Positions 1-64,000 of a stretch of DNA of 64,000 bases are shown here, piece after piece. The first letter of the stretch is position 1; every line of letters starts with the position of its first letter. A program made the position numbers and the translations under genes. This DNA comes from Mesorhizobium huakuii. Its GTDB lineage: Bacteria; Pseudomonadota; Alphaproteobacteria; Rhizobiales; Rhizobiaceae. The notes beneath the pieces were generated by a model that saw only the letters and a list, made by a program, of their open reading frames with translations, was not told the DNA's origin and searched no databases. Location of the stretch: NCBI RefSeq assembly GCF_014189455.1, contig NZ_CP050297.1:1-64000 (forward strand), read 5' to 3'.

Positions 1-259
1 AAGGGCCAACCTAGCGTCCTCGCGCGGTGGTTTATCAAAACGACGCATTCGTCACAGAATGATCAGGCTGCATGGCAATAATGCGCCGCAAGTCCGACGT
101 TCGGGTACAATGTGCCTCCTCCTGGAAGCGGACAGTTTAGTCAGACAGATTGGACGGTCGGCAGTCAGCCATGATGTCCTCCCGAAGGCTGACTTTGCGT
201 GGTGCCGAGAGTGCGGCTGCATTGGAGCAAAATAGGGTCAGCCGACTCGTGGCGCTGGG
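1..259. other. left-edge stretch without a recognisable gene
   Basis: This segment lies downstream of the stop codon of the broken ATPase gene. Short open frames exist on both strands, but none has a recognisable motif or a convincing ribosome binding site. I see no inverted repeat or tRNA here. Confidence 0.4.
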
Positions 260-868
260 CTACATCATGGCAAGGAACGGATTTATGGTATCAAGGATTC
301 CGGGGTACTGATCCGGCGACAAGGCCGACAGTTCGTCGACGAGTTCGATCACATCGCCGTCTTCCACCACCTGATCGTGAAGCCTCACTGTGCCCAGGAT
401 CGTCTGCCCGTTGTCCGGACGGCTGCTGAGGATGAGCGCAATCATCGCTGCCACGTTTGTGGTGTCCTGGTCCTGCTGGTTCGGGCTATCGATGATCATG
501 GGCGCCGTGAGGGCAGACGAAAACTTAAAGACAGTCTTCATAAGCGCGAGATGATAAGCGAGGACTGCGCGGGGCTGGTCGCTTCCCGTGTCGTTGACCT
601 TGCGGACGATTTTGCTCGCGCTGTCGAGGTCGATCTTGCGAACATTGAGCGTGCGCAGGAAACCGATCATGAGCTGCGCGTAGTAGGCCTCGATCTCCTT
701 TCTACGCTTCTTGTCGTCAAGCTTCTTCACCTCGGCGTCGATCTCAACGATCTCACCAGCCCTCTTGTCGACTTCCGCACGGATGTCGTTGAGCTGCGAG
801 TCAAAAAAGACCTCTCGCCATGTTTGCGCTGGCGTTCTCGATAACCTCTTTAAGCGTCAGGTCCCCTT
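260..868 (-). pseudogene. 3' part of IS-interrupted SMC-like ATPase (LmuB-like), ATP-binding C-terminal lobe
   Basis: This is the distal half of the ATPase gene that starts at 5134. Removing the IS66 element (877-4059) and one target repeat joins codons ...L-A-E-K to E-G-D-L-T-L-K-E-V-I-E-N in frame, so the two parts were one gene. The piece carries a coiled-coil-like charged stretch followed by APMIIDSPNQQ, which looks like the Walker B/D-loop of SMC/Rad50-type ATPases. A second lesion is visible: at about 811-815 the frame shifts by one base (...ANMAR then VFFDSQLNDIRAEV...), leaving an open frame of 156 codons from 730 to the stop at 260. The product cannot be made intact. Family assignment rests on motifs and on the neighbouring DUF4297 gene. 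Confidence 0.75.
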
Positions 869-876
869 CCTTCTCC
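869..876. repeat. 8-bp target site duplication, left copy (CCTTCTCC)
   Basis: CCTTCTCC immediately precedes the left inverted repeat of the IS66 element, and the identical octamer follows its right end at 4060-4067. Eight-base duplications are the norm for IS66. An intact pair means the insertion is simple and probably recent. Confidence 0.93.
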
Positions 877-933
877 GTAAGCGGTGCGCGAAGGCACCTT
901 GCAATAGGCCGATGAACATGGAGTTTTCGGGCC

Positions 934-1371
934 ATGACATTGGAACATGCAAGGGGCGATCTGGTCGCCGAGTTAAGCGGTGCCGCGGCGGCCGAAGATC
1001 GTGCAACGATGCCCGGGCGCTCGCGGCAACGGAGGCTATGGAGTTGCACCGAGAAGCGCGCGTTGGTCGACCTGGCGAGCGCGGCGGGGTCGTCGGTGAC
1101 GGAGGTCGCGGAAGCGTTCGGCGTAGCTCCATCCCAGCTCTATGCCTGGCGCAAGCAGATGGCCGGCGGCGAGCTCGATACCGATCAGGCGATGGCAACT
1201 TTCGCACGGATCGAAGTGAACGATCTGCCCGAGGTCGAGCGTCCGGTCGCCGATTGCCCGGACCCGGCCGGCAGGATCGTCGTGGCCTTTCCGAGCGGCA
1301 CGCGATTGCGGATCGACGGGATCGTCGATCCGACAGCACTGCGCATCGTTCTGGCGGAGGTGACCAGGTGA
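934..1371 (+). CDS. tnpA: IS66 accessory protein TnpA (OrfA)
   Basis: The 145-residue protein has the IS66 OrfA layout: an N-terminal helix-turn-helix around residues 35-70 (...VTEVAEAFGVAPSQLYAWRKQM), a linker, and a C-terminal segment ending LRIVLAEVTR. OrfA is a DNA-binding helper of IS66 transposition. The ATG at 934 gives the same N-terminus as the homologue in copy B (53444). Its TGA overlaps the GTG of tnpB (GTGA), the usual coupling in this family. Confidence 0.9.
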   Translation: MTLEHARGDLVAELSGAAAAEDRATMPGRSRQRRLWSCTEKRALVDLASAAGSSVTEVAEAFGVAPSQLYAWRKQMAGGELDTDQAMATFARIEVNDLPEVERPVADCPDPAGRIVVAFPSGTRLRIDGIVDPTALRIVLAEVTR

Positions 1372-1719
1372 TCACGGTGGTGCCGACCGACCGGATTTAT
1401 CTGTGCTGCGGCGCGACCGACATGCGCCGCGGGATCAACAGCCTGGCGCGGATGGTGCAGCAGGTGCTCGCGCTCAACCCGCACACCGGCGCGATCTTCT
1501 GCTTCCGTGGACGCAAGGGTCATATCATCAAGATTCTGGCGCATGACGACCAGGGGGTTCTGTCTGTTCACCAAGCGGCTTACCGATGGTTGTTTTGCCT
1601 GGCCAACTACCAGGGATCAGGTCGCCGTGTCGCTCACCAAGGCGCAGCTTTCGCTGCTTTTGGACGGGATCGATTGGCGCCGACCGAGCAAGATTTATCG
1701 ACCGCGTTTGGCTGGCTGA
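1368..1719 (+). pseudogene. tnpB: IS66 TnpB (OrfB), frameshifted
   Basis: The N-terminal part begins at GTG 1368 (MITVVPTDRIYLCCGATDMRRGINSLARMV...), a clear IS66 OrfB signature. The frame is lost in a run of five Gs at about 1551-1557 and resumes one base later as GFCLFTKRLTDGCFAWP...LLDGIDWRRPSKIYRPRLAG, ending at 1719. The span is 352 nt, one more than a multiple of three, so a single base has been gained. Copy B of the same gene is 350 nt, one base short, implying an ancestral 351-nt gene. Confidence 0.85.
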
Positions 1720-1790
1720 TTTTGATGTTTCTAATTGATTTTGTGTTGATTCTTCTTCCGTAACGAGGGTCTTTCGGGTATGTAATTTGG

Positions 1791-3373
1791 GTGTCGGAAC
1801 AAGCTCCCTCAACCGCTGATTTCTTCGCCCGGATCGCCCTTCTGGAGGCGGCCGTTTCTGCCCGTGACATCACCATCGCCGAACGCGATGAGCAGCTTCG
1901 AAGAGAGCGCGCCGAGGCCGCACTTCGCATCCAGCGCCTGCAGCTGCGGATCGATCGCTTCAACCGCAAGGCCTTCGGCCGTTCGTCCGAGAAGCTCGGC
2001 CAGATGCTGCTCGAACTCGAAGATCTCGAGACCGATTTCGCCGCCAGCGTGCCGGATCTCGAGCTGCCCATCGTTGCTGACACCGACAAGGTCCGGGTGT
2101 TGCCGGTGCGTAAGTTCAACCCCAACCTGCCGCGCAAGCGGGTCGTTCGCGAGCCGTCTTGCGCATGCTGCCCGGGCTGCGGCGGCGATCTGCGCGCCAT
2201 GGGCGAAGATGGCGACGAGATGCTCGATCTGGTCGCCCAGGCCTGGCAGGTTATGGAGACCATTCGACCCAAGTACAGCTGCCGGACCTGCGATAAAATC
2301 ATCCAGGCGCCGGCGCCAGCCAAGGCCATTGCACGCGGTAAGCTCAGCTATGCCGCGCTCGCCCATATCATGATGGCCAAGTGGGGTTATCATCTGCCCT
2401 TCTACCGTCAGGTACAGATGATGGCCGCCAAGGGCGTCGATATCGAGCGTTCCACGCTTGCGCGCAGCGCCGGCTACGCCGCCGCTTTGCTCGATCCCAT
2501 CTACAATCGCATCCGTGAGATCGGCCGTACCCGCAGCAAGATTCACACCGACGACACGCGGCTTCCGATCCTGGCGCCCGGCACCGGCAAGACCCACAAG
2601 GGCGCGCTCTGGGTTTATGTCGCCGACGACCGCAACTCGGGTTCGAAGGAGCCGCCGATCGCCTGGTATCGCGCCACCATGGGCCGCGCCGGCGAGAGCG
2701 TGATGAGCGAACTCGCCGGATTTGCCGGCACCCTCCAAGCCGACGGATTCAGCGGCTATAACCAGCTCTACAAGGGCGGCGCCATTCGAGAAGCAGCCTG
2801 CCTGGCCCATCTGCGTCGCAAGATATTCGACGTTCACGACAGCCAGCCGACCGAGCTCAGCACGACGGCCATGGCTGGTATCCAGGCGATCTACCGGATC
2901 GAGGAAGAGATACGGGGCTCCCGCCCGCCGAGCGATTGGCCGCACGACGAAGGCGGACCCGACCACTGGTTCGCGCGCTGCGACGACAGCTCATGCGCCA
3001 GGGCAAGGGTTTGTCGCGCCATGCCGATATCGCCAAGGCCTTCGCCTATGGCACCAGGCGATGGCGCGCGTTCAATCGCTTCCTCTACGATGGCCAGCTC
3101 GAGCCCGACAACCTGATCGCGGAGCGGGCGATTCGTGGATTTACGGTCGGCAGGCGCAATTGGCTCTTCTCGGGCAGCTTCGCCGCGGCAGAGCGGTCAG
3201 CGGTCGTGCTCAGCATCATTGAGACCTGCAAGCTCTGCGGCGTCGATGCCGAAGCCTACATGGCCGACGTCACCGAGCGCATCCAGAATGATTGGCCAGC
3301 CTCGCGCTGGGACGAACTGATGCCGTGGAATTGGGTGCGCCGCCAAGAGATGCAGCTCTCCTTGGCGGCATGA
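1791..3373 (+). pseudogene. tnpC: IS66 transposase TnpC, frameshifted
   Basis: A GTG at 1791 opens a frame (MSEQAPSTADFFARI...) with the IS66 transposase layout: a coiled-coil/leucine-zipper start, the FGRSSEKL motif, a zinc-finger block (CACCPGCGG...CRTCDK) and the DDE catalytic domain (IHTDDTRLPIL...ADGFSGYNQLY). The frame breaks near 2915-2935, where one A present in copy B (GGGGACTCCCG) is missing (GGGGCTCCCG). The C-terminal part continues in another frame to 3373 (...FVGRRNWLF-type block ...WNWVRRQEMQLSLAA). Full length would be 527 codons, as in copy B. Confidence 0.88.
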
Positions 3374-3974
3374 GCGCGCTCGATGACATGGCGCTGTCGG
3401 ACGAGGCGCTCGAGGCCTGGATGGCCGCCAAGACCAACCGCCCGCTGGTGCGGACCATGTCGGCGCTGGATGGCTTCGTAACGGCGGCGGTCACCGGGCC
3501 GCGCTACCCGGACCCGCAAGACTGGATGTGCCCGCTCATGGGGTTGCCGCGCGACGTCCTGGCCAAAGGGTCTGCAACCGATCACGCCGTGTTTGCCAGC
3601 GTCGCCAGGATCCACAACCGGATCAACGAGACGCTCTTCGACAGACCGCAGGATTATGCGCCCCGATTCGCAACCAAGCCCAGCGGCGGCATCGACCCCC
3701 GGCCGTGGTGCCAGGGGTTCTACGCGGCCATGAATCTCAACATCAAAAGCTGGAGACGGCTACTCGACCTCGACAACCCCAACCACGGCCTGCTGCTGCC
3801 GATCCTGATCTACTGCGTCGACAAAAGGGGAGGCCCGTCCTCGGCAAGCCCAGGCCGGGGCCCGAGACCGCGCGCTTCATCGAGCATGAGGCCTACAAAG
3901 ACATCGCCCTCGTCATCCCCGCACTGCGCGAACTCCACTACGTCACCCGCTATGGCTATGGCAACCCGGAGTGA
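3370..3974 (+). pseudogene. UPF0149/YecA-like passenger protein of IS66, frameshifted
   Basis: The ATG at 3370 overlaps the tnpC stop (ATGA). The product (MSALDDMALSDEALEAWMA...CPLMGLPRDVLAKGSA...) resembles the UPF0149/YecA-like protein often carried as a fourth gene by rhizobial IS66 elements. The frame changes at AAAAGGGG (about 3826-3833): LIYCVDKRGG is followed by GRPVLGKPRPGPETARFIEHEAYKDIALVIPALREL in the -1 frame, ending at 3974. Copy B has exactly the same frame change, so the defect, or a frameshift mechanism, predates duplication of the element. Confidence 0.72.
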
Positions 3975-4018
3975 TCGCCGCCGGCGCGCCGACTAACGGC
4001 TGACCTACCATAGACGCA

Positions 4019-5134
4019 TCACAAGACGATATTGGGAGGTGCCTTGGCGCACCGCTTACCCTTCTCCGCAAGAGTTCCCGAAACCTTTTCGATAAGCGCG
4101 TCAGTGTCGTGAAGGCGCGTCTCTACCTTTTCTGCCCTCTTCCGAACAACGACCAGGCGGTCATGCTGGTCGCGAAGGAATTGAGCGCAGGCTTCACGGT
4201 CGTCGAGGATGGAGAACTTGTGCGTGAAATCGTTGTCGTGGACGGTTCCGCAGGTAGGGCAAAAAATCTCTGCCTCGGCCTTCGAGGCGTAGATATAATC
4301 CTTGCCAAGTTCTTCCATCGCGAGGCGAGCGATCCTCATCTGCTCCGTCACGAGTTCTCGTTCGTCAACGATGTCGGCGAGCTCCGCAGTGCTCTTCAGC
4401 CTTGCCGCCCGGAGTTTGCGAAGCTCCACGAGAAGGCGGTCTACGGATTCGCGATGCTCGAGCTCGGTGAATTCCGTCCCGGTGAAAGCCGGTTGGAGAT
4501 TCAGCTTGGCGACGGCCTTTTCCAGCACCTGCCGATCGCGGCCAAGTTCAGCAATCTCCAACTGGACAGCGGTTTTCCTTGCCTGGAGTTCATAGTATCT
4601 GTTCGGCCTAATGCCGGAATGGAACTCGACGACGGACTTGCGAGGGTTCTTGTACTGGCCTCGGTTGTCAAAGGATTCGAGGGACTGCTTCCAGCCGCTG
4701 TCTTGGTCGATACAGAACGGCATGAACATGTAGGCGGGCGGCGGCGTCTCCGTCACGCCGGACTTGTTCGGCAGCACAAGACCGAAATCAAGCATTTTTG
4801 CCAGAAACGGACCTAGTTTCGATGTGACGCTCCTCGTCGCGATGAGCAGATTGCCATTTTCGTCAAAAACGCCGAACGCCGAGCCGTCCCTGATGATCGA
4901 GCGGCGTTCGCCGTCGATCGAGAAAGACACGCGGGCCTTCACCTTCGCCTTAACCCACTCCGGATGCATCCTGACCGGCGCGCCAAAAGCCCAGTAAAGG
5001 CTCTTTATGACCGAAGATTTTCCGACGTCATTCTCGCCGATGATCACCGTCAGTCGGGGATGAAACTTGACTGTCCTTCCCTTGCGCTCGACGGTCGACA
5101 GGAGTTCTAACTTCTCGAAGCGCAAGTTTTTCAT
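4019..5134 (-). pseudogene. 5' part of IS-interrupted SMC-like ATPase (LmuB-like), Walker A lobe and zinc hook
   Basis: The N-terminal part has a Rad50/SMC-like head with Walker A IGENDVGKSS at residues 32-41. Long charged helical segments follow, then a zinc-hook CPTCGTVHDNDF near residue 290. This is the architecture of LmuB, the ATPase of Lamassu anti-phage/anti-plasmid systems; LmuB is thought to sense foreign DNA and release its nuclease partner. The ATG at 5134 lies 48 bp after the stop of the nuclease gene, so the two form an operon. The last codons before the stop at 4019 are read from IS66 inverted-repeat DNA. Other zinc-hook ATPases of two-gene defence systems remain possible. Confidence 0.78.
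4060..4067. repeat. 8-bp target site duplication, right copy (CCTTCTCC)
   Basis: The octamer is identical to 869-876 and immediately follows the right inverted repeat of IS66 copy A. Confidence 0.93.
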
Positions 5135-5181
5135 GGTTCTTCAATCTGAGATTTCTCACGAGCTGTTGAAATCGTTCGCTG

Positions 5182-6270
5182 CTAGACATCGTGGAACTCG
5201 TAAAGGATGACGGCGCGGAGGTAGTCGTCGCTCACGGTCGTGTCCCAGAGGGGAGCGAGTTGCCGAACCTCCGGAAGAGCAGCGTCTACCTCCTTCAAGA
5301 GATCGTGGAGTCCCGCGATATGGGTCGCAACAACTTCCCGAACGGCCTTCTTGAATCTTTGCGGCCCAGGTCCGTAGCGGGAACGACGGTCGTTGACGTA
5401 GAGCTTCCAGGCGGCACCGATGTCGCGCCGTCGGACGATGTTAGATATCTGCGGCGCGATTTCCACCCAATCGACCGCCTCCGCGCGCTTCTTCTTGAAC
5501 TCCTCCAGACGGTCGTCGATCAGCTTTCGTGTCACGAAGGAATCCGACATGGTGGCGAAGCTGGTGAAATCGACGTTCATGCGCTCCCGCTGGCGGCATT
5601 CCTCAAGAAGCATGAGAGCGAAGGCGTAGGTGCTGGTCTCCGTCATACCGGTCTGCTCGATCACGAACTTTTGGACGGCGCCCATGATCGTGTCGCTGAA
5701 GCTGGCGAGATTCATACTGGAGCAGCAGAAGTGGAAAAGCTTCGAATGCTCGTCTTGGAAGTCGGGATCTTGCTCCTTCAGACGCTTCCGAAAAGCTTGG
5801 ATCTTGGCTGTCGCGGCGGTGTCGAAATTCGTTTCGTCGTGACCGGCTGCGAGGTCTGAGCAAATTTGATTGGTGACGAAGACCAGCCTGTCGGTATGGT
5901 CCGGAAATCTCTTGAAGTTGTCGTACATCTTGGCGGCGTACGAGAGCTTCTTCTCCAGCGGCGGGTCGCCGGGCTTTTCCTTCGTCTTCTTCCCCTTCGC
6001 GCCCAAGGATGCCGAAATGCTGGAAAGCGTCCACGAGCCGATCTTCTGCGTCTTCACCTGAAAGAACGTGACCTTCGTGGGGCTGCTGATGCTGTCGAGT
6101 TCGAGAACGTCGTCATGAAATTCGAATGCGATCCCGAAGTCGGCGCCGCTCTTATGGAGCTGGATTATCCGGGACAGGCCCCAGGCCGCTTGGTATTCGA
6201 ACCTTTCCACCGCAAGCTTGCCGCCCTGCTCGCGCTGAGGCTCCTTGAGGAGATCTTGCCTTATGTCCAA
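5182..6270 (-). CDS. DUF4297/Cap4-type dsDNA nuclease (LmuA-like effector)
   Basis: The 362-residue protein opens with the DUF4297 fold: GKLAVERFEYQAAWGLSRII, then the PD-(D/E)xK-like core E50-F-H-D-D-V followed by FFQVKTQ (Q71, K73). Cap4/DUF4297 domains are non-specific DNA endonucleases used as effectors in CBASS and in Lamassu-Cap4. The helical C-terminal part (about residues 130-362) would mediate complex formation. It is the first gene of an operon with the SMC-like ATPase that follows, matching lmuA-lmuB gene order without an lmuC. The reading frame is intact, but the partner is destroyed by an IS element, so a nuclease without its controller may remain. Confidence 0.8.
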   Translation of the reverse strand: MDIRQDLLKEPQREQGGKLAVERFEYQAAWGLSRIIQLHKSGADFGIAFEFHDDVLELDSISSPTKVTFFQVKTQKIGSWTLSSISASLGAKGKKTKEKPGDPPLEKKLSYAAKMYDNFKRFPDHTDRLVFVTNQICSDLAAGHDETNFDTAATAKIQAFRKRLKEQDPDFQDEHSKLFHFCCSSMNLASFSDTIMGAVQKFVIEQTGMTETSTYAFALMLLEECRQRERMNVDFTSFATMSDSFVTRKLIDDRLEEFKKKRAEAVDWVEIAPQISNIVRRRDIGAAWKLYVNDRRSRYGPGPQRFKKAVREVVATHIAGLHDLLKEVDAALPEVRQLAPLWDTTVSDDYLRAVILYEFHDV

Positions 6271-6379
6271 GTATCACCCCGAATCAAGAAGATTTTTACA
6301 TCCTATACGTGCCCGGCGGGCGCGGCACCCATTTGTAAATCGAAAGTTATAGTAGCGAAAGGATATCCCGCGCCAGAGG

Positions 6380-6764
6380 CACGTGTGCCGCTTGAGCACG
6401 AGATAGACAGCCAGTCTCTTCGCGAGTCACTGCTTCGCTATGCCCACGCATTCCTCGTCCAGTCGTCCCGGACCGCACTGGTCAACGGCCATTCGAAAAA
6501 TCGAGGAGCGGTTGGCCCGCTGGCTACTGATGGTCCAAGACCGCGCCGATGGAAACAAGATCTACCTGACGCATGAATTTCTGGCGACCATGCTTGGTGC
6601 CCGGCGCCCTGGCGTTACCATCGCCCTGCAAATGCTTGAATATCGGGGCTCGTTCACGCCAAACGCGGCGAGATCACAATTGTCGATCGCGTTGGAATGA
6701 TAAACTCACACACGGTGCTTACGGCGAGGAAGAACAAAGTCACTTCGGCCTAGCCTCCGCCTAA
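6380..6764 (+). pseudogene. Crp/Fnr-family regulator, C-terminal remnant in several frames
   Basis: Three frames in succession encode pieces of one Crp/Fnr effector-domain end and winged helix: LRESLLRYAHAFLVQSSRTAL (about 6415-6485), then RLARWLLMVQDRADGNKIYLTHEFLATMLGARRPGVTIALQ (about 6508-6640), then EEEQSHFGLASA up to 6764. The helix-turn-helix is well preserved, but the cyclic-nucleotide-like N-terminal half is absent and at least two frameshifts are present. Complete homologues are about 230 residues. No function is expected. Confidence 0.7.
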
Positions 6765-6847
6765 CTGTTCGGAATAGGGCAAACCCTTGCAGGCTGCCGA
6801 ATTGGTGCCATAAATCGTGTTGGTGTGGGTTTCAGGGAGGAACTCGC

Positions 6848-7093
6848 ATGACCGACACTTTTCACACCGTCACGGTTGAAAGAGCCGCCGAAGCCTATGT
6901 GCGCTCTAGAGGCAAAGCCCACTTCCTCTCCATCGCACAGGCGATCCGCGCCATCCGAACGCTCATGCCGGCATGCAAAGCTACCGATCGCGACCTGGAG
7001 GAGTTACTGGCGGAAGCATCCATTATTCACGGTGTGCCCGTCGCGTTCGATTTAAACACAGCTGTGGCCGCACAACCACGTCTCCATTCATAG
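6848..7093 (+). CDS. small orphan protein, paralogue of the next gene
   Basis: The 81-residue protein starts at ATG 6848, preceded by GGAGG at 6836-6840 with good spacing. It has no signal peptide or membrane segment. Its core (FLSIAQAIRAIRTLMPACKATDRDLEELLAEASIIHGVPVAFD) aligns with the core of the next gene, suggesting a small helical family with a conserved T-D-x-[DE]-L-x-x-L motif. I do not recognise a function. Small proteins of this kind are frequent in rhizobial accessory DNA. Confidence 0.65.
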   Translation: MTDTFHTVTVERAAEAYVRSRGKAHFLSIAQAIRAIRTLMPACKATDRDLEELLAEASIIHGVPVAFDLNTAVAAQPRLHS

Positions 7094-7101
7094 GCCGGAG
7101 A

Positions 7102-7317
7102 TTGCCCGCGCTCGCGCAGACGCCTACCTTATCGGACGTTCGCCAAGCGATTGTCCGTCATCTGATCGACAATATCGGCAGCCCGATTATTTCGATATCC
7201 GAGGTTAGCCACACCGTGAGGAGAATGCTTCCCCTTTGCGAACTCACGGACTGGGAACTTGGCGATCTCATTGCGCGAAGCGCGGTCGATGCGGGATTTG
7301 CGCTTGAACTCGATTGA
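7102..7317 (+). CDS. small orphan protein, paralogue of the preceding gene
   Basis: The open frame runs through from upstream, but the part resembling its neighbour begins near TTG 7102 (LPALAQTPTLSDVRQAIVRHLIDNIG...). That start gives 71 residues and a gap of only 8 bp after the previous gene. The core IISISEVSHTVRRMLPLCELTDWELGDLIARSAVDAGFALELD parallels the previous protein, consistent with tandem duplication. The start codon is uncertain. The function is unknown. Confidence 0.5.
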   Translation: MPALAQTPTLSDVRQAIVRHLIDNIGSPIISISEVSHTVRRMLPLCELTDWELGDLIARSAVDAGFALELD

Positions 7318-7414
7318 GACCTCGGCACTGCCCGAAACGCGCGGCCCCGCCGCCATGACGTGTGCGGCAAGGTCACGGTAAACAATGACCTCTCCGCCGC
7401 ATCGAAATGCTAGC

Positions 7415-9565
7415 CTACCCATCGACTACCTCAGGCAAAGTGTCTTCGACGACGCTCAAATTCTTATCGAAAGCTTCGATATCGGATGCGTTGGCGCGTA
7501 GAGACCGCACCTTGTTCAGGATCGCGGCAACCGCCGCTTCTTTGTCGGGCGCTACGCGTGTTGTCACCGCTTTGGCTGCCAAAGCGGAAAAATCTATGGC
7601 GGCATAAGCCGGTACGGTTGCAGCGTCGATTGCTTTCGGCCGTTCTTTTGCGATTACGCGCCGGCCCGGCGGCGGAGCCATAGGGGCTGCTTTTGCGGCA
7701 AATGTCGCGCCGCGCCGCAGGCGGGTCTGCAAGAGGCCTGAGCGGTACGCGGGTGCTGTCGGCACAATCGTCGGGAGCGCAGGAGATGGAACCGGCGCGG
7801 AAGCGTCCAACGCAGGTCTTTTCGTGCGCGAAACCTCGACAGAGCCGGGCAGGGGCATGAACGCGCGTTTGGCTAGCTGGCCGTCGGCGAAATAGAAATT
7901 GCGCGTGCCGAGGATTGGCAGTTCGCCGCGCGGCAATATGATGACCCTGTTCTTGTCGAGGGTACGGATTTCATCCGGCCGCATGAGGGGTCGCCGCACT
8001 TGCTTGCGGTGCTCCGAGCGCGTGTAATAAGTGTCGAACAACGTAGCCTTGGTGCGCGTCACGTCCTTTTGCACGTCCGACGTTTCGCCGACCTGCTCGG
8101 AAACATAGCGCAGATCGTCGGCGTCCTGCGCACCGAAAAAGATCTGCACGCGAGCGGCGTTGATGAGCGTCTTGCGCCCTTCCTGGCGATAGATCTCGTC
8201 TACGGCCTTCAGCGACTGCACGAAAAACCACATGGAAACGCCGTTGCCGCCGAGCACGCTCGCCATTTCGGTCACGTTCTCGAGCTTGCCGAGGTTCTGG
8301 AACTCGTCGAGCAGCACAAGCACCGGATGCTCGCCCGGGCGCGGCATGGTTTCCGACATGAAGTTCATCATCTGCGTAATCAGAACGTTGAACAACGGTC
8401 CGAGCGACGTGATCTGCTCGCGCCGCACGTCGAGATAAAGAGAAATCCGGTCGCGTTTGAGATTGCGAATATCGAACGTGCTGTGCGACGTGGCTCGCAT
8501 CAGGCGCTCGTTCAGAAAAGGGGCCATGCCGGTCCGCACGCCGGCGTAGATTCCGGAAAACTGCCGCTCGGACATTTCGAAATACGGCAACAGGGTTTGC
8601 AGCGTGAAATGCGAACATTCGCGGCGGCGTTCCTCGCGGAGAGAGCCGATGAACTCGAGGAGTGGCTGCTCGGCACCGTTCATAATCTCGAGGATTGTAG
8701 AGAAGGTCTTCTTCTCGTTCGGGATCGCAGGCGATTCCATTATGAAGGATGCTATGCCGGTAAAGAGGAGTCGGGCATCGTTGACCCAATAGGGATCCGC
8801 GTTCGAAGGGGGGCGCGGAAACAATGCCGCAGCGATGTTGCGAAGGTCGATGTCGCGCTGTGCTGAGTCCAGCGAAATGAAGTCCATCGGATTGTAGCAT
8901 GCGGTATTGCCGTCCGGATCAGCCGGCGCGAAACGCACCACGCGGCTCATGGTCGAACGGTAACCAGCGGTCGCCGCATAGGTCTCGCCTCGCAGGTCGA
9001 GAACCACGAGCGAATGCGGCCAGGTCAAGGCGTTCGGGATGATGAGAGACGTGCCCTTACCAGAGCGCGGCGGCCCTATGACGAAGCCGCCGATATCATC
9101 GCCATCAATCCACAATTTCTTGCCACCAATCAGCTTACGCCGGGTCAAGTGAATCTTGCCGGACCGCTGATCGCGGCCAGGCGACAAAATTTCGGCAAGC
9201 CTGCCGCCGGCTCGACCGACGAAGACGCCGCCAACTTTTGTCAGGCCGGTTTTCGATACGTCGCTCATGGTCATGAAGCGAGAGTCATTGCGCTTTCTCG
9301 GACGCATGAGAAACAAGCTTACCAGCGGCAAGAGAAACCCAAAAAATCCCGCCGCAACGGCATATTGCACCCGGCCAAAATTCCTCGCCATCGTGTCCGA
9401 CCAGGCCTGACGAACAACCGGCAAGGGATTGTCGTTCAGCTGGTCGAACAGGACGTGGGCGCCGGTCCGGTACCAATCCGTCGCGGCATAGGCGACCGTG
9501 AAGAGCAGGACACCCAGGGCCATCGCCATAAGCATCATGAAAATTGCTGTTGCGACTTTCTGCAT
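7415..9565 (-). CDS. virD4: type IV secretion coupling protein VirD4/TraG
   Basis: The 716-residue protein has two N-terminal membrane segments (about residues 5-28 and 68-88) and a cytoplasmic RecA-like ATPase with Walker A IGPPRSGKGTS at residues 163-173. The Walker B block VLVLLDEFQNLG lies near residue 415. VirD4 recruits substrates to the inner-membrane mouth of the VirB channel. The C-terminal 140 residues are Ala/Pro-rich and probably disordered. The gene is last in the virB operon, starting 11 bp after virB11. No relaxase gene is visible nearby, which fits a protein-delivery system better than a conjugation system. Confidence 0.95.
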   Translation of the reverse strand: MQKVATAIFMMLMAMALGVLLFTVAYAATDWYRTGAHVLFDQLNDNPLPVVRQAWSDTMARNFGRVQYAVAAGFFGFLLPLVSLFLMRPRKRNDSRFMTMSDVSKTGLTKVGGVFVGRAGGRLAEILSPGRDQRSGKIHLTRRKLIGGKKLWIDGDDIGGFVIGPPRSGKGTSLIIPNALTWPHSLVVLDLRGETYAATAGYRSTMSRVVRFAPADPDGNTACYNPMDFISLDSAQRDIDLRNIAAALFPRPPSNADPYWVNDARLLFTGIASFIMESPAIPNEKKTFSTILEIMNGAEQPLLEFIGSLREERRRECSHFTLQTLLPYFEMSERQFSGIYAGVRTGMAPFLNERLMRATSHSTFDIRNLKRDRISLYLDVRREQITSLGPLFNVLITQMMNFMSETMPRPGEHPVLVLLDEFQNLGKLENVTEMASVLGGNGVSMWFFVQSLKAVDEIYRQEGRKTLINAARVQIFFGAQDADDLRYVSEQVGETSDVQKDVTRTKATLFDTYYTRSEHRKQVRRPLMRPDEIRTLDKNRVIILPRGELPILGTRNFYFADGQLAKRAFMPLPGSVEVSRTKRPALDASAPVPSPALPTIVPTAPAYRSGLLQTRLRRGATFAAKAAPMAPPPGRRVIAKERPKAIDAATVPAYAAIDFSALAAKAVTTRVAPDKEAAVAAILNKVRSLRANASDIEAFDKNLSVVEDTLPEVVDG

Positions 9566-9576
9566 GGACGGCCCCG

Positions 9577-12066
9577 CTAGATTGTTTCCGCCTTGGTGAA
9601 CTTGATCTCGCTGATGCCGCGCCGTCCGCCTTCAGTGCGGACCATCTGTACGACCAGCGGAATGACCTCGCGCAGATAGTCGAGGATCTCGCTTCGGGAG
9701 AGGCCCGAGCTGCCCTGCATGACCATGAGCGCCAGCCGCTCGTAGGCGGACCGGGCGGAATTGGCATGAACGGTGGTGAGCGAACCAGGGTGGCCGGTGT
9801 TGATCGCCTGGAGAAACGCGAAGGTTTCAGCGCCGCGCAACTCGCCCAGCAACAGACGGTCGGGTCGCATGCGAAGCGAGGCCTCGAGAAGCTGTTGCGC
9901 GGAGACTTTGGCAAGGCCCTGGTCGCCCTTCGAGGCTATCAGCGCGACGTTGTTGGGGGCCGGCAGCCTCAGCTCGCGGGTGTCTTCGATCGTGATGATC
10001 CGTTCATGGGCCGGGATCTCCTTCAAGAGCGCATTCAAGAACGTCGTCTTGCCCGTGGACGTACCGCCGGAAACGACGATCGAGACGCGGTTGCGCACCG
10101 CATACTGCAGGAACTCCATCGGCGACGTGTCGTGCAGCATTTCGACAAGTCGCTTTTCTTCGGTTGAAAGCGCCAGGCCGCTGCCCATCGCCGTATTCTC
10201 GAATGCGCCGAGAGCCTTGTAGGCATCAAGGCTCATATCCATGATGACCTGCTTGCGGATCGAGATCGCCCCGCCTTCGGGGGCCGCCGGCGGCAAGATG
10301 CATTGGATGCGCTCGCCTGAGGGTAGCGCGGCCGACAGGACCGGCCTTTCTTCGTTGATGACCTGATTTGTCGCCGAGGCAACGCCAGTCGAGATGTTTC
10401 GAATCCAGCCGGGCGTGACCTCGCGCTTGACGACGTGCTCCATTTCCTTCGCGCCGAGGCGTTCGATGAACAATTCGCCCGGCCTGTTGATGGCAATCTC
10501 GGATACCGCATCTTCGCTCAAATAGGGCCAGATCGGCTCCAGGTGCGCGCGCAGGACCGGGGCTCTCGCCCAAGGGTCGGGGAGGGGATGCACGGCATTC
10601 ATTTCACCGGGCTCCCATAGCCGGGATAAAAATGATCCTTTGGCGTCGCGTAAAGGGGGCGTCGGATCGATCGCGGTCTTCGGCCTTCCACCTGCCTTCA
10701 GGCGCGCCACTTCTTCCTGGACGGGATCGGCGTACAAATCCGAGAAATCGAGATCTCGCCGCACCAGCACGACAATGGATGTGCCCTGGTCGACATAGAC
10801 TGTCGGGCCAATGTTCTGCGTGTCGCGAAACGCCTCTTGCGCGAGTTGCTGCAGGGCGGTCGATGACTTGTCAAACGCGATGCCGCGGGCGTCGCGCTGC
10901 GAACCATTGCCACCATAAGTTACGGTCGTGGTCTCTCCGGTCACGGGATCGATCGTCGACACCTGGCGCTGTTGTCCACCCTGGCTGCTGTCGCCAAGCG
11001 AGGACAGATATTCAGAGACGCCGCCAACGACGGAAAGCATGATGGCGTTGCCGTATCGTTCAACCCAGTGCGTATCGACACGGCCGCCCATGCCGCCACG
11101 GCCGAGGGCATCTGCACCGGGTGACTTGATGTCGACGGAAATGCCGTCCGAGCGAATGACCCTGTTCCAGACGATGAAAACACGCTTTTGTCCGCGCGCA
11201 AGCCCCGAGCGGTATTCCCCCGTCAGGCGCGAGCCTTTTGGAATGAGGATCCGCCTGCCGTCGAGCGAGAAGACATCCTCACGCACAACAGCGCGCACGG
11301 CACCGGGAAGGTCGGTATTGATGGCGGTTTCCAAATAGCCGCGAAGGATGGTTCCTTCAGGGATCAACGCATCGATGCGTCGAAAAGCCCTGGCTTGGAC
11401 GATCCCGGAAGAGCTTGCCTCGGACTGCGCCAGGAATGCCTTGTTGGGATCACTGTCGGCGCCGGGGACCGGGATGATCTGACCGTCGGGCGCGATTTCG
11501 ACCTGTGCCGCCTGGGCGCCGGCATCCGTCGAGCCGGTTTCACCATTTGTCACCATCTGGTTCGACCGCAGGCGTTCCCAGACTGCCTTTTCGTGCTCGG
11601 CGGCCTCGGCCTTGCGGCGAGCCTCGTCCTCAGCCGCGGCCTTGCGGCGGGCTTCGTCCTCTTCGGCCTTGCGGCGAGCCTCCTCGGCCGCCATTTGCGC
11701 CTCCAGCGCGCGCCGCTGCGCATCGAGATCCGCACCCTCCTGGACGGTCTGGTCGACGTTGTCAGCCTGCTGCGTGCCGCCCTGAGCGTCGGCCGGCGGG
11801 GGCACCACGATCTGGTCGATCGTGCCGTCCGCAGGTTGCGGCGGTTCGTTCAGCGCCGGCGGGCGAAACTCCGGCGGGTTGAAGTTTTCCTCGCCATCGC
11901 TGCGAAGATCGCGCGATACCGGCTCCCGAGGCCAGTTCAGCCATATCAGCGCGCCTACCAGCACCACGCCGAGGCTGACCAGCGCAATCCTGGTACCCAC
12001 ACCCGCACCGCGGCGCGCAACCGTTGGGCTGCCGTCCAGTTGGTTATAGTCGATCTGCGTCATCAC
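9577..12066 (-). CDS. virB10-virB11: VirB10-VirB11 fused reading frame
   Basis: One 829-codon frame encodes two normally separate T4SS proteins. Residues 1-488 are VirB10: a cytoplasmic start, one membrane helix (about 25-45), a Pro/Ala/Glu-rich periplasmic linker (about 50-190), and the TrbI core ending [22 protein letters not shown]. From M489 (10602; [21 protein letters not shown]) the protein is VirB11, with Walker [10 protein letters not shown] near residue 670 and the Asp box/His box [15 protein letters not shown]...[14 protein letters not shown]. VirB10 spans the inner and outer membranes, whereas VirB11 is a soluble hexameric ATPase, so a true fusion would be remarkable. The +1 frame at the junction has a TGA (CGG TGA) overlapping the VirB11 ATG, so a one-base indel may have joined two overlapping genes. 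Confidence 0.9.
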
Positions 12067-12860
12067 CGTCCTCCGCTGGATCCGAACAGGGTGGAACCGC
12101 GTGTCAGTTTCGTTGGACCGTAGACCTGCTCGACCGGGTCGACAGCGTTGGGTCGCGCCTGCTTGTAGAGGCAGAGCGTCTTGCCATCGGCTCGCAGGGT
12201 GAATTGCCGCGCGACCTTGTCGATGACGGTGTATTTGCCCTGCGTGCGAACGTTGACCAGCGACTCCTGGCGCTTGTCGTCGACCACGAAAATCGCCGGA
12301 ATGTCACCCTTGAACTCCAGAAACACCTTGGTGCCGTCGTCGAATACGGTGCGCGGCTTCAGGCTGTCATCGCCCTTGTAGGCATAGTCGTAATTGAGAT
12401 CGGCATAGTTCAGGTCCTTCAAATCCGGATCGGCGGCGCTGTCCTTGGCCTGTGAGAGCAGGCGCGCGTTGACATCCTCGTCCGGGTATTTGAACCGGAC
12501 CTGGAAGGATGCCCGGTCCCGATCATTGTCAGTCCCCTGCAGCAGCAGGGAGTAGACCCGCCGGTTGGTGACGACATTGACGTTAGTCCAGGCATCGCGC
12601 TCCAGCGGCTTGACGAATAGAAACCGCGACCCGCGTTTGGGGATGATCGACCAGCCCTTCGTGTCGCCAGCCGAGACAGTTTCGATGACTTCGGTCGGGC
12701 TGAGCTCGACCATCGTTGAAATACCAAGAGCGGCGCGTACCGTCGTCACGTCGTCATTGTTGAAGGTGACATATCGGATGCGGCCATCGCGCGCAGCTGC
12801 GCCGGGAATCGTGCCGAGCAGAAGGGCGGCCGACAAGGCCAGGCTCGCGCGCCATCTCAT
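12063..12860 (-). CDS. virB9: VirB9, outer-membrane core component
   Basis: The 265-residue protein has a signal peptide ([23 protein letters not shown]) and the N-terminal VirB9/CagX strand region [27 protein letters not shown]. The C-terminal TrbG/VirB9 domain (...[26 protein letters not shown]...[15 protein letters not shown]) docks VirB7 and VirB10 in the outer-membrane ring. The ATG at 12860 is chosen over upstream starts because it gives a canonical signal peptide and an ATGA overlap with the virB8 stop. The stop overlaps the start of virB10. Confidence 0.94.
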
Positions 12861-13576
12861 TGCAGGCTTCCCGCGGCTGGCGCCGTTTCCTGGTCGCGGC
12901 GGTAATCCGTAACCTGAAATCCCAACGGATTGTCGAAACGCCATTCGTTCTTGAGCGGCGTCGAGGTGTAGCGGAATTTTATCACCGCGACCCAATTGTC
13001 GGCCGTCGACGAATTGTCCCGCCGCGTCGTCGTGGCAAAGCGCACCGAGGCTGTGTTGCGATTGAGCAGGGAAACCGACTTGATCTCGACCGCCACGGTG
13101 ACATTGCGGCCATAGGCCTTGTCCAGCGATTGCGGATTTGCCGGCGTGAAAAGCCATGTCAAATCCTTCGACGCCGCGTCGGTGGAGTAGAGCTGCGCCA
13201 AATCGTAATTCTGTTTCAGTTCACGCGAATCGTAGGTTTCTCGGGCACGAATGTAGCGCACGAGATTTGCCGCCGTGACGGCCTCGTTCTGCGACAGATC
13301 TCCGGGCTTCAGCGCGCGCATGATCTCGAGGTAGCCCGTCGATTTGTCGACCTCGACAACGTAGGGTTCGAACTGGCGGAGCGGCAGGATCAGCACGAGC
13401 GCCAGCAGCGACAGCACCGCTACCAGTCCGGAAACGCCGCTGACGATCCATGCCAATGTACGCGATCGCCGCATTGACCTGTGCGTGTCGTCTTCCCAAG
13501 TCGCGCCCGCCCTGTAATAGCGTCTGTCCACGAGTTCGTTGCCGCTGTCAGCAGCTTTTTGCGATGGTGTTGACAC
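12857..13576 (-). CDS. virB8: VirB8, inner-membrane assembly factor
   Basis: The 239-residue bitopic protein has a short cytoplasmic start, one membrane helix (about residues 40-62, [23 protein letters not shown]) and an NTF2-like periplasmic domain. That domain includes [27 protein letters not shown] and the C-terminal [19 protein letters not shown] typical of VirB8. It nucleates assembly of the channel through contacts with VirB4, VirB9 and VirB10. The start is GTG at 13576. The sequence just upstream (TAGTAAGTGTCAACAC on the minus strand) resembles one half of the virB1 promoter dyad. Confidence 0.93.
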
Positions 13577-13642
13577 TTACTATTGCCTCGTTTGCGATAC
13601 GCATGCTGGTCCGGCGTCGCGATCCATGATCGGTCTTGTGTT

Positions 13643-14686
13643 CTAGGCCAGAGGCCGGGAGTTATCCCGCGCACCTTGCTGGATGGCGGACCGAGCCGCA
13701 TCGTCCGCCCTTGCTGCTCTCGGAGATCGAAAACTGTTTGCTGCGAGCTGCCGGGCGCCCCGAGCGGCGCGGCCGGCGGCCCATCGTGCACCGGAGTAGC
13801 GCACGGCGTTTCTGCCAAAGTTTCGATAGGGGTTGTATGCTCCCACGGTGCTCAGATATCCGCCGCCATTCAGGATCGAAGCAATCGATGGGATCTGCAT
13901 GAGAACGTAGATCCCGATGATCGTCACCAGCACCAAGGGCAGCACCAGCGACATTTTGCTGTCCATGGTCGCTCCGCCGGATGTGGCGGTGTTCAGCGCC
14001 GCATTGACGAGCGAGAAGTAGAAACCGAGAAAGCCGTAGATCAGGATTTGCTGGATCATCAGAAAGGTGGTGAGCGAAAGGAAGCCTTCGCTCATGCGCG
14101 AGGACCAGCGGTAAAGCCAGAGAATGATCCATATCGGCGCCAAGGCGAGCGTGATGAACAACATCACCTTGGCGGCGATGATCGCGGCAATGGCAAGCGC
14201 TGCGAAGATGATGGCCGACAGCAAGACGAGTAACGACAGCAGCGCGCCAAAAATGTCGTAGAAGGATCCGCTATAAACCTGATTGGCGACGTCCTGCGCC
14301 CCTTGGTAGAGGTTGTCGATAAGCGCTGGAATTGCCGCCTGGTCGCTGAGCTGATTGCCGGTAGCTCGCGACACGGCGCCGACGATCACCTTGCCGACCT
14401 CATCTGGAATGCTTTGAACGAGCTGGTAGATCGTCGCGGAGAATGTGCCCCATCCAGTCAGCAACAGATAGATGATGACGGCGCGGCCGAGGCGATAGGC
14501 CGCTTCGAGCGGCGAGATCGACTCTCGCCCGCTCAGGATCGAATAGCCCCACCACACGATATAGAGGGTCAGCATGAGGGTGAAGACGTTGCCCATCGCA
14601 TTGCCCAACTGCATATAGACGGTGCGGACGAAGTCCTCACCGATGTTGTCAATGCCACCAAGAATGCTTGCGGCGAGACCGTTCAT
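13643..14686 (-). CDS. virB6: VirB6, polytopic inner-membrane channel component
   Basis: The 347-residue protein has at least five hydrophobic helices (for example VFTLMLTLYIVWWGYSIL, AVIIYLLLTGW, LLVLLSAIIFAALAIAAIIAA, ILIYGFLGFYFSLV and VLPLVLVTIIGIYVLM). This matches the TrbL/VirB6 family, which forms the inner-membrane conduit. The ATG at 14686 overlaps the stop of the lipoprotein gene virB7 (ATGA). The Arg/Ala-rich C-terminal tail of about 60 residues is hydrophilic. Confidence 0.92.
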   Translation of the reverse strand: MNGLAASILGGIDNIGEDFVRTVYMQLGNAMGNVFTLMLTLYIVWWGYSILSGRESISPLEAAYRLGRAVIIYLLLTGWGTFSATIYQLVQSIPDEVGKVIVGAVSRATGNQLSDQAAIPALIDNLYQGAQDVANQVYSGSFYDIFGALLSLLVLLSAIIFAALAIAAIIAAKVMLFITLALAPIWIILWLYRWSSRMSEGFLSLTTFLMIQQILIYGFLGFYFSLVNAALNTATSGGATMDSKMSLVLPLVLVTIIGIYVLMQIPSIASILNGGGYLSTVGAYNPYRNFGRNAVRYSGARWAAGRAARGARQLAANSFRSPRAARADDAARSAIQQGARDNSRPLA

Positions 14687-14862
14687 GGATCCTCGTCAAT
14701 GATGGTGAACGGCGTTGAATTGACCGGTTTTAGCGCGCCGCATTGGTCGGTTTGGGCATACGCCAAAGGCCCGCACGGCGCTTTCCGTTCGCGATTTGCG
14801 CATCCGAGAAGCACTGCGCAGAGCCCAATCACAGCGCCTATGCGCAACACTCGCCGCGACAA
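14683..14862 (-). CDS. virB7: VirB7-like lipoprotein (59 residues, TTG start)
   Basis: Reading the minus strand from TTG 14862 gives a 59-residue protein with a lipoprotein signal: three basic residues (SRRVLR), a hydrophobic core IGAVIGLCAVL and lipobox LLGC with Cys21. A short mature part follows, ending FTIIDEDP. A strong GGAGG lies 9 bases upstream, inside the end of virB5, and the TGA overlaps the virB6 start. VirB7 is the small outer-membrane lipoprotein that stabilises VirB9. Position between virB5 and virB6 and the lipobox support the call; VirB7 proteins share little sequence. Confidence 0.78.
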   Translation of the reverse strand: MSRRVLRIGAVIGLCAVLLGCANRERKAPCGPLAYAQTDQCGALKPVNSTPFTIIDEDP

Positions 14863-14865
14863 GCG

Positions 14866-15600
14866 CTAGCCTCCGCTCTTGCCAAATTCGGCGAACGGAT
14901 TGACGTTGCGCGGCGTCATCATCTTCTGCACCTGGCTTTGGCGAAGAAGGTCTCCCTTCAGCTTCTCATTCAGGGCCGCGACTGCGCCGTTCTGGACGCC
15001 GATCAGTTCGTTGACCGCGCGCGCGTTTTCCAGCTGCATTCGTGTGTTCTGGTCCACCGATCCCTTGACGTCCTGCGACTGCCCGATCTGCCCGCTCGCG
15101 GACTGCAGGGACTGTTGGCGCTGGGTGACGCCCTGCGAGGCCTGCGAAGTCAGCGCGCTCAGCAGGGAGGCCACGTTGACGCTGCCGCCATAGGCCGTGT
15201 TGACGGCGCTCGTCTCCTTGCCGGCAATCTGCTGCAGCTGCTTCACCAGCTGCAGCCCATTGATGACGGCGCCGGCGATTTTCTGGATTTCGGGCGACAG
15301 ACCACCAAACGAAAGCGCGCCGCCGTTCAGGATCGATCCGAACGACGGCGCCTGGGCAATCGACATGTTGCCGCCAAGGCCCATTTGTCCGATGCCGAGC
15401 GAACCGTCACGACTGCCGCTGAGGGCCTGCAGGATCTCCTGGCTCTTTTTCAGGATATCCTTGTTGGAATCCATGATGGAGTTGGTGTTCTCTGCATTCT
15501 TGCGGGCGACATCGAGATTGGCGCCATCGATGACGGCAATCTGTGCAAGGGCAGCACTCGTCCAAAGCGCCATGCCGGCAGCAATAGCGATTTTCTTCAT
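14866..15600 (-). CDS. virB5: VirB5, minor pilus subunit
   Basis: The 244-residue protein has a signal peptide (MKKIAIAAGMALWTSAALAQ) followed by IAVIDGANLDVARKNAENTNSIMDSNKDILKKSQEIL, the helical opening typical of VirB5/TrbJ pilus-tip proteins. Long helices with Gln/Asn-rich stretches follow. The segment directly after cleavage (QIAVIDGxNLD) is shared with the transglycosylase encoded immediately upstream. It lies 3 bp before virB7 in the operon. Confidence 0.9.
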   Translation of the reverse strand: MKKIAIAAGMALWTSAALAQIAVIDGANLDVARKNAENTNSIMDSNKDILKKSQEILQALSGSRDGSLGIGQMGLGGNMSIAQAPSFGSILNGGALSFGGLSPEIQKIAGAVINGLQLVKQLQQIAGKETSAVNTAYGGSVNVASLLSALTSQASQGVTQRQQSLQSASGQIGQSQDVKGSVDQNTRMQLENARAVNELIGVQNGAVAALNEKLKGDLLRQSQVQKMMTPRNVNPFAEFGKSGG

Positions 15601-15609
15601 GTCAGCCTC

Positions 15610-16768
15610 CTATTGCTGTAGGGAATCGATCACGCTGGCAGCGCCAGCAGGGTCGGTGGTGATGGTCATCGAGCGGCTGTCGGCCGAGCTTGCGGCCGCA
15701 TTCTGAACCGCGCATGGCAGCCACCGGCCGCGATCGATCTTCAAACGTTCCAGTTCGGCGGGATCACAAGAGAACGGATTTGGAGAGCCGCTCTTCGGCC
15801 GTTGCACCAGCTTGGACGACTGCGATGCCTGCACGTTCTGCAACGACAGAAGTTGGGCCAGCAACGTCGTAAAATCCCCCCGCCTGGGCGAGGTACTGGT
15901 TGGTGACATCGGCGTTGATCCCACGAGCCGACGAGTTCAGCTCCCAAGCGTCCTTGTATTCGGTCACCTGGCCAACAGAGCCCGACAGCGCGTCGATTGC
16001 CGCGTCGTTGGCGCCCATCTCCGATGCACTTGCATCAAGGCCGCCAGCCGCCTTACTCACCGCACCCATGGCGTCGTTCTGGGCGGAGCCGCCCGCGCCG
16101 TCGGCGGTGACGATCGAGAAGGGTGGCGGTGCGGCGGCCGGAGCCTTGCCGCTCGATACATAGTCGTTGAAGTAGCTGTTCCAACGGCCGACACCGCCGG
16201 CCCACTGGTTCTGCTCGCCTGCGTTCGATCCGTTGTAGAAGGAGGCGAGACAGCTATAATTCGTCGCCCCGCATTGCTTGACGCCCATTCCGAGATATTT
16301 GACACCGCCTTCGACGTTCTGCTCGTTCACGTCGCGGTCAAGTCCCATCGACTTGCCGGTGCCCTTGGTTAGCTGCATGACGCCTTTGACGCCTGTGTGG
16401 CTCCCGGCGCATGTGTCAAAGCGCGATTCCTGATAGGCAACGGACAGCGCCAGGCCTTCGGGCACGCCGTATTTTTGCGCATAATAGCGGATCATCTTCA
16501 CGTTGCCCGCGTCGCGCTGCAACGCCTCAGTCGGCGACCGGCGAAACATCTGTGAGCGATATTTGTTCGAATAGGTGCAGACAACGCTTTTCTTGTTGTC
16601 GGTTTCGTCCTTCTTGGCCTCATCCGACTTCGTGCTGTGCTGCTCGTCCTCTTGCCGCTTGTCGAGGTTCGGCCCGTCGATGACCGCGATCTGAGCGACA
16701 GCCACGGTCATGCTTTCCGCCGTCGCGAGAGCCACGGCCAGACAAAAGCTGCTAAGCCGCTTCGTCAT
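15610..16768 (-). CDS. VirB1-like lytic transglycosylase with VirB5-like N-terminus, frameshifted
   Basis: From ATG 16768 the frame encodes a signal peptide and QIAVIDGPNLDKRQ, then an SLT domain (about residues 85-215; EGLALSVAYQESRFDTCAGSHTGVKGVMQLTKGTGKSMGLD with catalytic Glu, ...SFYNGSNAGEQNQW). It would open the peptidoglycan for the secretion channel. The frame is lost in a run of six Cs (15876-15881): QYLAQAGG leads in another frame into DFTTLLAQLLSLQNVQASQ...DPAELERLKIDRGRWLPCAVQNAAASS, ending at 15610. As read, the open frame ends at 15764 after 334 codons. Full length would be about 385 residues. The gene overlaps the end of virB4 by 17 bp. Confidence 0.85.
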
Positions 16769-19153
16769 GCTCGTCCTCCCATCCGCAGAAGTACGGCAGC
16801 CACATCTGCGGCTCGTCGCCGAAGGTCTCCCGGAGCCGTGCGCATTCCTTGCTGTTGGCTTCGTTCGAGGACAGGACCTTGATGAGATCGGGCATCGCCG
16901 ACAAATCGAGCTTGGCGACGACCGAGTCGCTGTCGTGCTTGACGAGGAAGGTGCGTGTTTCCTTCGCGGTTCGGCGCACGAACTCGAATTCCTTGGCTGT
17001 CAGCGAGAAGCGCTCCATGTAGGAGTCCTTGCTCGCCTTGGGGTTGGGGAAGAAAATATTGGTCTTCGTTTGCTCGATCAGCGACGACGAGATGGAGGAA
17101 CTGACGACGTCTTCCGCTGTCTGCGTGCCGAAGCCGACGACGCCGTTGCGGCGACGAATGGTCTTCAGCGTCTCATTGATGAAGGCGGCGAAAACCTCGT
17201 CGTCCAGCAGCTTCCAACCTTCATCGAGAAAAAGCATGATCGGCGAGCCGTCGATGACGTCTTCAAGACGATGGAAGATGTAGAGCAACGCCGCCGAGCG
17301 CAGCTTTCGGTCGCCCAGGATCCTGGTCATGTCGAACCCGACAACGGGTTTCGAGAAATCAACCAGATCGACGGGATTGTTGAAAAGCCAGCCCTTGTCC
17401 TTTGGGTCGAGCCAGGGTTGTATGCGCGCCGCCAGATCATTCATGCCAGGCATGAGCGAGCCGCGCAGCACTTCCGGGAGCAGGTCGAAGGTCCGCTGTT
17501 GGCGCGGGATCTTATAGACCATGTCGACGGCGGCGTTGATGACACGCATCTCCGCCACGTCGAGCACGCCGCCTTCCGGCGTCAGAATGTAGATGAGCAG
17601 ATCTTCCAGGAAAGAACGGTTTTCCGCCGTATCCTCAAGCTGCAATGGCGCGAACCCGGTCGGCTGAGAGGGTTCCATCACCTCGTAGCGACCGCCGAGC
17701 GCCCGAACGAAAATTTCAGCGCCGCGCATGTAGTCGAAATAAACGCATCGTGGCCGAGGCATGATGCGCATCGCCTGCGCCATCAGGAACGACAGCACCA
17801 CAGTCTTGCCCGAGCCGGTGGGGCCAAACACCGTGAAGTGCCCGACATCGTGAACGTGGAAATTGAAATAGTATGCCGTTTGGCTGGTCGTTTCGAGCAA
17901 AGCGATGGGCCGTTTCCAATGCAGCCGCTCACGTTGGCCGGACGGGAAATTGTGTCCTGAAAAAGGCCGGCGAAATTTAGGGACGAGATCAAAGCACGTC
18001 GCGCGATGTAGCTGAAATTTCCCGGCAACTGCGCCCAGAAGGCCAGTTCCGTGTTCAGAGTCTCGCGTACCGGCACGATCGACATGCGCGAAAGCTCGGC
18101 CGTGATGTCGGATAGCGCACGGTTGAGGCCATTCATGTCCGGCGCCAATGCCATGACGCTCATGTGATGTTGTCCGAAGACGACTTCGCCACCGGCCAGC
18201 TTGTCGGCGCCATCATGGACGGACTCCTCGACCGTCGTGCCCGCCTCGTCGGAACCCTCAACCTGGTTGGCGATGGTGTTGATCCTGCGCATCGCCGTTA
18301 CACGGTCTTCGATCGCGAAACTTTGAGTCAGAATAAACTCATGCGGCAGGCGCAACAGACCGTCCAATGAGCCCGGCGCGGTGAACGGCGGGTATTCCTT
18401 GATTGACACCATGGCGCCGAGCTTGGCTTGGTCCGGACCGCGAAGTTCCAGCGCGGACTTGCCGAAAAACAGCTGCCGCGTCGCCAGCACATCGCCAAGG
18501 CTCATGCGCGGCAAAGGCATTTCCAGGTCGACGCCGCCGGCGAGGATCTTCGCCAAAAAATCCGCGGGCTCGGAAAAGAAGCTGTCGCGGCGCTTCACGA
18601 CACCGAGAAGGCGCCCCCCATAAGCGGTGAAATCCTTGACCATCCCGTCAAGGATGTCATGCAGTTCGGCAATCGCCTCTTCGCGGGTTTCTTCGCCTGC
18701 GGTACTGATGCGGAATGCGTTGAGCGCCTTGTCCACCCAGCCGACCCGGCCGACCATGGGGCGCCGTATAACCGTCAGATACGCCTCGTTGACGAAAAGG
18801 TTTTTCGACCCAAGCTCATCCATGTAGCGGGCGTCGAGCTCGGCCACGAAAGGATTGTCAAAGTCGCCTTCGATCTCCGGTGTCACATGGCGGCGAATGA
18901 TCGTTGTGTAGACCGCAAAGCGAGAGGTCGAGAGATTGCGGAACGTGGTGTTGCGGTTGAACATGCGGCTGTTCAACTCGGCCTGGTCCATCGTCTGGAA
19001 CGGCAGGCCGCTGAGCTGGATGGCGCCGACCAGAAAGCCGCTCTTCGTCACGATCAGATTGTCATCGACATGGCGAAGGTAGGGGATGTGCATCGCCGCG
19101 GGCTTTTCGCGGCGGCGCTCACGGCCAAATTTCAGGTCGGCATCGAGGTTCAC
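16752..19153 (-). CDS. virB4: VirB4 ATPase, frameshifted
   Basis: The start is taken as GTG 19153, which overlaps the virB3 stop (GTGA), has AGGAG upstream and gives MNLDADLKFGRERRREKPAAMHIPYLRH. Residues 1-400 are the CagE/VirB4 N-terminal domain. The ATPase part has Walker A FGPTGSGKTVVL near residue 443 and Walker B SPIMLFLDEGWKLLDDEVF. Near 17951-17956 one base is missing: ALISSLNFAGLFQD is followed in another frame by NFPSGQRERLHWKRPIALLETTSQTAYYFNFH. The 5' part reads on to 17783 out of frame; the 3' part reads from about 17960 to 16752. VirB4 powers pilus assembly and substrate transfer, so a real lesion would disable the apparatus. Confidence 0.88.
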
Positions 19154-19442
19154 GGCGAATAGCTCCTCGCGCCCCAAAAAGTAATGTTCGCCACCGCTCC
19201 GCGTTTGGAGATGCGCCGCTCGAAAATATGAAATATGTAGGGGTCGCGCTGGCACAGATAGGCGCTGACCAGATGCACCACGCCGAACACGCCGAGACCG
19301 AGCATGAAGCTGCTTGTGGCGATAAAACCGATCACCGCCAGGATGCCGTTCAGCGCGAAAACCTCGTAGCGCACCCCCATTTCATCGGGGGGCGTGTCAG
19401 TGGCAGGCTGACCGGCTCGACATAGACTTCCTCGTCATCCAT
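19150..19442 (-). CDS. virB3: VirB3, inner-membrane protein, frameshifted near its start
   Basis: The family normally begins with a short hydrophilic lead, then a conserved LPLTRPPMKWGVRYEV and two membrane segments. Here ATG 19442 gives MDDEEVYVEPVSLPLTRPPMKWG, and the frame is then lost in a run of five Gs (complement 19374-19378). An added G would continue directly into VRYEVFALNGILAVIGFIATSSFMLGLGVFGVVHLVSAYLCQRDPYIFHIFERRISKRG, ending at 19150. As it stands, an internal ATG at 19380 gives 76 codons. VirB3 works with VirB4 at the inner membrane. Confidence 0.82.
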
Positions 19443-19445
19443 GTC

Positions 19446-19760
19446 TCAACTGCCTCCCGCGGTCGCGCGAACCGCATCCACCAACTGGGCAGCGCCGAAG
19501 ATCAGAGCGATGCCAATGATGATGGAAAAAGCCATCATCCACGCCAGCCGGCCCGTCATGGCGAGGAAGCCGAGAAAACAGACCGCGATGATGGCGAATG
19601 AGCGCGCTATGTTGCCCTGCAGAACTCCGACGAACCACTCCAGTACGTTTTCGACCGGCGCGGCCGACTGGGCATACGCAGTGGCTGGCGCGAGCGCTAT
19701 TCCGACCACTGAGGCCAAGGCCAGTTTTAGGGCAAACATGCCCGCTTTCCTGTATTCCAC
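19446..19760 (-). CDS. virB2: VirB2, major pilin subunit
   Basis: The 104-residue precursor has a long signal sequence ending ATAYAQSAAP and two hydrophobic helices (about 52-73 IARSFAIIAVCFLGFLAMTG and 77-97 AWMMAFSIIIGIALIFGAAQLV) separated by a short loop, the VirB2/TrbC pilin design. The GTG at 19760 is preceded by AAGGAG at good spacing. An ATG seven codons later is the alternative. Virb3 starts 3 bp downstream. Confidence 0.92.
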   Translation of the reverse strand: MEYRKAGMFALKLALASVVGIALAPATAYAQSAAPVENVLEWFVGVLQGNIARSFAIIAVCFLGFLAMTGRLAWMMAFSIIIGIALIFGAAQLVDAVRATAGGS

Positions 19761-19772
19761 CGTTGGCTCCTT

Positions 19773-20426
19773 TCAGTTGCCGAAATCCATGACATGACCA
19801 TCCTGCCAAGCGTCCTCGTTTGCTGGCGGAGCGTCCGCGAGCATTTCGGATTTGGTCAGGGCGGACTTCTTCACGACACCGCCGAACTTCCAGCGGTTCA
19901 AAATTTTCACGATGTATTCAGCCGTCTCCGGATTCACCGGAATGCCCTGCGCCTTGTAGACGCTGTTGGGCCCGGCGTTGTAAGCCGCAAGCATCAGCAG
20001 CGGATCCTGGAACTCGTCATAGAGTGACTTGAGATAGCGAAGGCCAGCCTGGACATTTGCCTGCGTATCGCAACGGTCCCGCACGCCGAGATCGGCCGCC
20101 GTGGCCGGCATCAGCTGCATGATCCCCAGGGCTCCGGCCTTAGACGGACCCTGACTGGCGCCGAGATCGCTTTCAGCCCATGCAATCGCCTCGGCCAGAT
20201 CGGCGTCGAACCCTTCGTCTTGCGCGATCGAACGCACAAGTTGGGCGACCTCAGCACGATTTCCAGTCCTACACTCCCCCGGCCTTGGCGCCCCGACCGC
20301 GGCAATGGCTTTTGCCGGCGTTGCAAAGGCGACTGCTACGCGGTCTGATGCCAGGTCCCGGCCGGGCGCTTCCAACGGCATCGTAGCGCCACACAGGGTG
20401 AGCAGGAGAGCGAATCGAGTGTTCAT
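19773..20426 (-). CDS. virB1: VirB1, lytic transglycosylase
   Basis: This SLT-family protein of about 217 residues has a signal peptide (MNTRFALLLTLCGATMPLEA). Its transglycosylase domain includes DEGFDADLAEAIAWAESDLGASQGPSKAGALGIMQLMPATAADLG with catalytic Glu in AWAES, followed by GLRYLKSLYDEFQDPLLMLAAYNAGPNSVYKAQGIP. It locally degrades murein so the channel can assemble. ATG 20426 is preferred to an in-frame GTG at 20447, because that GTG lies inside the promoter dyad. It is the first gene of the virB operon and is divergent from the exported protein gene at 20514. Confidence 0.93.
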   Translation of the reverse strand: MNTRFALLLTLCGATMPLEAPGRDLASDRVAVAFATPAKAIAAVGAPRPGECRTGNRAEVAQLVRSIAQDEGFDADLAEAIAWAESDLGASQGPSKAGALGIMQLMPATAADLGVRDRCDTQANVQAGLRYLKSLYDEFQDPLLMLAAYNAGPNSVYKAQGIPVNPETAEYIVKILNRWKFGGVVKKSALTKSEMLADAPPANEDAWQDGHVMDFGN

Positions 20427-20440
20427 ACTGTCGCCAAAAT

Positions 20441-20484
20441 TTAACACTTTACTATGGCTACACGCAGCCCTAGTAAAGTGTCAA
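20441..20484. promoter_or_regulatory. operator-like inverted repeat in the divergent virB1 promoter
   Basis: The left arm TTAACACTTTACTATGGCT (20441-20459) and the right arm AGCCCTAGTAAAGTGTCAA (20466-20484) are reverse complements at 17 of 19 positions, separated by 6 bp. The dyad fills the gap between virB1 and the divergent gene. Each arm opens with a -35-like hexamer (TTAACA reading rightward, TTGACA reading leftward). It is a good candidate for a regulator site controlling both directions. Confidence 0.75.
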
Positions 20485-20513
20485 CACGATATGCGCCGCA
20501 GGGACGGATTTCG

Positions 20514-21116
20514 ATGAAACAGACTGCCCTTTGCACCGTTTTGCTGCTCCAGGGTGCCGTGGCTTATGCTGCCGGCGCCGACGCCCCAAGTGCCTTCGCG
20601 CAGCCGTCGGAGCGCTACCTGCTCCAGTTTGCCAAGCCGGGCGAGAAGGTGTTCGTCTATGAACGCTACGATGGGAAAGGCGCGCTCTTTCAGCGCGACG
20701 CGGCCGCCCTCATCTCGCCGGTCAAGGTGCCGTCGGCGACCGAACGCGTCATCAACGGCGTGCCGTATCGACTGCGCGGCCTTGCGGCCTGCCCAAAACC
20801 GAAGATTACCTACAAAACCCAACAGTGGGACTGCACGCACGCCGCGCAGGACTATGAAGAAGGAATCTACAACGATCGTGCATCCGTCGTGCTTTGCAAA
20901 ACACTTGTGCTGCAAAGCAAGAAGGGTGAACCCGATGCCGTGTCGTGTTTCTCTCTCGTGGGTGCGGGCAGCGCAAACGACCCGTACAACGTCGCCTACG
21001 ACGATGACGAAATGGTCTTTTTCGACATGGCGGCAATCGGACGCAACAAGGACGGCAAGTCCCTGCGCCCCGACCTGGAGCACTCCGCCGAGCTCGGTGG
21101 ACAGTTCCAGGAATGA
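20514..21116 (+). CDS. exported protein of unknown function, T4SS-linked
   Basis: The 200-residue protein starts at ATG 20514 and has a signal peptide (MKQTALCTVLLLQGAVAYAAGA). Four cysteines in the mature part (LAACPKPK, QWDCTHAA, VVLCKTL, AVSCFSL) could form two disulfides, so a periplasmic location is likely. It is transcribed divergently from virB1 across a shared operator-like dyad and overlaps the start of the next gene by 4 bp. I do not recognise the family. A role accessory to the secretion apparatus is inferred only from position. Confidence 0.75.
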   Translation: MKQTALCTVLLLQGAVAYAAGADAPSAFAQPSERYLLQFAKPGEKVFVYERYDGKGALFQRDAAALISPVKVPSATERVINGVPYRLRGLAACPKPKITYKTQQWDCTHAAQDYEEGIYNDRASVVLCKTLVLQSKKGEPDAVSCFSLVGAGSANDPYNVAYDDDEMVFFDMAAIGRNKDGKSLRPDLEHSAELGGQFQE

Positions 21117-21580
21117 AACAGGCGAGCTTTGCAGTGCTGGCCGCATTTTCCATGTGCGCATCGGCACAGGCGCAGGATGCCACCAACTCTAGGGTACCCA
21201 CTCCCGTCGCGGTATCGAAATCGGCTCAACTGCTGACCGGAGATACCTGGCGTGACGGAGATCAGCTTTTCCGCCTCTATGGCGTCCAGTCATGTCTTCG
21301 CGGCACGTCAGCCGAAGAGCCAAATGGGAACAAAATCGATTGCGGGAACACCTCGCTGGCGCATCTGGCAGCCCTGTTCGATAGCGCCGCGGTTTCATGC
21401 CAGCCAATTGGCTACGCCCTAGACAAGGCGGTTTTTGTCGTTTGCGGTGCGCAGCTGAATGGCGAAACAATTGACGTTGGCACCGCGCTCATAGCGACCG
21501 GATACGCGTTTGCCGCAACAACAGCAAAGGGCAAAGCCGTCAATGAGAACTACCTTGTCGCGAAATCAACGCTAAGATGA
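21113..21580 (+). CDS. exported SNase-fold (thermonuclease-like) protein lacking catalytic residues
   Basis: The 155-residue protein has a signal peptide (MKQASFAVLAAFSMCASAQAQ) and the opening strands of a staphylococcal-nuclease fold: GDTWRDGDQLFRLYGVQSCLRG, where active enzymes read GDT...RL.GIDAPE. A second motif, NGETIDVGTALIATGYAF, matches the C-terminal strand/helix of the fold. The D-A-P-E catalytic loop is replaced by Q-S-C-L, so nuclease activity is unlikely. Cysteines may form disulfides. It starts within the last codons of the previous gene (ATGA), implying co-translation. Confidence 0.7.
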   Translation: MKQASFAVLAAFSMCASAQAQDATNSRVPTPVAVSKSAQLLTGDTWRDGDQLFRLYGVQSCLRGTSAEEPNGNKIDCGNTSLAHLAALFDSAAVSCQPIGYALDKAVFVVCGAQLNGETIDVGTALIATGYAFAATTAKGKAVNENYLVAKSTLR

Positions 21581-21656
21581 AACGCACAGGCCTGTGGGGC
21601 ACGACGTTTCAGCATCCTGTGCAACTGCTGCTGAGCCAAGGGTCGGAGAGTCCACA

Positions 21657-21821
21657 ATGAAACACGACGATGAGGCGCACAAATATTACTATCCCGTGGA
21701 AGGACGCACCGACGGCGCCATCGGCGATGCTATCGCATTCATCGCGATCATCTTGGTGCCGGCGGGAATCTACGTGGCCTGGAATACCGTGGCCTCATGG
21801 ATTTCGGCACTCTTCTCCTAG
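21657..21821 (+). CDS. small single-pass membrane protein
   Basis: The 54-residue protein starts at ATG 21657 with GGAGAG upstream. A charged N-terminus (MKHDDEAHKYYYPVEGRTDG) is followed by one hydrophobic helix (AIGDAIAFIAIILVPAGIYVAW) and a short tail. It follows two exported-protein genes on the same strand. The function is unknown. Confidence 0.6.
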   Translation: MKHDDEAHKYYYPVEGRTDGAIGDAIAFIAIILVPAGIYVAWNTVASWISALFS

Positions 21822-22162
21822 GACTGCAGTTTCGTGAAGGAACCGAGCAACGCGCGCAAATCGTCGACGTCAATCTCGCACCAGCCATGAGCCGTCAGCC
21901 GTTGGAAATAAGCAGCCTTCATTTTCATCTCAACGACATCGGCCACCGGCGCAGCGGCCGCGCGCCGGCGCGCGATAGCCTCTTCCGCCATGACCGAATC
22001 CAATCGCCGGCCGATCAGGGTCGCGTCCGGCCCTTCGGCCCCCATCCATCGCTTGCCGAGACGTTCAACGATGGCGACTGCCTGACGATGCGCCGCGAGC
22101 AGAGTCGCGACCGCATCGGCCTCTTCCATCACTCCGTTGTTACAGACAACTTGAATGGGCAT
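21818..22162 (-). CDS. hypothetical cytoplasmic protein
   Basis: The 114-residue, mostly helical protein (MPIQVVCNNGVMEEADAVATLLAAHRQAVAIVERLG...) has no signal peptide or membrane segment. It is convergent with the small membrane protein gene, overlapping by 4 bp at the stops. Its start is divergent from the response regulator across a palindrome-containing gap. I do not recognise a family. Confidence 0.6.
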   Translation of the reverse strand: MPIQVVCNNGVMEEADAVATLLAAHRQAVAIVERLGKRWMGAEGPDATLIGRRLDSVMAEEAIARRRAAAAPVADVVEMKMKAAYFQRLTAHGWCEIDVDDLRALLGSFTKLQS

Positions 22163-22215
22163 CGTCCTGCTCCTGGCGGATATCGGTCAGATACAGATAC
22201 CTGTGGAACAGAGGA

Positions 22216-22243
22216 AAACTAGGGATGGTCCCATCCCTAGTTT
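22216..22243. promoter_or_regulatory. perfect palindrome upstream of the response regulator gene
   Basis: AAACTAGGGAT (22216-22226) and ATCCCTAGTTT (22233-22243) are exact reverse complements around the 6-bp spacer GGTCCC. The site lies between divergent genes, about 60 bp before the response regulator start. No U-tract follows, so an operator is more likely than a terminator. Confidence 0.65.
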
Positions 22244-22302
22244 GAAGCGACCAATTCTGAAATACAGGGCGGGGGGCGGCTGCGTAGAAGGATTGGCTTC
22301 CG

Positions 22303-22932
22303 ATGTTTCGTGCCCTGGTGGTCGAAGACCAGACGCTTATGCGTCTGGCTCTGATGAATGAAGTGCAGGCGAGCTTCGAAAAATGCGTCGTCCTGGGCGC
22401 GGAAACGCTGACGATCGCTACTGCTGAGCTTCAAAACAATCATTTCGATCTGGTCGTCATCGACCCTGGCTTGCCCGGCTTTGATCCCACCTCACAGGGC
22501 GATCGCGTCGCAGTCGTCGATAGGATCATCGAAGCTTCACCCAGTGCAATCCATGTTGTCGTCACCGGTTCCGACAATCGTTGCGAGGCAGATGGTTTCC
22601 GCCGAATCGGCGCCGCCGCATATCTCGGCAAAACCGGCCTTGCGCCCGGCGTATTCAGCGAAGTGCTGGACGATATTTCCACCAAGGGATTTTCCTTGCG
22701 CCTGTCGCGGGCTGTCATGACCAAACCCGATTACCGATTTTCAGCCCTTACACCGCGCGAGCAGGAGGCCATAGACATGATGGCGCACCGCGCACCTGGC
22801 GTGAAACGCACGGAGATATTTTCTCTCATGGCCGATCGCCTCGCCATTGCGCCTGGCTCGGCCGAGAAATACTACAAGCAGGCTCGCGCCAAGCTCATGC
22901 GGCAAGGCCATCGGCTCCCGCGGGGGCTGTGA
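22303..22932 (+). CDS. response regulator with C-terminal HTH
   Basis: The 209-residue protein has a receiver domain (acidic pocket E-D in VVEDQTLMRL, phospho-acceptor Asp in LVVIDPGLPG near residue 54, conserved Lys in AAYLGKTGL). The C-terminal region starts FSALTPREQEAIDMMAHRAPGVKRTEIFSLMADRLAIAPGSAEKYYKQARAKL, which resembles a divergent LuxR/NarL helix-turn-helix. The cognate kinase is probably the gene at 24170, three genes downstream on the same strand. Likely targets are local promoters, but no binding site can be assigned. Confidence 0.82.
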   Translation: MFRALVVEDQTLMRLALMNEVQASFEKCVVLGAETLTIATAELQNNHFDLVVIDPGLPGFDPTSQGDRVAVVDRIIEASPSAIHVVVTGSDNRCEADGFRRIGAAAYLGKTGLAPGVFSEVLDDISTKGFSLRLSRAVMTKPDYRFSALTPREQEAIDMMAHRAPGVKRTEIFSLMADRLAIAPGSAEKYYKQARAKLMRQGHRLPRGL

Positions 22933-22936
22933 GCCA

Positions 22937-23638
22937 ATGGAGCCCATGATCGTCCATGGAATCAAGGTTCCTGTGGCACCACAGGAGGTTTCGCCGGTTA
23001 TCTGGAGAGCCCTTCAAAGCCAGAGCTATGAGGCTAAGGAAGCGAAGTGGATCTTCAGGGCGGTCAAGGCGCGCGATCGCGTACTGGAGCTAGGGTCGGG
23101 TATCGGCATCATCACCGCACTGATCGCTAAAATTCCCGGCGTTCAGGTGTGGGCTTTTGAAGCAAACCCCGCAACGGCGGAGCTAGCGATGCGCGTGATA
23201 GCAGCCAACGATCTCGACAATGTCACATATTCCCAGGGTATCCTCACAGCGGGCCCGCCGCGGTCCTTCACCTTCTACGTTCGCCGCGACCTTTGGATGT
23301 CTTCCACGGACAAAGACCAAGGACCCTACGAGCGCGAACTTTCGATCGTCTCGGCCGACGTCGATCGTTTCATCACCGATCATCGAATAAACGCCCTCGT
23401 CATGGACATTGAAGGTGCTGAGAAAGAACTTCTGCAGGATGCCCAGCTGCCCGGCGTCGAGCGCATCTTTCTTGAGCTGCACGACCATCTCTATGGCCTT
23501 GACGGCATCCGCAACATCACGCTTGCCCTGGCAAAAAAGGGATTTGCCTACGATCCGCGCGGCTCACGAGGACCTTGCGTGCTCTTCGCCAAGAACGATG
23601 GACCCCGCGAATACGAGGATGTGGAAGATGTTGCGTAA
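22937..23638 (+). CDS. FkbM-family SAM-dependent methyltransferase
   Basis: The 233-residue protein starts at ATG 22937, 4 bp after the response regulator stop. The SAM motif I VLELGSGIGIITALIA (about residues 52-67) and acidic motif II FEANPATAELAM are clear. The FkbM block ALVMDIEGAEKELLQDAQLPGVERIFLELHDHLYG supports a small-molecule or glycan O-methyltransferase. The substrate is unknown. Its position inside a two-component gene cluster is unusual and suggests a regulated modification reaction. Confidence 0.8.
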   Translation: MEPMIVHGIKVPVAPQEVSPVIWRALQSQSYEAKEAKWIFRAVKARDRVLELGSGIGIITALIAKIPGVQVWAFEANPATAELAMRVIAANDLDNVTYSQGILTAGPPRSFTFYVRRDLWMSSTDKDQGPYERELSIVSADVDRFITDHRINALVMDIEGAEKELLQDAQLPGVERIFLELHDHLYGLDGIRNITLALAKKGFAYDPRGSRGPCVLFAKNDGPREYEDVEDVA

Positions 23639-24173
23639 TGCTCTCGCCGTCATATTTGCCGTGGCCCTTCCGCTCGCCAGCGCCGCCGAGGAAATTCCGC
23701 TCGATCCCAACGAACTGTCGGTTCAAGACGCCAGCGGCAAGACCATCGCGGTCTTTTCGGTGAAGCAGCTGCGGGCAGAGTTTCCGCAACAGACCTATGA
23801 CACGCGTACACCCTGGACGAGCGACAGCGAAAAAATCGATTATCGTGGGCCGCTGCTTGCAAACGTGCTTGCCAAGGCTGGAATCACCGCCGCGCAGGAG
23901 GTGAAAGTTGTCGCCTATGACAACTTCGTTTCCGATATTCGAATGGACGAAATCCGGTCCTATAATCCGATCCTGGCGGTCGAGCGTCGTTGCAACGAGA
24001 ACGACAAGGCCGGCTCGCTTTGCCCCCCGGGCCAGGATTTCCGCCCGATCAGCATGGTAGAGAAAGGCCCCATCTTCATTGTTTGGCCCTTCGACCAGTT
24101 GCCTGCTTCATATGTTCCCGCAAGAAACTCGATCTGGGTGTTTTTCCCAGTCATCCTGCGCGCCACGCAATGA
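23619..24173 (+). CDS. exported molybdopterin-oxidoreductase-fold protein
   Basis: The protein is about 184 residues with a signal peptide (MLRNALAVIFAVALPLASAAEE). Its body resembles the oxidoreductase molybdopterin-binding fold (DYRGPLLANVLAKAGI...VVAYDNFVSDIRMDEI...GPIFIVWPFDQLP). Small stand-alone versions such as this usually lack cofactor ligands and often sit beside sensor kinases, so a ligand-sensing or partner role for the adjacent kinase is a reasonable guess. The start could be ATG 23619 or 23628; both lie within the end of the methyltransferase gene. The stop overlaps the kinase ATG (ATGA). Confidence 0.65.
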   Translation: MWKMLRNALAVIFAVALPLASAAEEIPLDPNELSVQDASGKTIAVFSVKQLRAEFPQQTYDTRTPWTSDSEKIDYRGPLLANVLAKAGITAAQEVKVVAYDNFVSDIRMDEIRSYNPILAVERRCNENDKAGSLCPPGQDFRPISMVEKGPIFIVWPFDQLPASYVPARNSIWVFFPVILRATQ

Positions 24174-25486
24174 AGTTCTTCAACGGCCGTTTGTTCACTG
24201 TTCTGCCGTATCTCGGTATGGCGGCGGCGCTTGGCCTGAGTGCGTGGACATTCATCCAATCGAACTGCTACCGTCAGGAGACGGATGCCATCCTCAATCA
24301 GACTTTCGAGATTCAGTGGCGCGCGGCGCAGATTCGCGAGCGCCTTATAAGGGTGTATGGCTATCTTCGCATTGCCGACCAGTCGGGCAAGCTTGATGCC
24401 GACATCGATCGGCAAATGGCGCTGGTGAGCGTCAACGTCGCGCAGTTGGAAAACTTACCCTATCTGAACCGCTTTTTTCCCGATCATGACGCCGCACTCC
24501 TGGGCGGGATTCGCCAGACCCTCGAACAGAAAATCGCACCCCTTGTGTCGGCGCGCAAAAACTACACTCAGGCTATTGCCGACATGGCCAAGCTGGAACA
24601 GTCAATTTACGAGATCTCCAGCTCCACCGTTGATCACAGCGCCACCTTGCAGCAGACCGCCAGCATCGACATTGCCGCCTCACGCAACTGGTTCATCTTC
24701 GCCATCGCGCTTGGCCTCGGTGCCACCTTCTATCTCGTTATCCATCAGCGCTATGCTCTGGCCAACCGCCGCGACCAGCATATGCGCTCGTTCGCGTCGC
24801 TCTTTGCGCATACGACCCGATCTCGTGTTACAGCCCTGAGGCTGTTCCTTGAGCATTCACAGCCAGATAGGCAGCCGAGCAGCGAGATGCTCGAGGCGGC
24901 GCGCAGCGCCGCAACGGAACTGGAATCGATCACCAATAGTGTGCTCCAAATCGCCTATGCGCCACAAGATTCCAGCACTATGCCGCTCGGCCGACTCCTA
25001 GAAGATATAATGGGAGAGCGCAGCGGTTTGGTGCAAATCCGGATCGATTCCAAAGCGCATTTGCACCCCGTGCCCTCGGCGCCGTTCGGGTTGGTGGTGA
25101 ACGAACTGATCGAAAACGCTCTGGCAGCTTCGTCGGGCGTCAAAGACGCCCGAGTTCTTGTCTCCGCGACGGTCAAGCGACACCCATTCCTCCCGCGCAC
25201 CTATCTAGTGCTTGAAGTGGCCGACAAGGGCTCAGGCATGCCGCCCGCGATCGCTGCAAAAGCAACCAACCCTTTCTTTTCAACGCGAGCCGGGAACCAT
25301 ACTGGCCTTGGCCTGACCGCATGTTCGCAGATGGTCTCGACGCTCAGAGGAAAGCTCATCATCAACAGCGCTCCCGGCGTCGGTACAACCGTAGTGGTCA
25401 GAATCCCGCTGGCCTCCGCCGCAGCTAGTTTTTGGCAATCATTTCGCAAGTACGGGCGAACGAAGGAACACTCGTGGGGCGGCTAG
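24170..25486 (+). CDS. membrane sensor histidine kinase
   Basis: The 438-residue protein has a membrane helix (about 12-28), a helical periplasmic sensor of about 140 residues and a second helix (about 172-192). A His-containing dimerisation helix follows (MRSFASLFAHTTRSRVTALRLFLEHSQ, with His in FAHTTRS as likely phospho-acceptor). The HATPase domain has N box NELIENALAASS, G1 DKGSGMP and G2 GNHTGLGLTACSQMV. It is co-transcribed with the molybdopterin-fold gene and is the obvious partner of the response regulator at 22303. The ATG at 24170 gives the full first membrane helix. Confidence 0.87.
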   Translation: MKFFNGRLFTVLPYLGMAAALGLSAWTFIQSNCYRQETDAILNQTFEIQWRAAQIRERLIRVYGYLRIADQSGKLDADIDRQMALVSVNVAQLENLPYLNRFFPDHDAALLGGIRQTLEQKIAPLVSARKNYTQAIADMAKLEQSIYEISSSTVDHSATLQQTASIDIAASRNWFIFAIALGLGATFYLVIHQRYALANRRDQHMRSFASLFAHTTRSRVTALRLFLEHSQPDRQPSSEMLEAARSAATELESITNSVLQIAYAPQDSSTMPLGRLLEDIMGERSGLVQIRIDSKAHLHPVPSAPFGLVVNELIENALAASSGVKDARVLVSATVKRHPFLPRTYLVLEVADKGSGMPPAIAAKATNPFFSTRAGNHTGLGLTACSQMVSTLRGKLIINSAPGVGTTVVVRIPLASAAASFWQSFRKYGRTKEHSWGG

Positions 25487-25609
25487 GTGTCAGTTCCCCT
25501 CGATCTGGACCCGAAATGCACGGTCTGCGCGAGCACCGTCAGAGCCTGCCAGGTCATTCCGTACTCTCCGCTAGAAGGGTAATGACGCTGGATCCTCGCG
25601 AATGGAAGC

Positions 25610-26159
25610 CTACCTCCCTGGCTGATCGGAAACAGGTAGATCAGCTGTTGGCGGGATTTTTTCCGAAAAGAGGAAGGTCGCTGGATCAAGTTTCAACGCC
25701 TTGGCTATCGCGGCAATCGTGTCCACGCTGATGTTGCCGCTCGCGCGTTCCAGTTTCGTGAATGTCGCCTCCGCCACACCGATGAGTTCGGCCATCTCAT
25801 AGCGGTGCAAAGTACGTCGTTGTCGCTCAAAATCGATGATGTGCGCCAGCCGCTTGCGGATCGCATTGTCGTCCAACCGATGCGCCCATTCCGGAACTTT
25901 CTTACCGCCGGCGAGCATTTCTGCAAAAGACACTTGCAAGCCGTTTGCCATGATCTGCAGCGTCGTCAACGTGACATTATTTTTCTGACGCACAGTCTGA
26001 ATGTAGGTTCGATAGGCCAGTTTTTCGCCCTCGGCGGTCCGGAAACAGTTCGGCCATGTGCATATGGGATAGGCCGCGTCTGGCTCTCTCCCGCTCAAGC
26101 GTCAATGCAATGTTGGCGCGCAACGGGTTGTTGACCAGGCCCGCGTCGTCTCGGTTCAT
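25610..26159 (-). CDS. double-HTH XRE-type regulator, frameshifted
   Basis: Two frames together encode tandem Cro/C1-type helix-turn-helix domains. From ATG 26159: MNRDDAGLVNNPLRANIALTLERERARRGLSHMHMAEL. Near 26000-26045 the frame changes and continues RTYIQTVRQKNNVTLTTLQIMANGLQVSFAEMLAGG, completing the first domain. The second domain follows (LHRYEMAELIGVAEATFTKLERASGNISVDTIAAIAKAL), ending at 25610. The separate frames are 25610-26098 and 25977-26324. It is divergent from an exported-protein gene across a site resembling the virB1 dyad, so it is a candidate regulator of both. The lesion may be a sequencing error. Confidence 0.7.
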
Positions 26160-26216
26160 AAATCGGTGTAGTCGCACAAACCTGCCTTTTCGATCTGTCC
26201 TTTTTGCGCGGATCAT

Positions 26217-26233
26217 CCATAGTAAACTATCAA
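26217..26233 (-). promoter_or_regulatory. half-site resembling the virB1 promoter dyad
   Basis: On the minus strand the sequence is TTGATAGTTTACTATGG, matching 14 of 17 positions of the virB1 dyad arm TTAACACTTTACTATGG. It lies between the double-HTH regulator and the exported-protein gene at 26256. A second arm is not evident here. Confidence 0.5.
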
Positions 26234-26255
26234 AATCCGCAGCGAGGAAAAGGCT

Positions 26256-26855
26256 ATGACCATGCTCAAATTCCTTTTGGTGGGTGCCGTCGCCATCGCG
26301 GGCGCCGCAGCTCTTCCATCCCAATCGAAAGCGTCGGAATGGGGCTGTCAGGTCCTCCTATGTCTGTCCGGCGACTGGCAAGGCACCCCCTCGTGCCACC
26401 CGCCAATTTACAAGTTGATTGCGGCGATGGAAGCCCCGGGTTTTAACTGGCCGACCTGTCCCCAAGCAAACTCCAGCGCCGCGAAATACGAGAAGTATGA
26501 GGATTGTCCGTCTGGCTGGCAAGCAGTTGGCGCCAACTCCGACCGGCCCGGAATGGGGCAAGAACGGAATATCTGCCGCATCGCGACCGAGAGGCTCACA
26601 TTGCCCGTCACTTTGATGAATAGTCGCCTCGGCCAGAATCATGACAACGGATCTCGACAGGCCCAAATCGAAATCAACGGCAAATTAGTGACGGCAAAAA
26701 TCCAGACAACGGGCAACGACAAAGAGCATTCCCTTGGTAATGGCCCCACCTACTACACCATCTCTCGGCCGATGCGCGGAAAGCCGTGGGTCATCGAGTA
26801 TGACGACGCGAACGGCATGCGCCAGAAAAGCTGGTTCAATCTCAACATGCCATAA
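26256..26855 (+). CDS. exported protein of unknown function with T4SS-locus features
   Basis: The 199-residue protein starts at ATG 26256 (GAGGAAAAG upstream) and has a signal peptide (MTMLKFLLVGAVAIAGAAALPSQSKAS). Mature-part cysteines (WGCQVLLCLSG, PSCHPP, TCPQA, DCPSG, ICRIA) suggest several disulfides. Proteins beginning CQVLLCLSG, with conserved Pro/Cys spacing, occur beside conjugative and VirB loci, but no enzymatic role is known to me. It lies next to a regulator gene across a virB1-like operator half-site. Confidence 0.65.
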   Translation: MTMLKFLLVGAVAIAGAAALPSQSKASEWGCQVLLCLSGDWQGTPSCHPPIYKLIAAMEAPGFNWPTCPQANSSAAKYEKYEDCPSGWQAVGANSDRPGMGQERNICRIATERLTLPVTLMNSRLGQNHDNGSRQAQIEINGKLVTAKIQTTGNDKEHSLGNGPTYYTISRPMRGKPWVIEYDDANGMRQKSWFNLNMP

Positions 26856-26912
26856 GCCAGGCGATCACGCAGGACGAGGCACTATGAGGGTCACAATTCA
26901 GGGAGGTTTGTA

Positions 26913-27371
26913 GTGTTCAAGGCGCTTCTCCTGTCCACTATGATTATGAACACAGGCGCAGTGTTGGCGGCGGCTGGTCAGAGCGACAGGCCGCGATCAA
27001 GCATCGACAATCCTATGTGGCCCGCTTCACTGAAATGGGACTGCAAGACCGCTGCCAAAATCGTGTGTGAGCGTGATGGCAGTTGCTCAGTGGCTGAGGA
27101 CCACACTGGATTTGTGCTGAACTACGGCAGCAACGAAGCTGAGTTTCCGGCCAGCAATGTCAGGATCAAACGCCACTTTCAACAGACCGTGCAGGGGAGC
27201 CCTTTGCAGCAGGAAGTTAAAGTTGAACTGGCCGACAATCGCGTTCTTTGGCTGACCGCCGTGGATGCCAGCCGCACTTATTCGGAAGCGTGGGTCGGTG
27301 CACTGAGCGAGTTGAAGGGTGGCGCGGTACTGATGGAATCCGAGGGAGTCTATTGCATGCCGCACAAATGA
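26913..27371 (+). CDS. exported protein of unknown function
   Basis: The 152-residue protein begins at GTG 26913 with GGGAGG 9 bases upstream and has a hydrophobic leader ([21 protein letters not shown]). The mature part contains [30 protein letters not shown] and a C-terminal EGVYCMPHK, with Cys spacing suggesting a disulfide-stabilised small periplasmic domain. It is the last gene of the rightward accessory group. The function is unknown. Confidence 0.65.
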
Positions 27372-27457
27372 GCGCGCCGAGAGGGGAGGCGAGCGAAGGC
27401 CGATATGGTCTGACCCCGGCGTTTCAGAAAAGGTCAGGGGCTTCCCGTCCAATTTCA

Positions 27458-28149
27458 TCAGACGATCGATCTGTCGAACCGAGACGTCGAGTAAGCATGG
27501 CGCAATCCGTGGGTGTTGCGGAGCCCCGCCTTGAGCGTCTGGTACTCGAACCGCTTGAGCTGTTCGACGTTGCTCATTTGCGCGGGGATCAGAGACCCCC
27601 GGCCGGGAACAAGGCGCATGACGTGTTCGAGGACCTGTCGCTGCTCGAGCGTGGTCACCGGCACGGTTCGAGCCCGGCCCCCTTTCGTCCAGTTCGCCTG
27701 GAGAGCGATATGGTCCGCCCTGACGGCCGCTTGCGGTTGGAACTTCATCGCTTCTTCGCGCCGCAGGCCAAACGCCGCCTGGAGCAGAACGGAGGCCTTG
27801 ATATGGGACACTCGATCTTGCCGTACTTGGCGTGGTCGAGGATCTGGGCGCGGTTGCGCGCGACTTCGCCACGTTCGGCGACGCCGTACGCGGCGTTGTT
27901 GCGGTTGACGATCTCCGCCCACCAGCGCAGCCAGGTGAGGCGGTTGCGGACACTGTCGTCCGAGGTGTCGGAATCGAGCCATCTTTCGACGAGGGCCTCA
28001 ACGTGCTTGGGTTTGAGGGAACCGGCGGACGGCAGCTTGTAGCCGAGGTCCGCGAGGTCATTTGCCATTGCGGTCAGGCCGCGCCGGCGGTTGTTTTGGG
28101 TCCCATAAGAGCCGTCCCTATTGCGTTGGCACAGCCGCACCAGGTCCAT
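27458..28149 (-). pseudogene. tyrosine recombinase (integrase) remnant, frameshifted and truncated
   Basis: The N-terminal SAM-like core-binding region reads from 28149 (LTAMANDLADLGYKLPSAGSLKPKHVEALVERWL...RNRLTWLRWWAEIVNRNN). After a frame change near 27800 the catalytic region starts (KASVLLQAAFGLRREEAMKFQPQAAVRADHIALQ, with the first Arg in GLRREE) and includes LRNTHGLRHAYSTSRF (H-x-x-R). The alignment ends about there and the catalytic Tyr end is missing. This may be a relic of integrative-element acquisition. Confidence 0.72.
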
Positions 28150-28228
28150 GGTCAGATCGTCCGTCTTGCTCTCTTCCTTAAGTTGAGTGTTGATTGCCGC
28201 GCCGTAATCCGATCAGCAACTCCACAAG

Positions 28229-28615
28229 GTGCCGTCAGCCAGAACGATCGCGCGGCTGATGACGACGGCCCATGATCATCTGAGCAAAGCCGACACGGTC
28301 ATGATCGCCGCCATCGAGGCGGGCGTGCCCCTGCTGGTGGAAGCACGCAACCTGATCGCCGGTTTCCATTCCATGATCCGCAAGAAGCTTGCCGATGATC
28401 TCGAGCCGTGGATCGCCGACGCCGGCAAAAGCCTCATCGCGTCTTTCGCCAAGGGCATTATTCGTGACCATGCTGCCGTCCGCGCCGCGATCACCGAACC
28501 ATGGTCCAACGGTCAAACAGAGGGACAGATCACCAAGCTCAAGCTTGTGAAACGGCAGATGTATGGACGCGGAAAGCTCGACCTCCTGCAAGCCAGGCTG
28601 ATCGGTGCCGTATGA
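28229..28615 (+). pseudogene. ISL3-type transposase, C-terminal remnant
   Basis: The last part of an ISL3/IS1165-like transposase is readable: LIAGFHSMIRKKLADDLEPWIADA...AAVRAAITEPWSNGQTEGQITKLKLVKRQMYGRGKLDLLQARLIGA. The motif W-S-N-G-Q-x-E-G-x-x-x-x-L-K-x-x-K-R is characteristic. The N-terminal zinc-finger and first catalytic Asp regions are missing, so the element is inactive. Confidence 0.75.
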
Positions 28616-28639
28616 TCCCGAACTTCATCGAGAGTGCGT

Positions 28640-28821
28640 CAGACCCCAATTTGCACTCTGCCCAAAGCCGGACTGTCTAATGCGAGACAATAATCCCTCG
28701 TGCCGCCAGCAAGTCCTCGACCATTCGCAAACTGAGAGGAAACCGGAAATACAGCCAGACAGCATGGGCGATGATCTCGGGAAGCGATGGCGCGGCGGTA
28801 GAGTGGGTCACGCTCTGTCAT
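28640..28821 (-). pseudogene. IS6-family transposase N-terminal remnant
   Basis: The minus strand from 28821 begins MTERDPLYRR and, with frame changes, continues the IS6 N-terminal block (IIAHAVWLYFRFPLSLRMVEDLLAARG). It resembles the N-terminus of the intact IS6-family transposase at 57346. Only about 60 codons remain. Confidence 0.65.
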
Positions 28822-28823
28822 AG

Positions 28824-29105
28824 CCCGTCATCGCACACATCAGTATCCACGCTTCATTAAGTTGACGATGCCGTTTAGACTCGGAGCTGATTCTTCCCGG
28901 TTTATCACCAGGATTTGGCTCGCGACCCGGCACCGCGGTTCGTCTTTGTGCGGCGAATCCTCCTGTGTCATCCAGGCCGGATCAACTCGGCCATCAGGCT
29001 TCTCACGACTTTATGCATGCGATTCCCACTTTTATTAGCATTCGGCGCGAACCCGCACCCTGCACCAAACCTGCGAAAGAACCCTTGATTGTTGCCGCCT
29101 AAAGC
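28824..29105. other. non-coding gap
   Basis: No reading frame with coding character, inverted repeat or RNA gene was recognised between the IS6 remnant and the end of the effector gene. Confidence 0.4.
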
Positions 29106-32100
29106 TTATCGTCCTCGACTTGAGCGTTCTCTGCTTCTCGTGGAAGACGCTAAATCCGCTCGTGCGTTACTGCCGGCCAGCAAAGGCTGCGGGTCGGCGG
29201 TGAGGGTGTCGAGGGGCGGCGGCCGTTCCCCTTCACTCAATGGTGCCGCCGGCGCCTGGATGGTTTCCACGACGCCGCCCCCGCAATCGTAGCCGTTGTG
29301 ATGATCATCGTGCATGCGCTGCGCTGTTGGGGACATGCTGATGGCGGTGCCGGAAGCACCGGAGACATGTGATATCTCGGCAGCGGGCAGAGCGGCTTCT
29401 CTCTCCCTGCTGCACAGGAAAGCGTAGAGCTCCTTCACGCAAGTGCCGACGTTCTTCTTGTCTTTTTTAAAGGGCGGGACCACCCTGATATCAGCCTGTT
29501 GGTAGTCTGGCCTGCGCTTTTCAAACATCTCTTCGAGCTGCTGCTTTATGTCGGGGCCTTTCAGCAGCGGCCGGCCGGTATCGCCCGTGAGGCGCTCTTG
29601 CAGGTCGAGGCGCCTGCCGATCTCTTGCAGTTCGGTGTTGAGCCAGATCGACACCGCCTTCTCGCGGATCAGGTCTCGATTGTGCTGCTTGACAAAGCCG
29701 CCGCCGCCGGTTGCGATGACCATGGGCCCTTTCTTCAGCTGTTCGGCGAGCTCTCTAGTCTCCAGCTCCCTGAAGTACGGCTGGCCATGGCGCTCGAACA
29801 TATCCTTAATATTGCCGTGCTGGGTGACGATAAGCTTATCGATGTCGACAAACTCCACCCCCAGCTCCTTGGCAAGCCGGGGGCCGATGGTCGACTTGCC
29901 GCTCGCCGGCATGCCGACGAGCACGACCGGCCGCGTACCGAGGGCCGCGAGGATCTCGCCGGCTTGCGGCGAGTGAGCGACCGCAATCTGTTGTCTTGCG
30001 ACGGTGAGCGGCCTGGAGGTCCCTGCCGCCCTCGACCTGCTTTCTCCTGACGAGCCCCAGTGTAATATCTCCCAGGCACCAGGGGGAATGGGGACCAGCT
30101 CGCATTCGCTCTGCGCGCGCTGCGCGAGCTCGGCCCGGTAACTGGCCGGCGTATGGAACTCGACCTCGAAGCGATAGTTCTGCGCGGTTTTGAACGCCGT
30201 GTGAACGCCGCGTAACCGCGGCGTGTCGCTCCTCAGGAACCAGTTGGTGGTCTCGACCTCGCTGCAGTCCCGCGCCTCGAAGGCCAGTGCCGCCTTCCTG
30301 AAGGCGCGCGTAAAAGCCCCGTCCGGGATCTCGAAGACATGGCGCACGGCATTGGTGACCAGTTGGGCCTCCGGCGCCGCGCTCACGCTCTGGCCGGTGA
30401 GCTCGTCGGCCATCGAGACCTGCCCGCGCAACCGTTGGTCAAGATGCGGCATGTTTACCTCGATGCCGGCCTGCCGCAAAAACTCGGCAACCGCATGCAC
30501 AGTTTCGGTAATCGCGCTTTCTTGCGCTTCGGCGGGGGCGGCTTCGAGACTGGCGCGCTCCAGGGCCTGTTCGCTGCTCAGCGTTATCCTGCTGGCGGGG
30601 TCGTCGTCGGCCGAGATTGCTAAGGCGCTGGGCAGGATGTCCCTTTCGACGGCGACTCCAATCGAGGCCTCCATGACCGAGGCCGCCAGCGTGGGGTTGT
30701 CCTCCAGATCCGCCAGGCGGCCATCGATGTCGAACCGGCCCTGGTAAAGATTTTTCACCTGCGCCTTGGCATAGGGCGCCGGTTTGTAGCCCGGCCCCAG
30801 CTGCAAGAGCCGCTGCAATTCGGGGGTTTTTTCCATGAACACCCGCGCACCGGTATCGGACTTGTAGGCATCCGTGCCAACCTTGATGCCGACACTCAAC
30901 AAATTGATGGCGCTTTCATGCAGATCGTCCGGGTTGTAGCCGTCGGGCCGCGGATCGATGCGCGGCTTGTAGTGGTTGAGCAGGAAGTCGATGCGCTTCC
31001 TGGCGTCAGCGGTTGCCGGATAGGAATCGCTGAGTTCCGGGAAGAGCACACCGGCGTCGGCGCTGACGGCAGGCTTCGCGCCGGTTGAGGCCACGGATCG
31101 CGCCAACTGCTGCTTGACGTCCGACTGCTCATGAGCCGGCTCGCTATTGAGCTGCAGGTTCCAGTCCTGGAGCTCGGCCACCAGCAAGGCGGCCAGTTCG
31201 CAGGCCACCGGATGCCTGGCGGCCTGGCGGCCTTCCTCCGCCCTGTCGATGAGCTCATGGAGGGTCTGGCCATCCGGCCGATCTTCGTGCAACAGGGCGC
31301 GGATGTCGGTCATGAGCTCATGACGAATGCCCTCGTAAGTGCCGAAGACGGCACGCTCGGCAAACCGGCGTTGCGCCTCCAGCGGCTGCGCCAAAAGTTG
31401 CGCTGCAGGGTGCTGTAGGTCTCCAGCACCAGCCCGGTGGCCGACAGGATCTGCTTGGACCGGCTGAACTGGTAGCTGCCGTTCTCAATGGCCGGCGTGT
31501 GCGACTTCGGCGGCTTCATCGGGGCGATGCCGCGCGCCTGCAGCTGCGCGTCGAACTGGCGCACATGCTCGTAAAGGCGAGGCCGGTCCCCGATGATGAC
31601 GACGGTGTCGCCGTCAAAATCGCCGTCGAGCATTTTTTGTTCGGCGCTCGGAACCGCAACCAAAGAGCCGGGCGCGAACACCTCCGTCGCCTGCAGGATA
31701 CCGACGCAGTCGAGCGCGGTGTCGGCCTTGACCCGGTCCTTTTCCTCCAGCCAGCGCGAATGGCACTTTACGTCCTCGGCAGACATCACCACCCCGCGCT
31801 CGGCGAAGTCCGCCGGCCACATTGCGTCAGGCACAACGATCAAGATGCCTTTGGCAAAGAAGGTCGGATCGTCGGCGGCAAGCTCAGCCCCCGACCTGTG
31901 CGCGACGTTGAAGCTGTATTGGAAGGCCACGCACTGATCCAGGAACGCCGCGGTCCGATCGCCATCGCGGGCCGACCTGACCCGGTCGGCGCCGAACGGG
32001 CGCAGGTTGGGCTTGTCATAGGGGGCGCGTCCGACAAGCACGCCAGCCTCACCGGTCAAGGTCGTGCTTTTGCCCGTCGGCACATGCAGGCATTCGTCGC

Positions 32101-34180
32101 TGGACGGCACGGCGATAGCGCTCGAACCCTCGATACGCCCGCCCGTGACCGTCCGGTACAGCTCCTCGGCGTTGAGGCTTTGATTGGGTTTGAGCCAAGC
32201 CAGCGCCTTCTCGCGGGCCTCCTGTGCCACCTCGACGCTGCGCGGATAATGTTGCAGCGCCGAGGGCGGTACCGCCGATTTATCGCCAAAGGCAGGCAAC
32301 TGCTCGGGGGCATCGTGGCGAGCCCGGGCGATGGCCGGCATGCGCTCAGCCAGCGAGGCCTTGATGAAGCCGCAGCCGTCATGCGGCCGCAAGGAGATCT
32401 CGCCGTCTCGCCCCTCGAACCGGAAGGGATGCACTTCGCCTGCGGGGCGGTCGGGCAGAAGGGACAGCTTGAAGCACCCTTCCAGCGCATAATCCTGCGG
32501 GCGAACGTCGGGCATGCTCGGCGGCGCGGCAAATCCGCGGCGCTGGGTATAGTAATAGGCTTCCTTGAACGGCGCCCAGGCCCGCGACAGCTGCTCAAAG
32601 GCCGTACCCGGAGCCGTCTCGGCATAGGGGATCGCCAAAAGCTGGCCGCTAGGGGCCTCTGAGGTCGCGCGGGGCAGCTGAGAGGCAAGCTGGTTCAGGC
32701 TCTTTTTCGGCGGCTTCAGTTTGCTGCCGCCGAACAGGTCCATGCGGTAGGGCACGCCCTTCACGGCGAACGTGCGTGTCAGCATGGCGCTAGTCGGAGT
32801 TCCCTTTAGTTGCACCGCCACCACCTTCACCGCGCCCGAGGTCAAGCGGTGGAAAATGGAATAGCGCAACTCGGCTTCGCTGGTCAGCGGCCGGCCTTGC
32901 ATGTCGACCACCTGCAGCCGCATCAGTCCGGAATCGCCTTGCGGCGGTCTCGGCTCGTTGTCCATGGCCTGAAGGACCCGATGGACATCGAAGCTGGCGG
33001 CTGCATGCTGGGCCTGGACCATCGATGCGTTCCGCGCAATGAAGGTGTCGAGCGCTTCGAGCGGCTCCTTCGCCTCGATCTCGGCGATCACGTTCCAGCC
33101 CATGTAGGAATTGTCGGCCTCGATGAGGCCGCGGGAACTTTCCAGCATCTGCCGGGTCTTGCCGTGCAGCTCGTCCCGCCTGGCCTGCAAGGCGGGCTTC
33201 TCGCCGTCGACATAGGGCTGATGGTAGAGCGTCTCCAGCACCACCCGGGTCCTGAGCACCTGCGAGATCGACAGCCCCGGGCGGCGGCTTGCATTGGCGC
33301 CGCTGGTTCGCTCGGCCTCGCCTGCATTGAGATGCGCCTCGATCTTAAGTTCCACCACCGGCTGGATGGCGTTGAGCAGGATCAGCGCCCGCTGACGGTG
33401 CCAGCGCAACGCCGTCTTCGGGCTGCGAACCAGTGGCAGCAGGGAGGAGCAAAGATTGCCCATCGTCTCGAGGTTGTTGTCGAGCTTAAACCCTGGAGCG
33501 GTACTTAACACCTCGAGCCTGGCCAGCCCCGGCCCTGCCAGCGCACCGAAATCGTCCATCAACTGCGCCTTGCCCAGCGCCTTGAATATAATCGCGATTT
33601 CAATGACATCGGCCTGCTGCAGCCGATCCTCGGCATATTGGAGGTAGTGCGCCAGCTGATGCAGCCGGTCCTTCAGCAAGGCGGGTTCGGCGACCTCGCC
33701 GGCGATCTCTCCCTCGTCGATACCCTGCGACAGACCGTTGGCGATCATGACTAGCGCACGCGTGCTGAAAGTACTGAAGCGACGGCCCTTGGAACCGAGC
33801 TCGCCGGCGATGGCAACGATCGCCTTGCGTGCTTTCTCTTCTTCCGGCCATTTGCCGAAACCGTTCACCAGATTGGCCAATTCTTGACCCGAGACTCCGT
33901 CGAGATTGCCGTCGCGGGCAACCACCTCGCCGGCGACGGCAAGCGTCGCTTCACGCGTCTCCTGCTGGTCCGGCCATCTGCTGAAGCGGTTCACCAAATC
34001 GGCCAACTCTGAATCCGAAAATCCGTCGAGATTGCCGTCGCGGGCAACCACCGCGCCGGCAATGGCAAGCGTCGCTTCGCGCGTCTTCTGCTGGTCCGAC
34101 ATTGCGTCGGAGATGCGGTGCGGGCCTCCTTCGCTATCAGGACGCCCTGCTTGTCCGACCAACTCTCCGGTGCTGCCCAT
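29106..34180 (-). CDS. giant SKWP-repeat/shikimate-kinase-like secreted effector, frameshifted
   Basis: From ATG 34180 (GGAGAGG upstream) the N-terminal part carries tandem SKWP-like repeats (ELADLVNRFSRWPDQQETREATLAVAGEV; ELANLVNGFGKWPEEEKARKAIVAIA), as in Ralstonia RipS/Xanthomonas XopAD. A large central region and a C-terminal shikimate-kinase domain follow (Walker A GMPASGKSTIG, FVDIDKL, ATGGGGF). Rhizobial relatives are the M. loti symbiotic effectors Mlr6361/Mlr6316 and Msi061. The C-terminus RADLASSTRSRERSSRGR fits the VirB/D4 export consensus R-x7-R-x-R-x-R. One T is missing from a T run (31393-31396): LQRNF should continue LAQPLEAQRRFAERAVFG. The separate frames are 31310-34405 and 29106-31394; together they give about 1690 residues. 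Confidence 0.85.
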
Positions 34181-34481
34181 ATTCCCTCTCCGATCCAGCA
34201 AAACGCATCGTCTAAAGCCTGTCAACAACAGGGCATCATTGGTTTGAGTGCGGTCACGCGAGCCTGCAACGGCATGCTTGAAAGCCGCAGCATTCACGCA
34301 ACGGCAACTGCCTCGACAACGCCGCAATGAAAAGCTTCTTCGCCACTCGATCGCTCCGACATCAGGCTGAAGCTCAAAGGGCTGAGCCCTGTACAAAACG
34401 CCCATAAATCACTATGAACCCTACCGCTTTACGGGGCGAATCTACGGTTTTTTCATTGCGGTACAGATTGAGCGATATCGA
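34181..34481. other. gap upstream of the effector gene
   Basis: This stretch separates the effector from thioredoxin and should hold the effector promoter. I find no convincing tts box, nod box or vir box. Two copies of CGCAATGAAAA in opposite orientation (about 34320 and 34455) are the only repeated motif. Confidence 0.4.
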
Positions 34482-34802
34482 TCAGGCAGCGTTCGAAATC
34501 CAGTTCAAAAGAGCTGTCTTCGGTTTGGCGCCGACCGAGAAATCGGCCACTTCGCCGCCCTTGAAGATCGCGAGCGTCGGAATGGAGCGCACGCCCAATT
34601 GGGCGGCGAGTTCCGGGTTTTCATCGATGTTGAGCTTGGCGACCTTGATCTTGCCTTCCATCTCGACGGAGATTTCCTCGAGGCTCGGAGCAATCATCTT
34701 GCAGGGATCGCACCATTCGGCCCAGAAATCGACGACGACGGGTGCCGCGGATTCCAGAACTTCCGACTGGAAGTTATTGATATCGACTTTCACGGTAGCC
34801 AT
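34482..34802 (-). CDS. trxA: thioredoxin with variant active site WCDPC
   Basis: The 106-residue protein is a full-length thioredoxin ([24 protein letters not shown]...[36 protein letters not shown] with the cis-Pro in SIPT). The redox centre reads Cys-Asp-Pro-Cys instead of the usual Cys-Gly-Pro-Cys. That change would be expected to alter redox potential or partner choice. The ATG has GGAGCAGCC upstream. It lies alone between the effector and orphan genes, so it is probably an accessory copy rather than the housekeeping thioredoxin. Confidence 0.93.
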
Positions 34803-35022
34803 GGCTGCTCCTTTGACCGAAGAAGTGACCGGAAATCCTGTGATAGGGTAGGATCAACATCAACATCTACCTAGGCTCGCCACAGTTCGCGTGTCGAGGC
34901 CAGCTCTGCTGCTTCGCGGCCGCTGCGGCTCGCTGGTGCTGCCGGACTCGCCCCCCCGACGCGACAGAAAGCCTTTCCGTTACGCTCGCTGGGAGATCCT
35001 GCGCTTTATCCTTATTCCTTTC
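34803..35022. other. gap upstream of thioredoxin
   Basis: No coding or RNA feature was recognised. The first tens of bases carry the thioredoxin ribosome binding site. Confidence 0.35.
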
Positions 35023-35280
35023 TTAGTCAGCCCTCTGCAGAGTTTGAGCAAGTGACGTGAATGAACCTTTCAAATCCAACGACACTATGTAGATGTTCTT
35101 GATACGACTAAGTGTGGTATCCTTGACCGCAATCAAAAGGTCGTCGTTCGAGGGAAGTCTGGCGGCGTCGGAGCGTCGATTTGCGTTGAGTCGAAGCGCT
35201 GACAATCGTCTAGCGGAAGCATCGACTCCGTCAGCAGAAACCTCCGGATTCTCGACGTCGGACATATCATCATCGGCCAT
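35023..35280 (-). CDS. orphan protein, second of a two-gene unit
   Basis: The 85-residue, hydrophilic protein (MADDDMSDVENPEVSADGVDASARRLSALRLNANRR...) starts at ATG 35280, overlapping the end of the upstream gene by 11 bp. The first 25 residues are acidic and probably disordered; the rest includes DLLIAVKDTTLSRIKNIYIVSLDLKGSF. The size, acidity and paired arrangement would suit a chaperone or adaptor, but I do not recognise it and claim no function. Confidence 0.5.
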   Translation of the reverse strand: MADDDMSDVENPEVSADGVDASARRLSALRLNANRRSDAARLPSNDDLLIAVKDTTLSRIKNIYIVSLDLKGSFTSLAQTLQRAD

Positions 35281-35533
35281 GTAAGCGATCCTTCAATAAA
35301 CCTGGATACTCAGCTGCAATTTTTTTCGTTTGTTTTTCATCTCGGGACTTAACAGCTCTTAGCGATGCTATAAGCCGACGTTCACGAGATTCCAGAAACA
35401 GAATCGGATCGTCCATCGGTGCATAGTCGTCTGCATTAATGTCCAGAAGCGCACTCAGTTCACGTGATAGCCGAACGCTGTTTCCACTTTGACTGAGCCC
35501 CGAGTGAGATGATGTAAGTTTTCCGAGCGGCAA
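35270..35533 (-). CDS. orphan protein, first of a two-gene unit
   Basis: The 87-residue, hydrophilic, largely helical protein (MPLGKLTSSHSGLSQSGNSVRLSRELSALLDINADDYAPMDDPILFLESRERRLIASLRAVKSRDEKQTKK...) overlaps the following gene, implying coupled translation. It has no signal or membrane segment. The function is unknown. IS3 remnants begin about 100 bp upstream of its start. Confidence 0.5.
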   Translation of the reverse strand: MPLGKLTSSHSGLSQSGNSVRLSRELSALLDINADDYAPMDDPILFLESRERRLIASLRAVKSRDEKQTKKIAAEYPGLLKDRLHGR

Positions 35534-35634
35534 ATGGACCTCCGTTCAATATCGAATGCGCCGATTGGAGCGTGTCCTTTAATGAATATCCAAAATTCTG
35601 AAGCGTCAACGTCGAAACGGGTTGCACTTGTAAT

Positions 35635-35847
35635 GTGGATAGATCGGACATGCTGGACCTGGCTCCCAAGCATGGGATCTCCGAAGCGACGATCTACAAT
35701 TGGAAGGCCAAATTCGGCGGCATGGACGTTTCCGAGGCGAAGCGGCTGAGGGCCTTGGAAGAGGAGAACGCGAAGCTGAAGAAGCTTCTGGCCGAGCAGA
35801 TGCTCGACGCGGCCGCCCTTCGCGAGCTGCTTTCAAAAAATGTATGA
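35635..35847 (+). pseudogene. IS3-family OrfA remnant
   Basis: The frame encodes the C-terminal part of an IS3-group OrfA: APKHGISEATIYNWKAKFGGMDVSEAKRLRALEEENAKLKKLLAEQMLDAAALRELLSKN, i.e. the second half of a helix-turn-helix and a leucine zipper. The first 25 or so residues and all of OrfB are missing, so it is a dead fragment. Confidence 0.8.
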
Positions 35848-36080
35848 CCCGCCCCGCCCGTGCAAGGGTCGTTTCGATCAGGACGATGCAGTCTGCACAA
35901 ATGTATCCGGCCTCTTGCAAGTGGGCCGCTGTTGCGGCCAGGCCATGATGAGATCCGCGCGTGCCGTTCCCAGATAAATGGTCCGGGCTCACAACCCGCT
36001 TTTTTGCACGGGGCTTACGGCGCGCCGATCGACTGTCTCGTCATCACTTTCACGAGCCTCGCAGTCTGGAACAAACGGGA
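35848..36080. other. gap between IS remnants
   Basis: Short frames on both strands show no family motif. It is probably flanking DNA or scrambled transposon sequence. Confidence 0.3.
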
Positions 36081-36590
36081 TCAGCTAAAGGCCGGATTCC
36101 GCCGTTCGTAGCTTGCGCCGGGCTTAGTCGTCACTACCCATGCGATCCGCGCAATCTTGGCCGCCAAGGCGACGGTGACCTTGTTAGTGTGCATGCGTGC
36201 CTGAAGTCCATCAAGCCAGGCGCCAAGGTGATATCGCGAGCGATCAAGATGTGTCATGCAGGAGCGGGCGCCATGGATGATCATCCGGCGCAGATATCGG
36301 TTGCCGCGCTTGCTTATCCCCAACAGCTTCGTTTTGCCTCCAGTAGAGTATTCTCTGGGAACAAGACCCAGCCAAGCTGCCATATCGCGGGCCTTTTTGA
36401 ACTGTCGGGCAGATCCAGCTGCTGCCAAAAGCGCCGTCGCCGCGAGTGGACCAATGCCCGGGATAGTCATTAATCGACGTGCGGTATCGCTTTGAGAGGC
36501 AATCGCCTCAATCTCGCGGTTGACTTCAGCAATCCGCAGCTCCAGCTGCCGCAGCTCGTCGAATGTAGATGCAAGAATGCGACGCATAGC
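36081..36590 (-). pseudogene. IS110-family transposase, C-terminal remnant truncated by IS66
   Basis: The minus strand encodes the IS116/IS110/IS902 C-terminal domain: ELRQLELRIAEVNREIEAIASQSDTARRLMTIPGIGPLAATALLAAAGSARQFKKARDMAAWLGLVPREYSTGGKTKLLGISKRGNRYLRRMIIHGARS. Residues upstream of position 36590 are read from the inverted-repeat end of the adjacent IS66 element. The N-terminal DEDD catalytic domain is therefore gone. Confidence 0.85.
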
Positions 36591-36670
36591 GTAAGCGCCC
36601 ACGTGACCCCGTGTTTCGCTGAGCGGTGAAGACGGCGACACTCTCGTGATGAACTGCGCGGGAGGTTTGA

Positions 36671-37090
36671 TTGCAGTCTGCACCCAAGTCCAGACTTGAA
36701 ACATTTGCAGTCATCGAGGCGGTTGCGAACCGACTTGAGGAGAGCCCGCCCTTGCTGCGCCGGCGCTGGTCCGCGGAGGCGAAAGCGCGGATTCTGGAGG
36801 AGGCGCTGGCGCCGGGGGCGAATGTCTCGGCGGTGGCGCGGACGCATGGCGTGAGCCCGCAGCAGGTGTTCGCCTGGAGGCGCAAGGCGATCCGATCCGG
36901 CGAGATCGTTGTCCAGACGCGCGGGTCGGAGGCAGAGGCGCAGAGCTTCGCACCGTTGGAAGTGGCGCGTGAAGATAGCGGTTGCACGAGCGGCCTGGAA
37001 ATCGTCATCGGCGATGCGACGATCCGCGTGGGCAATGACGTCGCCCCGACCCTTCTGACCGAGGCGATCCGCGCGGTGCGCTCGGCATGA
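36671..37090 (+). CDS. tnpA: IS66 accessory protein TnpA (type C)
   Basis: The 139-residue OrfA has a helix-turn-helix (RRRWSAEAKARILEEALAPGANVSAVARTHGVSPQQVFAWRRKAI) and the C-terminal IS66 signature LEIVIGDATIRVGNDVAPTLLTEAIRAVRSA. The stop overlaps the tnpB start (ATGA). The start (TTG 36671) is uncertain. Confidence 0.88.
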   Translation: MQSAPKSRLETFAVIEAVANRLEESPPLLRRRWSAEAKARILEEALAPGANVSAVARTHGVSPQQVFAWRRKAIRSGEIVVQTRGSEAEAQSFAPLEVAREDSGCTSGLEIVIGDATIRVGNDVAPTLLTEAIRAVRSA

Positions 37091-37431
37091 TCCCGACGGG
37101 AGCCAAGGTCTATGTGGCGACGCGGCCGGTCGACTTCCGCAAAGGTCCGGACGGGCTGATGGCGCTGGTGCGTGACGGCGGCGCTGATCCGTTCTGCGGG
37201 GCGCTCTACGTGTTCCGGGCAAAGCGTGCCGACCGGGTGAAGATCGTGTGGTGGGACGGGTCCGGCCTTTGCTTGTTCGCCAAGCGGCTGGACGAGGACA
37301 AGTTCCGCTGGCCGCGGGTGGAGAACGGCGTGATCCGGCTTGCCGCGCCGCAATTGATGGCGCTGGTGGAAGGGATGGACTGGACGCGCGTCAAGGCTGA
37401 ACGGAGACGACGGCCGACCTCGGCCGGATAG
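37087..37431 (+). CDS. tnpB: IS66 TnpB (type C)
   Basis: The 114-residue OrfB is complete: MIPTGAKVYVATRPVDFRKGPDGLMALV...DRVKIVWWDGSGLCLFAKRLDEDKFRWP...LMALVEGMDWTRV. This protein is required for IS66 transposition, although its biochemical role is not settled. It is translationally coupled to tnpA. Confidence 0.93.
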   Translation: MIPTGAKVYVATRPVDFRKGPDGLMALVRDGGADPFCGALYVFRAKRADRVKIVWWDGSGLCLFAKRLDEDKFRWPRVENGVIRLAAPQLMALVEGMDWTRVKAERRRRPTSAG

Positions 37432-37502
37432 ACCCGTGACCAAGTGACTCAGGGAGCAGAAAGCGGGCCTCGAATCGGTCAAAATGTGCTTGTGTCGCAG
37501 CC

Positions 37503-39122
37503 ATGACGAGCAGTGCTTCTGCCCTTCCCGACGATGCCGGCACGCTGAAGGCGATGCTCATCTCGCTGACATCGCAAAAGGCTGAGCTGGAGGCCGAAAC
37601 GGCAGATCTTGAAGCCGAGAAGGCGGAACTCAGGGCTGCGGTCGTCCGACTTGCGACAGCCAATGAACGCGCCGAGGCGCGGATCGCCGCCCTTCATGTA
37701 ATCATCAAGCAGCTGGAGCGGGCCCGGTTCGGCCGCAGCTCCGAGAAGCTTGATGCCGAGCAGCAGGCCTTTGCCTTCGACGAGGTCGAGACCGGGCTCG
37801 GCGCGATCGAGGCCGAACTCGAGGCGGTGAAACCGGCAGGCGATCGACATCGTCCGCCGCGGCCACGCAAGGCATTCCCGGCGCATCTGCAGCGGGTCGA
37901 GATCGTCGTCGAGCCCGAGACCATCGCCTGCGGCTGCGGCAACTGCCAGCCGGTGAAGATCGGCGAGGACGTCTCCGAACGGCTCGACGTGACGCCGGCC
38001 AAGTTCCGCGTGATCGTCACCCGCCGGCCCAAATATGGCTGCGCGCAGTGCAAGGAAGGCGTCAGCCAGGCGCCGGCTGCCGATCACCTCGTCGAGGCCG
38101 GCGTGCCGAGCGAAGCGCTGCTCGCGCATGTCGCCGTCTCCAAATATGCCGACGGCCTGCCGCTCTACCGCCAGGAGGGCATTTATGCCCGCGACGGTGT
38201 CGAGATCAGCCGCAACACCATGGCGAACTGGATGGGCCATGTCGGCTTCCATCTCGCCCCGCTCGCCGAGCGCATCCTGGAAATGATCAAGCAAGGCGAG
38301 CGGGTTTATGCCGACGAGACGACGCTGCCGACATTGTCGCCGGGCGCCGGCAAGACCAAGACCGCTTGGCTGTGGACCTATGCGCGGGACGACCGAACCT
38401 TTGGCGGCACGGCGCCGCCCATGGTCGCCTACCGGTTCGAGGACAGCCGCGGCGGGGAGTGCGTGGAGCGCCATCTCGCCGGCTACAGCGGATTGCTCCA
38501 GGTCGACGGATGGGGCGCCTACAACCGGCTCGCGGAAGCGACCCGCAGCGGCGGCCCGCTAGCGCTGGCGGCATGCTGGGCGCATCTCAGGCGCAAGTTC
38601 TATGAATTGCACGTTGCCGGCGTCTCGCATGTGGCGACCGAGACCATCGAGCGGATGACGCAACTGTGGGCGATCGAGGAAAGCATCCGCGGCAAGGATC
38701 CCGAGGCCCGCCGCGCCGCGCGGCAAGAACAGTCAGCCGCCATCGTCGCAGAACTCTGGCCGTTCTGGGAAAAGGAGTTGGGCCGCATCTCCGGCAAATC
38801 GAAACTCGCCGAGGCGATCCGCTATGCCAGAAGCCGTCGCGAGGCCCTCGAACGCTTCCTGCACGATGGCCGCCTCGATATCGACAGCAACGCCGTCGAG
38901 CGCGCTATCCGGCCCCAGACCATCACCCGCAAGAACGCCCTCTTCGCCGGTTCCGATGGCGGCGGGCGGACATGGGCGACCGTCGCAACGCTTCTGCAGA
39001 CCGCCAAAATGAACGGCGTCGACCCCTTCGCTTGGCTCACGAAAACGCTTGAGCGCATCGCCAACGGCTGGCCGAACCGCGATCTCGACCAACTCCTGCC
39101 CTGGCATCATCACGCAAACTGA
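37503..39122 (+). CDS. tnpC: IS66 transposase TnpC (type C)
   Basis: The 539-residue protein is intact. It has an N-terminal coiled coil (residues 20-75), RARFGRSSEKLDAEQ, and a zinc-binding block CGCGNCQ...YGCAQCKEG. The catalytic domain has YADETTLPTL (first Asp), LLQVDGWGAYNRLAEA (second Asp) and LDIDSNAVERAIRP (Glu). It is full length for the family and probably functional. Confidence 0.94.
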   Translation: MTSSASALPDDAGTLKAMLISLTSQKAELEAETADLEAEKAELRAAVVRLATANERAEARIAALHVIIKQLERARFGRSSEKLDAEQQAFAFDEVETGLGAIEAELEAVKPAGDRHRPPRPRKAFPAHLQRVEIVVEPETIACGCGNCQPVKIGEDVSERLDVTPAKFRVIVTRRPKYGCAQCKEGVSQAPAADHLVEAGVPSEALLAHVAVSKYADGLPLYRQEGIYARDGVEISRNTMANWMGHVGFHLAPLAERILEMIKQGERVYADETTLPTLSPGAGKTKTAWLWTYARDDRTFGGTAPPMVAYRFEDSRGGECVERHLAGYSGLLQVDGWGAYNRLAEATRSGGPLALAACWAHLRRKFYELHVAGVSHVATETIERMTQLWAIEESIRGKDPEARRAARQEQSAAIVAELWPFWEKELGRISGKSKLAEAIRYARSRREALERFLHDGRLDIDSNAVERAIRPQTITRKNALFAGSDGGGRTWATVATLLQTAKMNGVDPFAWLTKTLERIANGWPNRDLDQLLPWHHHAN

Positions 39123-39144
39123 ACGGCCACGGCTAGGCGCTTAC

Positions 39145-39294
39145 GAGATTACCCTTCAAGTCGGCTTCGAACTGCTCGATCGTCTGCCCGTCCACTCCGG
39201 CCGCACCACCATTGGATTTGACCGCTTTATAAGCTTCGTACACCAGCCGCTTATCGATCCTAAACGGCTTGTCTGTCGTATCCGCCGACGTCAT
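39145..39294 (-). pseudogene. group II intron maturase (LtrA-type), first 50 codons
   Basis: From ATG 39294 the minus strand reads MTSADTTDKPFRIDKRLVYEAYKAVKSNGG and then AAGVDGQTIEQFEADLKGN. This is the N-terminal RT-0 region of group II intron reverse transcriptases. It stops abruptly at the right end of the IS66 element, so the reverse transcriptase, X and endonuclease domains are lost. Confidence 0.8.
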
Positions 39295-39930
39295 CCTGTC
39301 TCCAGTTGTTTCGAAAATACGACCACCTGATCCGACCCCTTTGCTCCAGCCCCATTACAGCGCCTTCATCACTACTACGGGTCGGTCCGCCCCAACTTCC
39401 TGCATCGGTACTCTCGCCTCACGGTGATGTGCCGCTTGTGCTTCTCCCTTGGCATCAGAAAGCTGGTTCCTGCAGTTCCGCGCAAAAGCCTGTGTCCGAC
39501 TCACGCCCTCTCAACGCCGACCGCCGTCCGCCCGATAATCAGGCTCCTGACGGACTTGTCTCAGGGGAACGAACCGCCCCTGATTTTGACGGTAACTGAC
39601 CAGTTTACGACGAGTCTTCGAGGGTTCACGTTTGTTCGTCTTTCGGACACGCACCTGCTCATGGTCATGCCATGAGCTTTTCATCCGACGCTCACCACCA
39701 CGGCTCTTTACCGCAGCAGCTCGGACTGGTTTGGAACCTGCTCCTGAAAGCCGATCCCGAGGGGCCCACCCTCATCTTTCACGCAGCTTGTCCACACGTT
39801 AGTTGTTCATGTTGAACTCCCTTCATGTGTGCCTGCAGCACACGTTCGTCCTCCTGGCATGAGGATAGGCTCGACGAGCAACCCTCGTTTCAACACTGCC
39901 AGTGTAGGGCGAACCACCTCACAGCCGGCA
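39295..39930 (-). ncRNA. group II intron 5' RNA remnant (domains I-III region)
   Basis: Upstream of the truncated maturase start, about 600 bp lack coding character but have the look of group II intron ribozyme sequence. The minus strand contains a GTGAGGTGG-like beginning near 39925, several GC-rich hairpin segments, and a run leading into the maturase ATG. The 5' boundary is approximate. Domains V and VI are missing, so splicing and mobility are impossible. Confidence 0.5.
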
Positions 39931-40224
39931 ACCAGAAAGGACATAAGGTCTTACAATTTTGACGGGGCCGGGCGGATGTGAAAAGGGCACGAGCTGCGAC
40001 GAATCTGCCGGAGACGCGGCAGCCTCGGAGTGCGCATTTCGCACAAGCCGGACAACGATGGAGTGCACCCCCAGACTGAGACAAGGAAAATCGCGGACAG
40101 TTTTACGGTGTCGGTTCTCGGGTGCCTTGTGCCTTGTTGCGTTCATGGATGATTGATTTCGCCGTTTTCGACGCCGGTCAAGTTTCTCGGCATTGCGGTG
40201 CACCCGCAGACTTGCCTGGACGAT
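39931..40224. other. gap between intron and IS66 remnants
   Basis: Nothing recognisable was found. Short frames on both strands have no family motifs. Confidence 0.3.
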
Positions 40225-40775
40225 CACCGCTCATAGCGATGAGCGACGGCTATTCCGAGATGGCAGGCCGGGACAGGCGCTCCGGTTCTTCGAACAGCTC
40301 TACCGGGTTGAAAGGCAGGCCCGGAACGAAATCCCCGCCGACGGGGAAACGCGAGATCACAGCATCGCCGCTTCCGCCAGCAACATGGTGTCCCCATCCT
40401 CAATGCTCTCAAGGTATGGCTCGGCGACATCGTCGCAAGTGTCTTGCCGGACAGCAAGCTCGGCGACGCCGTCTCCTACACCTGAACCAATGGGAATATC
40501 TGACGCGTTACACCGAGGACGGCAGCATGCTGATCGACAACAACCTCCTGGAGCGCGACATCAGGATTTTCGCCACTGGCCGGAAATTCAGCGATACCGC
40601 CGACAGAGTCAGGGCCAGCGCCATCGTCTACAGCTTGGTGCTGACCTGACGCGCCTCATCCGTCGAGCAGCTCGCATGGTTGCGCCACGTTCTCACCGAA
40701 CTGCCTCATCGCGCTTTCGATACTGATATCGACGATCTGCTGCCCTTCAACTTCGCCAAAACCGCTGCAGCCTGA
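40225..40775 (+). pseudogene. IS66 transposase C-terminal remnant
   Basis: Across two or three frames the plus strand encodes the end of an IS66 TnpC: GQALRFFEQLYRVERQARNEIPADGET, then NQWEYLTRYTEDGSMLIDNNLLERDIRIFATGRK, then ASAIVYSLVLT and LAWLRHVLTELPHRAFDTDIDDLLPFNFAKTAAA. The catalytic Glu block is recognisable, but multiple frame changes make it non-functional. Confidence 0.78.
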
Positions 40776-41110
40776 TCTGCCGGACGCGTCCGTCTGAAAG
40801 CGACCGTCGTTGACAAGGGCGGTGTCAGCGTGCGGGGAAATGGGCGCTTACGTTGTTGGCGATGAGCAGCCGTCCTTAGTTCATCCGGTTGTTCGCGCCC
40901 CCCGCAAACCCTAACCAGCCGAACCGGCGCTTGGAACACATCACCAGGCTCACATCATGGCGCGGGGCCAATGGCACAAGCCCGCTGCTTCGGACTAACC
41001 GTAAAAAGTCGAGCGTAATAAATCCGTAACATAAATTAACAAAGTTATAATATTTGCTAAAAAAGTATCATGATAGAAATGCGCCATAGGTATAGAATAG
41101 AGGCGAGAGG
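40776..41110. promoter_or_regulatory. intergenic region with an AT-rich promoter-like tract before the PPTase gene
   Basis: The first two-thirds hold nothing recognisable. From about 41010 to 41100 the sequence becomes strikingly AT-rich in an otherwise GC-rich window, with TATAAT at 41047-41052, a second TATAGAAT near 41091 and a GAGAGG ribosome binding site just before the ATG at 41111. The tract probably carries the phosphopantetheinyl transferase promoter and marks an acquisition boundary. Confidence 0.5.
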
Positions 41111-41866
41111 ATGGCTGCTATTTCCGATCCCGAACTAGTGACTCTCTCTGCTCGTTCACGTGGATTTTTCACGCACGCTGAGTTATTTGCTCCCGGGTTC
41201 CCCGATGCGATCTTGGTGCGCGGCAGGTTTGATCACGAAAGCTACACGGATGACCTGTTTAACCTGCTAGCGTTACACTGCCCCGCCAGTCTGTCTGCAG
41301 CGGTGTCCATGCGCCGTGCTGAGTTTTTAGCCGGGCGAGCGATGGCATACGCGGCATTGCGGGCGCTGGGTCAGGCCGCTGCTGAGATTCCAATCGGCCC
41401 AGGCGGGGCTCCACTCTGGCCCCCGTCTTCCGCTGGTTCAATAACCCATACGCGTGGGCATTGCGCTTGTTTCGCCATCGCCGGTGGGAATTGGCGGGTA
41501 GGTGTCGACGTTGAGGCGCTGGCCAGCGGTGATGCTCTGGATGCGATTCTAAACATGACCACCAATGAGGATGAGCGTGCCTTGATCGCTAGACAAGTGG
41601 TCCTCGCTCCAGACTGGCTGGCGAGCCTGGTTTTTTCGGCCAAAGAAACACTCTTCAAAGCGCTCTATCCTGTGGCAAGGCGCTTTTTCGGATTCGACTG
41701 TGCAGAGTTACGAACGACGCCCAGAAACGGGCAACTACGACTGCATCTAACACAAACTATCTGTCCCGAATTGATCGAGGGTCAGCACTATGACATTCGT
41801 TTTAGCATCGCTGCTGGCCATGTGTTGACCTGGTTGGCAGTAACACACCAGCATGTGTCAATGTAG
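41111..41866 (+). CDS. 4'-phosphopantetheinyl transferase, EntD/Sfp type
   Basis: The 251-residue enzyme would transfer phosphopantetheine from CoA to the carrier-protein serines of the adjacent NRPS and PKS. Motifs: RRAEFLAGRAMAYAALRALG, then GSITHTRGHCACFAIA, the Mg-binding GVDVEAL near residue 134, and the signature FSAKETLFKALYP (W/F-[ST]-x-K-E-x-x-x-K). Its length matches the EntD branch. It has its own AT-rich promoter region and is followed by an IS110 element. Presence inside the cluster argues that the pathway is self-sufficient. Confidence 0.92.
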   Translation: MAAISDPELVTLSARSRGFFTHAELFAPGFPDAILVRGRFDHESYTDDLFNLLALHCPASLSAAVSMRRAEFLAGRAMAYAALRALGQAAAEIPIGPGGAPLWPPSSAGSITHTRGHCACFAIAGGNWRVGVDVEALASGDALDAILNMTTNEDERALIARQVVLAPDWLASLVFSAKETLFKALYPVARRFFGFDCAELRTTPRNGQLRLHLTQTICPELIEGQHYDIRFSIAAGHVLTWLAVTHQHVSM

Positions 41867-41918
41867 CGGACTCCGGCTGATACATTGTTAAGACTCCAGA
41901 AGCTTCGGAACCAGGGCC

Positions 41919-43220
41919 CTAGGCGGCTGCCGTCCGCCGCCGCGCCCGTCGATCAGGATAGCGCGTCTCCAGCAATACCACGCGGTGGTATGAGATACCT
42001 TGTGTCCAGCCTTTTTTTTCACGCCGTGATTTTGATGGCCGCGCGACGCTGTTGAGGGTCGTAGAGCGCCTTGTTGCGCCACGCCCTCCAGAGGACTTGA
42101 AGCCATGCTCGGGCGAGAATTGGAACAGCGTGCGGGTGCCTGCAGCCACGGTCACGGGCTTTTCGATAGACGGCCGCGCCCAGGCGGAGGCGTGACGGGA
42201 GTTGTCGGCAAAGCAGGTGAACGCCAATCTCAGGTTCTTGTTGCAGGCCCATCGGAACACAACGCCTCGGCTTTTGCCGGAGGCGTGGGTCACGGGACAG
42301 ACGCCGGCCTCGGCGGCAAGTTGGTCCTGCATCAGGAAGCGCTCGCGCGCGTCGCCGAGCTCAGGGAGGATCTGGGCGGCGCAAATGCGGCCTGCGCGCG
42401 GGAACGACATGACGATCTTGCCGTCGGGCAATTGGGCGACGGCGTGCTCGATGTGCGAGGACAGCTTGGCGATCTCGCAGACGAGGCGTTCGGGAATGGC
42501 GACCAATGCGCCGGCCAGCTCGCCTTTGGCGCCGGCCTCGGCGTCACCGGCCAGCCCTGTCGGCGCGGCTCGCAGTCGGGCCAGCAGGTCGGCCGGCGAA
42601 CGGCGCCCACGGTCGGCGTGTTGCGCCATGAAGCTAGCCAGACGTTTCTCGCCCAGGCGGCTGGCGCTGTCGGGAGTGGGATAGCGACCGACGAAGGCGA
42701 GCGCGATCGGGCTGTCGATGGCGGCGAAAATGGCGACTGCCCCTGGCCAGAAGCCTTCGAGCAGATTGCGGAGCTGGTTTGCCAATGCGACACGCTGGGC
42801 CACCAGGTCGTCGCGGCCGCGGACCAGGGCGCGCAACGCCCGGAAGTCATCGGAGACCGGCACAAGAGGCCGGAAGCGATGTCCGTCGGTGCGCAAGATG
42901 TCGGCCAACATAAAGGCATCGCCCGGATCGCTTTTGCCACCGGCGGCGCGGTACCGCGGCCTGCAGGCCTTGACGACGTTCGGATGGACCGGGATCACGG
43001 GATACCCGGCCTCTACCAAGGTATCGACGACCAGACCGGGTCGCTCGATGGCAATACGCAGTTCGGCTGGCGCCGCCACGCGCTTGGGCCGGGCTACCAT
43101 GTCAGCCAGCCCAGCCGCATCGTGGCGGACATCGAGACGCACGAGGACCGGGTCGACGCCGTCAATAACGCACATGGCATGGCTTACGCCGCCCCAGTCC
43201 AAACCTGCGTGAAATGGCAT
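41919..43220 (-). pseudogene. IS110-family transposase with C-terminal frameshift
   Basis: From ATG 43220 the DEDD domain (MPFHAGLDWGGVSHAMCVID...PAELRIAIERPGLVVDTLVEAGYPVIPVHPNVVKACRPRYRAAGGKSDPGDAFMLADILRTD) and the C-terminal IS116/IS110 region (VMSFPRAGRICAAQILPELGD...AEAGVCPVTHASGKSRGVVFRWACNK) are intact. Near 42165 the correct reading moves to another frame (YRKARDRGCRHPHAVPILARAWLQVLWRAWRNKALYD) and ends at 42019. The 433-codon frame therefore has a foreign tail. The insertion separates the phosphopantetheinyl transferase from the rest of the cluster. Confidence 0.83.
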
Positions 43221-43624
43221 ATGACCTTCTCGGATTGCTTAAAACTCACCCGAGCTGGGAGATCGTACGGATCGCTCACTGACAGGCGCTCTGCTGGCCA
43301 GCACTGGCGCTTCACCCTGTGGTCCGTCGCGGTCTCCCGGCACCTGCCGCGCGGCGGTCTCACACGGGCCGTCAACCGGCAAGCGCGCTTGGCCGTCACT
43401 GCAGATGCTCGGGCTGGCGGATGCTACGCCACTTGATCGCTTCGCACCCGCCAGCCCTGCTGTGCCACGCGTTTGCGATGCGGCCGCACTTCGTGCGTGG
43501 ACCAGCGGACCAGGGTTCGGGTGGGCTGGTGCCCCGCCGTTTTGATGCAGCGTGAAACGTGTTCACAGAGGCTTTCGAAGCACCCATTCCTGATGTCATC
43601 CCCAGTATTTGGAGATCATGCCAA
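43221..43624. other. gap upstream of IS110 transposase and GntR gene
   Basis: This region probably contains the 5' end of the IS110 element, whose boundaries cannot be fixed because the family lacks long inverted repeats, and the promoter of the regulator gene. No other gene was recognised. Confidence 0.35.
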
Positions 43625-44350
43625 ATGGCGACAAAAACCTTGAAGTACCAGATACCACCATTGAACGCTTCCCCGAGTTCGGCGATTGAGCATGTCTATG
43701 CCGAACTGAAGAACGCTTTGATGTCCGGGGAATTTTCGCCCGGGCAGCCGATGCGTCTCGGAGAACTGGCTGTCGCATTCGGCACAAGCCACATGCCGAT
43801 CCGCGAGTCGCTCAACCGGCTCAGCGGCATCGACATCCTCGAACGGGCGCCGCGTCAGTCCGCGCGCGTTCCAATAATCACTGCTAAAGGCCTACGCGAT
43901 CTCCTGGAAGTGCGCCTTCTGAATGAAAGGCAGGCCATCATCTGGGGGGCAAAGAAATCTACCGGGAAGAGCCTGAACTATATCAGAGAAATCAATGTCA
44001 AGATGGATCAACTCAATCTGGGGAAGAACGCTGAAGTGAAGAAGTATCTGAAACTGAACCAACTATTCCATTTTGCCGTTTACAACCTCTCTCAAAACAA
44101 AGTCTTGATGAACACGATCGAGACGCATTGGCTTCATGCGGGCCCGATCCTCAGCCTGAGGCGTAAGGAACCAAATTTTGTTCCGGGCCACCATAATCAT
44201 CGCGAAATCATCGACCAGTTGGAGAAGGGCAACGGCTTGGCAGCCGCCGACGCCCTCGAGCGCAACATCATAGAAGCGCATGAGCAGATTTTTGCGATTC
44301 TTGACAAGTCCGACCTGAAGGATCGTGCGGGAAATAGGGTCGGTGCCTAG
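43625..44350 (+). CDS. GntR-family transcriptional regulator (FadR/VanR-like)
   Basis: The 241-residue protein starts at ATG 43625. Its N-terminal winged helix is clear (EHVYAELKNALMSGEFSPGQPMRLGELAVAFGTSHMPIRESLNRLSGIDILERAPRQSARV). An all-helical FCD-type effector domain follows (LLEVRLLNERQAIIWGA...YLKLNQLFHFAVYNLSQNKVLMNTIETHWLHAGP...HREIIDQLEKGNGLAAADALERNIIEAHEQI) with the metal-binding His positions. It probably controls the downstream biosynthetic genes or a linked catabolic function, responding to a carboxylate ligand. Confidence 0.88.
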   Translation: MATKTLKYQIPPLNASPSSAIEHVYAELKNALMSGEFSPGQPMRLGELAVAFGTSHMPIRESLNRLSGIDILERAPRQSARVPIITAKGLRDLLEVRLLNERQAIIWGAKKSTGKSLNYIREINVKMDQLNLGKNAEVKKYLKLNQLFHFAVYNLSQNKVLMNTIETHWLHAGPILSLRRKEPNFVPGHHNHREIIDQLEKGNGLAAADALERNIIEAHEQIFAILDKSDLKDRAGNRVGA

Positions 44351-44828
44351 CTTAGGTAGGAACGCGGAAGCGTGCCTCGGGATGGTAACAGCTAGTATCC
44401 CTTGCTCGTCGAAGGCCATGCACGCAATTGCGGCTGTCGAATGCGGCGGGCATGGGGGAACCGATATTTCGGCGAAATCCAGCCGCCGCACGTCAGGCTG
44501 ATCGCAACGTCATCGCCGCACCACACCCTCTGGAAATGCGGTCGTTTGAAGCCTGCATCCGCATACCCATGGGACGGGCGGCCACCTGATAGACAAGTCT
44601 TTACCGAGCGGTTGTGGCGTAGCCACAAATACGGATGCGTCTTTCTTATGCCTTCGAGACCGGCAGCGAGCTGCCCGAGGAAGGACTACTGCATCCGGCG
44701 AAACTCGCACGCCTCGACCAAGATGTTAAACAAATGTGAAGTTTTGTTGAAAGGATTGACTGTGTAACTTGTCACGCATACACCGAAGCAAAGCTGTTTG
44801 GCAGTGTCCTCGCATTCTGAGTGAAAAG
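44351..44828. other. gap with an IS3-family OrfB remnant
   Basis: Around 44572-44690 the plus strand reads DRQVFTERLWRSHKYGCVF and then, in another frame, FETGSEL. This matches the integrase-domain end of IS3 OrfB proteins (D-N-x-F-x-E-R-L-W-R-S-x-K-Y). The rest is unassigned and should contain the promoter of the A-PCP gene. Confidence 0.55.
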
Positions 44829-46766
44829 ATGCAGAGTTTAACAAGGGCCGCAGGTCCGTCAGATCGGACCATTGCAGCTTCCGTGCTTTGGTATGCATCC
44901 GAATTTCCTCGTCGTCCTGCTGTCATTTTCGGAACAGAGGCGATCAACTACATGGATTTGTGGCTGCGAGCCTGTGAGATAGCTCGTGTCCTAAAAACTG
45001 GACGTGAAGCGGGTTTGGACCGCGTGGCCCTTTATTTTCCCATCGGTATTGACCGGATCGCGGCGATCCTCTGCTGTCAAATCCTAGGTGTTTCCTACGT
45101 TCCTGTGGAACCAAATCTTCCAGCGAGTCGCATTCGCGAGATGCTTGCGCAAGCGGATCCGAGCGTGCTCCTCAGTTCATCGGCCATCTGTTCGGCGATC
45201 CTCAAGGAGGTCTCGTCGTGCCCGACAGTGATGGTCGAGGAAGTTGGAGTGGGCGCAGCTGATCGTGGATCGTTGAGCCGAGATTTGGCGCTGCCGCCGA
45301 AGTCCGGTGGCTACGTTATCTTTACCTCGGGTTCGACTGGCAAGCCGAAGGCAGTCAACATGGGAGGAGCAGCACTTCAAAACCTCGTGGACTGGCAGAT
45401 CGAACTTTCGACGCTGTCAGACAATGCGGCAACGGCTCAGTTCGCCCCCATTTCGTTCGATGTATCGTTTCAGGAGATATTCTCCACGCTCTGTTCTGGT
45501 GGGAGTATCGTCCTCCTAGCGAATGAACAGCGGATCGACCCCGATTTGCTTTCGGACGAGATACTGCGTGCCCGGGTGGAGCGATTGTTTCTGCCATTTA
45601 TCGCTCTCCAACAATTGGCGTCGAATTGTGTGGAGCGCAATTTGTTTCCCGACAGTCTACGGGAGATCCACACCGCCGGCGAACAACTCGTGGTCTCTTC
45701 CGCTTTGCGCGAGTTTTTCATCAAGCTCCCCCAGTGTCGGCTCTTCAATCAATATGGTCCCTCCGAGACACACGTCGTCACCTGTCACGAGCTTGATAGC
45801 AATCCAGCGGAATGGCCTAGGTTACCGCCTATCGGTCGGCCTCTACCGAATGTCGTACTGTTCATTTTAGGTGAAGATGGCCGACCGGTGAGGTTAGGAG
45901 AGGTGGGAGAGTTGTATATTGGTGGCGTCTGCCTCGCGCAGGGGTATTTCCAGGACAAGGAGCGAACAGACGAACGGTTCATGACTATAGATATTAACGG
46001 CACGCCAACGAGATTGTATCGGACCGGCGACTTTGCGACATCAGATGAAAGTGGTTGTTTTTTCTTCTGTGGTCGCCGAGACCACCAAATCAAGATCGAT
46101 GGCTACAGGGTTGAACTTGGGGAAATTGAGAGCGTTATAGCGGATCACCCAGACGTAGCCGAAGTCGCCGTGGTTTTCGATCGTGATGCAAATGGAACGG
46201 GACGACTGATCGCCTGCCTGACGAACAAAGATGGGGCGCCAACCGACTGTCTCGAGACAGTAGTTCGCGCCCATGTCCGTGAGAAGCTCCCTGGCTACAT
46301 GGCGCCAGACCGTGTCCAGATCATCGGCGCGATGCCTAAAACTGCGAGTGGCAAGGTCGATCGGAAATCAATCGCGGAAAGGCTGTGTGCCGAAAAGGTC
46401 AACCCCTCGGCACCGCCTGTCGAGAAGCCAGCCTGTGCCACTACGAGCGGATCGGTGAAGAACAGCGATCTGTGCGGCGCGATCACCTCTTACTGGCGGG
46501 AGCTCCTGGACCACCCCTTGCTCTCGGACTCGGATAATGTGTTCGATTTTGGCGCGCGTTCGATCATGGTCCCGGAGCTTCAACGCCGCCTTCGCCGTCA
46601 ATTCGGGATTAGCATGCCCGCGATCTTGGTCTTCCGGCATCCTTCGCCGAGGGAGCTTGCAGACTTTTTATCGCGAAGATCGGCGAAGGGCGATGCATTG
46701 AACACGACGTTGGCTGGTCTCGCAAACCGGCGTGTGTCGACCAAAAGACGCGCTTCTCCGCGCTGA
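44829..46766 (+). CDS. NRPS-like protein: adenylation domain plus carrier domain
   Basis: The 645-residue protein has an A domain (A3 IFTSGSTGKPKAV, A4 FDVSFQEIFSTL, A5 NQYGPSET, A7 RLYRTGDFA, A8 GYRVELGEIE, A10 Lys in TASGKVDRKS) and a C-terminal carrier domain with Ser in FDFGARSIMVPEL. By eye, the specificity positions read D-V-Q-F-H-A-Q-V-V, which begins like proline-type codes; the true substrate is uncertain. It has no condensation domain, so it acts as a loading module, probably for the PKS that follows 89 bp downstream. ATG 44829 is preferred over TTG 44769. Confidence 0.88.
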   Translation: MQSLTRAAGPSDRTIAASVLWYASEFPRRPAVIFGTEAINYMDLWLRACEIARVLKTGREAGLDRVALYFPIGIDRIAAILCCQILGVSYVPVEPNLPASRIREMLAQADPSVLLSSSAICSAILKEVSSCPTVMVEEVGVGAADRGSLSRDLALPPKSGGYVIFTSGSTGKPKAVNMGGAALQNLVDWQIELSTLSDNAATAQFAPISFDVSFQEIFSTLCSGGSIVLLANEQRIDPDLLSDEILRARVERLFLPFIALQQLASNCVERNLFPDSLREIHTAGEQLVVSSALREFFIKLPQCRLFNQYGPSETHVVTCHELDSNPAEWPRLPPIGRPLPNVVLFILGEDGRPVRLGEVGELYIGGVCLAQGYFQDKERTDERFMTIDINGTPTRLYRTGDFATSDESGCFFFCGRRDHQIKIDGYRVELGEIESVIADHPDVAEVAVVFDRDANGTGRLIACLTNKDGAPTDCLETVVRAHVREKLPGYMAPDRVQIIGAMPKTASGKVDRKSIAERLCAEKVNPSAPPVEKPACATTSGSVKNSDLCGAITSYWRELLDHPLLSDSDNVFDFGARSIMVPELQRRLRRQFGISMPAILVFRHPSPRELADFLSRRSAKGDALNTTLAGLANRRVSTKRRASPR

Positions 46767-46854
46767 TCCTGGGCAGCGATGACCCCTCCAGCAGATCAGA
46801 TTAGCGCGCTCCGGAAGCCAAAAAGCAGATAAACGGACCAGCGACGAGGCAAAA

Positions 46855-49800
46855 ATGAACGGCCCCATTCACAGAGCTACCCCCATCGCGATTATTGGAA
46901 TGGCCTGCCGGTTCCCCAATGCTGATACGCCCAAGGCATTCTGGGAAAACATTGTTGCCGGGCGCGAGAGCGTTCGTGAGTTGTCGGATGTTGAACTCGC
47001 CGGCGCGGGCGTCGAGCCCGAGGAGTGGGAAGCGGACGATTATATCCGCCGCGGCGCCCCTCTTACGGGCCTCGGCTACTTCGACGCTGACTTCTTCAGC
47101 ATCACGCCTCGTGAGGCGGCACTCCTCGATCCGCAGCACCGACTATTCCTGGAAAACATTTGGCACGCCATCGAAGATGCTGGCTACGCCGTCCGTTCGA
47201 CCGAGATGACGACGGGCATCTATGCCGGCTCCGGCCCGAGCAGCTATTTCGCCAGATGCGTAGCCGGCTTGCATGATTTCCGCAAGGAAGGCATGCTCGA
47301 CTCCATGTCCGGCTTCCAGGCCATGCTGGGAAACGACAAGGATTACCTGGCGACTCGGGCGGCCCATCGCCTCAACCTCATCGGTCCCGCCATCAACGTC
47401 CAAACAGCTTGTTCAACCTCACTCGTAAGTCTCCATCTAGCCTGCAGCGGTCTTCAGAACGGCGAATGCGACCTGGCGCTGGCGGGCGGTGTCACGGCAA
47501 TCGTTCCCGACGGTGCTGGCTATCGCTATCAAGAGGGCATGATCTTGTCCCGCGACGGGCACTGCCGTCCGTTCGATGCCGATGCCAGCGGCACGGTGTT
47601 TTCGAGTGGCGTCGGCGTGCTTGCGCTTCGACGACTCGATGACGCGCTTGCCGATGGTGATACCATTCACGCTGTTATTCGCGGTTCGGCGATCAACAAT
47701 GATGGAAACGACAAGATCAGCTTCTCGGCGCCGAGCATCGAGGGCCAATCGAGCGTCGTCGCAAGAGCACTGATGAACAGTTCAATCGCGCCGGAAACGA
47801 TTTCCTACATGGAGACGCACGGAACGGGCACGAAACTGGGTGATCCGATCGAGATCGAAGCCCTCCGCGAAGTCTTCGCCGGCTTTCCGGCGGACGTCGC
47901 ACCGATCACCCTTGGTTCGGTGAAGGCCAATATCGGCCATACGATCGCCGCTTCCGGCGTCGCGGGTGTTATCAAGACCGTCATGGCACTGAAGTCGCGA
48001 ACCTTGCCGCCAGCGGTCAATTTCAAGACGCCCAATCCGGAAATCGACTTCGATCGCCTTCCCTTCGCCGTGCCGGCGAGCGCTGTGCCCTGGAAGTCCG
48101 AGGGTCCGCGACGCGCGGGCATCAGTTCGTTCGGCGTGGGCGGAACGAATGCCCATGTCATTTTGGAGGAAGCACCGGGCCAGACGAACGGTTCATCTCA
48201 GCCGGACGATGCGCCGCACCCCCCCGACGTACCTCGTACGCTGAACATTTCGGCACGCACGCCACAGGCCCTGGCCACCGTGGCCAAGAGTTTTGCCTTG
48301 CGACTCGATATGGCACAGCCCGACGAGCGCGACACCATCTGCTTCACCGCGAACACCGCCCGCCGCGCTTTTGAGTATCGGCGTTTCGCGACCGGTCGGA
48401 CAACTAGGGAGTTGGCCGAGAGTCTTCGCGCAAGCGATCATGCCCGCGTCGATGTCTCCAAACACGTGGTTCCCGCCGCCCTGTTCACCGGACAGGGCGG
48501 CCAGGGCGAAGCTATGGGGCGCGGGCTCTACGAGAGCGATCCGATCTTCCGCAAAGTCTTCGACGCCTGTGACGCGGTGGTCGCACCGCTTCGCAAACAC
48601 GGATTGGGCGACATCCTTTACGGCGACGGGACGCTCGCCCATTTCGTTCACGACACCGAATATACCCAGCCCGCCCTGTTCGCGATCGAACTCGCACTCG
48701 CCCGAGTTCTCGAGGCTAGGGGCTTCGTCCCAGAGATCGTCTTGGGCCACAGCATTGGAGAATACGTGGCGGCCCATCTTGCCGGCGTGTTCTCACTCGA
48801 GGACGGGCTGAAGCTGATCACCAAGCGCGGCGAACTGATGGGTCGGCTTCCTCGCAATGGCGGCATGGTCGTCCTGACGGCTGATCCGGACACAGCCACT
48901 CAGATGATCCGGGACAGCGAAGTCGAGCTCGCCATCGCGGCCGAGAACGGACCAACCAGTACGGTGGTCGCGGGCGAGACTGACGCACTTGAAACGCTGA
49001 TCAAGGTCGCCAAGGAAAAAGGCGTCCGCACGACGCAGTTGAAGGTCTCGCACGCCTTTCATTCGCATCTCATGGATCCAATCCTCGAACAGTTTGAGGC
49101 GTTCGCGAGCACCCTCGATTTTTCCAAGCCCGACGGCCGACTGATAAGCGCGAAGACTGGCAAGGTCGCCGGCGAGGAAGTCGCCGATGCGCGCTATTGG
49201 ACCGACCACGTTCGCCAGCCCGTCCTGTTCCATCAGGGCATGATGACTGCGCAGGAAATTGGGGCGAATCTCTTCCTCGAAATCGGACCGCACCCGGTCC
49301 TCACGCCGATGGCGCAGGCGGCCCTAGATGGCATTGCCTCGCAGTCGCAATTCGTCTCGAGCCTCAATCGCACCCGCAACGACGAAGAGGTTCTCGCCGA
49401 GACGGCGGGCCGCCTTTTCCTCGCCGGCCTTACGATCAATACGCTCATCGATCTGCCGGATAATGAACGCCGGCTCGTCGATCTTCCGCTCTATCCCTTC
49501 GAACGTCAGCATCACTGGATCGAAACGAGAGCGAGCGACCGGCTGGCATGGCACTGCCGCCGCGAATGGCACGCGGAAAAGCAGTCAGCGCCGCAACCGC
49601 CGAAAGACAAGGCCCTCTGGATTATCCTGGGCAATGCCCTTGGTCTCGCCGGACGCTTAGCTCAGGCGATCGAGACGAAGCGGGAAGGGCCGGAACAGAC
49701 AGCGGTCGTTCTTTCGAATGTCGACACAGGTCTCACAGGCGGTGTGCTCGACGCGCATGTCGCGGGGATCATCATCACCCCTGAGAGCGCGGAAGGCGCG

Positions 49801-52193
49801 TCAAGTGGACAGATCGGCGAGGCGGCGCACAGCCACGCCGCCACCCTCATGCAGTTCGTCCAGACGGTTCAGGCAGCCACTAAGAATGGCAATCTGGCGA
49901 AGGCGAAGATTTGGGTCGTCGGCCAGTCCGGCCGTGCCGTGCCGCAAACAGACACACCAATTCCGGACGCCGCTCGTCCAGCCTCACTGGTCAGCGCCTC
50001 ACTGCATGGCATGGCGATGGTGCTCGCGAGCGAACATCCCGATCTGTGGGGGGTGACATCGATCTCGGCGCGGAGCCGAGCGACGCAGAAATCGCGGTCG
50101 CGATCGGCATTCTCGTCGGTGGCTCTGGGTCGGAGACCGCCTACGCCGTGCGCGGCGAGGAACGCTACGTCCTGCGCCTCAGCGAAAGCGGCGATGTCGG
50201 TACGGATTGCCCGGTCGATCCGCAGAAGATCTATCTCGTCACCGGCGGGCTTGGCGCTCTCGGATCGCTAATGGTCGAATGGCTGATCAATCGCGGTGCG
50301 CGCCGCCTCGTGCTTCTCAACAGGGACGTCGCGGACGGGGCCAAACAGGAACGGCTTGAAGCCCTGCGCCGTTTAGGCGCTGAGATCGCGGCGCATGCGG
50401 TTGACATCGCCGACCAAGTCGGAGTCGAGCGAATCCTGGGCGATCTCTCGGAGGCGGGCCATCAACTCGGCGGGATCATCCACACCGCCGGCGTCGTTCA
50501 GGACGCCACGCTCGGATCGATCAAGGAGGCGAGCGAACTCGAACATGCACTCCGGGCTAAGCTCCAGGGTACACTCATTCTCGACAATGCGAGCCGTCGC
50601 TTCTCACCCGACTTCTTCGTCTGCTTCTCCTCGGTTAGCGCGCTTCTCGGTATGAAGGGCCAGGCGGCTTACGTGGCGGCCAATGCCGCCATGAACCGCA
50701 TCGTCGAGGGCCGCAACGCCGAGGGGCTGCCAGGTGTCAGCATCGAATGGGGCCCGTGGGCGGAAACCGGTATGGCATCCGGACTCGACGAGCGTCTGCG
50801 CAAGCGCCTAACCGATTTCGGCCTGCTCGCGATCCGCAACCGGGAGGCGCTCGAGCGGCTGGAGAGCCTGTGCGCCTCAACTGGGACGCTCACCGCAGCG
50901 CCGATCCTGTGGCGACGTTTCTGCAAGAAGCAGTACGGGCAGACGCCGGCTTGGCTCACGCCTCTGTCGAATGTGCAGAAGAATCCCCAGGCGGCCAATG
51001 ACGACGAGGCGACAGATCCACTTGCGCGGCTCTTCGGCCCGGTCGCACCGAGCGAACGCAGTCAGGCGATCGAAAGCTTCCTACGCGGAGAGGTCGCCCG
51101 TGTGCTCGGCATCGCCGATCCGGACTGCCTGCCGATGGACGAAGCGCTCAACCAGATGGGATTCGACTCCTTGGCTACAATTGAGTTCCGCAACGAACTT
51201 GCCAAGACCGGCATCAAGGTCTCGCTCCAGAAGCTCGTGATGGGTGCCTCAATCGCGGAGATCGCGGCCGATACTGAGACGCAGGTGACCGCCGCTGTCG
51301 GGGGCGATGCGGATGGCGAGGCGGTACCAACCGCGCCGTTCTTGGCCGACAGTGCCCAGGGCTACGACAAGAGCGCGGTGATCATTCCGCGTCCGAAGCC
51401 CGACGCGCCGATCCGCCTGATCGGCTTTCCCTATGCCGGCGGCGGCCCGCTCGTATTCCAGCGCTGGATCGACAGGATGCCGGATCACATAGAGTTCGGC
51501 ATCCTGCAGATGCCAGGCCGCAGCGCGCGCCTGGAAGAGGGCTTCTGGATGCGGATGGAGGACATGGTCGACGGCATCGTGCCGGAGATGCTGCCCTTCC
51601 TTAAGGAAAAACCCTTCGCCTTCCTCGGGTTTTGCTATGGCGGCGTCCAGGCCTTCGAGATTGCCCAGCGGGTGCGCCGCGATCACGGGCTGGAGCCGGA
51701 ACACTTCTTCGTGGCCGGTGGTCGCTCGCCACAGATTTACAATAACGACCAGTTCGCCATCGACGTCCAGCAGTTCAATCACGAGACCGGCAAATCCGAA
51801 CACGAACTCGACGAGAGCGCGTTCGTCGAGATGCTGAAGGAGGTAAATTTCGCCAACAACAAGGCGCTGTTCGAAGATCCCGAAATGCGCGCGATGATGC
51901 TTCCGATTATCCAAGCGGACTACGAGATCAACAACGCCTATCGCTACGGTTCCCATCCTCCGCTCGACGCCCCAATCACAGCGATAGGAGGCCGCATCGA
52001 CCCCTATGTTACGGGCGACCACATTATCGGCTGGAAAGAGCATACCACGAAGCAGTTCAAGGCGCATTTTTGCGCCGGCGATCACTTTTTCATGGAACAC
52101 CAGATCGAACTCCTTACGCGCATCGTTATCGAAAACCTTCAGCCCGTCGTCCAGCGGTTGGCCGCCGAGGGCGAGCGCCAGCTGGCGGGATGA
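46855..52193 (+). CDS. type I polyketide synthase KS-AT-KR-ACP-TE, frameshifted
   Basis: Domain order: KS (Cys186 in VQTACSTSL, METHGTGT, NIGHTIAASG); AT (GHSIGEYVAAHL); KR (YLVTGGLGALGSLM, with Ser/Tyr/Asn in FSSVSALLGMKGQAAYVAANAAMN); ACP (Ser in QMGFDSLATIEF); and TE. The TE has Cys where Ser is usual (FLGFCYGGVQAFE), with Asp in GGRIDPYV and His in GDHFFMEH. One G is missing from a G run at 50048-50053: ASEHPDLWG should continue GDIDLGAEPSDAEIAVAIGILVGG. The separate frames are 46855-50271 and 49911-52193; together about 1779 residues. There is no DH or ER, so a beta-hydroxyacyl product is expected, released by the TE. Confidence 0.9.
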
Positions 52194-52577
52194 CCTGACC
52201 ACCGGCTTCGAGCTAAGACAGATGCTTCCCCCATGCTCGCCGCTCGGCCGAAAAGTGGAACGCCGTCCTCGATGACTTCGTCTCAGATCCGGACATCATG
52301 GGGTCGGAACAAGAACTGTTCCCAGCGACACGCGGCCTTTATCAACCAAAGACAGCGACGGCTGATTTGAGGGCAAGTGCATCTTGCCAAACGGTTGCCG
52401 CCGCAAGAACATTGGGCACTTGGATTTGAACGCCTCTTGAGGTTGGTGCCGCTTCAATCAGCCCGTTTGCCGCCACTACAAAAGCGTTTTTCCGATGCGC
52501 AGAGAATAGATGTACCTACCAAGCGTTGATTGCTATGGATGAGTTTGTATCGTAAATATATTTTTAGAGGGGAAAGT
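52194..52577. other. gap between PKS and ferritin-like genes
   Basis: No gene was recognised. The last 80 bp are AT-rich and end in AGAGGGGAAAGT, a strong ribosome binding site for the next gene. A promoter is likely here. Confidence 0.4.
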
Positions 52578-53390
52578 ATGGGACAGGAACAGTCGCGGCG
52601 TCTGCGCGTACGATGGGGCAGCGGTGGCTCACGCTCTCAGACGTTTCCCCTGGACGCATTGGTTCCGTCCAGGACTTCCTGGAACGAAAATCTCTCGACA
52701 AGCAGTCATCCCGAATTGGCAATGCCGCCAGGCCTCGCGACTTCGGCGATCGGCCGCGCAGTTATTGCCTATGATTTGCCGAAGGTGCCCGGTGCGCAGA
52801 ACGCCTTGCAGGAAGCTGGCGCGTTGCTCGACATGGCGGCCGAGATCGAGCACTCGCTGATGGTACAGTACTTGTACGCCGGTTTTGCCGCGGTTCAATC
52901 TGCCGCTGGCCAACAGCCCAACAAGCTGCTGCGGGACATAGCGGTCGAGGAAATGGGCCACCTTCTGACGGTGACCAACATACGGCTGCTGCTTGGTCTG
53001 GAGCCCTATCTTCGGCGCCAGGACGAGAGTCCGCAAGAAGGTTTCGACCCCTATCCCTTCGCGCTGGAGCCGCTTTCCGCCGCCTCCCTGGCAAAATACG
53101 TAGCGGCGGAGTCGCCGAGCGAGAATGTCGAGCTCGAACAAGGCGACAGGAAAGCCTTCGACGATGTGCTGACGAAGCTGAAACAGAAGTCCGGCGCGCT
53201 CATCCACCGGGTCGGCCTGGTCTACATGCGGCTGTTCTACCTGTTCCAGGAGAATGACAGCCCCGACCAGGCGTGGCAGGAAGCGGCGATTGCCGCGGCC
53301 TGGGGCGAGAAGTGGCATATCGCCGATGCCGATCTGGTCGGTGGAGACTCGCGCCAATCTGATCACGCCGAATGGGAGGAAGAGGAGTAA
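52578..53390 (+). CDS. VioB/RebD-type ferritin-like protein, C-terminus clipped by IS66
   Basis: The 270-residue protein starts at ATG 52578. It has the helical ferritin-like domain found in VioB/RebD/StaD-type enzymes: LLDMAAEIEHSLMVQYLYAGFA (E-x-x-H pair) and LLRDIAVEEMGHLLTVTNIRLLLG (E-x-x-H pair). These would bind a metal centre for oxidative tailoring. The IS66 copy B inserted at its last codons and supplies the stop TAA. Without the IS, the frame would continue E-N-W-H-C-K-V into the adjacent IS6 element, so the native end is already lost. The catalytic part appears complete. Confidence 0.8.
   Translation: MGQEQSRRLRVRWGSGGSRSQTFPLDALVPSRTSWNENLSTSSHPELAMPPGLATSAIGRAVIAYDLPKVPGAQNALQEAGALLDMAAEIEHSLMVQYLYAGFAAVQSAAGQQPNKLLRDIAVEEMGHLLTVTNIRLLLGLEPYLRRQDESPQEGFDPYPFALEPLSAASLAKYVAAESPSENVELEQGDRKAFDDVLTKLKQKSGALIHRVGLVYMRLFYLFQENDSPDQAWQEAAIAAAWGEKWHIADADLVGGDSRQSDHAEWEEEE
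53379..53386. repeat. 8-bp target site duplication, left copy (GAAGAGGA)
   Basis: GAAGAGGA precedes the left inverted repeat of IS66 copy B and recurs exactly at 56563-56570. Confidence 0.93.
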
Positions 53391-53443
53391 GCGATGCGCC
53401 AAGGCACCTTGCAAGAGGCCGATGAACATGGAGTTTTCGAGCC

Positions 53444-53881
53444 ATGACATTGGAACATGCAAGGGGCGATATGGTCGCCGAGTTAAGCGGCGCCGCGGCG
53501 ACCGAAGAGCTTACAACGGTGCGCGGGCGCGTGCGGCAACGAAGGCTGTGGAGTTGCACTGAGAAGCGCGCGTTGGTCGATCTGGCGAGCGCGGCGGGGT
53601 CGTCGGTGACCGAGGTCGCGGAGGCGTTCGGCGTAGCTCCGTCACAGCTCTATGCCTGGCGCAAGCAGATGGCCGGCGGCGAGCTCGAGGCCGATCAGGC
53701 GATGGCAACTTTCGCGCGGATCGAAGTGAACGATCTGCCCGAGGTCGAGCGTCCCGTCGCCGATTGCCCGGACCCGGCCGGCAGGATCGTCGTGGCCTTT
53801 CCGAACGGCGCGCGATTGCGGATCGAGGGGACCGTCGATCCGACGGCGCTACGTATCGTCCTGGCGGAGTTGACCAGTTGA
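53444..53881 (+). CDS. tnpA: IS66 accessory protein TnpA (copy B)
   Basis: The 145-residue protein closely matches copy A TnpA (VTEVAEAFGVAPSQLYAWRKQMAGGEL), with substitutions mainly in the linker. The TGA overlaps the presumed TTG start of tnpB. It is a complete open frame. Confidence 0.9.
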   Translation: MTLEHARGDMVAELSGAAATEELTTVRGRVRQRRLWSCTEKRALVDLASAAGSSVTEVAEAFGVAPSQLYAWRKQMAGGELEADQAMATFARIEVNDLPEVERPVADCPDPAGRIVVAFPNGARLRIEGTVDPTALRIVLAELTS

Positions 53882-54227
53882 TCACAGTGGTGCCGACCGA
53901 CCGGATTTACTTGTGCTGCGGTGAGACCGATATGCGCCGCGGGATCAACAGCCTGGCGCGGATGGTGCAGCAGGTGCTCGCGCTCGACCCGCATACCGGC
54001 GCGATCTTCTGCTTCCGTGGACGCAAGGGTCATATCATCAAGGTTTTGGCGCATGACGACCAGGGGTTCTGCCTTTTACAAAACGGCTTTCCGATGGTTG
54101 TTTCGCCTGGCCGACCACCAAGGATCAGGTGACCGTGTCGCTCACTAAGGCACAGCTTTCGCTACTTTTGGACGGGATCGATTGGCGCCGGCCGAACAAG
54201 ATTTATCGACCACGTCTGGCCGGCTAA
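53878..54227 (+). pseudogene. tnpB: IS66 TnpB (copy B), frameshifted
   Basis: The frame begins MITVVPTDRIYLCCGETDMRRGINSLARMVQQVLALDPHTGAIFCFRGRKGHIIKVLAHDDQGFCL. It then goes out of register at CTTTTACAAAACGG (about 54073-54086), and the normal end (LLLDGIDWRRPNKIYRPRLAG) is in another frame, ending at 54227. The span is 350 nt, one base short of 351. Either the TnpB of this element is dispensable or another copy supplies it. Confidence 0.83.
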
Positions 54228-54298
54228 ATTCGGCCGTTCTCATTGATTTTGTGTCGATTTTGCTTCCGTAGACGAGGTCTTTCGGGTATGTAATTTGG

Positions 54299-55882
54299 GT
54301 GTCGGAACAAGCTCCCTCCATCGCTGATTTCCTCGCCCGGATCGCCACTCTGGAGGCGGCGGTTTGTGCCCGTGACATCGCCATTGCCGAACGGGATGAG
54401 CAGCTGCGAAGAGAGCGCGCCGAGGCCGCGCTTCGCATCCAGCGCCTGCAGCTGCGGATCGATCGCTTCAACCGCAAGGCCTTCGGCCGCTCCTCCGAGA
54501 AGCTCGGCCAGATGCAGCTCGAACTCGAAGATCTCGAGACCGATTTCGCCGCCAGCGTGCCCGATCTCGAACTGCCTATCGTCGCGGACAGCGACAAGGT
54601 GCGGGTGTTGCCGGTGCGTAAGCTCAACCCGAACCTGCCGCGCAAGCGGGTCGTTCGCGAGCCCTCTTGCGCATGTTGCCCGGGCTGCGGCGGCGATCTT
54701 CGCGCCATGGGCGAAGATGGCGACGAGATGCTCGATCTGGTGGCTCAGGCCTGGCAGGTGATCGAGACCATTAGACCCAAGTACAGCTGCCGGACCTGCG
54801 ATAAAATCATCCAGGCGCCCGCACCAGCCAAGGCCATTGCACGCGGTAAGCTCAGCTATGCTGCGCTCGCCCATATCATGATGGCCAAGTGGGGTTATCA
54901 TCTGCCCTTCTACCGTCAGGTACAGATGATGGCCGCCAAGGGCGTCGATATCGAGCGTTCCACGCTTGCGCGCAGCGCCGGCTACGCCGCCGCTTTGCTC
55001 GATCCCATCTACAACCGCATCCGTGAGATCGGCCGTACCCGCAGCAAGATTCACACCGACGACACGCGGCTTCCGATCCTGGCGCCCGGCACCGGCAAGA
55101 CACACAAGGGCGCGCTCTGGGTTTATGTCGCCGACGACCGCAACTCGGGTTCGAAGGAGCCGCCGATCGCCTGGTATCGCGCCACCATGGGCCGCGCCGG
55201 CGAGAGCGTGATGAGCGAACTCGCCGGATTTGCCGGCACGCTCCAAGCCGACGGATTCAGCGGCTATAACCAGCTCTACAAGGGCGGCGCCATTCGAGAA
55301 GCAGCCTGCCTGGCCCATCTGCGTCGCAAGATATTCGACGTTCACGACAGCCAGCCGACCGAGCTCAGCACGACGGCGATGGCCGGTATCCAGGCGGTCT
55401 ACCGGATCGAGGAAGAGATACGGGGACTCCCGCCCGCCGAGAGATTGGCCGCACGACGAAGTCGGACCCGACCACTGGTCCGGGCGCTGCGACGACAGCT
55501 CACGCGCCAGGGCAACGGTTTGTCGCGCCATGCGGATATTGCGAAGGCCTTCGCCTATGGCACCAGACGATGGCGCGCGTTCAATCGCTTCCTCTACGAT
55601 GGCCAGCTCGAGCCCGACAACCTGATCGCGGAGCGGGCCATTCGTGGATTTACAGTCGGCCGACGCAACTGGCTTTTCTCGGGCAACTTCGCCGCGGCGG
55701 AGCGGTCAGCGGTCATGCTCAGCATCATCGAGACCTGCAAGCTCTGCGGCGTCGATGCCGAAGTCTACATGGCCGATGTCACCGAGCGCATCCAGAACGA
55801 CTGGCCAGCCTCGCGATGGGATGAGCTGATGCCGTGGAATTGGGTGCGCCGCCAAGCGATGCCGCTCTCCTTGGCGGCATGA
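54299..55882 (+). CDS. tnpC: IS66 transposase TnpC (copy B), intact
   Basis: The 527-residue protein starts at GTG 54299 as in copy A. It has a coiled-coil start, FGRSSEKLGQMQ, zinc block CACCPGCGG...CRTCDK, first Asp in IHTDDTRLPIL, second Asp in LQADGFSGYNQLY and Glu in DNLIAERAIRGFTVG. All catalytic blocks are present in one frame. The TGA overlaps the passenger ATG. Confidence 0.93.
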   Translation: MSEQAPSIADFLARIATLEAAVCARDIAIAERDEQLRRERAEAALRIQRLQLRIDRFNRKAFGRSSEKLGQMQLELEDLETDFAASVPDLELPIVADSDKVRVLPVRKLNPNLPRKRVVREPSCACCPGCGGDLRAMGEDGDEMLDLVAQAWQVIETIRPKYSCRTCDKIIQAPAPAKAIARGKLSYAALAHIMMAKWGYHLPFYRQVQMMAAKGVDIERSTLARSAGYAAALLDPIYNRIREIGRTRSKIHTDDTRLPILAPGTGKTHKGALWVYVADDRNSGSKEPPIAWYRATMGRAGESVMSELAGFAGTLQADGFSGYNQLYKGGAIREAACLAHLRRKIFDVHDSQPTELSTTAMAGIQAVYRIEEEIRGLPPAERLAARRSRTRPLVRALRRQLTRQGNGLSRHADIAKAFAYGTRRWRAFNRFLYDGQLEPDNLIAERAIRGFTVGRRNWLFSGNFAAAERSAVMLSIIETCKLCGVDAEVYMADVTERIQNDWPASRWDELMPWNWVRRQAMPLSLAA

Positions 55883-56480
55883 GCGCAATCGATGACATGG
55901 CGCTGTCGGACGAGGCGCTCGAGGCCTGGATGGCCATCAAACCCGCCCCCCGCCCGCTGGTGCGGACGATGTCGGCGCTGGATGGCTTCGTAACGGCGGC
56001 GGTCACCGGGCCGCGGTTCCCGGACCCGCAATACTGGATGTGCCCGCTCATGGGGTTGCCGCGCGACGTCTTGGCCAAAGGATCTGCAACCGATCACGCC
56101 GTGTTTGCCAGCGTCGCCAGGATCCACAACCGGATCAACGAGACGCTCTTCGACAGACCGCAGGATTATGCGCCCCGTTTCGCCACCAAGCCCAGCGGCG
56201 GCATCGACCCGCGGCCGTGGTGCCAGGGGTTCTACGCGGCCATCAATCTCAACATCAAAAAATGGAAACGGCTACTCGACCTCGACAACCCCAACCACGG
56301 CCTGCTGCTGCCGATCCTGATCTACTGCGTCGACAAAAGGGGCGGCCCGTCCTCGGCAAGCCCAGGCCAGGGCCAGAGACCGCGCGCTTCATCGAGCATG
56401 AGGCCTACAAAGACATCGCCCTCGTCATCCCCGCCCTGCGCGAACTCCACTACGTCACCCGTTATGACGATCCGCAGTGA
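55879..56480 (+). pseudogene. UPF0149/YecA-like passenger protein (copy B), frameshifted
   Basis: It starts at ATG 55879 (MSAIDDMALSDEALEAWMAIKP...). It shows the same frame change as copy A at AAAAGGGG (about 56335-56342), after which GRPVLGKPRPGPETARFIEHEAYKDIALVIPALRELHYVTRY continues in the -1 frame to 56480. The span is 602 nt, two more than a multiple of three, as is the 605-nt copy A. The shared defect indicates it was inherited by both copies. Confidence 0.72.
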
Positions 56481-56562
56481 TCGGCGGCGACGCGGACCAA
56501 CGGCTTCCTACTATCTACTATAGAGCACTATTTCGGGAAAGGTGCCTTGGCGCATCGCTTAC

Positions 56563-56570
56563 GAAGAGGA
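56563..56570. repeat. 8-bp target site duplication, right copy (GAAGAGGA)
   Basis: This octamer is the exact match of 53379-53386, following the right inverted repeat of IS66 copy B. Confidence 0.93.
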
Positions 56571-56575
56571 GAACT

Positions 56576-57395
56576 GGCACTGTAAAGTTATCAGCGGATT
56601 GATGCAGCGATAGCTGGCCGGGACGGCTGTCACGCTGCGGCGAGACACGCGATTTTGTTCCAGATTTGCATGGCGGCGTTACGCAGGTCTCGATGTTGAG
56701 CCGATGACAGCGTATTGCGGGGAAAGTGGAACAGGTTGGCAATCGGATCATGGATGGAAACGAACCGCTGAAGCTGGCGTGCCGACTTGAAGCGTTTCAT
56801 GGTCCTTTCGCGTCGTCGGGTCGGCTGGTGCGAATTTTCCGCTCGATTATTGAGGCCTTTGTGCGACCGGTGTTCGACACCGGGCATGAGGTCGCGCCTG
56901 GCGGCATCATAGGACCGGAGCTTGTCGGTGATCATGACCCGTGGTGTCCGCCCTTGAGCCTTCAGCAACTTGCGCATCAGACGCTTTGCCGCCTTGGCAT
57001 TTCGGCGGCTTTGCACCAGCACTTCGAGGACGAAGCCGTCCTGATCGACGGCACGCCAGAGCCACTGCTTCTTGCCATTGATGGCCACCACACATTCGTC
57101 GAGATGCCATTTGTCGCCCAGGCAGCCGGCTGACCGTCGCTTGATCTCCCGGGCGAAATGCCGCCCGAATTTCTCCGCCCAGCTTCGAATGGTCTGATGC
57201 GTGACGATGATGCCGCGGGCCGCCAACATGTCCTCAACCATGCGCAGGCTGAGCGGAAAGCGAAAGTAGAGCCATACCGCGTGCGCAATGATCTCGGCGG
57301 GAAAGCGGTGGCGACGATAAAGCGGATCACGAGCAACTTCTGACATGGCCCATGTTCGCACATCTTCATCAGCCGTCGGTTAACTTTACGGTGCC
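56576..57395 (-). mobile_element. IS6-family insertion sequence (820 bp)
   Basis: The terminal repeats GGCACTGTAAAGTTA (56576-56590) and its complement TAACTTTACGGTGCC (57381-57395) differ at one position, which fits the IS6 family. It carries a single complete transposase gene. The flanking octamers GGAGAACT and GACCTGGC do not match, so a duplication is absent, as is common for IS6 cointegrate products. It lies only 5 bp from the IS66 target repeat. Confidence 0.88.
56630..57346 (-). CDS. IS6-family DDE transposase
   Basis: The 238-residue protein starts at ATG 57346 (MSEVARDPLYRRHRFPAEIIAHAVWLYFRFPLSLRMVEDMLAARG). The DDE triad is visible: Asp in KWHLDECVV, Asp in VMITDKLRSY and Glu in NNRAENSHQ. 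Length and motifs match active IS6 transposases, which move by cointegrate formation. A 60-codon relic of a similar gene lies at 28640-28821. Confidence 0.93.
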   Translation of the reverse strand: MSEVARDPLYRRHRFPAEIIAHAVWLYFRFPLSLRMVEDMLAARGIIVTHQTIRSWAEKFGRHFAREIKRRSAGCLGDKWHLDECVVAINGKKQWLWRAVDQDGFVLEVLVQSRRNAKAAKRLMRKLLKAQGRTPRVMITDKLRSYDAARRDLMPGVEHRSHKGLNNRAENSHQPTRRRERTMKRFKSARQLQRFVSIHDPIANLFHFPRNTLSSAQHRDLRNAAMQIWNKIACLAAA

Positions 57396-57472
57396 GACCT
57401 GGCTCTTCAACCACGATCTGCGGGCAGAACCGAAATGATCGCCCTTCACGTCAGCAGCGTCGACCCGATTCC

Positions 57473-58825
57473 CTAGCTCAGCGAGGGCATTCCTTTAAGA
57501 ACGCCGATCTGCCCGCGAATTACAAACAGAGCAATCAGCCCCGCCACCAACTCAGCAACTGCCTGGCTGGCCAACAGTCCGTTAAAGCCCCAAATGACTG
57601 GAAACAGTAGTATGGCGGGTATGAAAAGGTAGCCTTGCCTGGCAAGGGAAACGACGGCACTGAGGCGTACTCTCCCCAATGACTGAAGCAGGGTGATCGC
57701 AACGTACTGAACACCAAAGAGGCCGAAGAAAAGATGGAAAACAATACAGGCAGAGACGGCGAGATCGATTACATCCTCGTTATCGCTGAAAAGCGAAACC
57801 ATTGGCCGAGCAAAAATCAGGACCACGGCGGAAAAGCTGACTGAAAATGCGACGGTTATGAAAAGCATGAACTTCGCGGCCTTCTCTACCCGGGCGAAAT
57901 CCTGTGCTCCCCAACCGAAACCGAGAACCGCCTGAGAGCCTATGCAGAAGCCGATAATTGGGAGTGCCCCGATCGTTGACAATCGCACGGCTATACCCAC
58001 AGCGGCAACGGAAGCGTCGCCGAATGGTGCAGCAGCACGGTAGAAGAGCATGAATGCAACGGCAGACAAAATACTGGTGATAGTTGCCGGCGCTCCAATG
58101 GCGGCGATCTGTTTGATGCGGCCCACCCTGAAGGTAATGTAAGAAGTTCCGATACGAACAATCCCACACTTCTTTAGGAAATATGCGATGTAGACGCTGA
58201 TAGCGGCGATCTGAGACAACAGCGTCGCAAGCGCCGCTCCTCGAACGCCCAAATCTAGCAAGAAAATGAAGATAGGATCGAGCACGGTATTCAGCGCGAA
58301 AGCCGTAATCATGGTCCACATGCTGAATCGTGTATTGCCCTCGGCCCTTACGATGAACCCATTGACAATGTTCAGCAGCATGAGAGTGTAGCCGAACAAG
58401 AGCGTCGATGCGTACTCAAGCGCGGCCGGCATGATTGTCGGACTGGCGCCAAGCATAGCGAGAATCTTGCGCAAAGACAGAAACAGACCGACAGTAAGAC
58501 CCACTCCGATCGGAACCGCGAGAGCGAGCGCCAAGCTCGCGCCGCGACTCGCCTCAAGCGAGTTGTCAGCGCCAAGATTGCTAGACACGAATGATGCTGT
58601 GCCTACGCCGAGCCCCTGTCCGACTGCCAAGAGGAGGACAACGATCGGGAAAGTCATGCTGACGGCGGCGATAGCCTGTGCCCCGAGCGTGCCAACAAAG
58701 ATCGCATTCACGAACTGCTGAAGCGCATTGATCGACAAGCCAATAATCGAAGGAATGGCGAGTCGCATGATGAGGCGGGAAAGTTTTTCGTCCGACAGAT
58801 TAATGTGTTGTTCCGGTGCTGCCAT
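57473..58825 (-). CDS. MATE-family efflux transporter
   Basis: The 450-residue polytopic protein has about 12 hydrophobic helices and two MatE repeats (ISTPSIIGLS-like start LAIPSIIGLSINALQQFVNAIFVGTLGAQAIAAVSMTFPIVVLLLAVGQGLGVG; second repeat beginning near IGAPATITSILSAVAFMLFYRAA). MATE proteins export drugs or natural products using proton or sodium gradients. It follows the NRPS gene on the same strand with a gap of 62 bp, so it is the likely exporter of the NRPS-derived product. Confidence 0.93.
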   Translation of the reverse strand: MAAPEQHINLSDEKLSRLIMRLAIPSIIGLSINALQQFVNAIFVGTLGAQAIAAVSMTFPIVVLLLAVGQGLGVGTASFVSSNLGADNSLEASRGASLALALAVPIGVGLTVGLFLSLRKILAMLGASPTIMPAALEYASTLLFGYTLMLLNIVNGFIVRAEGNTRFSMWTMITAFALNTVLDPIFIFLLDLGVRGAALATLLSQIAAISVYIAYFLKKCGIVRIGTSYITFRVGRIKQIAAIGAPATITSILSAVAFMLFYRAAAPFGDASVAAVGIAVRLSTIGALPIIGFCIGSQAVLGFGWGAQDFARVEKAAKFMLFITVAFSVSFSAVVLIFARPMVSLFSDNEDVIDLAVSACIVFHLFFGLFGVQYVAITLLQSLGRVRLSAVVSLARQGYLFIPAILLFPVIWGFNGLLASQAVAELVAGLIALFVIRGQIGVLKGMPSLS

Positions 58826-58887
58826 GCTTCCGATTGCCCCCTCTTCCTCAACCCCTACCCCGGACCTATTGTCGGTTGACAGGTCGG

Positions 58888-61800
58888 CTACACATCTTCA
58901 GATGTATTGATTATCTGGAGCAGTTCCTGGCGCAAGATTGTGCAGAGGTTGCGGGTCGTTCCATAGCCAACTTGTCTTGGATCGTATCTCACTTCGATTT
59001 GTAGCTCGCCAGCTTCGTATCCGACACGAAACCAGAAGAGGTAGTTCATGGCGGACTGCTCCATATCTTCGCCGATCCAAAGTGAGTGCGGATCTCTGGC
59101 TAGCAGACGCCGTGGATAATGGCGTTGCAGTCGTGCTCGATAGTTCAGTCCGATCCTAGGCAACGGCAAATGATCGATCCGCTTCCGCACTGCCGGATCC
59201 CGATTCAAGAACTTCATCGCCCGAAAACCGATCCCCCGGCGCGGCAGCGCGTTGCGCTGCCGATATATCGAACGAGCGCGATCCGGACGAGACTCCTTCC
59301 CAGTCAGATATAAGGGAAGCGGAACCAGTTCGCCGACATAGCCGATGATCTGAGACGGATCGATGTCGTCGAATAACTCACCTCTGGTCGATGTGAGGCT
59401 GTCGATCCAGAGCGAGTAATTCCCGAAAGCGCGGCCAAACGCCCCTGACACAGCCGCAAGGAATATATCAAAATCCTCGCATTGCGCAGACGTCGCCGAG
59501 ACATTGAGAAGTCTGGCCGTCGCCTTCTCGCCGATCGTTACGCAATATTTGGCCTGATCTTCCCACAGTTGGCTGCAATATTCTTCATTTACCAATCCCT
59601 CCAAGCGGGCGTAATGGAGCCTTCTTGCAGTTTCATCTAAAAATTCCGCTGTACCCGAGCCAGCATCGCTCACATGCATATCGAGCAGATCATATCGAAC
59701 CCCCTCCCAATATTCGAGTTCGGTTGGCGCTTCGCTATCTGCGTAATGGCCCAATCGCTCCAGCCACTGAGAGAGAGGCGTCGTCTCTGGATCCGCAATG
59801 GTCCCGCCTACGGCTAGCGTATTGTAGGCTGTTTCCAGTGCATTTAGGAACAGTCGGTACCCAGTCCCGTCAGCTACAAAGTGATGCATCAAAACAAGCA
59901 GATAGTAGTTGCCGCTCTCTGATGTCCGGAAGGCTGAAAGCCTGACGAGGGGTGTCTGACCGTCAAACCGAAACCTGGTTTGACGCTCTGCGCAGGCGCC
60001 TTCGATGACCGTCAGCTGTTTTGCCGTGGCCATGCCGACCAGGTCTATTTCTTCCACGAGGGGATTGGGTACCGATCCGATTGCCTGAGATAGGCCGCTC
60101 TCGGTTTGGACTATTCGAAGTTTCAGTCCTTCGTGCCGACCAATGACATGAGCAAGGGCGCCTTCAAGGATTGATAGATTCAGGAGACCCGCGGGCAGGA
60201 AGAAAAGGTCGCCAAGGTTGTAGTGCTCGCCTAATCCGACAAGGCTGTTCCAAGATGAGACGGCGGGAGTCACTCGCAACGGTCCATCGGGAGCCTCATA
60301 GGCAGAGATCGTCGTGGCCGATGCGATTTCCTTGGCCAATTCCCGAATGGTCGATGTTCTGTACAGTTGGCCAACGGTCAAGCTCAGTCCGGCTTTACGC
60401 GCTAATGTAACGCAACGCACACTCAGAAGAGAGTTTCCGCCGATATCAAAGAAGCTGTCATCGATCCCGATGGATTTGGCGCCTAACAGTTCTTGCCAGA
60501 TCTCGGCAAGAAGTCTCTCCCGCTCCGTGCGCGGCTCAGTAGATTGGGCATTCCGAAGCTCGCGGGATCGGACAGAAGAGAGGCGACGACGATCTATCTT
60601 CCCGCTCGCCGTCAGTGGCATACGGTCCACCATGCGAAAATCGGATGGAATCATGTAGGGCGGCAATTCCTGCCGTAGGTGATTCACAAGGTCTCCTGAG
60701 GTAAGGCCGTCGTCAGTTGGGACCACTATGGCCACCAGTCGGCGATTGTCATCCACTCCCCGAACGACTGCGGTTGCCCTGGCAATGCCAGGATGCGCTT
60801 CAAGGGCGGTTTCGATTTCCTCCAGCTCAATTCGGAAACCTCGGAGCTTGATTTGATTGTCCGATCGACCGCAAATCTCCAAAACACCTTTGGCTGAGAC
60901 GCGGGCGATATCGCCACTGCGATAAAGAAGGCCGTATTGGCAGTCATCGTATGGATTGGGCACGAAACTTTGCTTCGTTCGCTCTGGGTCCCGCCAGTAC
61001 CCCGTGCTTACGCAGCGTCCCGCGACGCAGAGTTCGCCTGCTACCCCGACGGGAACCCGCTCCAACTGTGCATTGAGCACATAGATCTTCACATTGTCGA
61101 TTGGGCGCCCGATCGGCACAGCTTTAGAGCCATCGTCCGCCTCCGATGTTGCGTAGACTGCCGCATTAGACGCGCATTCCGTGGCGCCATAAAAATTCCA
61201 TAGCGGCACATCTGGAAAGCTCTGTCGCCAACGAGAAGGAAGCGATGGCGGCATCGGTTCAGCACTGCTTGTGACTAGGCGCAAGCTGGTCGTTTCCGCA
61301 TGTCGTTTTTGAGAGGCGATCAGACCGGACAGAATGGGCGGGGAAGCGAACAACCGAGTCACGCGATGCCTAGTCAAGGCACTCAACAAGAGGTCGGGGT
61401 CGAGCAACTGGTCATCGGTCAGGATCAGCGTTGGGACCCCCTTCAGGAGTCCTCCAAAATACTCCCATGCTGCGGCAACAAGTCCCGCCGACTTCTGAAC
61501 AACGATCACGTCGGCGCCATCAAACGGAAAGCATCGCCACATCCAGTTCAGTCGATTGAGTATTGCGGGCTCAGGTATGAGAACGCCTTTCGCCTTACCC
61601 GTTGAGGATGAGGTGTAGATCAGGCTGGCTGCGCTGTTATCAGGCTGCTCGACCTCGCAGTGCATTGCCCGAACGGGGTAGTATCTCGCCTGCAGGAAAG
61701 ACAAGCTAACGGACGGCACACCGAAATCGATCTCTTCGTCCGCGCTGGCGTGAATTAGGAGCTTTGCACCGCTATCTCTTACAACGTGGCTGATCCGTTC

Positions 61801-64000
61801 CTTCGGGCAATCTGGCGATATAGGCACGACGGTCGCCTGCATTGCCCGGATAGCCAAAGTTGTAGTGGCCACTTCAGGTGACCGGTCGATCAGCATGGCG
61901 ACCATGTCGCCCGGCCCTACCTCGCCGGTACGCAGAGCGGACTGGATCGCCGCCATGCGTTCGCGCAGTTGGCCGAACGTGACTTCTCCGAACTCGCCGA
62001 AATACGCCACCCCGTCGTTCTTTGCGCTGACCTGATCGAAGGCTTCCACGAGCGAAGGTTCGTTCTCATATACCTGCTCAGGGCCCTTGAGCGCGTCCAG
62101 CATGGCGACCTCCGAGGGGCACAGGCAGGTCAGGGCGACAATCGGCTCAGCCGGCCTGTCGACACAGGCAGCAATAAGATGGCGAAGATTGGCGGCCATG
62201 CGAGCAATCAGGTCACTTGAAAAAATGTCTTCCGCATATGCCAGTTGCAGCGCAATCGCATCGCCCTGGTCTTGCGCATACAGGGTAAGGTCGAACTTCA
62301 CATAGCCTGTGTCATATTCACGAAACGTCAGATCCAAATCGCGTTCGGCCGGTGGCTCCTGGGGTTCGGAGTACATGTTGAACATGACTTGGAAGATTGG
62401 AGATCGACCGGCTTCGCGGTACAATCGGGCGTCCCTCACCATCCAACTGAATGGATACGCCGAGTTCGCGATGGCATCGCTGACAAGGGCTTGCACATGA
62501 GTTACGTGAGCCACAAAGGACTTATTGACATCGATCGTCGTTCGGATTGGTAGCATATTGAGGAAAAAGCCAACGATCTCCTCAGTGCCTGTCTGGTCGC
62601 GCACGACGTGTGGTATACCGACGATGATATCGTCCTGGCCGCTATACATCCGCAACAGGAGCTTAAAGCATGCCAACAGGATCGTGGATGTGGTGCACCT
62701 GTGCCGACGTGCAAAACCCCTCACTTGATCGGACAGTTCTTCACCAAGGGGAACCGCATGCGAGGCTCCACGGTAGGAACTCCCTTTCGGCCGGGGTCGA
62801 TCACTCGCTAACAAAAGCGCGGGCGGATTGTCGCCGATCTGCCCACGCCAGTAGCGCCGCTGCTCAACCAGCAAGTCCGGTGTAACGTGTACACTTTCCC
62901 AGAGCGCATAGGCCGATAGTGACACACGATGCTCTGGAGAGAACGGGGCAGCATTGGAGTATCTCGTTCGCAAGTCTCTGAGCAGGACGGAGATCGACCA
63001 AGCATCTATGATGATTTCGTGTGCGGTTATCAGTATTAGATGGTCGTTCGCGGCAAGGCGGATCATGCGCGCACGAAACAAATGGCCCTGACTGAGATCA
63101 AAGGTGTGGTTGAGCTCGGTCCGCCGCATCTCCGCCACAAGCTCCTCAGCCTCCTGTCGCGTAAGGTGAGTGGTGTCAACCAACTCTAAATTGGCGCAGT
63201 GCGGATCATCAAAAATCTGGACCGGCCCGTCTTCGTCGCTGAAACGTGCCGAAAGCGCGTCGTGGGCCCCGACGACATCGATCCAAGCTTCATTGAAAGC
63301 AGTCAGATCGATTGCTCCTCGTATACGCACGCCACCTTGAACGACGTAGTTCTTCGCATCCGGATCGAGCTGCCAGAGGAACCACAGGTGTTCCTGCACC
63401 CGTGTCAGCGTTGATCGTCCGTGCTTTCGGCCCACTGGAAGCACGTTATGTGTCGTTTCGGATTGGCTTGATAGCGATGCCGCCAGCGACCTGACGGTCC
63501 CATTTAGCACCAGCCTGAAATCCACCTTCGCCCCGAGCTGCCTCTGTAGCTGGGCTAATATAAGCATCGCCCGTAGCGAATCCCCGCCAAGGTCCATGAA
63601 TTGGTCGTTCACGCCGATACCTTTGATGCGAAGAACGCTGGACCAGATATCTCGCAGCTTGCTTTCGAGCTCCGTCTTTGGTTCCTCCAACGGATTCAGT
63701 AGCTGAGGGCGAATGGTCGCCGGATCCGGCAAAGCTGCAAAGTCGACTTTCCCGTTTCTGGTAATTGGAATGCCATCGACATGAATGATTCGCTCCGGGA
63801 CCATGTAGGCAGGAAGCGTTTCGGCAACAAAGCTTCGGAGTCCGCTTTCCAAGACTTCGGGAGGGGCCGATACATAGGCCACTATTCGTCTTGGCCTGAT
63901 CCCTCCGTCGGCCTTGGTTATGTCTCTTGCTGTAAGCTTCACGCCTTCATTGACGGGTGCTACGGCGACGGCGCCACTTACCGAAGGATGGGTGCAGAGC
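58888..64000 (-). CDS. non-ribosomal peptide synthetase (A)-PCP-C-A-PCP-E, 5' end beyond the window
   Basis: The frame is open to the window edge, so the gene starts outside. Visible order: end of an A domain (A10 Lys in TRNGKVDFA), PCP (DLGGDSLRAM), C domain, A domain (A3 IYTSSSTGKAKGV, A5 WNFYGATEC, A8 GFRIELEEIE, A10 TASGKIDRR), PCP (DIGGNSLLSV), and a terminal epimerisation-type domain (MHHFVADGTG, STRGELFDDIDPSQIIGYVGELVPL, PRIGLNYRAR). The C-domain core reads AHEIIIDAWS, so the catalytic second His of HHxxxDG is Glu. The A domain has V-A-A-A-W where Asp235 is expected, hinting at a substrate that is not an ordinary alpha-amino acid. No thioesterase follows. Confidence 0.92.
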   Translation of the reverse strand, partial: LCTHPSVSGAVAVAPVNEGVKLTARDITKADGGIRPRRIVAYVSAPPEVLESGLRSFVAETLPAYMVPERIIHVDGIPITRNGKVDFAALPDPATIRPQLLNPLEEPKTELESKLRDIWSSVLRIKGIGVNDQFMDLGGDSLRAMLILAQLQRQLGAKVDFRLVLNGTVRSLAASLSSQSETTHNVLPVGRKHGRSTLTRVQEHLWFLWQLDPDAKNYVVQGGVRIRGAIDLTAFNEAWIDVVGAHDALSARFSDEDGPVQIFDDPHCANLELVDTTHLTRQEAEELVAEMRRTELNHTFDLSQGHLFRARMIRLAANDHLILITAHEIIIDAWSISVLLRDLRTRYSNAAPFSPEHRVSLSAYALWESVHVTPDLLVEQRRYWRGQIGDNPPALLLASDRPRPKGSSYRGASHAVPLGEELSDQVRGFARRHRCTTSTILLACFKLLLRMYSGQDDIIVGIPHVVRDQTGTEEIVGFFLNMLPIRTTIDVNKSFVAHVTHVQALVSDAIANSAYPFSWMVRDARLYREAGRSPIFQVMFNMYSEPQEPPAERDLDLTFREYDTGYVKFDLTLYAQDQGDAIALQLAYAEDIFSSDLIARMAANLRHLIAACVDRPAEPIVALTCLCPSEVAMLDALKGPEQVYENEPSLVEAFDQVSAKNDGVAYFGEFGEVTFGQLRERMAAIQSALRTGEVGPGDMVAMLIDRSPEVATTTLAIRAMQATVVPISPDCPKERISHVVRDSGAKLLIHASADEEIDFGVPSVSLSFLQARYYPVRAMHCEVEQPDNSAASLIYTSSSTGKAKGVLIPEPAILNRLNWMWRCFPFDGADVIVVQKSAGLVAAAWEYFGGLLKGVPTLILTDDQLLDPDLLLSALTRHRVTRLFASPPILSGLIASQKRHAETTSLRLVTSSAEPMPPSLPSRWRQSFPDVPLWNFYGATECASNAAVYATSEADDGSKAVPIGRPIDNVKIYVLNAQLERVPVGVAGELCVAGRCVSTGYWRDPERTKQSFVPNPYDDCQYGLLYRSGDIARVSAKGVLEICGRSDNQIKLRGFRIELEEIETALEAHPGIARATAVVRGVDDNRRLVAIVVPTDDGLTSGDLVNHLRQELPPYMIPSDFRMVDRMPLTASGKIDRRRLSSVRSRELRNAQSTEPRTERERLLAEIWQELLGAKSIGIDDSFFDIGGNSLLSVRCVTLARKAGLSLTVGQLYRTSTIRELAKEIASATTISAYEAPDGPLRVTPAVSSWNSLVGLGEHYNLGDLFFLPAGLLNLSILEGALAHVIGRHEGLKLRIVQTESGLSQAIGSVPNPLVEEIDLVGMATAKQLTVIEGACAERQTRFRFDGQTPLVRLSAFRTSESGNYYLLVLMHHFVADGTGYRLFLNALETAYNTLAVGGTIADPETTPLSQWLERLGHYADSEAPTELEYWEGVRYDLLDMHVSDAGSGTAEFLDETARRLHYARLEGLVNEEYCSQLWEDQAKYCVTIGEKATARLLNVSATSAQCEDFDIFLAAVSGAFGRAFGNYSLWIDSLTSTRGELFDDIDPSQIIGYVGELVPLPLYLTGKESRPDRARSIYRQRNALPRRGIGFRAMKFLNRDPAVRKRIDHLPLPRIGLNYRARLQRHYPRRLLARDPHSLWIGEDMEQSAMNYLFWFRVGYEAGELQIEVRYDPRQVGYGTTRNLCTILRQELLQIINTSEDV

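Follow-up and report, generated by a model that had tools for sequence, protein, structure and literature searches.

A polyketide synthase (PKS), a non-ribosomal peptide synthetase (NRPS) and several accessory genes lie close together in a 64,000-nucleotide stretch of DNA from Mesorhizobium huakuii (genome G000 below; the whole stretch is termed the window), raising the question of whether they belong to one pathway and what it might make. To our knowledge, for most orphan PKS and NRPS clusters only the domain order hints at the product. A sequence-only reading had proposed a single hybrid NRPS-PKS cluster in a symbiotic setting beside a secretion locus. The PPTase, GntR regulator, A-PCP loader, MATE exporter and second NRPS that it listed were all confirmed with Pfam (Table 1), and its statement that no known rhizobial metabolite goes with this gene set agrees with the open-access literature, where no title or abstract found describes this A-PCP plus PKS pathway. 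The secretion genes are also present, but they are of the conjugation T4SS type (T4SS-DNA_transf/TraG, TrbI, CagX, TrbL). Likewise, the strain does carry nodulation and nitrogenase genes, but nodA (C4:409893) and nifH (C4:449326) are on contig C4, whereas the PKS is on a different replicon, C2.

Table 1. Genes and insertion elements in the terminal part of the window
Feature	Position	Strand	Basis and remarks
Sfp-type PPTase	41111..41866	+	PF17837 + PF01648; gene also in pMLa and 131-2-5
IS110-family transposase	41919..43220	-	PF01548/PF02371; inserted between PPTase and GntR; outside the pathway
GntR/FCD regulator of the PKS unit	43559..44350	+	PF00392 + PF07729
Stand-alone A-PCP loader ORF	44769..46766	+	PF00501, PF13193, PF00550
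Type I PKS, KS-AT-KR-ACP-TE	46855..52193	+	Pfam; split into KS-AT (46855-50271) and KR-ACP-TE (49911-52193)
Ferritin-like gene	52530..53390	+	PF12902, profile positions 1-138 of 221; 286-aa ORF; part of neither cluster
IS66 element	53387..56562	.	24-nt terminal inverted repeats 53387-53410 / 56539-56562; IS66 transposase 54299-55882
IS240-type transposase	56630..57361	-	PF13610; border of the NRPS-MATE unit
MATE-family exporter	57473..58825	-	PF01554; adjacent to the NRPS on other plasmids too
NRPS, cut by the window end	58888..64000	-	Pfam Condensation, AMP-binding and carrier domains

That all these genes fall within 23 kb speaks for one hybrid cluster in which the ferritin-like enzyme would tailor the product and the MATE protein export it, but the comparative data contradict such a composite, and we rejected it as highly improbable. 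The PKS unit and the NRPS-MATE unit are found separately in other genomes and plasmids, and in the window the IS66 element and the IS240-type transposase lie between them. When the contig is followed past 64000, the check that had been proposed, the NRPS is seen to be complete (G000:C2:58888-65337, 2149 aa), with the domain order A-T-C-A-T-C, the second half of which was read partly by eye. The NRPS-MATE segment (57473-65337) recurs on rhizobial plasmids, in at least 13 records (H4-H16, among the 20 listed of 137 matching records), and none of these 13 appears in the set of 10 plasmid records that have a thioesterase of this PKS type (E<=1e-40); similarity to CP050295 starts at window position 57396, just past the IS240-type transposase. 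Within the genus the PKS and NRPS occur together only in G000 and in G089, on different contigs in the latter, and there is no NRPS near the PKS unit in plasmid pMLa of Mesorhizobium japonicum MAFF303099, in 131-2-5 or in Rhizobium sp. BT03 (12-15 kb per side, less at record ends). A single cluster is thus not supported; its appearance is, judged from these comparisons, an accident of insertion sequences, mobile DNA having joined two small-molecule clusters.

The ferritin-like gene had been read as a VioB/RebD-type protein paired with a Cys-thioesterase PKS. The ferritin-like family stands, but the VioB model scores only 24.6 bits against a cutoff of 1250 and the gene is incomplete: IS66 cuts it, the ORF running into the left end of the element with its stop codon inside the inverted repeat. 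The window hence holds no complete ferritin-like synthase of the kind that defines VioB/RebD-type bisindole pathways. A ferritin-like tailoring step was also rejected on its distribution, as 11 plasmid records match it, the best at 47% identity, and none covers 80% of the query. Since the gene is a truncated neighbour that is missing beside the pMLa PKS, the proposed biosynthetic pairing falls.

The hybrid A-PCP plus PKS pathway itself is real, and the PKS unit is best read as a mobile assembly line of two proteins. The window segment 41111-52193 (PPTase, GntR, A-PCP and PKS) is 99% identical to a segment of pMLa and, from GntR onward, 89% identical to a segment of the BT03 plasmid; among plasmid records, window-clade PKSs (at least 86%) were found in three (NC_002679, NZ_AP023250 and NZ_CP125646). 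The PPTase is 90% identical in G009 and 87% in G089; the IS110 element is shared with pMLa and 131-2-5, and no such ORF separates PPTase from GntR in G009 or G089. Conservation with BT03 and others points to an ATG at about 44829 as the likely start of the A-PCP gene. The PKS is a single protein in pMLa (1780 aa) and elsewhere, and for the pMLa protein Pfam gives the domains of a modular type I PKS with an NRPS-type loader. Every domain of the claimed KS-AT-KR-ACP-TE synthase is found in the M. huakuii strain as well, but in two frames rather than one unbroken gene, the split being due to a single base lost or gained in the run of G at about 50047-50053 (6 G in the window, 7 G in pMLa and 131-2-5). 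Of the 8 loci compared, which include one strain twice, the window alone is out of step there, be it through a sequencing error or through real decay. Some 95 bases are missing from the G051 PKS. The catalytic motifs (KS C-H-H, KR S-Y-N, ACP DSL, TE C-D-H) occur in 15 of 15 PKS proteins chosen from wider match lists (relatives L016-L025 coming from 80 listed of 536 confirmed stretches), and the nucleophile position of the thioesterase is Cys in each (GFCYGG), bearing out the Cys-TE claim; the Rhizobium sullae PKS, which is in two ORFs, was left out of this comparison.

By alignment, the A-domain code of the window loader is DVQFHAQVVK, and on the code tables for Gly and Pro we take this DVQF-type pattern to denote proline-like specificity. 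The identical code appears in 12 of the 24 loaders aligned (12 from the loci and 12 chosen among 120 listed of 1256), including all six from the window, pMLa, BT03, WSM4083, G089 and Breoghania, and six further loaders without a glycine code conform to DVQF[IVY]A[QH]VVK. LgrA, the best PDB match of the A domain, was discarded as a substrate clue, as its score is the sum over two A domains and carries no information on substrate. The AT of the window PKS has an HAFH-type motif; in Agrobacterium vitis, S. arboris and R. etli 8C-3 the AT reads ASH in its place.

A better-supported partner of the PKS than either the NRPS or the ferritin-like gene is a catabolic operon, situated in G000 on the PKS contig about 190 kb away. 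It comprises genes for a GntR regulator (42% identical to that of the PKS unit), a lactamase-type HyuA/HyuB pair, a beta-keto acid cleavage enzyme (BKACE), a short-chain dehydrogenase (SDR), a LIV-type ABC importer and a 4HBT thioesterase. In a survey of the 146 genomes of the genus, which among the operon genes covered BKACE, the PKS thioesterase region was detected in six (E<=1e-60), and a BKACE of no less than 89% identity in the same six and no others (E<=1e-130); a further BKACE copy in G045 (77%) has an in-frame stop. With genomes treated as independent, the Fisher p for the pairing is 8e-11, or 6e-10 when G045 is included, though the sample of six is small and nearly identical DNA recurs in pMLa, 131-2-5 and G000. 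This co-occurrence of PKS and BKACE in the genus is new. The two are on one contig in five of the six (G000, G009, G018, G024 and G089) and on different short contigs in G051; in G089 the operon and the PKS unit lie next to each other in divergent orientation, on a contig of 25.6 kb. The operon around BKACE was read in five of the six carriers, namely G000, G009, pMLa (G018 by coordinates), G051 and G089. Only four plasmid records contain a BKACE at E<=1e-90, among them all three with a window-clade PKS. The BT03 plasmid bears both the PKS and an operon of different gene order (GntR, BKACE 71%, SDR 59%, LivKHMGF, thioesterase, HyuA 32% and HyuB 25%).

The nearest solved structure to HyuA is N-methylhydantoinase (419 bits), with a 5-oxoprolinase entry at 335 and carboxylases at 238 or less, and the best NCBIfam models of HyuA and HyuB are caprolactamase alpha and beta, below cutoff. 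Carboxylases do figure among the HyuAB relatives, an observation that we counted against the pairing. BKACE is assigned at family level (PF05853, 308 bits), its substrate being predicted only. For the SDR the best model is FabG, with 3-hydroxybutyrate dehydrogenase models among the next. An acetoacetate-CoA ligase accompanies the operon in G089 only (1024 bits against a cutoff of 521). The tblastn comparison of operon genes in relatives also revealed frame breaks: HyuB is split between two frames in G000, through an indel at a G run, and in G051, and HyuA is split likewise in Phyllobacterium zundukense, so that several PKS and operon copies look damaged. In the last-named legume-nodule bacterium the module is on a plasmid without a PKS of the window type, beside a 3-oxoacid CoA-transferase. 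Among wider relatives, where the BKACE search covered seven genomes or records, Breoghania has a BKACE (47%) and SDR (45%) and R. sullae a BKACE (48%) and SDR (31%), with no HyuAB in either stretch; Pseudomonas corrugata and Pseudomonas sp. SJZ074 have BKACEs (57-59%) with no other module gene within 19.5 kb, and Pseudomonas cichorii and A. vitis gave no BKACE match. Nor do the plasmids with the PKSs of R. sullae, R. etli and R. gallicum turn up among the records that have a BKACE at E<=1e-90. On these searches, the module does not track the wider PKS family.

Taken together, we give about an even chance (roughly 0.5) to a scheme in which the PKS would make a proline-derived beta-hydroxy-gamma-amino acid or lactam and the operon would import and dismantle the same product. 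The A domain would load proline or something closely related to it, two carbons from malonyl would be added by the KS, the KR would give a beta-hydroxy thioester, and the Cys thioesterase would release a beta-hydroxy-gamma-amino acid or gamma-lactam, in the case of proline 3-hydroxy-3-(pyrrolidin-2-yl)propanoate or 1-hydroxypyrrolizidin-3-one, with the predicted formulas C7H13NO3 for the hydroxy acid and C7H11NO2 for the lactam. Read chemically, the operon would be the reverse of this assembly line: after uptake by the LIV-type importer, HyuAB would open the ring at the expense of ATP, the SDR would oxidise the beta-hydroxyl, BKACE would combine the product with acetyl-CoA to yield aminoacyl-CoA and acetoacetate, and the thioesterase would free the amino acid while acetoacetate is activated. 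The same bacteria may therefore make and eat a private compound. An operon that mirrors its co-occurring assembly line would offer an independent read of the product bonds, pointing to a beta-hydroxy acid that is probably a lactam and would yield acetoacetate, and making both product and purpose testable in MAFF303099.

The PKS unit and the operon might instead act on different molecules and travel together merely by sharing plasmids, which we regard as rather unlikely. The plasmids that bear both are rich in insertion sequences, and of the three with names two are typed as conjugative; the DNA shared by pMLa, 131-2-5 and G000 and the P. zundukense module without a PKS would fit such co-travel, as would the want of a common operator. 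A control gene 1.3 kb from the pMLa PKS is enriched too, being present in 3 of 146 genomes, two of them shared with the PKS (p 0.004); but it accompanies the PKS in only two of six genomes, against six of six for BKACE, and both the direct adjacency in G089 and the renewed pairing of divergent versions in BT03 argue against mere co-travel. We consider it distinctly unlikely that the operon degrades a plant compound of which the PKS makes a mimic or competitor, or that it serves the producer as protection against what it makes. A LIV-type importer and chemistry that yields acetoacetate are in keeping with use as a nutrient, the PKS-free operon of P. zundukense comes from a legume nodule, and a dehydrogenase followed by BKACE is also the order in carnitine degradation, according to the accessible part of PMC12482172; the plant-compound reading alone, however, does not predict co-occurrence in six of six genomes, and an importer fits feeding rather than self-protection.

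Compatible with any of these readings, and at the level of the strain rather than the pathway, the M. huakuii locus could be a decaying remnant without a product, a prospect that we hold to be quite conceivable though short of probable. G-run indels split both the PKS and HyuB, so the pathway may be inactive there, and IS110 sits within the PKS unit; yet both indels are at homopolymers, common sites of sequencing error, and the segment is 99% identical to that of pMLa, whose PKS is in one frame.

A one-strain system of making and reuse, as proposed here, resembles by analogy the logic of opines or rhizopines. In the rhizopine mos/moc system of Sinorhizobium (Ensifer) meliloti L5-30, genes for making and eating one small molecule are likewise combined in a strain, and here the gene pairing is found in all six PKS-positive genomes of the genus and on the BT03 plasmid. 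Rhizopines are inositol-type compounds, not amino acid-polyketides. The present system also differs in not sharing the nod/nif replicon and in lacking a NifA/sigma54-type site at the PKS unit; such a promoter was rejected, as the single strict pattern TGGYRY-N5-TTGYW has no match in window 41000-52202. If confirmed, the scheme would be a polyketide counterpart of the opine/rhizopine idea, with the PKS relatives as candidates for a bacterial carnitine-like route.

These relatives (Pseudomonas sp. SJZ074, P. corrugata, P. cichorii, R. sullae and A. vitis) share the KS-AT-KR-ACP-TE order and Cys thioesterase, but in their A-MT-T loader a methyltransferase stretch is present and the code is of the glycine type, DIL?LGLIWK (position 4 is L by alignment, Q by eye), and an OpuAC betaine-binding-type protein adjoins the PKS, hinting at carnitine-like products. 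The binding protein of the Pseudomonas form retains cage-like tryptophans, and nothing in G000 closely resembles the OpuAC proteins, the best match having 22% identity. A necrosis-associated PKS exists in A. vitis, to which we claim no link for the present PKS. As far as their accessible text goes, PMC3098273 concerns a different A. vitis gene set and PMC11050029 gives no usable betaine-pocket residues. The accessible part of PMC12482172 describes aerobic carnitine catabolism as oxidation of the beta-hydroxyl, cleavage by BKACE and conversion of acyl-CoA to the free acid (betainyl-CoA to glycine betaine), and the operon, with its PF05853 protein, has the same chemical order; it differs in that its dehydrogenase is an SDR rather than a carnitine 3-dehydrogenase and in its additional HyuA/HyuB pair. 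For the G089 4HBT protein the best match is to the model of carnitine 3-dehydrogenase, within the C-terminal part of that model (6.8e-7, 28 bits against a cutoff of 592). It is tempting, though doubtful, to view the PKS family as a bacterial assembly-line route to carnitine-type gamma-ammonium-beta-hydroxybutyrates, the rhizobial form making a cyclic proline-derived analogue with a matched eating operon. In the Pseudomonas form, glycine would be loaded, N-methylated and lengthened by malonate, and three methylations would make the product carnitine itself. Were this so, the rhizobial analogue would be a private nutrient or signal built by a polyketide route, and chemically a new class of opine. 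The fungal swainsonine synthase SwnK is comparable in its A-T-KS-AT-KR-T logic, joining a cyclic amino acid to one malonyl unit, but it is one protein with a reductase end, whereas the bacterial line is divided over two proteins and closes with a Cys thioesterase.

As for regulation, the twin operator of the operon, TTGATCNNNGATCAA, was not found at the PKS unit. A degenerate site lies inside the PPTase gene (two mismatches in the window, pMLa and 131-2-5; one in G009) and another in the A-PCP gene, but such sites are at chance level, and a shared GntR operator was rejected. The palindrome TGTGGCNNNGCCACA upstream of A-PCP, exact in the window, pMLa, 131-2-5 and WSM4083, was rejected likewise, being missing in BT03 and G089. 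A KamA radical-SAM block was dismissed as a pathway gene, as it is present in only G000 and G051 of the 146 genomes; a distant KamA, 27% identical, lies near the BT03 PKS.

The observation behind the hybrid NRPS-PKS cluster proposed in the sequence-only reading is real, as Pfam confirmed each named gene, but it was mis-assembled. The PKS unit (a phosphopantetheinyl transferase (PPTase), a GntR regulator, an A-PCP loader and a KS-AT-KR-ACP-TE PKS) and the NRPS-MATE unit are found apart on plasmids and in genomes, and are separated in the window by an IS66 element, whose 24-nt inverted repeats are perfect, and by an IS240-type transposase. The stretch with the PKS unit is 99.2-99.3% identical to the plasmids pMLa of M. 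japonicum MAFF303099 and MesoLj131b2 of Mesorhizobium sp. 131-2-5, and its portion from GntR to the PKS shares 89% identity with pRspBT03a of Rhizobium sp. BT03; the NRPS is absent from the stretches read around the PKS unit in all three. The NRPS-MATE part matches plasmids of two Oxytropis-nodule Mesorhizobium at 98.5% identity and those of Sinorhizobium and Rhizobium at 77-80%, the NRPS segment recurring together with MATE on other rhizobial plasmids. At least 13 plasmid records (H4-H16) carry it among the matches listed, of 137; these have no record in common with the 10 plasmid records where a related PKS thioesterase occurs, and the unit's own PPTase adjoins MATE in both records opened (n=2). 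Of the 146 genomes surveyed in the genus, five have the NRPS (E<=1e-300) and six the PKS, two genomes being common to both; in genome G089 they lie on different contigs. The ferritin-like ORF, earlier taken for a tailoring enzyme, terminates within the IS66 inverted repeat and does not belong to the pathway. The adjoining secretion locus encodes a conjugation-type T4SS.

Reading the contig past position 64000, a check that had been suggested, gave the full span of the NRPS gene. Pfam found no TE in this NRPS; its second A domain, read by eye, appears to have the usual Asp (position 235) replaced by Val, and a condensation-type domain with HHFVADG stands at its end. The contig (C2) has 331,450 bases of an 8.45-Mb genome in 4 contigs; a search placed nodA and nifH on C4, and C2 is therefore not the nod/nif replicon.

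Coordinates and content of features in the window and in the loci compared (G000 is the window's own genome; L013, L016 and L010 are loci read around the NRPS, in strain LSJC280B00 and on the BT03 plasmid)
Feature	Position	Strand	Detail
Shikimate kinase domain	window 29106-31394	-	in second half of ORF
Group II intron	window 39653-39773	-	D1D4-2 match, 112 bits
Stretch with PKS unit	window 41000-52202		
G run in PKS	window ~50047-50053		one G short of pMLa (alignment)
Bases lacking in LSJC280B00 PKS	L016:1701-1704 against window 50986-51084		~95 bases; PKS reads as two ORFs
NRPS-MATE part	window 57396 to end		
NRPS gene	G000:C2:58888-65337 (= L013:889-7338)		
Further large NRPS genes	G000:C2:142784-160961		open frames up to 4358 aa
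Partner operon, G000	C2:238416-249811		same operon as in pMLa
Partner operon, pMLa	upstream of PKS unit		GntR, HyuA, HyuB, BKACE, SDR, LIV-type ABC transporter, 4HBT thioesterase
Partner operon, G089	25.6-kb contig, leftward genes		acetoacetate-CoA ligase, LivFGMHK, SDR, BKACE, HyuB, HyuA
Continuation, G089	same contig, then rightward genes		GntR, thioesterase, unassigned ORF, PPTase, GntR, A-PCP, PKS
BKACE-like short remnant, BT03	L010:15832-15939		two stops inside longer match; between GntR and A-PCP of PKS unit
KamA block	L013:14240-17848; L016:2834-6441		KamA-type radical SAM, amino acid permease, gene with weak GntA-type match

The PKS, described earlier as one synthase, is split over two frames in the window; in pMLa it is a single KS-AT-KR-ACP-TE protein of 1780 aa. 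At the G run, among eight listed loci (of which L016 and L134 represent one strain), only the window is out of step. In G000 the HyuB gene likewise carries an indel in a G run, which makes sequencing error a fair alternative to decay.

The PKS unit appears to have a partner operon encoding a beta-keto acid cleavage enzyme (BKACE). In pMLa an IS110 lies between the two; in G089 no IS was seen between them among the ORFs read. The operon GntR is 42% identical to that of the PKS unit. On the BT03 plasmid the same functions occur in another gene order, with much lower identity in HyuA/HyuB, and P. zundukense has the module with a 3-oxoacid CoA-transferase, without a window-clade PKS. The HyuB reading frame is broken in two in G000 and G051, as is that of HyuA in P. 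zundukense; these breaks and a ~95-base gap in the G051 PKS count against a neat picture.

Six of the 146 genomes contain the PKS thioesterase region (G000, G009, G018, G024, G051 and G089; E<=1e-60), and exactly those six have BKACE at >=89% identity (E<=1e-130); an additional copy, at 77% and with a stop, is in G045. The PKS of G018 sits at the pMLa coordinates, one pointer to Mesorhizobium as the genus. By Fisher's test the association has p 8e-11 (6e-10 when G045 is counted), values that serve as a guide only, the genomes not being independent. As a control, a gene lying 1.3 kb away from the pMLa PKS occurs in 3/146 genomes, 2 in common with the PKS (p 0.004), above chance yet far below 6/6. 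In five of the six PKS-bearing genomes a single contig carries both PKS and BKACE; in G051 the two lie on separate short contigs. Of 72,556 plasmid records, three have a window-clade PKS and only four a BKACE (E<=1e-90), including all three; the fourth is P. zundukense. In this small sample, co-occurrence and adjacency give good support to a link between PKS unit and operon.

The A code DVQFHAQVVK is present in 12 of 24 aligned loaders, including all six of the window, pMLa, BT03, WSM4083, G089 and Breoghania; six others have DVQF[IVY]A[QH]VVK, which we take to be a proline pattern, and six a glycine-type code. The PKS has an AT with HAFH, suggesting malonyl, a KR with S-Y-N and VxD, and a TE with Cys. 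Proline or a relative would be loaded and extended with malonyl, followed by ketoreduction and release by the Cys-TE as acid or lactam. The operon would run as the reverse of the PKS: import, ATP-dependent ring opening by HyuA/HyuB, oxidation by the SDR, BKACE cleavage to acyl-CoA and acetoacetate, a thioesterase step, and activation of acetoacetate. HyuA is nearest to N-methylhydantoinase and to a 5-oxoprolinase entry, carboxylases scoring lower, and the acetoacetate-CoA ligase of G089 scores over the model cutoff. Carnitine degradation passes through comparable steps (PMC12482172). The PKS is a known enzyme type in an apparently undescribed pairing, for which we infer the product and a make-and-reuse role.

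Paired TTGATCNNNGATCAA sites, 89-90 bp apart, are present at the catabolic operon in all five Mesorhizobium loci in which the GntR-HyuA gap was read. The only sites at the PKS unit are degenerate ones within coding sequence, at chance level, and co-regulation with the operon is therefore not supported.

We also compared PKS relatives from Breoghania, Pseudomonas, R. sullae and A. vitis (L018-L025) and from R. etli 8C-3. An OpuAC-type binding protein adjoins the PKS in 9/9 (L018-L025, L153; tblastn, with Pfam on four), and its motifs DGGWEN, WACRE and TYYW are invariant in 8/8 aligned. Two of the motif tryptophans align with Trp of glycine betaine-binding protein 1r9l, presumably part of its ligand cage. 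An EamA/DMT-type transporter lies nearby in Breoghania, five Pseudomonas loci, A. vitis and R. etli; in R. sullae tblastn with two queries did not match one. Loaders of Pseudomonas sp. SJZ074, P. corrugata, P. cichorii, A. vitis and R. sullae combine a methyltransferase stretch with a glycine-type code. By extrapolation, glycine, N-methylation, malonate and ketoreduction would yield carnitine if trimethylated, an idea that best fits the Pseudomonas form, whose AT is HAFH-type. The OpuAC betaine-binding-type genes adjoining the PKS outside the Mesorhizobium/BT03 group point to a possible carnitine-type biosynthesis family. OpuAC is absent from the Mesorhizobium and BT03 stretches read (tblastn), with no close one in G000, which counts against extending the carnitine idea to the window cluster.

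The KamA block, 98.8% identical in DNA between its two loci, lies directly downstream of the PKS in LSJC280B00 and ~20 kb from it in G000.
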